Shown: positions 1-64,000 of the stretch, in pieces
Position numbering within the stretch: the stretch's first letter is position 1
Layout of the letters: each line of letters starts with the position of its first letter
NCBI GenBank assembly: GCA_964017235.1
Contig: OZ024938.1
Span: forward strand, 56,101,816-56,165,815
Length of the DNA stretch: 64,000 bases
Direction of reading: 5' to 3'
DNA from: Sabellastarte sp. h YS-2021
Lineage: Eukaryota; Annelida; Polychaeta; Sabellida; Sabellidae
The notes under the pieces: model-generated
Database searches by the model: none
What the model was told of the DNA's origin: nothing
The model's input: only the letters and a program-made list of their open reading frames with translations
Program-made: the position numbers and the translations under genes

Positions 1-360
1 TTCAAGGGATTCAGAAGATCCAGACAGTTATCCGGATCACTCCCAAAATCTTATCACTTCTTCCTTTACCATTTCGGACATATTTTCCTGAAAATTTCAT
101 CAAAATCCGTCCATAAGTTTTTGAGTTATCTTGTTCACAAACAAACAGCCGGACAGATAGACGGACAGACAAACCCAGGCGAAAACATAACCTCCTTGGC
201 TGAGGTAATAAATGATGTGATATGGTGTCATATACTGTGTATGGAGACATTTTTGGAACTAAAGGTACAGAAGGGTGCCTACTTGGGAAAAGGTGAATGG
301 AAATAATGTTTCTTTGTAATTGTTACCCTGAAGGAAGATACCACCATTTATTAAGCTTAC

Positions 361-515
361 AAGGTCCTCAGTGGCCTAGTGGTTAGCAAGTTTGGCATCT
401 AATCATAGGCTGTCACCACTGTGGGTTCGAGTCCCACAAGTGGCAATTCTGAGGACCTGTCCCAATATGACCCTGGCTGTTGAACGGGACGTAAAACCCC
501 AACTTTGACCTTTGT
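361..515 (+). mobile_element. tRNA-derived SINE, copy 1
   Basis: It has a Pol III box A (tggcctagtgg, 372) and box B (ggttcgagtcc, 424) inside a T-arm with a 5-bp stem, flanked by complementary ggtcctc/gaggacc ends. The tail 'ctgttgaacgggacgtaaaa' is shared with other copies in this window. Confidence 0.7.
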
Positions 516-1140
516 ATTAAGCTTACAATCAAATGCTTTACAATCAATATAAAATAAAATCTCCCTTTGTTACTTCAGTGTTTATTTTGAGCTAATTAGT
601 CTGTACGTATTTTATAGAAGTCTGAAAGGCACCTCATTTGCTACTCCCTTTGGGGTTGGCATTTACAAATGATCTGTCTCAGTATTCCCCAATCTGTTTA
701 TGAGCCAACAGTGCAACAATGCAAGGTTCAAAATTTGGGAAACCCAATGCCTTGTTTCTCTGTTTCATAAAGAGTATATCCAAGATAAAAACACACCACA
801 ATTATTTCAGTCCTAGTAACAGAGACTATAATTGTGTAACTTTTGTAACAGGAATTATAATGAAATTTATGGGTTAATAAAGTACTGTTTAATAACATAC
901 ACATTGTGTTTTACAGAGTAAGTTGAGAAACACTAAATTTCATTCTCATTTGTACTGTTTATTTGTGTTTAAATGTTTTTCATTGGACAGTTTAAACTAT
1001 GGCTTTACTAATAAAAAAATGAGTGTTTATCAGTAGTTAACAGAAGGGGCACAATAACAGTTGTTCTAACATAAGCAAAATGTGTAAGATATCTGCAGTA
1101 TTGGGACACCTTCAGTTTACTAAACAGTGACCACAAAATT

Positions 1141-1383
1141 TTGCCAAAAATTTTAAAACAGCAGGTTAAAATGCTTATGATGAGGATAAAGAAAGATATA
1201 TTATTAAGGTGGTTTGTATGTCAACACACGAGAATTATAAAATATGTCATGACATATACTGGTTTGCAAAACCAATCAGGTTATTTTGTATTGGTAGATT
1301 TGGAGAAGCCCTTTGACACTGTTGAATGGCATATCATGCTAATGATATGTAGCGTTTCTCAAGATTCAAGGTCAACGGACTAA
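1141..1383 (+). pseudogene. LINE reverse transcriptase remnant
   Basis: The frame contains GYFVLVDLEKPFDTVEW, the palm motif A region of non-LTR reverse transcriptases (usual form F-V-D-F-E-K-A-F-D), preceded by a stretch like the conserved IGENIRLI...YT segment. The catalytic Asp region is intact locally, but the frame ends soon after and no other RT motifs were found nearby. It is a decayed fragment, probably L1/Tx1-like. Confidence 0.6.
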
Positions 1384-2043
1384 GTTGAAAGGTCAGAATT
1401 TCCAAACTGTGGTTTTCCACGGTTTTAAGGGATCAAGTTCAATAGACTTAGCTTAGGCAGTTGAGGTTCTGGCTAGAAATTTATAAAAACGTGAAAAAAC
1501 TCTACTTGCTATGAACGATTTGTCATGATCCAAGCATTGTCAATCTTTTTAATACAGCGAATATCATAAACCTAGCTCTTTTATGTCTTGAAAGGATATC
1601 ACTGTTTGATGAGACTTTTAAAAATAGTTGTCAGTGCCACATCCACATTTAGTCTTGTAATATCACATGATACATTCCAAAACTGTTAAAACAAGGAAAA
1701 CCTCGTTTCCCATTGGAAACAATATATATAACAACAATATTCCTTAATTCATCCTCAGATTTTTTCCACCAATCTCATCCTGTTAGAAAAACCATGCCAA
1801 AAATATGTCAGGGATAATAAACCGGAAGAAATGCAAAAGGGGCATAAGTGAGAGATGTTAAAAAAATGAACTGGTGTTTTACTTGTGGAGTTCTTACAGG
1901 ACTGTGTGATGCCATACTCCTGAATTTATTGCACAATTAAAATGGTCAAACGTGGTAATAAAGCAATGATGAACAAATTTGCTCAGTAAATAATCATTTG
2001 TTTTCCTATTTTTATTTTGATAAGATTCAGTGCCATGGTGGTG

Positions 2044-2061
2044 GTGGGGGGGGGGGGGGGG
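2044..2061 (+). repeat. Poly-G tract
   Basis: A GTGGTG start runs into about 18 consecutive G. It is a potential quadruplex former and a likely assembly or sequencing length uncertainty. Confidence 0.85.
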
Positions 2062-3539
2062 TCTTTCCTTTTTTGTCTCCCAGCTTTACACCCATTCTTA
2101 ATGCAAGATAAATTGTATTGATTAGGCGTCTTGTATGCCTCTTGTATCAGCAAAAAATTAATGGAGGTGGAGATCATTTAACTTGAGCAAATAATGATAA
2201 CCCATAATTTTTCAATTCCAACGAAAAGTGGTGATTTAATATGCTCATTGTTTTCGGTTTATTGCAACTAATGAATTTTGTAATTTATCAGAATGATCTC
2301 TAATGATGATTGCTGAACATGTTTATAACTTTTACAAATACCAATTCTCTCCTTTTTGGCCAAAAAAACAATCACATTTGTTGTGCAATGGAATTTAGTA
2401 AAATGAAGTCACAGAGCTTGATACAAATATATGACCTTTAGCAGGGTGTGTCCATATGTTTACTGAGTAGGCCCACAATTTTAAAATCTGTATCAAGTAT
2501 TTCCATTTCCATGAATGCAAAAGTAATTTGCAAATGCTTATTAAAATAAGTACTATTAAAATTAACGGTTTAACTCATGGATACACAAAAAAGTCACTGA
2601 GTCATTGTGGATTAACAATTGCAGAGCATGTAAACACTTGGAAAAAATAAACACTTGTGTTTTACTACTAAAAAGAGTGGCAAAAAGCGAATGGACATAG
2701 TTTACAAAGATTCATAACGATTCTTTGCTCTTTTTATCTTTATTTTAAGAGTTTTCTCTGTCCATTTGAGAAAATCACCATTTTGGAATTACAGTCTTGC
2801 TGAAAAACATTAAGAATGTTTACAATTTTCTTGAGAAACAAACTTGAAGTATCAAACATTTAAGTAACAGAATGAACCATAGAGATAATGTAACTTATTG
2901 GAAATCCAATTTTATTTTTAAATAATAAATATAACTTTGACCTTTGAGTTTTTGGCTTGGATTAATATCAAACCTTTTCGCAAAGTAAGACCCGGGGAAT
3001 GATTGACAGTGATGAAATTACTCATATTTAAAATTTAAGGACCAAATTTCCTATCAAAGATGATCCGGATTATTCTCTGGTGATATGGAACAGACTGGAG
3101 AGTTTTCTCGCTGTAAGTTACCAGTTTAATGCTGGATATTCAACTAATAACCAAAAAAGGCAGCGCAGAGATGAACTTCACCTATTTATTTTTCACCTAT
3201 TTAAGTCAATTGGTATCAGCATGCAAGAATATATTTAAACATAAAACATAGAGCCTAGGTCACAAACTGGAGAGGGTACCCCGATAACGTGGGTGAATAA
3301 TTGAGTCCCAGGCGATTTTAAAGTCACCAACATTTGCAAGAGCGAGGTAGGAAGTTCGAATCAAGCGATAAAAATATGCTAGTTGATTGAGAATGCCCAG
3401 CAAACTGGTAAAGTTTTTGGCCACTTTCACATAAAATGCATGATCTTTAAAGAATTGGCTGCAAATTAGATGAGAATCACATGCAAGCTACGTAGACTCC
3501 TCTGACAGAGACTAAGAGGGGGGTGAGGTAAGGGAGATG

Positions 3540-3775
3540 AACCAATTTTAAACAATAGTAATTTAGATGGAGAGGATGAGAATCATGCAGAAACTATTGG
3601 AGATCCTGAGAGATACACAGCAATGTGACATGGTGTTGGCTAGAACCATTTTTGAAAGATGCCACAAGGTGTCATCCCAGGGCCAGAAGATACTGGATCA
3701 AACCTTGCTGGCGAGAAGATTTGGCTTTGGTCACTGTGACAGACACATGGCAAAATTGGAAAATTAAGATGTGGC
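3540..3775 (+). pseudogene. Possible LINE ORF1 (nucleic-acid-binding) remnant
   Basis: The frame from 3567 includes FERCHKVSSQGQ and ARRFGFGHCDRHMAK. This recalls the ierchrv...arf..y.dr segment of L1/Tx1-type ORF1 proteins. Flanking frames are broken. It may belong to the same decayed element family as the fragment at 1141-1383. Confidence 0.35.
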
Positions 3776-5404
3776 TGCCTTAAATAATTTTGTTGGATTG
3801 AACCCTTCCATGTTTTAAAGAAGTCTTTGATAGTCTGGGGCCTAGAGTAGAAAATTACAACCTGGAACAGAAAGGCAATCAGTCAATCCTGGTTGTAGGC
3901 TGGCCATCACCTTGCATTTACTAGCTACTTGCTGGGGAGAGACAGGACTCTGATATACAGCTTCCATGTGGACAGGCAACACCATTTCATTGATTCTGTG
4001 CCAGTGCTATGATGCCATGTTTTGATGAATACTCAGCAGAAATTATGCAGAGTCCAATGACAAGCACTGAGTGGAAAGCAGCTGTGTTTCATCCAGATGG
4101 AACTTCCACCATTCTCTGGCTGCAATACCAATGACAAAAAGTGGCAGTTTGATATCAGAAGAGATGTGGCTCACTTAACTACTACTATAAAATATCTGTA
4201 GTGGATAACACTTATACTGCATAGTTACCTTCACCAAGTAGGTTATGTAATTGATGGTATACGTTTGTCTCTTGGCATGGAAAATAAATTGAAAAAAAAA
4301 ATCAATGACAGATTCCGATTCAATTTTCAGAATATGTTAGCAGTTGCATATTGAACAAATGAATAGGTAGTGGTGATGATCCAGATCTCCATCTATATAA
4401 AGTATTTTATTATTGCACGCACAGGCGATATTGGAGGCTTTGGGCCTCGGCGAAAGTGTGCATCCTCTTGGTACTCTTCATAAGAATATTTTTGCTTGTA
4501 TATATGTACCTTGCTTCTTGAGTGCGTGACTTTTGACAAATCGTGTATACTGCTGGTTTATCAATATTGCCCTGGAGAATACTAACTCGATCTTCAAACC
4601 TTTGGACCAAATATGTGTAACATAAATGGTTTACCTTCTTGCTATAATTACGTGTTAGAACAGACAGGTGTCATTTGCAATTGATTGTAGAAAAGAAAGG
4701 AGTAATTATACATTGTTATCTCTGCTACATTACCTGAAGACTAATAACTGCATTAAGCTTCATTGGACTATTCGATTTTTTGGCAGTTATACTAGTGTTG
4801 TAGGAAGTTTAGTTTCCTGTATCTATCGAAGTTGTGCTATTAAAATATTCAACCTCTCTACATACAGACTCTAAGGTTTATTAAGTGATCATTGCTCAAG
4901 AGTTTCTCTACAACTAACTAGATATGTCGGGGAACCAGGGGAAATTCAGATGTAACAACCCTACTGAATAATTAGATTTTAGCCCTCACAAGATTGGAAA
5001 AAGGGTCAAAGAGGAAACTAGTCTTGCTAAAGGCTGGAGTTACTTTTTTAATTAGCGGGAAAAAACATTCAGTTTACATAATAAAGTTTCAATAAAGTTT
5101 TAATAAAATGTTTTCAGTTGTAAGATTGATTATTATATCCATATAATATATAGTGCTCAAGATTATTTTATTTTTGTGTTGGCAACATTAAATATATACT
5201 GTATACAGTAAATGTTCCCAATTTAACAGTTTTGAATTGAAATGTTTATTAGAAAAATAAAAATCATAAAATTGAAATGACCCAATGTATATTTTTTGTA
5301 GTGAATTTTTCTCTCTCTTTCTTCTATTTTATTTCCTTATGCTAGTTCTGTGTTCGTGTTTCAGTTTTTTCTTCTTTGTACATTTACTGTTTATGTACCA
5401 TTCC

Positions 5405-5700
5405 ATTTGAGCAAATTTGAGCCTCAAGCAAAAGTAAGGGGAAGCACTGCTTCTATGTAAAGACACTTCATTCCACAGACCTAAGAGTATTGCTGCAAAA
5501 CATTGAAGGTTTTTAATGGGGTGATGTGACATTTATGAAGGCTAACTATTTGTGCACATGTTTGCAAAATATATGTGATACAAATTTGAACCCTGAATAA
5601 GGGTAATTTGAAGCACTTCTGATATAGAGATAGTTCATTCCATAGACTACTTGAAGTATTGGTGGAAAGGCTTTAAAATTAATATGGGTACTGTAAGTAA
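5405..5700 (+). repeat. Diverged tandem duplication, roughly 165-170 bp
   Basis: 'aaatttgagcctcaagcaaa' with 'cttcattccacagac' (5410-5485) is echoed by 'caaatttgaaccctgaataa' with 'gttcattccatagac' (5580-5650). Otherwise no gene is seen here. Confidence 0.5.
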
Positions 5701-6589
5701 ACTTGGAGTAATTTGTGACTATCCTTTTTTAATACACCTGCAACGTACTTAGTTCAGACATGGTAATACTACAATAGTCAAGGCGACTACCTACTGAGGC
5801 ATTTGCACCAATGGTAGCAGTGTTTTAATGTAAGTAGCAAACAACCATAGCAAAGCATCTTAACAGTACAAAATAGCCATCACATATCTCCTGGCCACAC
5901 AGAGTCTGGTTCCCATCCCACTTTTCTCTGTGGAAAAAGGTCTGGTGTCGGCCAACAGTATGCATACTTAGCATTGGTACTTGCACTAAACAAAAGTAGG
6001 AAAGAAGCAACATAACATAATTATGCTCAACTAGCATGGTGCACATTTCGATATTAGTTCCTTCATATTTGGTGTAATGTTATCAGATGATAGTTTAAGT
6101 AAACAGTTTTATGTAGATGAAAAATTTAAGGTTTTAAGGTATTTATTATTGGTCAAAAATAAGTTTTTCATTTTAAATAAATTGCCTCACCAAATCTTCT
6201 TTTACTTCATCATAAGTGTTGAAATTAAAATGTTGATTGTAAAACTAACTTAAACCTTATTAAACAGATATGAATGATTTAATTATTTTTTAAATCATAA
6301 ATGTTCCTGGTTTGCAACAATCAGTTCTAAAATGCATCGCAGTAAAGATAGGCTAGAAGATCACCTAGCGTACACCTGTCCCTTTTTGCTAACGTAGACA
6401 GGTACTCAGTCTAGGACCTACTTCGCACATGAAAACTTAGCATAAGCAAGATCTACATATGCAAGCTGCAAAGTAATCAGAAACACGAGCAGTGCACTAG
6501 AGTAGTGCACATTTCATGAAAGGTTTAGAGATGCAAAGAAAATTTTCCTTAGACATGCGAGACTCGGCGAGAGCTCATACACAACAGGA

Positions 6590-6792
6590 CTGAAAAGTCT
6601 TTTGGTATAGATGTGCCAGCTGCAAAGCCATCAGAGACACGAGTAGTGCTCCAGAATTTATGAAGACTGGTGGCAAAAAAAATAATGAGTCAGATAAACC
6701 CTGTGTCTGGCCTAGAACTCAGGCGGTCACCCATCCAAGTACTAACATAGCCCATTGCTGCTTAGCTTTAATGATGAGGCAGGTAGTCACAC
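6590..6792 (-). mobile_element. 5S rRNA-derived SINE (SINE3-like)
   Basis: The minus strand from 6790 to about 6715 reads like the 3' half of 5S rRNA: 'aaagctaagcagcaatgggc', then 'ttagtacttggatgggtgac' and 'cgcctg'. The 5' part is diverged. The following body to about 6590 is unrelated to 5S. The sequence could be a 5S pseudogene, but it shares derived bases with the copy at 34797, which favours a SINE. Confidence 0.6.
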
Positions 6793-7445
6793 AATTCATG
6801 AAAGTATGGTGACAGAAAAAAGGAAAAAGTGATCTCTAGAAGAACAAACCTCGCCAGAGCTAACGCTTAATAACACCCAAAGATTTCTAACAACCACAAC
6901 AAGGGACATCAGACTCTCAAGACTTTTGGAAGGTTCTAGAGTTATATCAGTGTTGAGTTTTAAGTTGTTTGCAAACATCCATCTTCGAAAAAAATTATTG
7001 AAGCTGTTTAAGGTACGAATAAATAATTCAAGCACAAACACAAATATCTTTTACTTTTATACCCGATTAAACTAATTAAAAACTATACCACATCATGATC
7101 AATAATAAAACTGGAAGGTTTAATTTTTTTAATCTAAATTAATCAGTTGCATGAATAACTAATTGATCAAAGGTGCAGTTAAAACAAATAAGTTCTTGGG
7201 CTACTTTCATTTAAAAACAACCTTTATTCATAGGGAATTACTGATCCATTTTAAGTTTATTGTCCCCTGTACTAATTTATTGGTTAAGTGATCATTTAGT
7301 TTATGAATAGAAACGGGATATTTTTTACAATGGAAATAACACTGTATTTCCACATAATACCTTCAATAAAGTATTTTTGTCTGTACAATACTTTGTTGTC
7401 TTTTAGCGTTGTTAGTTAAAGGACTTCAAACGTTCTGATCAATGT

Positions 7446-7566
7446 TTTCTCGCCTCAGTTGGCTAGCGGTTAAATACAACTCATTACAGAATAATGGTAG
7501 CAATGATAGCTGATATAAATGTGTTACTAATAGTTAAATGGGACATCAAACCCCAGCTTTGACCCT
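7446..7566 (+). mobile_element. Degenerate tRNA-derived SINE
   Basis: A box A-like 'ttggctagcggtta' and a tail 'gggacatcaaaccccagctt' match copy 1, with the middle eroded and box B lost. Confidence 0.4.
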
Positions 7567-9138
7567 GTTGAGTTTTGATGAAAGTATATCGTTTTTGTTG
7601 ATTTGTCAGAGGCAATATTTTATAAGGAGTTGGCTCCATTACTTTTTTTCAAGTGTGACTTGAAATGTTCACAAATAGATCAGATTTCATGATTTTGCTT
7701 TCAATTTATCATTTAACACATTAACTGTGGCCACCTGGGGACACTGCTGCATTGTGGTCATTAGAACTCTGAATCAATTGGCTAGGATATCTAATACATA
7801 TTTTTTACTCCCCTGCTACCTCTGGATATCCGGTGGTAGCACCACTTTTCATTCCTTTAATTCAGTAGTAACTCTAGTACCTTGTGGACAATTTTTGTCA
7901 ACTTTTAGCTTAAATATGATATTGCAAACTCATTATTTGGTCCACTAATAATGTCACTTATCTGTATAATCAGTTTGGAGATAATCTAGTTTAATTATTC
8001 AACAGATATGCACCAGAAATGCTTATTTTTTATCTGCTCCTAAGTGGATTTATGACATCTAGGTTAAAAGGCATGGAGAAAAACAAAACATACTGTCAAT
8101 AGGTCAACACTTAAGAAGCAGAGTCTATGGAATTGTGAATACTCAACAAGCCAAAAGTTGAAAAAAAAAACATTTATTGGAAATAGTAAATAATGGAAAG
8201 GTTTGCAGGTGACACTATATAATATAATCTATCCTGCACAACTAGTTTGTACTTGGTCCCAATTCAAGTTTCCTCTTTTATTTAAAAACTATCTATTAAA
8301 TAGCCTTTTTTGCTATGTTCTCATGCATCTCAAACTTGGTTATCCATGTTGCAAAGCAGTTTACCCTTCTTGATGTCTGGCTGATAGTGACGTCATTTTG
8401 CCCACTTAAAACATTATTAGTAACAAATAGGATTAAAATGACAAGCAATTCTGAATGAATACCTCTACAAGGAAACTCCAGGTGCAACAATGAACCGCTA
8501 AACTTTCCCATGAATAAACGCAGTGGTTAGGTTACTTAGTGCTTTAAATACTGGTAACTTTGAAACATTTATTGAGATTTTTCTTGTAAAATTACACTCA
8601 TTATGTAATGTTATAAACTCCTGAAGTAAATAGTTGATATACAATGCCCATCTCAAGCTTACACCCACATAATTACAATGTACTCAGGTTAAAATGGAAC
8701 TTTAAGACTAGATAATGAATAAATGGCAAACCAACATAATGAAGTCTGATCTCTTGAAATGAAGCTGTCCAGCATCAGTACTGTTAATGACCCTCGTGGT
8801 GAAACATATTGTTGGCACATCACTGGCCACGGTATGCTCACCTGACTTGAAGTCTTGAATATATCAAGGTAAAACATCTTCAAACTTGCGGGAAATAAGT
8901 ATTTGCTTTTAAATATATAATGTTAGCATTTGATCATCACAGTTTTATTTTTTGGCATATTATCCTTATAGTCTTTGAACTATTTTGTTAGGAAATGGAC
9001 CACTTACAATCATTTAATTATTGTATCAGAAATTACTATGAATATGAAATATACTATATTTCTGTTAAATGAATTTATTTCTTATCATATTCTTAACTTT
9101 TATACACCTCAAGTAATTTTAATTATACCATTTTTTTT

Positions 9139-9158
9139 GGGGGGGGGGGGGGGGGGGG
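9139..9158 (+). repeat. Poly-G tract of about 20
   Basis: A T8 run is followed directly by about 20 consecutive G, a strong strand asymmetry in otherwise AT-rich DNA. Confidence 0.88.
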
Positions 9159-9820
9159 CATGAGAAATTTTCAGTAGCATGTCATTTAATTTTTGTCATT
9201 AATTTTTGTTGCCAAGAAGATTACTATAACTACATGTATTTGGTTCACAAAAGTTTCCAGTCATCCTATCTTATGGGGGTCTACTAAGGCCCTCATTCAA
9301 TTCAAGGTCTGCCCTCTGGTCACAAATCTTGATAAGATGGCCTGAAAGCTAGGATGATCTAAAAATGCATTGTCCATTTAGAACCGTATTTGGCCTAAAA
9401 CTGGGGTGACAGGCAGACAAGATTATATAAATCTTTTTACTCTACGATGCCAACAAACAACAACAAATTCGTCGAACAGATGCCGATTTTTAATATTTCT
9501 GAAATTACGTTACCAACAAACGTATCATTCATTAGAAATGTCTTTTCACAGAGCTTCTTCTCATTTTTTGCACAAAAATTCATGCAGAAATGGATGAAAA
9601 GTATTATGTTCACTGGTGCCCTATATACCTGACAGTCTTTATGTATTCTTATATAAGTAAAACATCCCTTATTATGCAACAATGAAAATATGTCACTCAT
9701 AAAGATAAACAATATAATAATCATACTACGCACTTGTTTAATGCTATCATCTTCATCTGTGATCATATTTATATATGTGTCATTAGGCAAGATTTCCTAT
9801 TTACATAGCTATATGTGTAA

Positions 9821-9940
9821 CCATGTGATTTATACTGTTCATTGAGCCTGATGAAAGGTTAGTGTTTATCAATAGCGATCCATGTGTTTTATATTGTTAA
9901 TTTAACCGAATGAAAGGCTAGTGTTGACCAATAGCTAGTT
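9821..9940 (+). repeat. Tandem duplication, 59-bp period, two copies
   Basis: 'ccatgtgatttatactgttc' at 9821 and 'ccatgtgttttatattgtta' at 9880 start two diverged copies, each continuing with 'gatgaaaggttagtgtt' or 'aatgaaaggctagtgtt' and 'caatagc'. Confidence 0.6.
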
Positions 9941-11479
9941 GTTTAAATGGGTAATGTGGCCTGGGGAAAGACATACTAATTATTTAACAAGTTCAAAATA
10001 TGTGACACATTGCTTTGTGTTTCTGTACTAAATATTTGTTGACACCTGTTTGGGTATTTTGGAGGAAAAATGGAATGTGATATTTGTGTTTGTGCTTTTG
10101 AAGGAACAAGGTTTTGGTTGCTGGAAAGTGTTTCTTGGATATTAATCAGTTTGGTACCTAAATTTGTATTGTAAAACTATCATAAACATCATGTTAAATT
10201 TTGTACATATTGGGTTGGTTTTAAATGAGTCTTAAATATATTCAGGCATTTCAAAAGTAGTTGTGATGTAAATGCCACACAGTAGGTTAATTTTGTCTAG
10301 CAGTGTCTGTGCAGTGATAGTTTGATTTTGTTTTGAAGTGTAAGTTTTAATACTGCTTCAGTGCAAATGAATTATGTACTGGAATACTTTAGTTGCTTTA
10401 TAGCATGAAGTTATTTCCATATTTTATTGCAGTGGGATGGAAATCTCTTAGGTGAATCTTCATTGTGGTTGCAGAGTATTGTATGATAGCTGTAGCAAGA
10501 CTATTGCTCCGCAAGACGTTATCGTCATGGCCACGGCAGTAAACGGCGATTTACACAGGGGATGAATTCCTTAACATTATTGTGTGAGTGTGAATCTGGT
10601 ATAAATATGCAAACAATGACAATGTGCTGCGTTCATTAGATAACTTAATGTTATTTTGCTGAAACTAAAACATAAACCACCCAAATATCGCTCAAATAAC
10701 TGAAATTTGTGACTAATGTTATCACCATAGTATTATCCAGCCATTCAACTATACTTACAATATATTATTATCGCATTTAATTAAATATTCATAAGCAATT
10801 TGAAAGCTTATAGAAGTAAAATTGCAAAATTTGTTATTTTTCTTTCTCTCTCTTTCTATCTTGCACATTTGTTTCGTAGTAATAAATAGGAGACTACTCA
10901 TAATCTACAACTTCATTATGAGCAGTCAATTTTAAGGTGGAAACAACAATACAAATTTTCTGTTAGCTGGTGTTTTGAATACACAGAAGTAGGAAACGGC
11001 TAAGAATGTGACATTTTTTTATTGTTAAGAAAGATGCTGACAAATTGACAAGGTAAATGTGGGCATATAGGCACTGTGCCAACACATTGTTCAGTTTAAG
11101 GAAAAGAGTGCTTTATGTATTAGCATATAAGATAATGTATCTCCAAGTTCCTCTGTCTTCACATCAACACAAACACAGTGAAACTATTATCCGCAGAAAT
11201 CACATCCAACCCAGTCAATTTGGGCCTTCTTGCATAATGTTTTCCCCTTTCCCGTAACTGGAGGAAATTCATTGAAACACTTGTAGCAAATACTGTCATC
11301 AATGACATCATGTGATGTGAAATCATTCATTCTGGATGGACTGAAAGTGCCAGCTTATGCATTATCTTCTACAATGTTAAAGCATTTCATTGGGAATGTG
11401 TCACCAACCTTAGAATAATTTTTTTTACCAAAAAATCGATTACTTCAGCATTATGACCAATTATTTATGTCTTGGTTTG

Positions 11480-11695
11480 CATTTAAACGTCCCCATTAAC
11501 ACTATATAGGTCATATCATGATGGGTAGTTTTATGGCCAGGAGACATCAGTTCATACAGTTGGCCAAGGTTCTATACTGTAAACTGCCAAACATCGGCAT
11601 TAAATTACCATCTTCTCCACATAATGTTAAGGGTTTGAACTGCCAACCTCAGACAGGAGATTCTTTCACTGGTGCAAGCAGATGGGCCCTCTAAA
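11480..11695 (-). mobile_element. Degenerate tRNA-derived SINE, reverse
   Basis: 'ggtcatatcatgatgggtag', 'ggttctatactgtaaactgc' and a worn 'gggtttgaactgccaac' box B region follow the layout of the well-kept copy at 23040-23283. Confidence 0.5.
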
Positions 11696-12042
11696 GATTA
11701 TTCAAGGATATCATGATTTCATTGTGCAAGACTTACTTCATCAACCATAGGTTTCCCAATTAGCACTTTCCCTGCTGTCACACTCATTACTCTGAATTAC
11801 TGACCTACATAATCCCCACTTTGCTTTCAGCACAAACTTTGATGACATATGCCAATGGTATTGCCATAGCAGCAAGTATACTGAGCCAGCAAAACAATAC
11901 ATTACATTAATTTACAATATGTGAAAAACATGTAAAAAACATGTATGCATGTGTCTGGAAATGAGTACTTCCAAATCAGTGACACTACAATTGTTTCAAG
12001 TTTTGCCTCTTAAGTACTTAAATCACTTATGATAGCCTAGGG

Positions 12043-12165
12043 TTATTTACCATCATAAGATTTGCTATTGCTGCCACAACCTTTGACAACATGCTCCACT
12101 GAGTCATCATCAGATTCCTTGGCTGAGACCTTTGTTTTTTTCTTCTTGTCACTCTTGGAATACAG
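12043..12165 (-). CDS. Possible C-terminal exon of the transposase gene (Lys/Ser/Asp-rich)
   Basis: After AATTTGTAG on the minus strand, a phase-0 frame encodes 40 residues with KSDKKKKTK, ESDDDSVEH and KGCGSNSKS, then TAA. This basic-then-acidic tail resembles the C-termini of DDE_1 transposases. No intermediate exon linking it in phase to 13493-13213 was found, although a GTAAGA donor lies at the end of that exon. Confidence 0.3.
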   Translation of the reverse strand: MYSKSDKKKKTKVSAKESDDDSVEHVVKGCGSNSKSYDGK

Positions 12166-13004
12166 CTACAAATTACAATGAACACGTACCTTACCACAAT
12201 AATGCCTTGGCAATCAACTTCCTGAAAGACAGCATCAGAGAAGCCCTTACCCCACAGCCAGGGGAAAGACTTTGCAACACCATGACATATAGAAGTAGTG
12301 AAACAATACAAAGATTGGGACACTTTCATAAAAATATCAGTGACATAAAGGTCCAAATAATATTTAAGTAGAGATTATAATGTGTAAGAGTAAAACAAAA
12401 GTATGTAAAGATCAAGCAGAAGAAATAGACAGTTGAAAAAAAAGGTGACAAAATTAATCAGTAATGAAACAATAACATTTATTCATCAGTAAACTAACAA
12501 TCATGAAACTATAAAATTTATTAATTGGAAAATAGTTGTCATTGGACATAGGGCAATAATATAAAAGTATATGGAATGACCAGTTACTACAGTCCATAAA
12601 TCTTGTCACAGGAGAAACATGTACCAAATATGGCAGGTTTACACACTTTGGCAGAGACAAAATTAAAGGTCATATCATGATGCACACCTACAACCCCTAA
12701 GCAATGTCCCTAAAAGCCATTAACTTCTTACACGTCATGGTTTTTGAGATAAAGGCCAAACAAACAACTCTCACTGCCCACCCACCCATCTATTTAGACA
12801 TCATGGGTGAAAATAATACCCCATGAGACCTTAAGGACTGTAGGTTAAAAAATAGCATGTCACCTTGAAGCAGTGGCTTACAAATGTGAATGTAAATAGA
12901 AATGAAGCACAAACTTTTAATTGCAGTGCCAAACGTCACTGTTGATATATGTGACTGCATTTTATTTCTAAATTTTATATCAGATACTGCAAAAGTGCAC
13001 AAGA

Positions 13005-13131
13005 TGCATGCCATGGTGATGTATTGTGACAAAATATTTAATAATTTAAAATAACCTTGGTTAAATAGCGCTTTGAGTCCTGTAGTATATGGAGATATTG
13101 CGCTGAGTATAAATACATAATAATAATAATA
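13005..13131 (+). mobile_element. Possible LINE 3' terminus
   Basis: 'tagcgctttgagtcctgtag' followed by 'attgcgctgagtataaatac' and a TAATAATAAT tail resembles the 3' ends of CR1/L2-type elements (gcgctttgagt ... gcgctatataaat, then a short repeat). No coding part remains. Confidence 0.4.
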
Positions 13132-13212
13132 CACATTCATATAAATACATAAGAGTAACACTGATGCAGATATTATTATAATGAAATATATATTTATTTA
13201 AGCCTGATTGTC

Positions 13213-16074
13213 TTACTTGACTTTCTGTACTTTACTAAGGTCAATGGCTGTCGGATCAAAAGGGAAATGCTGGTTCGCAGGAAAGCACTTTTGACTACAG
13301 CTGTAGTAGCCCCCCTTTGTATACTATGTTTCCAGGTGATTGGAAAACAACTTCTGGTTATCACAGATTTGGAGCAACGTAGTCCTGCAGTCACACACAA
13401 ACTATTGAAGGCCTTCTTTATATGTCCAAAAATACCCACATCAAGGGGCTGTAAGATGTGAGTTGTGTGTGGAGGGAATCCGAACATCACAATCTGTAAA
13501 ACCAAATGAAATAGGTTATGTGCTGATCATTAACAATGATGGACCTATTCAAGTGGCATAACTTAAATAATACTTTTATCCTTAGTTGATTGAGTTAAAG
13601 AAGTGCGACATGTGTTAAAGTGACAAGTTATATGTTAAGTAGATTCAGTGAGATATGTTGGTGCACCTACCCCAAACCCATCAGGTGATGTGTGTCTGTT
13701 CATGCTAATACTGTAATGATGATGCCGATTCCATCTCAGAGACATAAATATAAAATATTAAATTTCACAAACATGCATGTACAAACAGTTATTAAAGTAA
13801 TTGTAATTAGTGTCATATATCCTCAATAAATACATAATTAGTATAAAGTACACCTTGTAGCAGCAATATGTGTATCAACTGTAATGTTGGAACCATTACT
13901 TTTATTGCATAAAAGTCTACTTCATTTAAAATAATGTAATTCTTTCAAAATAAATATGTTTCAATTTTCATAACCTCATTTTCCTTGGCCAGCTGCAGGG
14001 TCACATAACTGCAATGACTGTCATGGTTGTCCATCATAAGTAAGATAGGACGTTCATTGCCACAGTGGCGCAAAAAAAAATCCTTAAACCAATGTTTGAA
14101 GAGCTCTTTATCTATGTAACCTGCAATTCAAGAATTAGTACATGAACATGGTCAATGAAGTAATTGCATACTTCACTAAATTTCTATTGTGACATAGTTC
14201 ATGCTATCAATAATATATGATGTTACAACCTGCCATCAGGAATGGTCATAATGGTTTCCATCCTCATAATTGATATACCTAATCATGTATTTATTGTTCA
14301 ACATCTCCCCTAGTACCTTATTGGCTGTATTGTGTAATGTGAGACCAAAATGACAAAAATACATACAATTGCCCAAGGTGCAGTAGTTTAAACTGATGAC
14401 AATGACAACAAATACCTTCCCTACATGACATGAGGGCAGCTTTTTAGCTGTGACGTAAGAGGTGGAGAGCCTGTGTGTGATTTATGCATCACAATGACTA
14501 AATTTGTATTCTATTGGAATGTTACCACATCAAGCCCACAGCCTTTGATTTCAAACAAAACTTAATGTGGTTAGAATTGTTATTCATCTGGTACAAAATG
14601 ACATTAGGTTGTGCTTTCACATGTTGTAAGAGACTCTTTCAAGATTATGTTGAGCACATTTGTGTGGGCTGTATTAACTACATACATGTAACTTACATGA
14701 AATTACACTTGACAAATTACCATTTTCAGAAGATGCAAACAACCACGACTTTGGGAGGTTGTCATTTATTGTCACTGTAGGCAAGCTTTTGGAGTAAATC
14801 AAGGAATTTGGAAGTACTTTTCCAGAGGCAGATACATAGGTCATGGATGTAATGTGATCCACTGTTGACATCTGATAAGAAGCAATTAATAAATATTATG
14901 TCAATATGATAAATTTTAAAAACACACAAAATAAGTAAATTGTACAATGAAAGTTGAGGTGTTTGGTTATTTTGGGTTTGTATATTGCTATGGACTGAAA
15001 GATCCTAATGTTTGAACATATGATCCCTTGTAAAACACTGAGATTGCGTCAGGTGAAGGACATTAAAATATTATCAATACACATGCCTTCTTTTGATAGT
15101 GTTGTCCACCACGAATTCCATAGGCCTTCTCCCTTGTGGTGACATGATTGGAAGTGCCTGTCTCATCACAGTTGAAGATCTGCTGTGGCTTGTCTGACAG
15201 CTTCAGTTTGTGTAGCATTTGTTCTTCAAAACATAATTTTAAGTACTCTTTTATTACTTCTGATTTACCATGTGCTGTTAAATACTTATGTACATAGATA
15301 TTGGCTGGATATTGTTGTGTTATGCAAATATCAATGAAATGATTTATGGGAGAATTTACCAAGTTTGTTGAAGTAATCATCTATAATGTACTCGGTTGAT
15401 TGATGCGTCCTTCTGATGTCTATTGTTTGCGGTATTGCCCATTTCAAATGTAGATGCCTGGCCTCAAAACGTTTGAACCAGTCATCACTGGGACCTTTGG
15501 TTAAATTGAAACGGGAAGTCAGGCAATGATCTGTTCCAGACAGCTTGATCATTTCCTAATGAAATCAATATATAGGCAATCAAGGTTAGGAATTTCTTGT
15601 TCTCAGTTACATCACATAAATCAGGGAGGAAAGAGAAAAAATAGGAGTGAAAAGAAAGACAACTGAAAGAAAATGAATACAATGACAAGTAAGTGAAAAG
15701 TTTGACATAAGAAATGTGGACACTAGAACTTATTGTGTTGCATGTCTCATATTGTCTTTGTACCTTAAACATATTAGGAATTAAGTCGTGAAAACTTACA
15801 ATTATTGTGCTTCTTATGTCACCTTGGTGCAAGGGCATATTGTGTTGTGACATATAAGTGATATAATCCACCAAGGCTACTTCTTCTTCTTCAGTAAGTT
15901 CCGATGTAGTTCCAGAATTATTAAAATGTGGGATCTTTCCAGAGGCATGATCCGCAACTGTTCTTCTTGGGACCCCAAACATGAAGCTAGCTTTCCTAAC
16001 AGACATACCCTGTCTTACTGCGGCCACAGCCTCCCCAAGAATATGATTATCATACTGTTTCCTTTTTCTGACTT
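13213..16074 (-). CDS. Intron-bearing pogo/Tigger-like (DDE_1) transposase gene, 5' end incomplete
   Basis: Six exons on the minus strand: 16074-15800, 15555-15360, 15223-15087, 14871-14721, 14120-13975, 13493-13213. Phases join throughout. Order: a psq-type helix-turn-helix (EAVAAVRQGMSVRKASFMFG), a CENP-B-like DNA-binding part (GPSDDWFKRFEARH), then the DDE core with FNCDETG (first Asp, exon 3), SASGKVLP (exon 4), MMDNHDSH (second Asp, exon 5) and PPHTTHILQPLDVG (third Asp, exon 6). About 390 residues are visible. The first exon begins at a splice acceptor, so the true start lies further up and was not found. Family knowledge: these enzymes cut and paste TA-flanked transposons, and many animal copies are domesticated. 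The third intron would need a GC donor. A one-base loss at about 13265-13267 shifts the frame near the end. It could be a recent transposon or a host gene. Confidence 0.72.
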
Positions 16075-16139
16075 CTGCACAAAAGAAACCATCTTAAATA
16101 TTTTAATCTTTGTAATTGTACAGACTCTGATTCAATAAT

Positions 16140-17757
16140 GAACTGATAAAAACATTTATAAAAAAATTGTCTTTTAGCAACTTCCAATTATGAGTAGTCT
16201 CTCCAAATTATGAGTTCTCCTTTATTTTTAAGCGCCATTCAGTCTGTTACTTATGTCAGGTGGACGCAAATAATGCTGGATCAAAGACAGAGTTTAAAAC
16301 AGTGAATTTGTGGATATTAATGGGGTTAAGTTGTGGTTATCTTGCCTTTCTTGCTTTCCATAATGTTATTAGTAAGATATGATTCTTCTAATAAATGTAA
16401 AATGCCAGTTATGAATGCTAATGCTGTGCGTGCTACTGCTAATGGTGTCGCATAAATAGCGGTGCCTTTTTCACTGTGTTTTGCGCTTTGAGACCCCCAA
16501 ATCTCGTTTGGCGATAATTTGTATTCATTAAAATGGTGTCGTATGGTGATAATACTTAGGGTGGCGATAACAACTAGTGGAGCAGTACTGTGGTTTGACT
16601 GCTGTGTGTTGGTGGAGTTGGGGTAATTATGAAAGCTTAGTGTTCATTGAATGTTCGTTTGTAATTTATTTGAATAGGAGTTCTGTTAGGTGCAGAGGTT
16701 TTATGTTGATAAATTTTGGTTTGTAGATTGTTAGCTACATGTATTAGTAAATAGGAAGTATGGTGATGGTATATATTATTAGACAATGTATATGGTTTAT
16801 AGTTGGATTAGTAAATTGTTTAATGGACTGATAATAATGATTCTGTATATTTTTATAGATAATGATAAAATATTGTGTACAGCTATTGTTACTGTATGTT
16901 CGTTAGGGTTTTTCCTTATGCTGGAGGGGGCTCGGTGGTGTAGTGGTTCGAGTTCTCACCTCCAACCTCTGAGGCCGCTGGTTCAAATCTTGGGCCGGGC
17001 ACTTCATGTTGGAAAGTTGGTAGTTACTTGCTGATGCCCGGTGGTTTACAGTGCAGTATGCACTGGTTTCCTCCACCTATAAACTACCCGTCGCAATATA
17101 ACCCTGGCTGTTGAACGCGACGTAAAACAACAAATAAATCTAAATCCATATCCTTATGCTGGAATAAACTGTGGCTGATGAACACACCATTTCCATTGAA
17201 CCTTTTCCCCGGTCACATATGTTTTTCTAATTTAGTATGGGTAAGGGTAGATTATAGCATGCCAAACCTTATGTCTATAAGAATAATTGAAAACAATGGC
17301 ACCAGAGATTTAACTATCATATATCAGATGTTTCCAAATGACAAGGATTAACACAAAGCTAAAATCACTGGATGTCACTGTGAATTTACTTATCTGCAAA
17401 ATGTTGTTCTATTTTGATTTGCTTTTGTTTTGAACAGTAAAATACACATCAAACAATAACAGCCTGAGGCATCTGGCAAATCTACAGTTTATTTATCTGA
17501 CAAAGTGTAACATTCAATGTCTTTCAAAACTGCTAAACCAAAACTGTGATTTTACTTTAACTACATTTAAGTACTTTGAGTAATATTTAGAACGACATAT
17601 TTAAATTGCATTTTATTGATTCAAAGTCTTGATCTAATCACAGTAACAGGTGGTTGACATCAGCTTATACATTTATCTTTTGACTTTAGTAGATGGCAAG
17701 CAAAGCTTCAATTTGTAAATGTTTGTATGTTTCATGAAGATTGTTCATATCTGAGCT
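16140..17757. other. Intergenic stretch between transposase gene and PAN gene 1
   Basis: It should contain the missing first exon(s) of the minus-strand transposase gene and the 5' UTR and promoter of PAN gene 1, but neither could be placed. The SINE at 16925-17150 is the only clear feature. Confidence 0.4.
16925..17150 (+). mobile_element. tRNA-derived SINE, copy 2
   Basis: Box A 'tggtgtagtgg' and box B 'ggttcaaatct' are followed by the family body (ggtttacagtgcagtatgca, gtttcctcc) and the tail 'ctgttgaacgcgacgtaaaa' plus 'caaataaat'. Confidence 0.7.
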
Positions 17758-17892
17758 TTGGCACAGAGTAATATTACACTTTCGTCAACAAGCATACAAA
17801 ATCTGTGTCATAAACAAACTTGTTTACTGCAATTTCAAATCAAATCTGCTTGGATTGAGGTGACAATTGTAGTTACTACTCACAGACAAAAG

Positions 17893-17956
17893 ATGGGTCT
17901 ACTGTTCTGGATACAAGGGATTATTACTTTAATATTTCTGCAAAAGCACTGTTCAG
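17893..17956 (+). CDS. PAN gene 1, exon 1: signal peptide
   Basis: The ATG at 17893 has A at -3 and G at +4. It opens a 21-residue stretch starting MGLLFW with a hydrophobic core (IIITLIFL-like) and ending HCS. The exon stops in phase 1 at TCAG|GTATCC. It joins exon 20228 in phase, giving a Gly across the junction. This is a typical secretory leader. The 5' UTR and promoter were not resolved. Confidence 0.7.
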
Positions 17957-20900
17957 GTATCCTGTTTTAGATTTATGCTAACACATTCTTAATTACCAAA
18001 ATTGTTGTAATTTTTCATTATCATTTCAAGATATTTAAATCAATGTAGGAACTGGAGACATGTATATAAATGTTTCTCCTTAAAAGTAAATCCCAATTTA
18101 CAGTAAAATGTTAATAGATTTTCCTATGTGTTAAATTCCCAATTTCTAGAATAGAATAGAATAGAAACATTTATACAGCCCAAAATTGACGCAACATCCT
18201 CTAATGCTCTTGAGGCAAAAAAGGGAAAGTCAAAATTCAAATTTAGCACCTGCAAGGGGAGATATATTATGGTGGAGGGCATGCAAGTTTAAACAGGTAG
18301 GTTTTTAACTGGCTTCGAAACCCTCTTACTGTGTTCTGTGATCAAACTGATTATGGGAGTCTGTTCCATTCAGTAGGAGAAGCCATTGCAAAACCTAGTC
18401 TACCAAAGGCCTTCTTGGGACAAGCTGAAGAAAGAGAAAGCAGATTTCCATGAGTAAGGCTACTCATTTTGATTAAAGATAAGTATTAGTTGGGGGGATT
18501 TGATAGCCTTGAATGTGATAAAATTATATTTGAACAAGATACAGGTTGATGCGGGGAGCCAATGTAGTTTTTGCAGATAGGAAGAAACATGGCTTGCTTT
18601 ATCAAGCCCGAAACAATTGAATCTTTTGGAGTTATCCACGTTATATTTATTCACACCATAGAGTAGGGAATTTGCAGTAGTCAATTCGACTACTGATCTT
18701 TGAGTTTGCCAGCAGGGCTGCAGTCTCCACACTGAGGAATTTTACAGATGCGTCGGAAATCTTTGAGATAGTAGCAGGCACAACAAACCTTGGTTATATG
18801 ACTGGCAAAGGTGTTTCCAGAATCAAAAGTGACACCCAAATTCTTAACTTCATTGGTAACGAAGATAGAATTACCAGGAAACTGGGTGGGAAATTTTTGC
18901 ATAAGGGAATCTCTGGCCCATCTGCTGCCAATGACGGTGAATTCTGTTTTCTCTGGATTTAGGTACAATCTGACACCATCCATCCATTTCTGAATCCAAG
19001 CAAGACAATCAGTGAGCTTAGCAATACTGGAATCAAAATTCCTGGAGTCGAGTGCTAAGTTTATCTGGGTGTCATCAGCATAATGATAATGGGTAACATT
19101 GAAACTGGTGATTGTTTGGTTGAGTGGGATAGTGTAAAAAGCAGCGGACCCGGGACAGAGTCTCGGGGACCCCACAAGGGAGTGTGAAGGCATTCGAGAA
19201 GTTATTTTCCAACTTAACCTTCTGTCTGCAGTTTGTGAGATAAGATTTTGTCCTCATCAGAACAGTGCCATCCACACCGAACCAATCCCTGAGTCAGTTA
19301 CAAAGAATGTTATGATCAATAGTATCAAATGCAGCTGAGAGGTCTAACAATGTGAGAGCAACAGTCTTACCTGAGGCCATTGAAGCAGCTATGTCGTTGT
19401 GAGTTTTAAGGAATGCTGCTTCTGTAGAATGCAATCTCTTGTAGGCTGATAGGTTAAAATTAGAGAGCCCCTCTTTATTAATGTAAATATTAACTGTTTA
19501 CCCACAGCTTTTTCAAGGTTTGACACTGGTCTATAGTTTTTCAGGAGGTTTCTATCTAGACTAGGCTTCTTGAGAGGGGGATAACATATGCAATTTTGAA
19601 ATAATTTGGGAAGCTTCCTTTTCTGAGCGAGAAATTTATGATATTGGTAAGTGGTGTAATTAGGATGTTTGCACACTCTTTGACCAGAAGATAGGGCACT
19701 GTTGTTAATGCTTGGTCTGGTGATAGAAACTGGTGCTGATGACTGTAGTGCAGTTCTGATTTTCATAATTTTGTCACTTAAAGAAAGTCCATAGAAACTG
19801 GCTAGATCAGTAGCACTGATATGATCGAGTAAAATAATAGTCGGTGAATTATGTAGAGGCTTTTGAAGGTGTTCCACAGAGCCTTGAGGTTACCATTGTT
19901 TTCAGTAATAACTGTGGCATATTGCCTGCATCTAGATTTTTCAAGTAGAAAATTATAGCGGTTAACAGCCAAACAATATCTACTTTAGGTTAATTGTGGA
20001 ATTGTCCCTGCGACATACATGCTCATACTTCCGCTTCAGATGCTTTGCTGACAGGATGTCTGGATTTATGAAACCTTTGTCAGGGTAAAGTGGTACTTTT
20101 TTCCTATTTATTGGAGCTTGCCTGTAAATAGGAAAAACAAACTTGAACTAAATTGAAACTCTCATGTGTTCTATGGTAAAGTATTTTAATTTACAGAATA
20201 AAATACATTTATATTTATCAAAATCAGGGTTGGAGATCTACAAAAAGTCTTATGTGGATAGTGGCAGATATGTAGATGGAGTAACATCACCACGCAGATG
20301 TCTGGACTACTGCTACCACTACCTCACCACAACAAAATGTTGGGCTGTTGACTTCAACTACAAAGACAAGAGGTTATAAAGACAATAGCTGAACTTTGTG
20401 GTTTTAACTGTTATATACAGGACAAAATATAAAAGTTAGGCTAAATATATACGCCTTTATTGAGTAAGGTTAGTCAGGTTGAGACATATATTTTGCGCTG
20501 ACAAATGATTTATAGCATTATTATATTATCATTGTTTATTGTCTATGGAGAATGGTACACCTACACACACCTACTATACACTTTTACTTGCATACGTATT
20601 ATAACAACAGTATATAAATATATAAAGCAGTACATTTCAGGTATATCTTATATTTATTGATATAAATATATGTGTAATAGATATATTAATATAACCACCA
20701 CAAAACATAAACATAGTAGGATGAATTTGGGGATGTCCCTCATTTTAGCTTAAACTAAATTGAAACTCTCATGTGTTCAACATATTTTAATACAGGTAGC
20801 AGAGCTTCTCACCATATGTGTTTACAACTTTACCATTGTTCATTTCAGATGTTTTGTTCATATCAACGTAGAAAGTTGTGGAGATTTACACCAGCTGGAA

Positions 20901-23900
20901 TTTTCTACTCACTACCGTTTTATGGAATGTAAGAGTTTATCTCAAGCTGATGGGGGAGATGTGAAAGATATATTGCCTACAACCCGTATGTTTAATTAAT
21001 TTTGATTGACATACAAAGTTTATATATATTTTTTATTCTTACATGTATAATTTTTTTAGGTTGAAGATAAATTTTCATCTGTAGTCAATAAAACTAGATG
21101 TAATTTTCCCCCTATTTATGTTTAAAAACGAGTGGTGTAATTTGTTTGATGTTTTCTTTGCAGCTGCACCCAACGAACCACCAGCAATAAACATTTATGA
21201 AAGTAAGTCTGATTTCATTGATGTTTATTTATTGATATAGTGTTTAAATCACACCCAGTACCATTGTATGAGGTATATTGTGATGGGGAGTTAGTGAAAG
21301 GAGGAGGAAACCAGTGCATACATATGGTCAAGGTTCTGTACTATAAGCTGCTGACCAATGGCAAGCAACTACAAACTTAATCTCAGACTTGATCTCAGAA
21401 GTGAGAGGCAATGTGTTACCATTGCGTCACCTTGGCCCCTTTTCATTGATGAGCATAAATGAACTGACTGTATTTAGATGTTACGTCATCCAGTAGAGTA
21501 TTAGGTTCCTTACTTTTTTACCTTATAAATCCACAAGACCCGTGATTGTATTAGAAATTTAGAACACATTCATGTGTGGCCATATCATCACTCATTAGAA
21601 TTGGTATTGTCCATTGGTGTAATGTGTAAGGTTCTATAAAATGTGACATTTTAATCATTTTGTGACATAATCTAATAAGATGTCATAATGTCCTCAAATA
21701 AGAGCACGTTTTGGAACTGCTAAAACTAGATGACTGGAAATTAATGAGAACCATCGTTTTTTTCATAGCATGGACAAATTTCGGATATTTTAACATAACT
21801 TCAAAATCCACAAAACTGCCTCAGAATTCTTTTGTAGCTTAATCACTATTTATAATACTTGTGTTTACATCTTGGTGTTCCATCATATGGATAAGCAGCT
21901 TATACATAATATACCATTAAAATTTACAACTAACTGTAGCTAAAGTACTGGTATTCTCTTGGTTTGTTAATTCTGCATATTAAGGGGTCTACATTCTCAT
22001 TTTAAAAGCATCATTTTTTGTTATTATCTTTGGCAGATACAATTTAATGGGATGGTTTATATTCGTAATGTGGTGAGTTCTCTCTCCCTCTGGTGTTCAA
22101 AATATACTGAATTACCTTGTCAGCAAAAATGTAAGAGAAATAACTACATGGAGCAAGTGCAATAGCAGTTTTCGATTTCTTTCAAGTTGCCATAGAAAAT
22201 GACTAGTTGTTATACTTAAAAAAAATAGTGTAGTCACATTTTACTTTATATTGTGCAGAAATGATGTTTACATACTTAATAATATCTCGTGAAAGCCATT
22301 TGAAGCCATATGAAACACTGGATTTCATTTCATTTCAAAGCACTGGTAACCGGTTTTGATCTCTGTATACAATGCCACCACTAATTTTGAGTGTCTACTA
22401 GCACAAAGTATCTATATGTAGATGTTTGGAGTGTATACACACCTATGCTGTCCACTCTAAAATGTGAGTAACATCCAAAGTTCATCAAATCCACTCTCTG
22501 GTAGATCAACACACTATATTCACTTCACTCCAACATGAATGCAACACAAAATGTATATAAAAAGCAGTTTAAATCCATTTGACACACAAATAAATTAGTC
22601 AACTGTATCGCATTTTCAAAGATCTCTGTCTATATACCACACTAACTCCATACTGAACTTAGGGATGAGGTTTGTGTCAGCCTTATACATAGCTGGAGAT
22701 TATAGTAGTTTCTAGAAAGGAGGTAAACAACACAGGCAACAAGAGGTTCTAGAAAGAAATGTAAACACGTCAACACATTTCCAAGAAAATAACTTATGCA
22801 AGGTTCTAGAAAAATGGGTTTTCCCCAAATCTACCAATATATCACTCCACCAGAGTGCAGGAAACATCAGTACTAAATAGACCATTTCTGTAAAATACAG
22901 AAAAAATCAATAATTCAATAACCTTATAAGGAAAATGAACACTGAATTCACAACAACAATGTCCTGTTCAAAAGATAACCTGACAGACTGCCATTATATG
23001 TAACGCTACAAAATTTACATGATCCAAAGTCCAAATTTCTTCATTTATTTATTTATTTGTTTGGGGTTTTACGTCGCTTTCAACACTGTACAGGTCATAT
23101 CACGACGGGTAGTTGGAAGGGCAGAGGAAACCAGTACATATAGTTCGCTAGGGTTCTGTACTGTAAACTGCCGACCAACGGCAAGCAACTACCAGCTTTC
23201 CCACTTACAGCCATGACGGGGATCGAACCCCGGCCGCAGAGGTGGGAGGCGAGAGTGTTACCACTCTGCCACCGCGGCCCCTCAAATTCCTTCATAATTA
23301 TTTTGGAAACATAATTTTCTCTCTAATTACCAGCAACTAAAACTTAAACATTTTAAACATTTACATTTGCTGTTTTCCAATTATTTTTGGCTAGCTATAT
23401 ACTCAGAAACCTACATTAATGGAGGTGATTTGGTGCCAAGAATTCACACCAAAGATGATTGTTACATTCATTGCTACAAAGACCAGCACTGCAAGGGCTT
23501 TGATTGGGACTTTATCAACACCAGATGCTTCTTCCATAGTGAAAAGACTGTTTGTGGTCAGTTTATTCACAAAGCCGGGAGCTTGCATATGAGGCTGGAC
23601 TATGCATGTGATACTTGTAAGTTCTAGTTTTACTTCTACTTCTAGTTTTATCATGTGAATCTCACGAGTCTCATCACTTGCATAGGAATCTTATGTGCAT
23701 GATTTTTATATCTTTTGTTTTTATCTTATATGTAAGTCATTGGTTTTTTTGTTAATAATAACAATTTGGGGGGAAAAGACAACAGAATTAATAACAAGTA
23801 ATGCCCGACAATGCACAAACCCTTGTCCATGGGTAGCGTTGAAAAAAATCTGGATTTTCGATCATTTCAACAGTAAGGAGGACGAAGCCACAGGTAGACG

Positions 23901-26021
23901 CCACCTTGTGTGAAAATGTAACCCTTGATCAGATGAATATTTTTGGAGATGGTTATAGAGGACATAAACATCACTAAAACAATTAACGGTGTTTGAGGAC
24001 ATAGCCACAGGCGTGAAAATATGACTCTGATCCAATGTTTAGGTTTTAAGCACATGCTCTAGAGAAGCTCGAGCTTCTGGAGATCACTTGATAGACTTGA
24101 TCAGACTTGATAGCACACAACTGGCATCGTCAAATATGCTTCGTGCAAAACTGCCTCAATTTTATACGTTTCTTTCAATGGGCCACTTATAGATTGTATT
24201 TGCAAAAAAAGAACGATCTTATATTTATTTATGTTATAATTTCTAGATAAGCCCCAGGCCTGTAAAGTCACTGCCATACAGCAACTACCCCAGGGATTTT
24301 CACGTATTGGAGGGACAAAGCTTGCTGATAACATCACATATGAGTCATGTGTTAATTTGTGTCAGGGGAAAGAGGATTGCAAAGCTGTGGACTGGAACAT
24401 AATGGAAAGGTAGACACATTAACTGTCTATCAGACATTGCCACAATAATCAGCAATTGTGTTTAATGCTAATCTCTGTCTTTTTGTCCAGATTACCACTT
24501 TAACATGATTTATTTCCACCCAGAAAGAAATTACATTTATGGATACAAAAGGTGTGGTACAGGCATCTATAGCCAATATGGTAATCCTCACATGGGTATG
24601 TTATTCATTGATATAAACCCTCGAGAATTATGTACAAATAGTATAAAATAGAGATCAAACTGGATCTACTGAAGGTTTACCTCTGAAAGCTGGGAAACAA
24701 TGTATTGGCATGTGAATACGTGTAAAGTGATATGTAAGTGTAAAGTAGGGTGTAGATACACCTGTCTCTTGGAGAGATGGTTGGAAGCCATTCTGAATAC
24801 CGTTGCATCTTTAAAACAGCTCAATTGGTTTCTTTGTTTCTCCATAGTGATCACCCAAGCTATTTGGTCCTCTTTTGTATATCTGTATTGGCAGATCAAG
24901 GTTGTAGCTTATGCAAAGCCAGTACACCCAGGCATATCATTTTGTTATTAGAATCATTAATTAGATATTACTTCGTCCCCTAACAAACATTGCATGTAAC
25001 CACAACTTTATGAAAAATTAAGGCATACCAAATCAAAAATCCTACACGACATAGCCAACCAGATGAAACATTCTTGGAAGTTCCTTCAGTACATAAATCT
25101 GCGAAACATGTCAGTCATAATTTTGTGTTTGATGCTCCTATTGTTTGGAATGATTTGCCAGATGATGTATGTTCTGCCTCTTCTCTTGCCAAATTTTGAA
25201 AAAAAGCTTTAAGTCTCATCTCTTCAATGGGGCCTCCCCAAAATAACTTGAGTGTATCCAAGTTCTCTGTGGCATCACCCCTGCTATGTCTATGAAATCA
25301 TGATATGTTTAATTAGCTTATGATGGTGTGGCTTAGAGTCTTCCTTGGCAGACATTAACACTATGGGAGTACTAAATATAAAATAAAATAGTATAATAGA
25401 ATGCTGATAAAGATGATCATATATTCTGCATTTTGGTACTTTCTTTATAGCATTAAAATCTCATGATGCAGTCTACTGAGCATAGCTTGAATGTATTGTT
25501 CATTGATCAAAATTAAATGGAAAATATAAAGAAAAAGTTAAATTATTATTTAGTAAATACATTTAATATTCAATTACAATTCAGATCATGCTGGATGTAT
25601 GACACAGATGAATTTGTTCTGGAGAGAGATTGTTGTCTGCATGCTCGCAAAGTCTGCAATGATAAACCACAGCAGGTAATGAGCCATGGGTCAATTAGAT
25701 TGCAGCTTTCGTTTTAAAAAAATTATTTGATACATCTTTTTTTTCAATGGGCATAATTTTATCCTTTAATAATAATCTCAATAGATTGTTCAGTAACTAA
25801 ATATAACATAACAGGGTGTTACAACTTAAAGCATCTTGGGTAAAATAAAAGAATATATTCCATACAGATCAATGGTACATGAAGGTGACAGTGAATAGAT
25901 TTTTCTTTAAGTTGAATTGCCCGTATCTTAACTCTTCTTACTTTTAAAATATACTTTTGCAAAAACTATGATATATTTCTTGCAATTATATTTTTAGGAT
26001 GCCAGTGTGAACAGAAACTAG
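17893..26021 (+). CDS. PAN gene 1: secreted protein with three PAN/apple-like modules
   Basis: Spliced model with coding exons 17893-17956, 20228-20372, 20849-20985, 21164-21202, 23395-23616, 24247-24409, 25585-25675 and a last exon starting at 25998 (stop 26019-26021) or 26006 (stop 26054-26056). All borders are GT-AG and every phase joins. The product is about 294 residues (303 with the alternative end): signal peptide 1-21, PAN-like module M1 about 22-105, a Pro-rich linker (APNEPP), M2 about 129-202, and M3 203-287. Each module has the C...C....C-x-(A/G)-(V/F)-D-(F/W) core followed by C-F/Y-x-H-type cysteines seen in PAN/apple domains. No membrane segment or GPI signal is evident. A polyadenylation signal AATAAA lies at 26431. 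I infer an extracellular binding or adhesion role; the ligand is unknown. The exon structure is confident, the exact 3' end is not. Confidence 0.72.
18147..20115 (-). mobile_element. Decayed CR1/L2-like non-LTR retrotransposon
   Basis: Minus-strand pieces appear in the right order: an endonuclease-RT spacer (HLKRKYEHVCRRDNST near 20050), ALWNTFK-type text near 19880, LLKNYRPVSNLEKAVGK (RT entry motif, near 19540), YADDTQINL (catalytic motif, near 19080), and NPEKTEFTVIGS and KNLGVTFDS (near 18850). Stops and frameshifts break it. The 3' end at 18147-18166 is a short (TAGAA)n-type tail as read on the plus strand. It sits in intron 1 of PAN gene 1, opposite to transcription. Confidence 0.75.
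20228..21202 (+). CDS. PAN gene 1, exons 2-4: PAN module M1 and linker
   Basis: Exon 20228-20372 encodes the first half of the module (CLDYC ... CWAVDFN). Exon 20849-20985 encodes the second half (CFVHINVESC ... HYRFMEC). Exon 21164-21202 encodes a Pro-rich linker. The codon for Arg is split AG|A across the first intron, and the other junctions are phase 1. The cysteine spacing fits a PAN/apple fold. The same three-exon plan (142, 113 and 36 nt) recurs in PAN gene 2. Confidence 0.7.
21240..21440 (-). mobile_element. Degenerate tRNA-derived SINE, reverse, in an intron of PAN gene 1
   Basis: The family body is recognisable (gaggaaaccagtgcataca, ggttctgtactataagctgc, accaatggcaagcaactac) and it ends in a worn 'caccttggcccc' head. 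It lies between the linker exon and the M2 exon. Confidence 0.55.
23040..23283 (-). mobile_element. tRNA-derived SINE, well preserved, reverse
   Basis: Read on the minus strand it starts ggccgcggtggcagagtgg (box A), has ggttcgatccc (box B) and a 'gacgtaaaacccc' tail followed by AAATAAATAAAT. It is the least eroded copy here and sits 110 bp before the M2 exon of PAN gene 1. Confidence 0.8.
23395..23616 (+). CDS. PAN gene 1, exon 5: PAN module M2 in one exon
   Basis: This 222-nt exon is in phase 1 at both ends. It encodes an intact PAN-like module: CYIHC, CKGFDWDF, RCFFH, then KTVC and YAC. The acceptor is TTTGGCTAG and the donor is GTAAGT. Its exact partner in PAN gene 2 (32980-33201) is also 222 nt with the same phases. 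Confidence 0.78.
24247..25675 (+). CDS. PAN gene 1, exons 6-7: PAN module M3
   Basis: Exon 24247-24409 encodes CKVTAIQQ ... CVNLC ... CKAVDWN. Exon 25585-25675 encodes SCWMYD ... CCLHARKVCND. Arg is split AG|A across the intron. M3 belongs to a subtype distinct from M1 and M2, marked by a double Cys before His-Ala-Arg-Lys; M6 of the neighbouring gene shares it. The intervening intron contains a LINE 3' fragment. Confidence 0.7.
24907..25400 (+). mobile_element. LINE 3' fragment (CR1/L2-like) in an intron of PAN gene 1
   Basis: Frames contain FVFDAPIVWNDLPDDV and ASSLAKF, the C-terminal signature of CR1/L2 reverse transcriptases (F..AP..WN.LP...), followed by AT-rich 3' tail sequence. It is 5' truncated with an internal stop. 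It is related to the fragment at 33232-33440. Confidence 0.6.
25998..26021 (+). CDS. PAN gene 1, proposed last exon
   Basis: After a T-rich tract and TTTTTAG, the phase-0 continuation reads seven residues and then TAG. A second possible AG at 26004-26005 gives a 16-residue end (CEQKLVAV...) with TAA at 26054. Both choices terminate the protein here. Which acceptor is used cannot be decided from sequence alone. Confidence 0.4.
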   Translation, partial: DASVNRN

Positions 26022-26430
26022 TTGCTGTTGAAAATGTTGAAATAACAATGAAATAACAGAGACAATAAGAAATATATTATCTGTTTCCTGGTTTCCTTAT
26101 TACTGGTGACATAAATTCACCAAACAAAAATGTTGAAAAGACAAGAGTAAATTATGGAAACTTGTACAGACTGTATTTATGTACATAATCTTTCTTCTGT
26201 ATTCTAATATGATCTATAGCACTACATACTTTGTATCTAGCATATGTAAATTCAGTATATGTCAAAAATCTAAAAAAACTAAACTATCTTATCATTATGA
26301 ATGGATGAATAAGCACACCTGAGTTTGGTGACCAATCAGTAAAAATGGTAATAGTGTACATTTTATTGAAAATTATCCAATGATTTCTTTCTGCTTTTGT
26401 TTGTTCTTTTTGTGCAGCACTTGTCACAGA

Positions 26431-26436
26431 AATAAA
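26431..26436 (+). promoter_or_regulatory. Possible polyadenylation signal of PAN gene 1
   Basis: An AATAAA hexamer lies about 400 bases after the proposed stop and about 2 kb before the start of PAN gene 2. AATAAA is common in this AT-rich DNA, so this is only positional support. Confidence 0.3.
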
Positions 26437-26439
26437 TAT

Positions 26440-28425
26440 ATCTACACACAAATAATTTTGTCATTCTAATTATAATGTGGGTAATTGCAAGTCCTTGTTA
26501 ATTTGAACTGAAAAAAAATATTATAGTTTAAATTGAAAATACAACCTATTGACTTTATAATTATATTGCATTGTGTCAGAATTACATTATAAAACAAAGT
26601 CTAAACTCATGCAGATATATGGAGCAAAGTAGATTATAAAAGTAATTCTTTCGCAGTTCGTCTTTTCAGCAATAGTAAAGGTACTTTATATATGTGTTTC
26701 AATGGTTGAATCCTTTTGAAAGAATTCCACTTTTTCTAGATATTCACTTATTCACGTTCCTCTTTGCACCTGTACATAGACATCAGAATACACTTTTGGC
26801 TTTATTCCCCAGTGACTTGTTTATCTTGGATCCATTTTAATACAAACATCTTTTGTGTGTATATTTGGGCACACTATCAAAAGATGATGCTCATTGTTTC
26901 ATAGATTCATAGTGTCTTAATCAAATATACAAGACCATGAAGGTGCCCCTTGGCAACTGGCTATAAAACACATCACACATTACAGACTTCCTCGAGCACA
27001 GAATGGCTAATTAAGAAGTCATGAAATGATGCATTAAGAATGTAATGCTTCCCAAGAAGTAGCAAGAGTCTCTAACCTCTCTCACCACAAATACATGTTT
27101 GCATGATAACATTAATAGTGGTCGTGCAATTGAGAAATAGCAAAGTTAATCATCATCAGCAGTACATTTATCTAAGAGTCTCCTACATGATTAGGATTAT
27201 CATATAAAGACAATGTTTATTGGAATTTTTCATCCTTATAGTTTGCCAAAGTTCAAAGTTTCTGTTTTAGGATATTGTTCACCAGTCAGGGTCATATTGG
27301 GACAGGTCCTCAACATTGTCACTTGTGATAAGATTCCAATCCACTAAGCCACTGAGGACCTCGATATATAATTGATAACCTTAAAATCTGTATCATGCAA
27401 CCATTTGTGACAAATAATCAAATAATCACAGTTTAAAAATATTTTAAAAAATTACGAGATTTTTACTTTTACGAGAATGGTTATTTCCAGGAAGCATTGC
27501 ATCAAACCAGTTCTTACGAAAATTACATTTGCTTATTTCCCCCAACCCTGTAAGGGAGGTTGTAGTAATTGTGTATGTTTATCTCTTTGACAGTGATCTT
27601 GACTTAGAAACTATATATCAGGTCGGGGCCATCTTTTCACACAAGGTGCGTCCTCATCGAAGATGATCCAGAATTGTATCAGAGCTCCAGAGCCTTTTAG
27701 GGATTTTTGACCAGGCGAGTGTTTGTGCTCCCTAAAACCCTGCTTGTCATTTATGCTATACCATCTCTTCTATTATATCTCCACTGTTATTTTATAGCAT
27801 TGTGAAGCACACAGCGCCATATTGTGTTTTTGGCATCAGTAATTGTCCCATATAGAGGATAAACCATTAAATATATGTTGACAAGTGTTGGTTTGCAAAG
27901 GTAGAATATACGTACCATACAATATCATGCAATGGAAAATTATTCAGCTAAAATAGATTTAAACCTTAGGTGAGCTCTTGTATTTACAGTCTGATAAATC
28001 GTTACAAATAAGCCACAATTGCTCGCAAATTATTCTGTAATTTACTAAAATATACCAGCTAATTAATAACTTGCTTTTAAATTCACACAATTAAAGGAAT
28101 TATTAGTCTTTTTAACTACAAGTTGCCAATCTTCATTTGTAATTTAATGAAATCTCTGCAAATTGTCATCAACATGCCATTGGTGAGACAATGTGATTAT
28201 AAATTCAGTGTATAGCTTTGTTTTGCAGAAGCTATACATTCACTGCATAACTTAACTCTGTACTCTAGCCAAGTTAGTGACGCCTTGAGTTGACCAGACA
28301 TACCATTTACCTTGCATTATTAAGAACAATCGTTTGTGACTAAAATGCATAGGGCCTAATTTGTGATGATATAGGATAAAAAGTTTTTACACAGAAGTAT
28401 CAAAGTTTTTATTTTGCTTTCTAAT
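26440..28425. other. Intergenic spacer between the two PAN genes
   Basis: About 2 kb of AT-rich DNA with a SINE head fragment (27283-27361) and a copy of the 'caccttgtgtgaaaa' repeat (27628-27672, reverse). A weak TATA-like GGATAAAAAG at 28374 lies about 50 bases before the ATG of PAN gene 2. No exon is seen. Confidence 0.4.
27283..27361 (-). mobile_element. tRNA-derived SINE head fragment, reverse
   Basis: 'gtcatattgggacaggtcct' and 'ccactaagccactgaggacc' are the reverse of the head and tail region of the copy at 361-515. It lies between the two PAN genes. Confidence 0.5.
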
Positions 28426-28489
28426 ATGGATTTACCAGTTGTACAGGTTTGCTTTTATTCTTGGATTTTATTAAAGACCATAACTTGGG
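28426..28489 (+). CDS. PAN gene 2, exon 1: signal peptide
   Basis: The ATG at 28426 (A at -3, G at +4) opens MDLPVV... with a hydrophobic stretch (VCFYSWILL) and reaches TGGG|GTAAGT in phase 1 after 64 coding nt. PAN gene 1 exon 1 is also 64 nt in the same phase. The next exon (29948) supplies the other two bases of a Gly codon. This exon is the main reason to treat the downstream exons as a separate gene. Confidence 0.6.
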
Positions 28490-31400
28490 GTAAGTAAACA
28501 ATGTTTTTATTTTGAAATATTTACTAACTTTAACAAATACATTCTGATGAATGCAAAAGTTCTGAATACTCCATGAAAGACATAGATTGCTAATATACAA
28601 TATTTGCACATTAGTAATAATCAACTGTTGATGTCATAAATATTTCTGGTATTTTATACATATTATTCAGTAACAACTTTAACCATCTCAGACCCAGTTA
28701 AATTGTTGGTCCTATATTCCCGCCTTTGGCAGCATTTCTTGCCAGTTTTGAAGTTGGGATCAAAAGTTGAATTGTGTATCAGGGTCTAGGAAAAATATCA
28801 AACATATTTGATATTATTGGAAAACTCAGAGACTATCTTTCCAAGTCTCAAAGTTAGAATCTTGCCATTGCCCATAAGACTGTTATTGCAATAAAAATAT
28901 AAATCAAATGGTATCGCTGTTATATGTAATTGTATTAAAATTGTATATATTGGGGACCTATTTCCACCTTGCTGTGACAGATAAGGACATTTAGGGAACC
29001 CATCATGTTCTATTGTCAATATGGTTAATTGTGTTGAAGGCATATTGAAATTATATATGCCAGAGTTACAAGTCCAGGAGGTATTTCTGGAAAAACCTGA
29101 CACTTCCTTGTCTAATCTCCGAAGGTCAGGATACATCTACATTTTTCTGTCCCTTTTTCAATTTATGGCACTTTTTCACCCTAGTTCTTACTGCCTTTAA
29201 AGTAACGCCCTCTGTTTCAACAATCCTTGCATGTGGAACTACCGATGGAGGCATTTAGGAAATAGCTACGTATGCATCAGGATATGCATCATTAGGGTCA
29301 TAATCATTTTAACATCAGGCTAGGTTTTGTTGTTTAGTTCTACCCCTTCCAAATGTATCTTTGTTAAAAGTGTACCTTGTTGTTTCAACCTCCCGGTCAA
29401 TATTTACCTGATGCTGTAATCATCGATAATTAGACATATTACACTTTTCCGTGGTCATAACTCTATCAATTGGAAGAGGGCCAAACACTGCAGAATCCAA
29501 ATTGTGGTAATATAGCATAATGGAATTTTAAACTGTTTGTCCTCTATTTTAATATTGTTTTCATATAATAAGCTGACACCAATTTAATTCTAAGTATTTG
29601 GTTCTTAATCACATCCCAATATCAAAGGTGTTATTTCACCCATCCTGATTGTACAAGTGGCTCAAGCTCTAGTGACTGAAATCCCCCTAGCTGAAAGAAA
29701 AGCTATTTTTATGTCCCTGGGGTTTCTTAGCCTTAGACTCAGTAACAGAGGACCGCCACTTCAAATGGTCATCTGGGTCCTTATACCTGTTCGTATGTGG
29801 GGTAAAACACACATCCTCTGTCTTCCTAGGCGAGTGTGTTTCCCTCTCAAGCCTATTCCTTGTTACATATACAAGACAAATCCTCACAAAATTGGTGATA
29901 AATAAGCTTGACCATGGTAATGGTATACATACTATTTTGTTGTGCAGGTTTTGTCTTTCCAAATATCCACTTAAAGCATGGGGTTATTCAGAGTGCCAGT
30001 GTGAACACTCCACTCAAATGTCTTCGTCAGTGTAGCCTTCTGGGAAGACCCCAATGTGTGGGCTTTGACTTTGACAGGTTCCAGAAAAGGTAAGGCATCC
30101 ACCAGGTATTATATATCGGTATATTGAAATGTTTAATGTTCAACCCATTATAGTAGTTCTCGCATTCTATAGTGTGGTTAGTACTCTATAGACAGTAAAT
30201 TTATTACCTATTGTTCCTTTTTTGAATTAACATCCATGAAGAAATGATAGAGAACTAGCACGTTAATTCTTAAGTTTTCATTTTCAGTTTTGCCCATAAT
30301 TATGGTGATCACCCACAGCTAACTTTTTCGCTTTCGTTTGGTAAATATCTGTGCTTATTTTACTTTTTAATGAAACAAAGTGGTGGAAAATAAAAGCAAT
30401 ACATCCCTCACTAGAAATATATGAAGAAATATTTACTAATTCAGATGAACAATATAACACTTATAGACTTATGTCATTCGGGAAGTTTTCGTATTTTATT
30501 ACATATCTGGGCCAACTAGAGGCCCCTTGTCATGTGTGACTATTTGATAAAAAGTTGTTTCACCACTGAGAGGCTAGAGAGTGTGCCAGGGTACTGTCCC
30601 TAAAATGAGTATTTCCAAAGGCATATGATTATTTTCTCTATTCCAAAATTTAAACGTAATTCTCCTATGTACCAGTTTCAACTTGCAGTTACAGTATACT
30701 TAGTGATAGAATGCTATCATTAAAATTAGAATGAGAAATTAAAAGGCCATTATTATTAGCAGGAACTCTAATTTAATAATACATGTATTTATACATGCCA
30801 AAAACAACAGAAATTAGTTAAATACAGGATGTACCTTGGTCTAGGTGGAAGAATGACAGGAAAGGTCTTTGTAGTGTTTTTTTTGTGCTGCAACATGTAT
30901 TAAAAAACAGTATGATAGCACAAAGTGGTAAATATATTGAAACTTATATGGGAAAATAAAAATATGCTGGTGACTGTCATCCAAATTAAGTGGCCATGCC
31001 AGAATGTTTTACCATTGAAAAGCCAATTAAATAACAGCTTAAGTGCTGATGCCATTAGCTTTGTGTCAGAAGTTTAGGATGTTTTATAGAAAATACCCTG
31101 TCCCTGTGTTCAAGTTTTAACCACCACTCTTGCAAATGCAACTGTCATAGTTAAAAATCAATTCACAAAGACATATGAAACTGGCAGTGAACCTATTGTG
31201 TCTGTATATACACGCACTTTTTTGTCACTGTGTTTAACCCAAGTTTTATGTACCTTTTGTTTAGATGTTATTTGCACAGTTCTGGCACAGAGTGTGGTGT
31301 ATTTGAGATGAACAACTGTTGTGATCACTACAGGTTTTATGATTGTACATTGGCAACCACAACACCAGTGGCCACACGTGTGTACATGCAGAAATATATG

Positions 31401-34400
31401 TTTCTTATATTCTTCTCTACTTATATCCGATAGCTAGTTATTTGGTTTACCTTGATAAAAAAGTAATATATCCAGATATTTACTGATTTAGTTGTTGTGA
31501 AATCTTAAGTCTGTCTGCTTTGAAATCGAGTATATTCTATACCACACATTTTTGCCATTGTAATTTGTATATATTTACGATTTTGCCTATGTTTAACTTT
31601 TAGAGATTTTTGAAAGTGCCATTTTTAACATCTAATATCACTAGCAACATTTTGTGAGCCAGAATATATGCCTAACATATTACAAACTTTTTAAAGCTAA
31701 AGTAATATCAGCAATAATCCAATTACTAAAGAAAATTGAACGCATGAAATGTTATTATTTTGTAGCTCCACCAGCTGATCCTCCATCACTGTCCATAATA
31801 CGTGAGTATAGTCACTGAATTCATATTCTATGTACTATTTAGACTAATGTTTCTGCAATTTTATTTTGTGTACAGACAATTTTTCCATATTTGTCAGGGG
31901 CCGGTTTCACAAAGGATCCTAGACTTAGCCAAGTTTTTGGCTAAGTCATAGACTTAAATCTAAGACTTTGGTCTCAGCTAGGTCTGGGACTTAAATGGAT
32001 TTCACAAAAGGTGACTTAGCTAAGTCCAAGCTTATTATATAACCACAGTGGTTTTCTGTGTCATGTGACCTTTTATTTCTATTCCAAATATAACATTGGT
32101 GACAAATATCCTTCATTTGACTCATTTTGTCTAAGGATAAGTGCCGTTTTCAAATGGAAAAACTTGTTATCATATAAAAACTTTCCAAAGACTACATTAG
32201 GGAGGTAGTTTATATATTTATACTTTATTTACAGGCTTTTCCAGTTTTGAAGTGGAGAAAAATTTATGGCGGCCATATTTAAGTCTTTGTTTACAAAATT
32301 TAAGCCCACTCCCAGGTAGGCTTCATTTTGAGCCCCAAAACTTAGTCAAAGTTTAGGAGTTACTGCTTTGTGAAATCTGTTAAGTCTAAGACCACGGACT
32401 TAGCATGATTTAAAGACAAATGCCTTGATGATAAGTCTAAGTCCAGGCTAAGTCATTTTGTGAAACCGATCCCAGGATATTGTAATGAGTAAGATAAATT
32501 TTCACAGTTATAGAAATGTGTGTCAAATTGTGTGCTTTTTCTAGTGTATCTACCAATTATTGGGCTTTAAATAACCAGATTATTTAAAAATGTAATCGGA
32601 TTTACAGTTGAAGGGACTTCATTACTGCAATTCATCTTTCCTTTTCCAATAAACTGCATTTTTGCAAAAGCAACACGGCTGTACCACAGTATCAGTTCAA
32701 TTACGGTCACAAATTATACCTCAAAATCAAATTTAAGGCAATTAAATCTGGGCCAGTATTTCCGTCATACTATTATAAACTAGATTTAAACTGATCATCA
32801 CATAGATTAGATAATGTTACCTAATCAACTCCTTAAACGCACTTTCAAAATCCTTTTTAAAAATCTTCATCATCATTATTAGACCCACCAGCATGGAATA
32901 TTTTAACTCAATTTTAAACTGTTTTGGCCAAATTTATTTTAGAGGTAAAATTAACTCTTTATTACATGATTCACACCAGCCACATACCAAGGTGTGCACA
33001 TTCCTGGAGGCATCTGGCAGAGCAGTCTTACCAGCCTGGACAACTGCTACAGAGTCTGCTACTTCTCACCAACCTGTCAGTCCTTTGAGTGGAACTACCT
33101 ACAGAAGAGATGCTTCCTCCACAGAGCCACCACTGCCTGCAACACACTGCAGAACCTGGCCTTCACAACCCACTACAGAATTAGGGCAAACTGTGATCCC
33201 GGTAAGGAATGGATTCACTCCAGTGATTTTACAGGGTTGTCTCTTGTGTATAAGCCAGTACTCCCAGGCATACCATTTTTCTAGTAAAATCATTAATGTG
33301 ATATATAATACTCCATCCCCTAACAGATATTGCACATTACCACAACTTTCTAACAAATTAGGGCATACGTAATCAATAATCCTAGATTCTGCCCTGTTTT
33401 GGAATAATTTGCGTGGTTCTGATGAAATATGACAAAAGGATTTGAGTCTATCACTAAATGTTACACCAAGTATGCAAATGTCAGGGAATCAGAACTATTT
33501 AGAACTGCTATTATTGCTTCATTCTGAGCATAAACCACTTGGTCACAAAATGAAATGACAGTTTTGGTCATGTGAAGGCTATGCTTCTTAACTTCTAATC
33601 TTACCAGTGTCCACATTTTCACTATGTAAAAAAACATCAGATTCTAAGAGTGTCTTAGAGATGTCAAAGTCTCCAATGTTAAATAATACAATGATGTTAT
33701 AGTCATATGACTTTATATATATAAGTTTTATATGACTTTATGTGGGGTCAGGTCATGTGAAGTCGGTAAACAAAAGACTTGATCCAAATGGCTGGGGGTT
33801 CTTTTTATAGCTGGAAAATCTGGGTGTTTGTTAATTCTCTATATTATGTTTTAATTTTTTTTATAGTCCCCGCAAACTGTTTCAATGTGGTTTTCCAAGA
33901 ATTAGAGGACCGAAGTAGAAGCAATGGTAAGTATAACCTATTTAAATTTATTTAAATATAATTAGTGCAATTCAATAGACTCTTTTCATAACATGATTAA
34001 TATGACATTTATAATTGAATATATTCATTTTGCACTATAATTATACCTTCATCTAAGTGAAGGTTAATTGGGTAAATTCTTGTTATTTCTAAAAGAATAT
34101 AAAACCAAGGTTGAATAAAGCAATTCAAGCAAAGCAACGATACTTTTATGTCAAACATGTCTATGTTTTGATAATATTCCTAATTGGCAAGTTTTTTCTT
34201 GGTGATTCAGAAATTGTCAGGGCACAAATGTTGATTTTTTTTCTACAAAAAATGACCCATCTTAAATATATATTCATTTGTATAATCGCTTTAGCTGGAT
34301 GTATAAGGCAAACTTGCTGGTGTTTCAGGGAATCAGATAGCTGGCAATATTGCTTACAAGGACTGTGTGGAGTTATGTCGGACTCGGTCTGGATGTCAGG

Positions 34401-37400
34401 CTGTGGATTGGGATGTCAGTAGACAGGTATAGATAAAGTTCAATACACCATAGGGGGTTTTAAGTTCATCTTGTTACCTCCATTTGGAGTTCATGTTTTT
34501 GGGTGCATTAGTTTATCTGTTTGTTTGCAGGTTTGTCTCTGTTTGTGATAGCTACAAAAGTAATAAATGTTTTAAAAGAGGTCATCGCCATGTATGTATA
34601 CAGCCTATACGAACAATATACATATAAATGTGGAGTGCTCTAGGAAAAGTTAATTTACTATCAAAATTAGAGTTATTAAGCGTGAGTTCTAGTGACACTC
34701 ATGCTTCTGGAGATCATTTTTTGTTTGTTTTTGTTTTGTAGTTCTTTCCTTTTTTTCGTATTTCTCGGGACTTTTATGAGAATTTACATAGCAGGATGAG
34801 TACCTGTCTCTTCACTGAAGTTAAGCAGCATTGGGCTATGCTATTATTATGTTATGTTATTATTATAACATTTCAGATATGTTATGAACACAATACTGCT
34901 GGAATCCCACTCCTCAATAAATGCTGCAAGCATGCAAGGAAGTTATGTAATGATGGCACTACACAGGTGACTTGGTTTGGTTATGAAGCTAAATAATAAG
35001 TAGAATATCATATATGTAACTGATTAAATTAATAACAAAGATTTAAAATTTTTTAGCATGTAGATTCGTGGTTTAATTATAGTAGAATTCAATTTTTGAC
35101 ATGTAAGATGCAAAAATAATGTCCTTGACAATCTTCTTTCAATGTCGAATAGCATTAGCGTTAAAAAGTGAATTCAAACAGTAAGTCATAGTTATTCAAT
35201 GTGTAATATCCTCAGGTACATCAGTTCTGTTAATACCTGAGCTTCCGGGGAATCTGCTTTAGCTCAACTGATGAAAGAGCTAGACTTGTGTTTATTTCTG
35301 TGTGTAATCCTAAGGCTGTGGTATTGAAACCCCGCAGAACCAACTTATAATTTCTCCATACAGTACAAATTTATTTGATGATGTGATGAAGTTAATCTTT
35401 TACATAAATAATTTTTAATCTTTTAATAATTATTTTTAAAAATGACATTTATGCAGTTCAATCAATCAATTTCAATCAGTTGTCCAAGTGCTTAATCTCC
35501 GTATCTACGGATTCTAAGGCACACCATCCAGTTCGTAAGGCATAAATCATCAAGACATTAGACATGTTCCAAGTCGTACCCAGGGAGGCGATCCGGTGTT
35601 CGGTAGTTAGAAGCTATGGTGGAAATGATTTCTGAAATAGGTAGGTTTTTAGTCGACTTTTGAAACATGAGAGATTTGGAGCACTGCGAATATTATGTGG
35701 AAGATCATTCCATAACTTCGGGGCATCATATGAGAAACTGTTGTTGAAATGGACCTTTGATTTATGGATGGAAGCACAATAATGAGGAAGCTGGAGGAAC
35801 AAATTTTTGGGGTTGGAACGTCTTGTATTCATGGCAGATTTGTACAAGGAGAGATATGGTGCGAAATACTTGGGCTGGCCAGTGGTGAGGTACTTATAAA
35901 CCAAAACTAAGGTTTTGAAGATAATACATTGTCTGATGGGTAGCCAATGAAGTGTCCTCAGGGTGGATGTGATGTGAGTGTACTTTGAAGCACCAGTGAC
36001 AAACCGTGCAAGAGCATTTTGAACATATTGGAGCCTTGTAGCATTACGGGATGACAAACTGCAAAATAGAGAATTGCAATAATCCAAACGACTACTGACC
36101 AGAGCATTTGCAATCACCACTGATGTATCAACGGAAAGAAACCTCCTGATACGATAAAGGTCCCTGAGGCTAATAAAACAAGATTTGATGACAGAATTTA
36201 CGTGATTGGTGAAACAAAACTTTGCATCAAACAGAACACCCAAATTGCGTACAACATCTGTGGGAGAGAGACAATTACCCAGGATATTGACAGGAAATGA
36301 GTCACTGAGCCATTTGTATCTGTCTTTGGCACCAAAGACTATGAATTTTGTTTTATCAGAATTCATTTTTCAGCAAATATTAGACTATATCTTATTCATT
36401 ATTTTCTGTGTGACAGAACCCAAAAGCTAGGATCAGCTATCAACGTTACTTTTGAACGATGAACTTTGAATTGCTCCTAACCACTTAACCATTCATATGT
36501 GCTCCTTGATTCATGATAATTACTTTTGTGTACAATGTCATACTGCATTTTTCTCTTGGGCTAACTCATGACCAATTGCACACTTCATTTTTTGCGATAT
36601 GATGATTCCTTTAACTTAGTTGGTTGCTTCATGAATTTGGATAAGTAAGAACATTTGGGAGAAATGTGATTAAATTTGTATGTCACTACAATTATATCGA
36701 TATCATTAACATTTTAACAAAGACACTATTGTTTCGTAAGGTTCCTCTTGCAACCACTACCCGTGCAACCACAACAACCGTCATGGGTCCCAGTACCAGA
36801 CCAACCATTGTTACACCAGCTGTCAAACGAATCCAAGATGATGGTAGGTATATGTTAAATCTTAAGTTAATATATAGTCAGAAAATATTCTAAAAATATA
36901 GAATTTTACCTGGTACAAGAATGTTTATTAGAAGTTATCTCTTCGTTTGAAGATAGGCAAGATAACCCATGGTCACAACAGTTGCCAAATAAATTCAAAA
37001 ATAGAAGGAAGAAGGTTTATTTCTAACATAACTAAATTTTGAGCTGTAAAGGCAAACACTTTTTACCAAAGTAGAACATTATCCTTTAGTGTTAAGGTTT
37101 TATGAGCATTTATAGATAACAGTTGGTTACTCTAAGTTTCTTTGTGAAATATGATATAATACCATTTTATATACTTTCAGGAAAATGTCCCTCTGAATTG
37201 CTGGCGGTTGAAAATACCAGATCTGACAATGGCATAGATGTTCCAGGCATTACAGATCCTGACAGTTGTAAAGAGTGGTGTTTAGGTAAACTGAAATTGT
37301 TGATGAATTGCACTATAAAAGTTGTATTTTGTAAATAAAAATCAAGGTTTAGTATCTGTGGGCATGGTTCAGTATTGTATTACCCTAACTAGCCCCTCAT

Positions 37401-40400
37401 CAAAACTCGACACTTCCTCACGAAGTTATTGCAAACAATCTTATATTGCCTTCATTTGTATTAAACTTACAATGAACTGAGCTTACAAGCCTGCCTACAA
37501 ACGTAGGATGCGTGTCTTTGCATGTGCAAACCATGGTATCCCTGTTCACACTGGCCGTTACATCCAAAGAATGTTAAATATTAAAAACATATTTGTTATA
37601 TAATTTAGACTTAACTGTTTATGGGTCTTATTAGGAATCCCATGTGATACAGATATGTTAACATATAAACAAAGTTTTGTTATTTTGTATGGCAAGTGGC
37701 ATACCTATTTTTGGAAAACGGCACAAAGATAAAATAGTTTATGTACATAACAAAAATCTTTAACAGAAAGAACTGATTCGGAATTAATATCACAGATAAA
37801 TAAATGTAACTGTAATAAAGAATCCCAAATAGAAATGTAGAATATGCTGTATATCTGCTGTTAGAATTTAACTTGTACATTGTTTTTTTATACATTCTGT
37901 TCTGTTGTATATTTACTGGAGACATGACCTTGTTTAGCTTTTGAAGTATGCAATAAATAGTAACCAATAAATGTTAAAAACATATGATGTGCACAGGGTT
38001 TGACTTCTCTTCAATAATCTTATGAGAGTATATGATATTGTCTATATTTAAATTTGTCTGATATTCCAGGTAACAGCAGTTGCGCAGCAGTTGACTTTGA
38101 TAATGTAGCCACTTCTGGCACAAGGTGCTACTACCATCCCACTGGTGTCTATGACAAGGCCAGTGCACAGGCTGATCCATGTTGTACACAATTTAGGAGA
38201 CTGCCACCATGTGAGATTTACTTTATGAGTTGTTTAACAGATTTAAGTAAATAACAAATATCAACAAATATCATGAAAACTATAACAAGATGTTAAGATC
38301 ACTTGTACAAGGGCTGTTTTCACAAAATGTATTCAGTTAAAATAAAAACTAGCTTAACTTGGACAAATGAATGAGCTAATCCTGGGAATAAATTGGAATT
38401 CACAAAATTAAGCTAATTTTTGGATTAAGAGCGGCAGATTAAACTATATTTAATTCAAACTTTAATCCATTTCGTTGGGTGAATAAAAGTTAATTAAAAA
38501 GCAAATGCAAAAATAAGATTAACTTGTCTGTGAATACTACCCTTAATTCTAATCCAATTTTTGGATTAACTTGAGCTTATTTTTAGAAAATCTTTCACTA
38601 ATCCCTTCTGTGAATACGACTCCAGATAAGCAAGTGTAGAAAATTCCTTCTAGACAAACTTTTCTCTAGCATGTGATGCAAAATGTTACAAAAATAATAT
38701 TAAATAAAACAATTTTCGACGGCTGCAGCATTTTAAAATTGTTTATGATATGATAAGGTCAGAACAAAAGATGTTGGTCTATGCCAAGTATGGAGATAAC
38801 CATGGAGAGAACTATCAGTGGAGTGACACTTTATCAGCCAATTGAGGAGTTCTTAGATTTAGACCCCACAATGAACTACACCGATATCAGCCTTGATGAA
38901 TGCACTGGACTGTGTAGGATGCAGGCAGATTTTACCCGAGATCAAAGTTCAGGTAGATATGGATCATTAGCATTGGTCAGTAATCTTTTTTGCAATGTTG
39001 TCATTTACTGCACAAATGGTTAAAGCTTTGTCTTGCATCAATTTAAGAACTGAGGATCTGTTTATTTTTTTTAATGGCCATCAGTATATGCAGCTTGTTG
39101 TTATATGAGGATTTAAACCTACTGGCATGTAGGTGAGAGCTCTATGTAGCAACTGTGACCCACATAAGTTTTCTCAGTTTCATATTTATTCCAAATATTA
39201 TCAAGTTATAGGATTAAAAGTTTACATATGCAGATTTATATCATTAACTTTATCCATTAATTATAATTGTGCGAAACTCTAATCACATTTATTTGATGAA
39301 AAGCAATTTTACAGCAGTATTGTTTTTCTTTTAAGGAACACTGAGTGGGTTTTTCCCGATAGAAGCTGAAAGAAGTTGTTACCCTGTTGGTAACCCATTA
39401 GCCAATTCACACAAGAATTGTGAGGTATAATTGTTAGTTAGATTTCCTTATCAGAAATAATAATATTAATTATAAATTACTTTTCTCAAAAGCTAAAAAC
39501 AAACTGTAACTGGTTATAGTCAAATTGATCACATTCAGGCATGCTATAATACTGAAATCCATATGTTAGTTTGATAATATTTGCAGGATTCTTTTGTGGT
39601 CAATAATCTTCAGAAACTGTCAAATATAAAGTCGTGCCATCGTATTTCCCTGAAAGATCACAGGTTACAATTTATGTAAATAAGCCCAAAATGTTTGACA
39701 TGTATCTGCTAACCAAGATTGTTTTATGCATTTTGTCTATCAGGTTACAGTGAAGGAATCAGATGGGACGTATGAAAATGTATCTCTGGTGTGTTACTGC
39801 AGTGCTGACCAGTGTAATGCATTTTGGGCACAAGTAGTGGAAGGTATAGAAATACAAAAAATTAAATACCACTTAACTATAAAGAAAAATGGAAATGATC
39901 ATCACAAAAAAAACAACAAATGTATATAAATGCACATGACACCAAAGAAAACATCACGGTTTGCTACAAACAGCTAGCTTATTTAGAAAATGATAAATTA
40001 TGCAGCTTTGCCATGTATCTTTAACAAAGTTAAAGTTGAAGTTCAAATCTTGAACAAAATCAATTTTAAAAGTACTGAAAGAACTTGGATCTACACCTAT
40101 GGTCTATCAGTGTGCAGATGTTAACAAGTTGGACTTCATTTACATATGTATATAATGATTTGTACATGACTAAAACATTCTGTTCTTAGCCTGTGTAGCT
40201 CATTACCCATTGGATTGCCACACCTTAGATCTGACATTTGGGCAAAGACATGGGGAGGGTTTTAACATGCATTTCAGTGGAGAGGACCAAGCCAAAAACT
40301 GGTCTGCAGTGTTCAATGGAAGTAGTTACATCCAAGTAAGATTTGTTCATTATAACTCTTTTAGTGTTTACTGTTATTAACATATACACGTATATAAAAT

Positions 40401-43055
40401 TTACTGTAAATTTAAGGCCCTATAATATTGTGTAGTCCTTTACTTGACACATATATTCTTTATTCAATGGCTATTCATTCTGATTAGTCACTATTGTCAT
40501 GCCAAATCAACCATCTATTTAATATTCAGTATTGGTTTAGACAAGAATATTATGTAAATTTAACTGTTTGTTACAGGTATAGGAATATTGAATAAAATGT
40601 TATATTACTTAACATCCTGTGTTACAGGTTGACACCTTTATGAACAATGTCTTAGCTGCTGTAGGCCCTTCTGCGACAAACAATATAAGGCCAGACTTTT
40701 CGCTGCTGTTTTGGTTTAAGTTTACCAGTACTGAACGTAAGTACCAATCGTGCCTATAAAGAGCAACAAAAGTATCTACAAAAAGAGATTCTCCCTTGAA
40801 CATCTGTTCTCACTTTCGAAAGTTAAAAAAGTAAATGAAAGTATAATTTAAATATTTAAGTAGTTATGGTTTAATCTTTTTTCACATAAACATGAAAATA
40901 TGACTTTATTACAACAGCTTCTGACATGACCATCATCAGTAATGGTCTCCATGATCGTGCCTCACTTGATATCTTTACCTCTCCTCTGAATGCCACACAC
41001 AGGACCATACATGCCACTGTCAGGATCAACATGATGCCTTTCTCTGGTTCAGTGGATGTAAGAATACTTATATATTGCCAACCACCTGTAAAGACCTTTC
41101 ATGTGAAGAAATTATGTTTGTGTATGAACTGAGTCTACATTTGGGTAGTATCTGCCTTTTCTCTTATTATTACAAAGGTAGGCGATATACACAACAGTAT
41201 ATAGAGTTACACGTTATACTCTCCATAAAGAAATAGTAGATGAATGAAAGAAGAAAAGGTAATATCCACTACCGTATCACAATATTCTATCTGTATTTGA
41301 TTCTAACTTCAAAGAATCTAGGTTTTGCTTGCAACAGATTTTAGTGTATCGTGTATAATTTATATCATATGTGTTACTGTCCTTTTAGGCAGAATATAAC
41401 AAATGGCAATATTTCTTCTTACGTATTGTCCCAATTGCTGACTATGAGTTGCTTCTTGAAGTTGGAGATTCCACCAACATGGCTACTGACACTGATCAGA
41501 TACAGACAGGCATTTCATCATTGAGTGAGTAAATTACTCACTTACTCATAAATGGTGAAAAACAACTGGTGTTTAAGAGTTTAACATTTGACCAAACTAT
41601 GAAAACAACAGGGACAATTTATTTTTTGGAGTCAGATGCTGTACAATCAGAACATACAGAGTCATGTGTGCCATCACTGTATATACATTTGCAATTGTAA
41701 CTAATCAGATCTTGACACATAGTTAAGTTAACCAGCTTCATCATTTCATGCAGTTGGGATAGACAATATTATCTGAATAAAATTTGCACCCAGTGCCCCA
41801 TTGTGATCACATATCAAATTTAAGAGATCTTGATCAGAAATGGTTATGCATATAATATTTATTTCCTATTTGCTCTAATTTCAACTTGTAGCAGTGCTTA
41901 ACTAATTATAGAAAGTGGGCAATAAATGTAATAGATAACATAAATAAATGTACAAAAGAGTCATAATAATACATCATGTTTATATAATGTAACTGTAGTG
42001 ACCGGTGCCAGCATTGACTTGAGGTCAAACCCATTATGCATTGGAAAACAGTATGTTCCTGATTCAAACTTTGTTGCCACCAACATTCCTGGAGAATATT
42101 ACATAGGGCTACTTGATGAGGTAAGTACTTTTTCTGGAAGTCCATATTTGGGACAAGCCAGATACTTGTTACAGACAGGCCTGTTTGATTAACTGACAAG
42201 CCGGGAGGTGTAACCAACAGGCCGTTAAGTTAACTGACAGGCCTGTTGCTAGGGGGCTGAAATTAGGGTTGGATATAAGAGTCGGTAATGGTTGTAGAAA
42301 TATCAAACATGTTTGATATTTCACCGACTCTCCCCGACAGGCCGGGAACTTGCAACCGACCCTAACCGACCATGTAAATATTGGTCCCGACTCTCCAAAA
42401 ATGCATAGTTACTGGCCTGTCGGCTCCAGTGGAACACCTGCATTAACACAATCACCTCCCATTTCCCAGATTGTAGGTTTTATTCCCATCCAAATGTGAA
42501 GTGGGAAAATCAGCAGTTGCTTGCTGTTACCTGGTTTTCAGGGCAGAATCTTAAGCATCAAGTAAACACTACTTTCTATTGTCCCCTTAAATAACCAATA
42601 ATGATGTACAAAGTCAAAGTTGTGGTTTTATGACCCATTCAACAGCCGGGGTCTTATTGAGACATGTCCGCGGCACTGCCACTTGTGGCAGCCGAACCTA
42701 GACACAGGTTATAGCCTGTGATTAGATGCCAGACCTGCTAACACATTAGACTTCCGAATACCTACCCTGTCACGATTTCATCTTTACAATGTGTTTAAGG
42801 TGATATTTCACTCAAATAATCAATAATAATTCTTTTTATAAATGATTTGCAACTATTGACTAAAGTGTGTGTTATTTGGTTGCAAACACATTTCCACATT
42901 GGCTCACTGGGAATAATGTCTTATTCAGTATAAATTTGCATTTCATTTTGTTGTCTTCATATTTTTATATATAGGCACGTGCTATGTCTCTTAACTTGTC
43001 ACTAAATGGACACTTCTTATTATTCACCAGATATGGATGTTCAGAAGAGGTCTAA
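28426..43055 (+). CDS. PAN gene 2: secreted PAN x4 / Ly6-like / laminin-G-like protein
   Basis: Twenty coding exons: 28426-28489, 29948-30089, 31265-31377, 31766-31801, 32980-33201, 33867-33926, 34329-34426, 34877-34966, 36741-36843, 37181-37285, 38070-38210, 38758-38952, 39336-39424, 39744-39843, 40190-40335, 40628-40736, 40918-41057, 41389-41524, 41999-42120, 42975-43055. Coding length is 2,292 nt (763 residues) with every junction in phase and GT-AG. Order: signal peptide 1-21, PAN-like M4 (22-98), Thr/Pro linker, M5 (119-192), M6 (193-275), Thr-rich linker (276-309), M7 (310-392), an eight-cysteine Ly6/uPAR-like region (393-515), and a laminin-G/concanavalin-like domain (520-737) with a short C-terminal end. 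No membrane anchor is visible. The family is not recognised by name. Extracellular adhesion or recognition is inferred from the domains. The weakest borders are the acceptors at 38758 and 42975. Confidence 0.75.
29948..31801 (+). CDS. PAN gene 2, exons 2-4: PAN module M4 and linker
   Basis: Exon 29948-30089 encodes CLRQC ... CVGFDFD. Exon 31265-31377 encodes CYLHSSGTEC ... CCDHYRFYDC plus a Thr-rich end. Exon 31766-31801 encodes the Pro-rich linker PPADPPSLS. Lengths and phases parallel exons 2-4 of PAN gene 1. The reading frame is open just upstream of 29948 (from ATG 29908), which would give a second, shorter hydrophobic N-terminus; the spliced signal exon fits better. Confidence 0.7.
31898..32473. 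mobile_element. Fold-back / MITE-like element in PAN gene 2
   Basis: The left end 'gggccggtttcacaaaggat' and the right end read in reverse 'gggatcggtttcacaaaatg' are inverted copies. Both are followed by runs of related 'gacttagcc' / 'aagtctaag' motifs along the arms. About 576 bp, with no coding capacity. Confidence 0.6.
32980..33201 (+). CDS. PAN gene 2, exon 5: PAN module M5 in one exon
   Basis: The exon is 222 nt, phase 1 at both ends, and encodes CYRVC, CQSFEWNY, RCFLH, TAC and the HYR...C end. The acceptor was set at 32978-32979 because the product then aligns residue for residue with M2 (Gly-Gly at the same place). A nearer AG at 32991-32992 would shorten it. Confidence 0.75.
33232..33440 (+). 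mobile_element. Second copy of the same LINE fragment, in PAN gene 2
   Basis: Sequence from 'gccagtactcccaggcata' onward aligns with 24915 onward ('gccagtacacccaggcata', 'cccctaacaaacattgca'), and it has a remnant of the TTTTGGAATAATTTG (WN.L) region. It lies just after the M5 exon, in a different intron position from its relative. Confidence 0.5.
33867..34966 (+). CDS. PAN gene 2, exons 6-8: PAN module M6
   Basis: Exon 33867-33926 encodes CFNVVFQELEDR. Exon 34329-34426 encodes CVELC ... CQAVDWD. Exon 34877-34966 encodes ICYEHN ... CCKHARKLCND. It is the same subtype as M3 of PAN gene 1 but has one extra intron (33927-34328) in the N-terminal part. Confidence 0.72.
34797..34840 (+). mobile_element. 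Second 5S rRNA-derived fragment
   Basis: 'gagtacctgtctcttcactg' then 'aagttaagcagcattgggct' and 'atg' match the 5S A-box region and match the 6790-6715 copy at most positions, including the non-canonical GGGCTATG. It is truncated right after. It lies in an intron of PAN gene 2, just before exon 34877. Confidence 0.5.
35458..36370 (-). mobile_element. 5'-truncated CR1/L2-like LINE with an open 250-codon end
   Basis: The minus-strand frame 36366-35614 is uninterrupted. It has SDKTKFIVFGAKDRY, NLGVLFDAKFCF, SSRLDYCNSLF, ALARFVTG, LHWLPIRQCIIFK, YDAPKLWNDLPHNIR and SCFKSRLKTYLF, all in the canonical order of the C-terminal part of a CR1/L2 reverse transcriptase. The 3' end near 35458-35480 carries a (TTGA)n-like tail. 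The open frame points to a fairly recent insertion into an intron of PAN gene 2, opposite to the gene. Confidence 0.82.
36741..38210 (+). CDS. PAN gene 2, exons 9-11: Thr-rich linker and PAN module M7
   Basis: Exon 36741-36843 encodes a Thr/Pro-rich spacer (ATTTRATTTT), a likely O-glycosylated hinge by composition. Exon 37181-37285 encodes CPSELLAVEN ... CKEWC. Exon 38070-38210 encodes SSCAAVDFD ... RCYYH ... CCTQFRR. The terminal Cys of the module is completed across the junction with exon 38758. M7 has no counterpart in PAN gene 1. Confidence 0.68.
38311..38623. mobile_element. Second fold-back element in PAN gene 2
   Basis: The left end 'gggctgttttcacaaaatgt' and the reversed right end 'ggagtcgtattcacagaagg' are imperfect inverted repeats, with further complementary 'agcttaacttgg' / 'ttaacttgagctt' arms inside. 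It is about 313 bp, non-coding, and similar in style to the element at 31898. Confidence 0.45.
38758..39843 (+). CDS. PAN gene 2, exons 12-14: Ly6/uPAR-like cysteine domain
   Basis: Exons 38758-38952, 39336-39424 and 39744-39843 encode about 120 residues with eight cysteines: RCW, DEC, GLC, RSC, KNC, VC, YC and a final DQCN. The C-terminal C-x-C-x(4)-CN is reminiscent of the three-finger Ly6/uPAR ending. The middle is longer than usual, so this is a family-level resemblance, not a firm assignment. The acceptor of the first exon (ATAAG) lacks a good pyrimidine tract and was chosen because it restores phase and completes the last Cys of M7. Confidence 0.5.
40190..43055 (+). CDS. PAN gene 2, exons 15-20: laminin-G/concanavalin-like domain and C-terminus
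   Basis: Exons 40190-40335, 40628-40736, 40918-41057, 41389-41524, 41999-42120 and 42975-43055. The product begins HYPLD, has FNGSSYIQV, then FSLLFWFKF, a strand-rich middle (YNKWQYFFLRI, YELLLEVG) and YYIGLLDE. This order is typical of LamG/concanavalin-like jelly-roll domains (usually about 180-220 residues). The final exon adds 26 residues and TAA at 43053. It carries a late Cys and no membrane anchor. Candidate AATAAA signals lie at 43593 and 43917. Confidence 0.62.
42278..42331. repeat. Hairpin with a perfect 26-bp palindrome
   Basis: 42297-42322 is a perfect inverted repeat centred on AACATGTT. It is enclosed by a further pair 'agagtcggt' (42278) / 'accgactct' (42323). It sits in a patch rich in 'acaggcctgt'-type short palindromes (about 42170-42430) in the last intron of PAN gene 2. 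Confidence 0.75.
42437..42545 (+). mobile_element. Degenerate tRNA-derived SINE fragment
   Basis: 'aacacaatcacctcccattt' and 'gtgaagtgggaaaatcagca' followed by 'gttgcttgctgtta' track the body of the copy at 47915. The tail is missing. Confidence 0.4.
42605..42760 (-). mobile_element. tRNA-derived SINE, reverse, in the last intron of PAN gene 2
   Basis: 'ttatgacccattcaacagcc' matches the reversed tail, and 'tgccacttgtggcagccgaa' with 'agatgccagacctgctaac' match the reversed head of the 361-515 family. Confidence 0.55.
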
Positions 43056-44599
43056 AAGACACAGAACGTCAGTCATTGATTCAGGCTTCTTACTACCCAA
43101 TAAGAATGAATGCATGAGGCATCAAGAATACCCAATTATATGGACATTTTTCTCAATTATCACTACCCTACTTTGGAAGATATATTATATAGTTTATCAC
43201 TGTGTTGCTTTTAAGTATGCAACAAAAACATGGTTTAAATATTTCAGTATAAGGTTCATTGTATTCACTTGTTGTGCCACAAAGACTTTTAGACACGAGA
43301 ATTCCTGCTACATCAAGGAATTTTACCTGCTGTATCAGGTACAACCTGATGTGTCAGGTCTGTAGATATGATATGACAGGAGTCCATAGGAACACCCCCT
43401 CTATGATCAATTTTATCAATGCTTTAATTAATAACTATTTAACAGACTTTAAGTACATATAAAGCATTGGAAATTGTGTACTTTATAGATGCACTGTGTT
43501 TAATAATGGCAAATTTTACATGATATATCAGGTATACCCTGATACATTAAGTAGTTCAACACAAAAGAGTCCCACTGATAGGATTTTCTGTTAATAAAAA
43601 TAACAAATAGTAGTTTTGATAAATATAAACAGCAAAATCTGTGGAAGTTCCCTAATTCATTTGCCTTCCCATGTGTTTTAAATTGCTCCCATGTTAGCAT
43701 AAATGATTGAACAAAAAACCTGTTAAATAACTGCTCACAGCATGTATAATTTGCATCCGTCTCATACAAGGGACCCAGATTTTGTGTAAATGATGGATAA
43801 ATCAGAATAAATATGACATAGGTAATTGGTCTTAAACTGTTTGCTTTATCATAGATTTTATTTTTAAGATTACTCAATAAGATTTTTAGTTGACATAAAA
43901 TGACAGTTTATTACCAAATAAAATTTTGCTTAGGTCACTTGATTTTCTGTATCATGTTTACTTAATATGGAATATGCTGATGCAGCTGATATGCTCACCA
44001 TCATATGTACGGTGAGTACAGACTGAGTTCACTAGCAAGTGGTAAAAGTTGTGTTTTTTATTTTATTATTGGAGGTGTTTATTGAAATAAAATTGTTTGG
44101 AACAACAAAATAAAACTAATTCCTGAACACACTAACTTCTAGACTTATCATTTCATATATTAATACTTCTTATCTCATAATTCATGATGTTATAGATCTA
44201 ACTTCTCAGAGTCTTTATTGTACTTCACTTAATTTATCACACTGAAACACAAATATTCATGTATTTCACTTCTTTCAATTAAATTTGGTTACAGTATTGT
44301 AATTAGATACACCACAATATGAAGATGCAATCAAAGCCCCTAGTATATCAGGATGGACATCAAAAAGTTTAAAAGCAGTCAGTTGTGGACATATTTATGT
44401 AATATCCTGTAGCATCTGTTATCACTCTATGGCACCCTACTGGTGCTGTTGTCTTATCATACGTGTCAAAGCAAAGTTCATGGGATATATTTTCATGATA
44501 AAATAAAAACACTACAGGACATTTTTACAGTGGATAATGTATTTCCACTTGATTTTTCATTTATTAATTTTTTTTACATTAAGGGTGGAATATGACCTT

Positions 44600-45030
44600 T
44601 GATTTCCCAGTATTGTTTAATTATGAGATTTTTTCCTTGATTGTTCTACTCAGTATTTTGACTCTGAGATATTTTATGTTTAGTTTCCAGTTATCTATAG
44701 ACAAACATTTTACACATACAATGGACACTTTGGTGGTTCTCTTACAATCCACCAAATATTACACAGCATTTTTTAATTGGGCGATTTTTCAACAAATGTT
44801 GCTGCTCAATATCTTAATGTTAAGATATTTTGTTTATTTTTCAGTTTAATTAGTTATAGATGCACATTCTACACATTATAATGGACAATTTGGTATTTGT
44901 TTCATTAAAATCACTCAAATATTCATCATTTTACAGTTATATTAATATAGCCCTTCATTTCCTGGTATTATTTAATTGGGGGATTTTTTTCTATGAATAT
45001 TGCTGCTCAATATCTTAATTTATACTTGGT
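44600..45030 (+). repeat. Diverged tandem repeat, three copies of roughly 155-200 bp
   Basis: Copies begin near 44605, 44761 and 44959 with a (T)TTAATT(A/G)(T/G)G-GATTTTTT start. The last two share 'gttgctgctcaatatcttaa' / 'attgctgctcaatatcttaa'. Confidence 0.5.
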
Positions 45031-46078
45031 TTACCATTCTTAGGTAATATTTGAAAATTCTTAACTTTAGAAACACCCTATTTATAGTGATTTTTGTATC
45101 AAGTTTGAAGGGTTTCTCATTATGGAAACCCCAGGAGATACTAATATAATGATTTAATTCTATAACTCTTACAAAAATCTCTTCATTGAAATCATGAAGA
45201 GTAGCCACACATTTCCCTTTGTTTGAGGTTAATTTAGTGTTTTATGGTACATAATTGCAACACACACCTGGTACAGATTTCAAATTTGTATGCCAGTATA
45301 TTAATTGCAAATATGCAGTTTGGCGAATGCATTATAATTCACACTAATTTAACATTCCATAAATATGACTTAAATACTGAAATACCAGACACTTTGTATT
45401 ACAAAATTCTAGGACAAAAGTCACAGTGTAAAACACCCCCAAACCCCCATTTACATTTACCTGTGTATGAATCCAGAAACTACACATTAATTATAACATT
45501 CTGCCAAAGTAACTATCCTATTAGAGGATCACAAATGTTTGAATGTTCAGTAAGGAATCTACCAATATGAGTTTTAATGAAAATGAATCAAAACCTAGTT
45601 TTTCTTTTTAAATATTTTGGTACCACTGTAGAGCAAATTTTTGTGTGACTTCTTTTTTTTCATAGCTTTGCTCATAAATGCACATGCTGTTTTTATTCAT
45701 TTTTGTGATTTTGTATTAAGTGTTGTGGAATAGGGTGAGTTAAAGTTAAATGTTTATATTATTATTTGTTCAAGACAGCATGTGATTTTTAAAAGTGAAT
45801 GATACTTTTGCTAATATCAGTATCAAATGTAAATATTTTAATAATTCAATGTAATATAAAGCACATGGCAATAGTTCTGCAATCTGCACATTAGCATGTT
45901 TGACTGAAATGATTTAATTCAAAATTACATCTGTAGAATACCTGTGGAATATTGGTATGCTTATTTTTTCATTAGTATAGAAATATTTTGACCCAGCTGA
46001 TAATCCAATCACAGTGGAGATCTCAGAAGCCCATTGTGATAGGGTCAGGTCAGTGACCGATCAATTTAGAGTGTACAG

Positions 46079-46086
46079 TATATAAG
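46079..46086 (+). promoter_or_regulatory. Possible TATA box of an unidentified transcript
   Basis: TATATAAG lies about 30 bases before 'tttatcactcc' (initiator-like, near 46106-46110). A GTATGT donor is at 46213. Together they look like a core promoter and first exon, but TATA-like strings are common in this AT-rich DNA. Confidence 0.35.
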
Positions 46087-46108
46087 AGATGGCATGGAGC
46101 TTTATCAC

Positions 46109-48570
46109 TCCGAAGTTTTGTGTCATCAGCTGCCAGTATTGGATAACTTCAATTTTTCGCAAGGGAGAGGATACACTGAAGATAGGATCACACTGAAAGC
46201 AATGAAAGAAGGGTATGTATACTTATGTGTCATTTCATCATGTGATACATAAGGTGTTTTAATTGTAAACTTAACAGACTGATCTTTTGTGGCAGTGTGT
46301 ATATGAGTTTGTGATGTTTTGTAATTATCATTAAGATGTTATATGATAAAATAACATGATTTAGTTTCATTTGAGTAATGCCAATATCTGGCATTAACTT
46401 TGTGGTGAAATCAGACTATAAAGTAAATATTTTGAAACAGCTATTTTCAGTTTTTTTATTAAGTACATTCATTCAAAAAATGAAGTATCTCGACTAATTG
46501 GCTATTTTGAATGTCTTTATTAAAAATTTAACCACATCAGTACAGAAACTGTTTCTGTTTCTAATTCATCATCCTTTTCTACAATATTAAGTGCTTTTAC
46601 ATAACAACATTGCAAGTTTGATTTAAGATGAATTTTGGAGATACTTAGGTTTCAGCACGGTCACACCACTGAAGCATCTTTTGCAGATATTTCTTTTTAC
46701 ACAATAACTTTAAAACTATTTTACATAGACTTTTCAAATTTGGTATGTGGGTATAAGTGGATAAGGCCTTGGAGCTTATTGTAACCACCGGATTGCATCC
46801 AGATACCATGGATCATGCAATGAGTATGCAGCCGCTTCTGCAATGTGTAGGGGTTTTCTTTTTAGCCCTCTAGAGGCCAGGGTATTAGAGGTAGACTTCT
46901 CAAATTTGTAGGATTTATTTGTAACCATAAAATTTTGCCTGAGAATATTTTTACCCTCAGTCTCAAAAAACAAGATGGCCAACACAGGTGTTTTTCAACT
47001 TTCAGCAAGATTTGCTACCCCTTTAGAGCAATAAATATTATTGGTAGAGAAGTCTAGTTCACAAGATATGTTCATCATTACAAAATATTTGTAATTTAGG
47101 AATATTTGTGGCCTCATTTTGAAAAAAATAAGATGACCACCACGTGTGTTTCTTTGTCAGTTATGAAAAGTGCCTATATATCCCTTATTATTGGTCTTAG
47201 AGGTTTGGAATGTGAAGCCAAACTATAGGAAATCATGGGCTGGGAATCTTCTGATGTGGTCAGATGTGACCGTGGGCCCCTGCTTCAAGGTCAAACTAGG
47301 ACAGCCAAACTTAAAAGTGTCAAGAAAACACTGGATCTTGTTATGTATAACAGAATTTCCAGATAATGACAAATATTTAGCTGGCTTATGTAAATACATG
47401 GAAGTGGCTCTAAAGGTAGACAGTAAAAATTACATCAACATAACCTCGTCACTGGTGGCACGTTTTTTTACTTTATTCAGGGTGTTCCAACTGTGAATCC
47501 TCAAAATCTGGATACTTATAGCCTCCTTCCAACAGGCACAAAGTAACTGAATGGAAGCAAATTTATCAGGAGTCCAAGGCAGAGTGAACACCTATCCTTA
47601 ACACTGGGCAAAGTAATATATTAGCTATTTACACAATGTATGCAACCTCTCATATCTAAACTAGACTAGTTTACCTTCTCAGTGTCTAATGACAGGAACC
47701 TGATGTTTGGATAACTGAAGGGCAATAATATAAAATAATAAGGCAATTTACTACAAACAGATAAAATTAAAAGTTTTATGAGTGCATAAAATTTAATTAA
47801 ATTCAGATAACACAGGTTTGATAATCATAGAGATTCTACTGTACTTTCAGCCGGATAAAAGATCACCCTTTTTTATGTTCAGTTCCAACTGTGTGACCTT
47901 TTTTAACCCAATCAAGGGGGCCACGGTGGCAGAGTGGTAACACTCTCGTCTCCCACCTCTGAGGCCGGGGTTCCATCCCTGTCACGGCCTCAAGTGGGAA
48001 AGCGGGTAGTTGCTTGCCGTTGGTCGGCAGTTTACAGTACAGAACCCTAATGAACTTTATGTACTGGTTTCCTCTGCCCTTCCAACTACCCATCATGATA
48101 TGACCTGTACAGTGTTGAAAGCGACGTAAAACTCCAAATAAATAAATTTAACCCAATCAAATAACTTAACTGTATGACACATATCATTAACATGTCAACC
48201 TTTTGGTGAATGCACACAATAGGGATTCAAGAATATTTGTGAGAAAATCTGAGACAATCTGTCCATAAATATTGTCACTGATTATTCTTTGTCTTAGTGG
48301 TATTTGTAAATTTAAAGTTGTTACCAAAGAATCATTTATCTGATAGGCCAAACTCACTCTAATTCTCTTATTCCTTTTAGTATTTTGGTGTTGTATATGG
48401 TTTTGTAACATTAACGTAAAAAAATCTAAATGTTCAGTCACTCAGTAACAAAAGTTTATCAAACTAATAATACTAATTATACTAATAATCAACAAAGTTC
48501 ATTATAATTTTCAGGTTCGTCCTGTACTTAACAACAGGATGTGAAGATTATGCTGACGATGTTGAAATGT
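46109..48570 (+). CDS. Tentative two-exon start of an unknown gene
   Basis: A leader exon from about 46109 would end MKEG at 46212|GTATGT. An exon at 48515-48570 (acceptor TTTTCAG, donor GTAAGC) continues in phase to give MKEGFVLYLTTGCEDYADD and then VEMC. No homology was recognised and no third exon was found before the satellite array. It could equally be chance splice signals. Confidence 0.22.
47915..48155 (+). mobile_element. tRNA-derived SINE, copy 3
   Basis: It has box A 'tggcagagtgg', a mutated box B 'ggttccatccc', the full body and the tail 'gaaagcgacgtaaaactcca' plus AAATAAATAAAT. Confidence 0.72.
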
Positions 48571-51107
48571 GTAAGCAACTAGACTTGTTTGATAGGACAG
48601 TTTTGACAGTATGAAAAATAGCAAGCTTGAGCACCGTGAACAAGCCAAGAAATCAGAATGGATCTGATATAATGTCAGGTCAAAAGCAGTTGCCAACCAG
48701 AGCTGAAGTTAGAGCTGTTTTAAAATGGCCAAAGGTTTTGAAAGAGGTAGTCACTTATTATTGAATTATGATGTAAAGAGTTTGAATTTATCGTGTGTTC
48801 CAAATTATAACAAACTAAAGTAGAGTGTAAGTGTTTCCCTGCAAAATTTTATTGGGAAGGTTTGGGCTTAAGGAGCTGACAGCCTCACGAAATAAACTGG
48901 TTGTTTGTACAAAGTACATAGTTACACTGAAAAAGTTAGAGTGTCTGGCAATCAAAAGAAAAGTCTTTTTTTTTCAGAAAATTAGTGATTGTGACCTCTT
49001 TTAGCTAAAGAAAGATGTATTTATAATTTAGGTTTTTGTGTAAGACAGATAATGTACAACTTAACTTATTTCCGGTAAGTAAATGTTGTAATTATGGACA
49101 AAAATAAACCAAGAGTTAAAATTTATGCTTAAGTAAGCTGTTATCCATATATCAGGCAGATGAGATTCTCTCAACCAAAATGAAAAACAAGAATCGAATG
49201 CATCAGGAAGAACAGCATAAAGACAATGTGTATGCAATAAGGTATGCCTCTCTCTATGTTTACAGAACGATTTATGGAACAGTTTAAAGACCAAACCTTC
49301 CTTCTAACAATCTCAAACTGTGAAAATTATGGAAATTTTGGAATTAGTTGATCATAAAATTAGTTTGATCATAAACTAGTAGTTTCATTAAAGAATTAGT
49401 TTGATCATAAAATATCAATAACACCTTTTGCTGATTTATGACTGTCTAATATATTAGCTTGGTCACTTAAGGGCTTATTTGGGTATTTTCTGTTGCTCTA
49501 TAATTGTTATTATTAATCAACAGGCCTTGATGGGTTGTGGGTAAATAGAATATTTATACAATATACCTGTGTTTAGGATGTCATTTTTATGCACTTATAG
49601 TATCTAACAGCAGCATCATAACACTTGGTCATAAAAAGCCACAACTAGTAGGTAGCTTTAGCCTACTTATGGCAGCTTGAGTTTCCTTCCTGGAAAGATT
49701 TAATATTAATGATTGGACATTCACAGTCTGATGTTAGGCAGAATACCAGCAAACTCTCAGCCCTGGATACTTACACGTTCCGAGTTGTTTACTTGTAATT
49801 AATAGACAGATCTATAACCATGACACAATCAATATTCTGTGACTGTGGCATGAATGTCTGAGGTCACAATACATAAATCTGACCTTTACACTTTAATGGT
49901 GTACTGCTACTACAATAAGTGAATTTCCATTCTTTTGGATTCAAAACTCGCAAAGTATCCACTAATTCAATGATTTCCATAATTTTGACAGTTTGAGATT
50001 GTTAGAAGACTTGCTGGTTTGGTCTTTTAACTGTTCCATAAATACCAGAACAGTTTATATTCATCACTGAGTATTGATAGTTTAAGGTCAGGCAGAATAC
50101 AAGCAAACTCTCTCTTGGGGCTCTTAAAAGGTCATATTTGGTCTCATTTTGTCCTCTAACAGCCCCAGTACTGGAGACTTGCATCTTCAGACTTGTTTAC
50201 TTGTAATTTATAGTCAGATCTATAACCATAACACAAGTAATATTCTGTAAGTGTAGCATGAATGTTTGAGGTAACAATAAATAAATTTGACTTTTACACC
50301 TTAACATTGTACTGTTACACAATAAGTGAATTTCAGTTCTCTTTTTGTATTCAAAACTTGCAAAGTATCAACCAATTCAATGACTTCTATAATTTTGACA
50401 GTTTGAGATTGTTAGGAGTGCTGGTTCAGTCTTTTATCTATTCCATAAATACAAGAACAGTTAATATTCATCAATGGGAATTGATAGTCTGAGGTTAGGC
50501 AGAATACAAGCAAACGCTCTCTTGGGGCACTTAAAGGGTCATATTTTGGTTTCATATTTGACCCCTAACATCCCCAGTATATGATTTGATCATAAAATAT
50601 CAATGACCACTTTTATTTATTTATGACCATCTCATATGTCAGCTTGGTTACCTTAGGGCTTTTTTTGCTATTTTCTGTTGCTTTATAATTGTTATTATTA
50701 ATAAACAGGACTTGATTGGATGTGGGTAAATAGCATATCTGCACAATGTACCTTGACTTAGGAGGTCATTTTTATGCACTAATAACATCTAACACCTGAA
50801 TCATAACACTTGGTCATGAAAATTCACAACTTCTAAATAGCATTAGTCTACTTGTGACAGGTTGAGTTTCCTAGCTGAGGAAAATTAATATTAATCATTG
50901 GGCTAAACAATCTGATTTATTTAGAATACCAGCAAACTGTCTCTCCGGGCTCTTAAAAGGTCATATTTGGTCTCAGTTTGTTCTCTAACAGCCCCAGTAC
51001 TGGACACTTATATCTTCAAAGTTGTTAAAGATAACACAAGTAATAATCTCTAACTGTAGCATGAATGTCTGAGGTCACAATAAATAAATCTGACCTTTAC
51101 GCTTTAA

Positions 51108-51587
51108 CCCTTTCGCTATTGAAGGAACATTATTCCACAGGAATGTAGCTATATGACGTCATATCAAGTCTGAAATGCCAGTAAAGTAAAATATTAACTC
51201 ACTACCTTATACACTTCATTTGCTGTATTTTTTGGGTATATATCATTAGTAATTGATGCAAGTCGAATGGGAAAATTCGTGGGAATTCCCCAAATTAAAT
51301 ATAACCACGAGTAAACAATATGCAGCTATATGCGATAAATACGGCAATATATAAAGAAACCAGTTAAAACAGGTAAAATGGTGAATTAAAAAAAAATATA
51401 GCATAACTTATGTATATTTTACTTAAGTAATCGTTTGAATACTGATGGACCAAAGAAAACATATTGTGGTATACTGAAGGCAAAGAAGAAATTAATATTG
51501 TTGCTGTTGACCCTATGTCAACAGACATGGTACCTTGTAATACACATTAGTGTCGACTGCTAGACGTCATAGATGGTAGCCAAAGGG
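51108..51587. mobile_element. 480-bp TTAA-flanked MITE (piggyBac-like) inside the satellite
   Basis: It is bounded by TTAA at 51104-51107 and 51588-51591. Inverted ends are CCCTTTCGCTA on the left and, reversed, CCCTTTGGCTA on the right, and 'gacgtcat' appears near both ends. Other satellite units read 'acactttaatggtgtactg' across this point with a single TTAA, the expected empty site. It has no coding capacity and would depend on a transposase supplied elsewhere. Confidence 0.88.
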
Positions 51588-54500
51588 TTAATGGTGTACT
51601 GCTACTACAATAAGTGGATTTCCATTCTTTTGGATTCAAAACTTGCAAAGTAAGAAATAATTTAATAACTTCCATAATTTTGACAGTTTGAAATTGTTAG
51701 AAGGTGTGCTGGTTTGGTCTTTTAACTGTTTCATAAATACCAGAACAGTTTATATTCATCACTGGGTATTGATAGTGTAAGATCAGGCAGAATACAAGCA
51801 AACTCTCTCTTGGGGCTCTTAAATTGTCCTGTTTGGTCTCAGTTTGTCCTCTAACAGCCCCAGTACTGGACACTTGCATCTTCAGACTTGTTTACTTGTA
51901 ATTTATAGTCAGATCTATAACCATAGCACAAGTAATATTCTGTAAGTGTAGCATGAATGTTTGAGGTAACAATAAATAAATATGACTTTTACACCTTAAC
52001 ATTGTACTGTTACTACAATAAGAGAATTTCCCTTCTTTTTTGTATTCAAAACTTGCAAAGTATCAACTAATTCAATGACTTCTATAATTGTGACAGTTTG
52101 AGATTGTTAGGAGTGCTGGTTCAGTCTTTTATCTATTCCATAAATACAAGAACAGTTAATATTCATCACTGGATATTGATAGTCTGAGGTTAGGCAGAAT
52201 ACAAGCAAACTCTCTGTTGGGGCTCTTAAAGGGTCATATTTTGGTCTCATATTTGACCGCTAAGATCCCCAGTATATGATTTAATCAAAAAATATCAATG
52301 ACCACTTTTATTTATTGATGACCATATCATATGTCATCTTGGTTGCCTCAGGGCTTTTTTGCTATTTTCTGTTGCTTTATAATTGTTATTAGTAATAATC
52401 AGACTTTGATTGGTTGTGGGTAAATAGCACACCTGCACAATGTACCTTCACTTAGGAGGTCATTTGTATGCACTAATAACATCTAACACCTGAATCATAA
52501 CACTTGGTCATGAAAATTCACAACTTCTAAATAGCATTAGCCTACTTGTGACAGCTTGAGTTTCCTAGCTGAGGAAAATTAATATTAATCATTGGGCTAG
52601 ACAGTCTGATTTAGGCAGAATACCAGCAAACTCTCTCACGGGGCTCTTAAAAGGTCATATTTGGTCTCAGTTTGTTCTCTAACAGCCCCAGTCCTGGACA
52701 CTTACAGCTTCAAAGTTCTTAACGATAACACAAGTAATAATCTATAACTGTAGCATGAATGTCTGAGGTCACAATAAATAAATCTGACCTTTACACTTTA
52801 ATGGTGTACTGCTACTACAATAACTGAATTTACATTCTTTTCGATTCAAAACTCGCAAAGTATCAACTAATTTAATAACTTCCATAATTTTGACAGTTCG
52901 AAATTGTTAGAAGGCGTGCTGGTTTGGTCTTTTAACTGTTTCATAAATACCAGAACAGTTTATATTCATCACTGGGTATTGATAGTCTAAGATCAGGCAG
53001 AATACAAGCAAACTCTCTCTTGGGGCTCTTAAAGCGTCATATTTTGGTCTCATATTTGACCCCTAACATCCCCAGTACTGGACACTTGCATCTTCAGACT
53101 TGTTTACTTGTAATTTATAGTCAGATCTATAACCATAGCACAAGTAATATTCTGTAAGTGTAGCATGAATGTTTGAGGTAACAATAAATAAATATGACTT
53201 TTACACCTTAACATTGTACTGTTACTACAATAAGTGAATTTCCCTTCTTTTTTGTATTCAAAACTTGCAAAGTATCAACTAATTCAATATGTTCTATAAT
53301 TTTGACAGTATGAGATTGTTAGGATTGCTGGTTCAGTCTTTTATCTATTCCATAAATACAAGAACAGTTAATATTCATCACTGGATATTGATAGTCTGAG
53401 GTTAGGCAGAATACAAGCAAACTCTCTCTTGGGGCTCTTAAAGGGTCACATTTTGGTCTCATATTTGACCCCTAACATCCCCAGTTTATGATTTGATCAT
53501 AAAATATCAATGACCACTTTTATTTATTCATGGCCATCTCATATGTCAGCTTGGTTGTCTCAGGGCTTTTTTGCTATTTTCTGTTGCTTTATAACTGTTA
53601 TTATTAATATACAGACCTCGATTGGTTGTGGGTAAATAGCATACCTGCACAATGTACCTTCCCTTAGGAGGTCATTTTTATGCACTAATAACATCTAACA
53701 GCCCAATCATAACACTTGGTCATGAAAATTCACAACTTCTAAATAGCATTAGCCTACTTGTGACAGCTTGAGTTTCCTAGCTGAGGAAAATTAATATTAA
53801 TCATTGGGTTAGACAGTCTGATTTAGGCAGAATACCAGCAAACTCTCTCCCGGGGCTCTTAAACGGTCATATTTGGTCTCAGTTTGTTCTCTAACAGCCC
53901 CAGTACTGGACACTTACAGCTTCAAAGTTGTTAACGATAACAGAAGTAATAATCTTTAACTGTAGCATGAATGTCTGAGGTCACAATAAATGAATCTGAC
54001 CTTTACACTTTAATGGTGTACTGCTACTACAATAACTGAATTTCCATTCTTTTGGATTAAAAAACTCGCAAAGTATCAAGTAATTTAATAACTTCCATAA
54101 TTTTAACAGTTTTAAATTGTTAGAAGGCGTGCTGGTTTGGTGTTTTAACTGTTTCATAAATACCAGAACAGTTTATATTCATCACTGGGTATTGATAGTG
54201 TAAGATCAGGCAGAATACAAGCAAACGTTCTCTTGGGGCTCTTAAAATGTCATGTTTGGTCTCACTTTGTCCTCTAACAGCCCCAGTACTGGACACTTGC
54301 ATCTTCAGACTTGTTTACTTGTAATTTATAGTCAGATCTATAACCATAGCACAAGTAATATTCTGTAAGTGTAGCATGAATGTTTGAGGTAACAATAAAT
54401 AAATCTGACTTTTACACCTTAACACTGTACTCTTACTACAATAAGTGAGTTTCCCTTCTTTTTTGTATTCAAAACTTGCAAAGTATCAACTAATTCAATA

Positions 54501-56709
54501 CCTTCTATAATTTTGACAGTTTGAAATTGTTAGGAGTGCAGGTTCAGTCTTTTATCTATTCCATAAATACAAGAACAGTTAATATTCATCACTGGATATT
54601 GATAGTCTGAGGTTAGGCAGAATACAAGCAAACTCTCTCTTGGGGCTCTTAAAGGGTCATATTTTGGAGTTATAATTGACCCCTAAGATCCCCAGTATAT
54701 GATTTGATCATAAAATATCAATGACCACTTTTATTTATTTATGACCATATCATATGTCAGCTTGGTTGCCTCAGGGCTTTTTTGCTATTTTCTGTTGCTT
54801 TATAATTGTTATTATTAAAAAACAGCCCTTGATTGGTAGTGGGTACATAGCATATCTGCACAATGTACCTTCACTTAGGAGGTCATTTTTATGTACTAAT
54901 AACATCTAACACCTGAATCATAACACTTGGTCATGAAAATTCACAACTTCTAAATAGCATTAGCCTACTTGTGACAGCTTGAGTTTCCTAGCTGAGGAAA
55001 ATTAATATTAATCATTGGGCTAGACAGTCTGATTTAGGCAGAATACCAGCAAACTCTCTCCCGGGGCTCTTAAACGGTCATATTTGGTCTCAGTTTGTTC
55101 TCTAACAGCCCCAGTACTGGACACTTACAGCTTCAAAGTTGTTAACAATAACAGAAGTAATAATCTCTAACTGTAGCATGAATGTCTGAGGTCACAATAA
55201 ATATATCTGACCTTTACACTTTAATGGTGTACTGCTACTACAATAACTGAATTTACATTCTTTTCGATTCAAAACTCGCAAAGTATCAACTAATTTAATA
55301 ACTTCCATAATTTTGACAGTTTGAAATTGTTAGAAGGCGTGCTGGTTTGGTCTTTTAACTGTTTCATAAATACCAGAACAGTTTATATTCATCACTGGGT
55401 ATTGATAGTCTAAGATCAGGCAGAATACAAGCAAACTCTCTCTTGGGGCTCTTAAAGCGTCATATTTTGGTCTGATATTTGACCCCTAACATCCCCAGTA
55501 CATGATTTGATCATAAAATATCAATGACCACTTTTATTTATTTATGACCATCTTCTATGTCAGCTTGGTTGCCTCAGTGCTTTTTTGCTATTTTCTGTTG
55601 TTTTATAATTGTTATTATTAAAAAATAGACCTTGATTGGTTGTGGGTAAATAGCATATGTGCACAATGTACCTTCACTTAGGAGTTCATTTTTATGCACT
55701 AATAACATCTAACACCTGAATCATAACACTTGGTCATGAAAATTCACAACTTCTAAATAGCATTAGCCTACTTGTGACAGCTTGAGTTTCCTAGCTGAGG
55801 AAAATTAATATTAATCATTGGGCTAGACAGTCTGATTTATGCAGAATACCAGCAAACTCTCTCCCGGGGCTCTTAAATGGTCATATTTGGTCTCAGTTTG
55901 TTCTCTAACAGCCCCAGTACTGGACACTTACAGCTTCAAAGTTGTTAACAATAACACAAGTAATAATCTTTAACTGTAGCATGAATGTCTGAGGTCACAA
56001 AAAATAAATCTGACCTTTACACTTTAATGGTGTACTGCTACTACAATAACTGAATTTACATTCTTTTCGATTCAAAACTCGCAAAGTATCAACTAATTTA
56101 ATAACTTCCATAATTTTGGCAGATTGAAATTGTTAGAAGGTGTGCTGGTTTGGTCTTTTAACTGTTTCATAAATACCAGAACAGTTTATATTCATCACTG
56201 GGTATTGATAGCCTAAGATCAGGCAGAATACAAGCAAACTCTCTCTTGGGGCTCTTAAAATGTCATGTTTGGTCTCAGTTTGTCCACTAACAGCCCCAGT
56301 ACTGGACACTTGCACCTTCAGACTTGTTTACTTGCAATTTATAGTCAGATCTACAACCATAGCACAAGTAATATTCTGTAAGTGTAGCATGCATGTTTGA
56401 GGTAACAATAAATAAATCTGACTTTTACACCTTAACATTGTACTCTTACTACAATAAGTGAATTTCCCTTCTTTTTTGTATTCAAAACTTGCAAAGTATC
56501 AACTAGTTCAATAACTTCTATAATTTTGACAGTTTGAGATTATTAGGAGTGCTGGTTCAGTTTTTTATCTGTTTTATAAATACAGGAATAGTTAATATTC
56601 ATCACAGGATATTGATAGTCTGAGGTTAGGCAGAATACAAGCACACTCTCTGTTAGCGCTCTTAAAGGGTCATATTTTGGTCTCATATTTGACCCCTAAC
56701 ATCCCCAGT

Positions 56710-59700
56710 ATATGATTTGATCATAAAATATCAATGACCATTTTTATTTATTTATGACCATCTCATATGTCAGCTTGGTTGCCTCAGGCCTTTTTTGCTA
56801 TTTTCTGTTGCTTTATAATTGTTATTATTAATAAACAAGCCTTGATTAGTTCTGGGTTAATAGTATATCTGCACAATATACCTTCACTTAGGAGGTCATT
56901 TTTATGCACTAATAACATCTAACAGCTGAATCATAACATTTGGTCATGAAAATTCACAACTTCTAAATAGCATTAGCCTACTTGTGACAGCTTGAGTTTC
57001 CTAGCTGAGGAAAATTAATATTAATCATTGGGCTAGACAGTCTGATTTATGCAGAATACCAGCAAACTCTCTCATGGGGCTCTTAAAAGGTCATATTTGG
57101 TCTCAGTTTGTTCTCTAACAGCCCCAGTACTGGACACTTACAGTTTCGAAGTTCTTAATGATAACACAAGTAATAATCTCTAACTGTAGCATGAATGTCT
57201 GAGGTCCCAATAAATAAATCTGACCTTTACACTTTAATGGTGTACTGCTACTACAATAACTGAATTTACATTCTTTTGGATTCAAAACTTGCAAAGTATC
57301 AAGTAATTTAATAACTTCCATAATTTTGACAGTTTGAAATTGTTAGAAGGCATGCTGGTTTGGTCTTTTAACTATTTTATAAATACCAGAACAGTTTATA
57401 TTCATCACTGGGTATTGATAGTCTAAGATCAGGCAGAATACAAGCAAACTCTCTCTTGGGGCTCTTAAAGGGTCATATTTTGGTCTCATATTCGACCGCT
57501 AAGATCCCCAGTATATGATTTGATCATAAAATATCAATGACCACTTTTATTTATTTATGATCATCTCCTAAGGCAGCTTGGTTGCCTCAGGGCTTTTTTG
57601 CTATTTTCTGTTGCTTTATAATTGTTATTATTAAAAAACAGACCTCGATTGGTTGTGGGTAAATAGCATATCTGCACAATGTAGCTTCACTTAGGAGGTC
57701 ATTTTTTTGCACTAATAACATCTAACACCTGAACCATAACACTTGGTCATGAAAATTCACAACTTCTAAATAGCATTAGCCTACTTGTGACAGCTTGAGT
57801 TTCCTAGCTGAGGAAAATTAACATTAATCATTGGGCTAGACAGTCTGATTTAGGTAGAATACCAGCAAACTCTCTCCCGGGGCTCTTAAACGGTCATATT
57901 TGGTCTCAGTTTGTTCTCTAACAGCCCCAGTACTGGACACTTACAGCTTCAAAGTTGTTAACAATAACAGAAGTAATAATCTTTAACTGTAGCATGAATG
58001 TCTGAGGTCACAATAAATAAATCTGACCTTTACACTTTAATGGTGTACTGCTACTACAATAACTGAATTTACATTCTTTTCGATTCAAAACTCGCAAAGT
58101 ATCAACTAATTTAATAACTTCCATAATTTTGACAGTTTGAAATTGTTAGAAGGTGTGCTGGTTTGGTCTTTTAACTGTTTCATAAATACCAGAACAGTTT
58201 ATATTCATCACTGGGTATTGATAGCCTAAGATCAGGCAGAATACAAGCAAACTCATGTCATGTTTGGTCTCAGTTTGTCCACTAACAGCCCCAGTACTGG
58301 ACACTTGCATCTTCAGACTTGTTTACTTGCAATTTATAGTCAGATCTACAACCATAGCACAAGTAATATTCTGTAAGTGTAGCATGCATGTTTGAGGTAA
58401 CAATAAATAAATCTGACTTTTACACCTTAACATTGTACTCTTACTACAATAAGTGAATTTCCTTCCTTTTTTGTATTCAAAACTTGCAAAGTATCAACTA
58501 ATTCAATAACTTCTATAATTTTGACAGTTTGAGATTATTAGGAGTGCTGGTTCAGTGTTTTATCTATTTCATAAATACAGGAATAGTTAATAATCATCAC
58601 AGGATATTGATAGTCTGAGGTTAGGCAGAATACAAGCACACTCTCTGTTCGGGCTCTTAAAGGGTCATATTTTGGTCTCATATTTGACCCCTAACATCCC
58701 CAGTATATGATTTGATCATAAAATATCAATGACCATTTTTATTTATTTATGACCATCTCATATGTCAGCTTGGTTGCCTCAGGCCTTTTTTGCTATTTTC
58801 TGTTGCTTTATAATTGTTATTATTAATAAACAAGCCTTGATTGGTTGTGGGTCAATAGTATATCTGCACAATGTACCTTCACTTAGGAGGTCATTTTTAT
58901 GCACTAATAACATCTAACAGCTGAATCATAACATTTGGTCATGAAAATTCACAACTTCTAAATAGCATTAGCCTACTTGTGACAGCTTGAGTTTCCTAGC
59001 TGAGGCAAATTAATATTAATCATTGGGCTAGACAGTCTGATTTAGGCAGAATACCAGCAAACTCTCTCACGGGGCTCTAAAAAGGTCATATTTGGTCTCA
59101 GTTTGTTCTCTAACAGCCCCAGTACTGGACACTTACAGTTTCGAAGTTCTTAACGATAACACAAGTAATAATCTCTAACTGTAGCATGAATGTCTGAGGT
59201 CCCAATAAATAAATCTGACCTTTACACTTTAATGGTGTACTGCTACTACAATAACTGAATTTACATTCTTTTGGATTCAAAACTCGCAAAGTATCAAGTA
59301 ATTTAATAACTTCCATAATTTTGACAGTTTGAAATTGTTAGAAGGCATGCTGGTTTGGTCTTTTAACTATTTTATAAATACCAGAACAGTTTATATTCAT
59401 CACTGGGTATTGATAGTCTAAGATCAGGCAGAATACAAGCAAACTCTCTCTTGGGGCTCTTAAAGGGTCATATTTTGGTCTCATATTCGACCGCTAAGAT
59501 CCCCAGTATATGATTTGATCATAAAATATCAATGACCACTTTTATTTATTTATGATCATCTCATATGTCAGCTTGGTTGCCTCAGGGCTTTTTTGCTATT
59601 TTCTGTTGCTTTATAATTGTTATTATTAAAAAACAGACCTCGATTGGTTGTGGGTAAATAGCATATCTGCACAATGTAGCTTCACTTAGGAGGTCATTTT

Positions 59701-61500
59701 TTTGCACTAATAACATCTAACACCTGAACCATAACACTTGGTCATGAAAATTCACAACTTCTAAATAGCATTAGCCTACTTGTGACAGCTTGAGTTTCCT
59801 AGCTGAGGAAAATTAACATTAATCATTGGGCTAGACAGTCTGATTTAGGTAGAATACCAGCAAACTCTCTCCCGGGGCTCTTAAACGGTCATATTTGGTC
59901 TCAGTTTGTTCTCTAACAGCCCCAGTACTGGACACTTACAGCTTCAAAGTTGTTAACAATAACAGAAGTAATAATCTTTAACTGTAGCATGAATGTCTGA
60001 GGTCACAATAAACAAATCTGACCTTTACACTTTAATGGTGTACTGCTACTACAATAACTGAATTTACATTCTTTTCGATTCAAAACTCGCAAAGTATCAA
60101 CTAATTTAATAACTTCCATAATTTTGACAGTTTGAAATTGTTAGAAGGTGTGCTGGTTTGGTCTTTTAACTGTTTCATAAATACCAGAACAGTTTATATT
60201 CATCACTGGGTATTGATAGCCTAAGATCAGGCAGAATACAAGCAAACTCATGTCATGTTTGGTCTCAGTTTGTCCACTAACAGCCCCAGTACTGGACACT
60301 TGCATCTTCAGACTTGTTTACTTGCAATTTATAGTCAGATCTACAACCATAGCACAAGTAATATTCTGTAAGTGTAGCATGCATGTTTGAAGTAACAATA
60401 AATAAATCTGACTTTTACACCTTAACATTGTACTCTTACTACAATAAGTGAATTTCCTTCCTTTTTTGTATTCAAAACTTGCAAAGTATCAACTAATTCA
60501 ATAACTTCTATAATTTTGACAGTTTGAGATTATTAGGAGTGCTGGTTCAGTGTTTTATCTATTTCATAAATACAGGAATAGTTAATAATCATCACAGGAT
60601 ATTGATAGTCTGAGGTTAGGCAGAATACAAGCACACTCTCTGTTAGGGCTCTTAAAGGGTCATATTTTGGTCTCATATTTGACCCCTAACATCCCCAGTA
60701 TATGATTTGATCATAAAATATCAATGACCATTTTTATTTATTTATGACCATCTCATATGTCAGCTTGGTTGCCTCAGGCCTTTTTTGCTATTTTCTGTTG
60801 CTTTATAATTGTTATTATTAATAAACAAGCCTTGATTGGTTGTGGGTCAATAGTATATCTGCACAATGTACCTTCACTTAGGAGGTCATTTTTATGCACT
60901 AATAACATCTAACAGCTGAATCATAACATTTGGTCATGAAAATTCACAACTTCTAAATAGCATTAGCCTACTTGTTACAGCTTGAGTTTCCTAGCTGAGG
61001 AAAATTAATATTAATCATTGGGCTAGACAGTCTGATTTAGGCACAATACCAGCAAACTCTCTCCCGGGGCTCTTAAAAGGTCATATTTGGTCTCAGTTTG
61101 TTCTCTAACAGCCCCAGTACTGGACACTTACAGTTTCGAAGTTCTTAACGATAACACAAGTAATAATCTCTAACTGTAGCATGAATGTCTGAGGTCCCAA
61201 TAAATAAATCTGACGTTTACACTTTAATGGTGTACTGCTACTACAATAACTGAATTTACATTCTTTTGGATTCAAAACTCGCAAAGTATCAAGTAATTTA
61301 ATAACTTCCATAATTTTGACAGTTTGAAATTGTTAGAAGGCATGCTGGTTTGGTCTTTTAACTATTTTATAAATACCAGAACAGTTTATATTCATCACTG
61401 GGTATTGACAGTCTAAGATCAGGCAGAATACAAGCAAACTCTCTCTTGGGGCTCTTAAAGGGTCATATTTTGGTCTCATATTCGACCCCTAAGATCCCCA
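56710..61500 (+). repeat. 1,995-bp higher-order repeat segment
   Basis: Within the array, an 802-bp unit plus a shortened 1,193-bp unit alternate. Identical landmarks ('cttacagtttcgaagttctt') fall at about 57138, 59133 and 61128, exactly 1,995 apart. The two 1,193-bp units share the same internal deletion. Confidence 0.88.
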
Positions 61501-64000
61501 GTATATGATTTGATCATAAAATATCAATGACCACTTTTATTTATTTATGATCATCTCATATGTCAGCTTGGTTGCCTCAGGGCTTTTTTGCTATTTTCTG
61601 TTGCTTTATAATTGTTATTATTAAAAACAGACCTTGATTGGTTTTGGGTAAACAGCATATCTGCACAATGTACCTTCACTTAGGAGATCTTTTTATGCAC
61701 TAATAACATCTAACAACCCAATCATAACACTTGATCATGAAAATTCACAACTTCTAAATAGCATTAGCCTACTTGTTACAGCTTGAGTTTCCTAGCTGAG
61801 GAAAATTAATATTAATCATTGGGCTAGACAGTCTGATTTAGGCACAATACCAGCAAACTCTCTCCCGGGGCTCTTAAAAGGTCATGTTTGGTCTCAGTTT
61901 GTTCTCTAACAGGCCCAGTACTGGACACTTACAGCTTCAAAGTTCTTAACGATAACACAAGTAATAATCTGTAACTGTAGCATGAATGTCTGAGGTCCCA
62001 ATAAATAAATCTGACCTTTACACTTTAATGGTGTACTGCTACTACAATAACTGAATTTACATTCTTTTCGATTCAAAACTCGCAAAGTATCAAGTAATTT
62101 AATAACTTCCATAATTTTGACAGTTTGAAATTGTTCGAAGGCGTGCTGGTTTGGTCTTTTAACTGTTTCATGAATACCAGAACAGTTTATATTCATCACT
62201 GGGTATTGATAGTCTAAGATCAGGCAGAATACAAGCAAACTCTCTCTTGGGGCTCTTAAAATGTCATGTTTGGTCTCACTTTGTCCTCTAACAGCCCCAG
62301 TACTAGACACTTGCATCTTCAGACTTGTTTACTTGTAATTTATAGTCAGATCTATAACCATAGCACAAGTAATATTCTGTAAGTGTAGCATGAAAGTTTG
62401 AGGTAACAATAAATAAATCTGACTTTTACACCTTAACATTGTACTGTTACTACAATAAGTGAGTTTCCCTTCTTTTTTGTATTCGAAACTTGCAAAGTAT
62501 CAACTAATTCAATACCTTCTATAATTTTGACAGTTTGAGATTGTTAGGAGTGCTGGTTCATTCTTTTATCTATTCCATAAATACAAGAACAGTTAATATT
62601 TATCACTGGATATTGATAGTCTGAGGTTAGGCAGAATATAAGCAAACTCTCTGTTGGGGCTCTTAAAGGGTCATATTTTGGTCTCATATTTGACCCCTAG
62701 GATCCCCAGTATATGATTTGATCATAAAATATCAATGACCACTTTTATTTATTTATGACCATCTAATATGTCAGCTTGGTTGCCTCAGGGCTTTTTTGCT
62801 AGTTTCTGTTACTTTATAATTGTTATTATTAATAAACAAGCCTTGATTGGTTGTGGGTAAATAGCATATCTGCACAATGTACCTTCACTTAGGATCTCAT
62901 TTTTATGCACTAATAACATCTAACACCTGAATCATAACACTTGGTCATGAAAATTCACAACTTCTAAATAGCATTAGCCTACTTGTTACAGCTTGAGTTT
63001 CCTAGCTGAGGAAAATTAATATTAATCATTGGGCTAGACAGTCTGATTTAGGCACAATACCAGCAAACTCTCTCCCGGGGCTCTTAAAAGGTCATATTTG
63101 GTCTCAGTTTGTTCTCTAACAGCCCCAGTACTGGACACTTACAGCTTCAAAGTTCTTAACGATAACACAAGTAATAATCTGTAACTGTAGCATGAATGTC
63201 TGAGGTCCCAATAAATAAATCTGACCTTTACACTTTAATGGTGTACTGCTACTACAATAACTGAATTTACATTCTTTTCGATTCAAAACTCGCAAAGTAT
63301 CAAGTAATTTAATAACTTCCATAATTTTGACAGTTTGAAATTGTTCGAAGGCGTGCTGGTTTGGTCTTTTAACTGTTTCATGAATACCAGAACAGTTTAT
63401 ATTCATCACTGGGTATTGACAGTCTAAGATCAGGCAGAATACAAGCAAACTCTCTCTTGGGGCTCTTAAAATGTCATGTTTGGTCTCACTTTGTCCTCTA
63501 ACAGCCCCAGTACTGGACACTTGCATCTTCAGACTTGTTTACTTGTAATTTATAGTCAGATCTACAACCATAGCACAAGTAGTATTCTGTAAGTGTAGCA
63601 TGAATGTTTGAGGTAACAACAAATAAATTTGACTTTTACACCTTAACATTGTACTGTTACTACAATAAGTGAGTTTCCCTTCTTTTTTGTATTCAAAACT
63701 TGCAAAGTATCAACTAATTCAATACCTTCTATAATTTTGACAGTTTGAGATTGTTAGGAGTGCTGGTTCATTCTTTTATCTATTCCATAAATACAAGAAC
63801 AGTTAATATTTATCACTGGATATTGATAGTCTGAGGTTAGGCAGAATACAAGCAAACTCTCTGTTGCGGCTCTTAAATGGTCATATTTTGGTCTCATATT
63901 TGACCCCCTAAGATCCCCAGTATATGATTTGATCATAAAATATCAATGACCACTTTTATTTATTTATGACCATCTCATATGTCAGCTTGGTTGCCTCAGG

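Follow-up and report, generated by a model that had tools for sequence, protein, structure and literature searches.

Adjacent blocks of three PAN modules with matching introns: a probable old partial tandem duplication

The whole stretch of DNA analysed here (the window) comprises 64,000 nucleotides, C19:56101816-56165815, and the genome searched alongside it comprises 1.79 Gb. The locus holds either two neighbouring genes or one gene whose front half was copied alongside it, encoding secreted proteins with three matching PAN modules each. We refer to the two blocks as gene 1 (modules M1 to M3) and gene 2 (M4 to M6, followed by M7), with the following features.

17893..17956, + strand: gene 1 exon 1, signal-peptide exon (64 nt, phase 1 at its end; hydrophobicity 2.38, donor 4.1)
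20228..20372, + strand: gene 1 exon 2, beginning of M1 (145 nt)
20849..20985, + strand: gene 1 exon 3, remainder of M1 (137 nt)
21164..21202, + strand: gene 1 exon 4, proline-rich linker (39 nt)
23395..23616, + strand: gene 1 exon 5, whole M2 (222 nt)
24247..24409, + strand: gene 1 exon 6, beginning of M3 (163 nt)
25585..25675, + strand: gene 1 exon 7, remainder of M3 (91 nt, phase 0 at its end)
25998..26021, + strand: candidate terminal exon of gene 1, DASVNRN and stop (24 nt, weakly supported)
28426..28489, + strand: gene 2 exon 1, candidate signal-peptide exon (64 nt)
29948..30089, + strand: gene 2 exon 2, beginning of M4 (142 nt)
31265..31377, + strand: gene 2 exon 3, remainder of M4 (113 nt)
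31766..31801, + strand: gene 2 exon 4, proline-rich linker (36 nt)
32980..33201, + strand: gene 2 exon 5, whole M5 (222 nt)
33867..33926, + strand: gene 2 exon 6, first of three pieces of M6 (60 nt), followed by the extra intron
34329..34426, + strand: gene 2 exon 7, second piece of M6 (98 nt, phase 0 at its end)
34877..34966, + strand: gene 2 exon 8, last piece of M6 (90 nt, phase 0 at its end)
36741..36843, + strand: gene 2 exon 9, Thr/Pro-rich linker (phase-0 acceptor, in frame also after gene 1 exon 7)
37181..37285, + strand: gene 2 exon 10, beginning of M7, the fourth PAN module
38070..38210, + strand: gene 2 exon 11, remainder of M7
38857..38952, + strand: probable exon ahead of the Ly6-like part (start provisional; phase-compatible acceptors at 38758, 38824, 38857 and 38863)
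39336..39843, + strand: Ly6/QVR-like part, under the Pfam cut-off, in two exons (39336-39424 and 39744-39843)
40190..43055, + strand: weakly LamG/ConA-like C-terminal part in six exons (40190-40335, 40628-40736, 40918-41057, 41389-41524, 41999-42120 and 42975-43055), with the stop at 43053-43055

The exon lengths given in the initial annotation, 64/145/137/39/222/163/91 for gene 1 and 64/142/113/36/222/60+98/90 for gene 2, were reproduced, with GT-AG at the internal borders and an open frame in both genes. An alternative of 109 nt for gene 2 exon 3 was rejected, as it breaks the frame that 113 nt keeps open. Most borders scored above the 85th percentile of the window, the weaker ones being the acceptors at 32980 (68th percentile) and 41999 (62nd) and the donors at 20372 (76th) and 20985 (82nd). 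Gene 2 has one more intron than gene 1, located within M6. The predicted gene 1 protein, when ended at 26021, has 294 residues, and its 24-nt terminal exon is without a homologue.

The two genes were originally annotated with separate signal exons of 64 nt, and both exons do have this length, but the one in gene 2 is less clear-cut. Among six candidate start exons on the + strand between 26022 and 29947, the best donor (9.5) belongs to the one at 28426. It is a plausible signal exon, but its hydrophobicity of 1.59 ranks fourth among the six and falls slightly under the filter of 1.6. The signal peptides of the two genes failed to align (columns 36 versus 26). A third, unrelated hydrophobic 64-nt candidate occurs by chance at 41114. 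A bacterial-type promoter scan of 25600-29900 was discarded; it models sigma-70 sites and is uninformative for an animal promoter. The search of the window against Rfam gave no matches at the gathering score.

At the level of whole proteins, both genes belong to PAN_1 (PF00024), scoring 41 and 61 bits against a cut-off of 21.4. Module by module, M4 and M5 pass PAN_1 and M3 passes PAN_3, while M1, M2, M6 and M7 taken alone lie just under the cut-offs. The structural model of M5 is of low confidence (pLDDT 63, pTM 0.52) and has the expected element order E-H-E-E-E; its Foldseek list includes the HGF N domain, plasminogen, apple lectins and factor XI, with none of the 147 entries reaching E 0.001. 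Searching the gene 1 sequence against solved structures gave no matches. Family membership in PAN suggests that an extracellular binding role is likely. The downstream parts of gene 2 scored below their family cut-offs: Ly6/QVR (PF17064) reached 17.1 bits against 27.3 (E 0.012) and Laminin_G_3 13.5 bits against 27.6 (E 0.081). Among solved structures, the best matches of the C-terminal part were legume lectins at E 0.25 or worse, and we use the LamG-like label for it as a lead only.

The blocks resemble each other in their introns. In agreement with the initial annotation, which had the phases alike at nearly every border, six of seven phases agree, the exception being the intron inside M3/M6 (phase 2 versus 0). 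When six borders were placed on the protein alignment, four fell at the identical nucleotide, five within 1 nt and all six within 3 nt. None of 200,000 random placements equalled any of these three levels, the maxima being 3, 3 and 4. The signal-exon border was omitted from this test because the two signal peptides align badly, and the last border tested matches partly by construction because it was placed at the cut end of the gene 2 protein. The linker exons of 39 and 36 nt also occupy the equivalent place in both blocks. Within the modules, M1, M3, M4 and M6 are each interrupted by an intron no more than 4 nt from the cysteine after the DF/DW motif. No such intron was found in 20 modules counted in seven other loci, of which 16 were uninterrupted and four apparently split elsewhere (several of their halves being weak, iE 0.01 to 0.3); since these loci were found by similarity, the set favours uninterrupted modules.

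The protein sequences have diverged. The blocks share 34% identity (88 of 260 aligned positions), which makes the duplication an old one. Of the six possible orders, the in-order pairing of M1 with M4, M2 with M5 and M3 with M6 scored best (406, the next 374). In the module tree, M3 grouped with M6 (support 99/97) and M2 with M5 (89/89), whereas M1 and M4 were not grouped; only two of the 16 inner branches of this tree are strongly supported and 11 are open, its bootstrap had not settled, and long branches, M1, M2, M3 and M5 among them, were flagged. Nor were M1 and M4 mutual best matches: among 18 partners, M1 matched M5 best (120) and M4 matched a module at C19:9.467 Mb best (142), the score between M1 and M4 being 99. 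Conservation of both module order and subtype had been claimed, and alignment of M1-M3 with M4-M6 had been named as the check. The order and two of the three pairs held; the M1-M4 pairing is carried by the shared intron and not by sequence.

The M3/M6 subtype ends in CCxHARKxCND and was clear only in this pair in the whole-genome searches; outside it, corresponding stretches appeared only with the gene 1 query, at E 6.6 and 8.3, and none with the gene 2 query. Among a few fetched loci, other PAN modules were likewise caught by the M3/M6 profile (best 6.5e-7), so that M3/M6 is a subtype and not a separate family. PAN modules in general are common in this genome, with 51 matches.

We then consider how much of the gene is present twice. 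The whole-genome searches with gene 1 gave 29 matches at E up to 10, and those with gene 2 up to M7 gave 31, none of which was a second copy of the linker or of M7. All eight matches to the Ly6-like/LamG-like part were gene 2 itself. These searches scored the top candidates only, one exon at a time, with queries that did not include the exon ending at 38952; within that scope, only the front half was found duplicated, and the linker, M7, Ly6-like and LamG-like parts are single-copy in this genome. The original reading of a tandem duplication in place of one long gene is well supported by the intron coincidence, the in-order homology and the reading frames discussed below. It is amended in that only the front part was found duplicated and that separate transcription of the two genes is a prediction: gene 1 would end in an exon without a homologue, and its exon 7 is in frame with 36741.

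The simplest account is that either the front half alone was duplicated or the whole gene was, with later loss. Starting from the exon anatomy, the in-order homology of the blocks and a back half for which no second copy was found, we regard an old partial tandem duplication of the front of a multi-PAN gene as the probable explanation. The copied segment would have comprised the promoter, the 64-nt signal exon and M1-M2-M3 with their introns, taken from a secreted multi-PAN gene. Copying would have been head to tail, and the break would have fallen behind the M3-type exon. The downstream copy would have kept the original back half, that is the linker, M7 and the Ly6-like and LamG-like part, and the upstream copy, severed from it, would have come to encode a short three-PAN protein of about 294 residues by means of a new terminal exon. 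Two independent transcription units are a prediction from the reading frames.

A duplication of the whole gene, after which the upstream copy shed its back half, would give the same present anatomy, and the short intergenic stretch 26022-28425 could be what was left over. We consider this unlikely, as no remnant of the linker, M7, Ly6-like or LamG-like part was found in 26022-28425 or in the genome, though a decayed one could be missed.

The reading frames bear on two other possibilities. When gene 1 exon 7 was joined to each gene 2 exon, three of the 11 joins stayed open through exon 11, namely those to exons 1, 8 and 9. Because exon 7 is in frame with exon 9 at 36741, some small probability attaches to a single transcription unit with alternative front ends at 17893 and 28426 and a shared back end from 36741. 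Both blocks end in phase 0, the back half is single-copy in the genome searches, and gene 1 is without a convincing terminal exon, all of which would suit such a unit. Its splice would nevertheless need to pass over eight exons of gene 2, a distance of 11 kb, in competition with the phase-0 acceptor of exon 8, to which the join is also open. An AATAAA at 26431, downstream of the candidate terminal exon, and the good acceptor at 25998 (98th percentile in the window) give gene 1 an end of its own, and with three phases a phase match is not rare. We hold this arrangement to be improbable; what suggests the use of one back half by both copies is frame compatibility. If it were true, one animal would produce an extracellular protein in two versions that differ in their binding heads and share a tail, and the locus would be an invertebrate one with interchangeable multi-module binding heads.

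One long gene running from M1 to M7, with 28426 not a start, would agree with the adjacency and common strand of the blocks and with a gene 2 signal exon that is not strong, but joining 25675 to 29948 breaks the frame, a stop following after eight codons, and of the exons to which exon 7 joins openly (1, 8 and 9) exon 1 has no AG acceptor, so that this reading is very unlikely. Equally hard to credit is an independent assembly of the two blocks by module shuffling, their likeness stemming from common layouts of PAN exons: PAN modules are indeed abundant and M1 and M4 have better matches elsewhere, but M3 and M6 as well as M2 and M5 pair by sequence, the short linker exons and the introns coincide in place, and the module-internal intron was absent from all 20 other modules counted.

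Adjacent, on the same strand, homologous in order and sharing intron positions, the blocks have the properties of tandem duplicates, and the pair is a fairly ordinary old duplication within a large domain family. Tandem duplicates of PAN genes are to be expected, so the pair by itself is of small consequence and changes little. Among the papers listed in a limited literature search, none dealt with a tandem PAN-domain pair like this one, in bivalves or elsewhere, judging by title and opening of the abstract, and the pair may already have been published.

UGT1A and the clustered protocadherins have tandem front ends and shared 3′ exons. The present locus resembles them in having tandem 5′ blocks with matching phases ahead of one set of 3′ exons; it differs in that each block contains six or seven introns, and the likeness is one of reading frame. 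KLKB1 (plasma kallikrein) and F11 (factor XI) of vertebrates are linked paralogues with a common exon layout. KLKB1 is described with four apple domains at 4q34-35 (PMC3707919), and plasma kallikrein and factor XI are traced to a single ancestral PK/XI paralog (PMC11645312). Like them, the genes described here form a linked pair whose secreted products contain several PAN/apple modules in a set order. Unlike them, they carry three or four PAN modules, and the duplication covers the front half only; no protease family was matched up to E 1 in the three predicted pieces, where kallikrein B1 and factor XI have a trypsin-like protease domain after the apple modules.

The single phase difference between the blocks corresponds to one nucleotide in intron position. 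From the tryptophan of AVDW to the next cysteine there are six residues in both genes. The gene 1 intron in M3 lies 14 nt past the tryptophan codon and 4 nt ahead of the cysteine codon, and the homologous gene 2 intron in M6 lies 15 nt past the former and 3 nt ahead of the latter. A 1-nt shift at unchanged spliced length makes this a candidate intron slide. Sliding is debated; PMC7730772 calls it very rare, if it exists at all, and PMC8599328 states that it probably adds little to gene structure. The present case, seen between divergent paralogues and from sequence alone, is weaker evidence than PMC7730772 asks for, but it offers a testable candidate for the phenomenon debated there. A combination of both features, in which two front ends of a signal peptide and three PAN modules each, about 34% identical, would be joined to a shared PAN/Ly6-like/LamG-like back end in one transcription unit and the M3/M6 intron would have slid by 1 nt, appears improbable to us. 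The one other nearby gene 2 donor, after the codon next to the tryptophan, was considered as a way to erase the phase difference and was rejected, as it drops four residues from an ungapped stretch.

In the predicted exons, the intron within the third PAN module of each gene (M3 in the upstream gene 1, M6 in the downstream gene 2) was offset by 1 nt between the copies, with borders at 24409/25585 and 34426/34877, respectively. Its phase was 2 in gene 1 and 0 in gene 2, and the spliced length was equal. This offset represents a candidate intron slide.

Fragments of mobile elements, the one in gene 2 being putative, were detected on the minus strand, both within introns of the two genes and upstream of gene 1:

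18690-19253, minus strand: reverse-transcriptase piece (RVT_1, 31.7 bits) within intron 1 of gene 1
35614-36369, minus strand: open stretch of 251 aa within intron 8 of gene 2
13194-13526, minus strand: DDE_1 match
15485-16093, minus strand: Psq-type HTH, in a separate open stretch from the DDE_1 match

The 251-aa stretch appeared reverse-transcriptase-like by eye; no Pfam match was found for it at E 0.01. The DNA transposon pieces spanning 13194-16093 are presumably of the pogo/Tigger type. Judged by eye only, similar stretches in opposite orientation at ~23040-23290 and ~47910-48140, which have a common GGCAGAGTGGTAACACTCTCG-like core, look like a dispersed short repeat.

Toward the 3′ end of the window, a long tandem array occupied positions 49763-63540. 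Within it, a 300-nt stretch occurred in 13 copies (50414-62845; 62-100% alike), whose spacing mostly alternated between ~803 nt and 1192-1211 nt, indicating an array unit of ~2 kb.

Elsewhere in the same genome, on the sequence C6 (13508463-14024486), eight PAN_1 matches lay on one strand across 0.52 Mb, apparently forming a larger PAN array; several of these matches ended at profile position 56-58.
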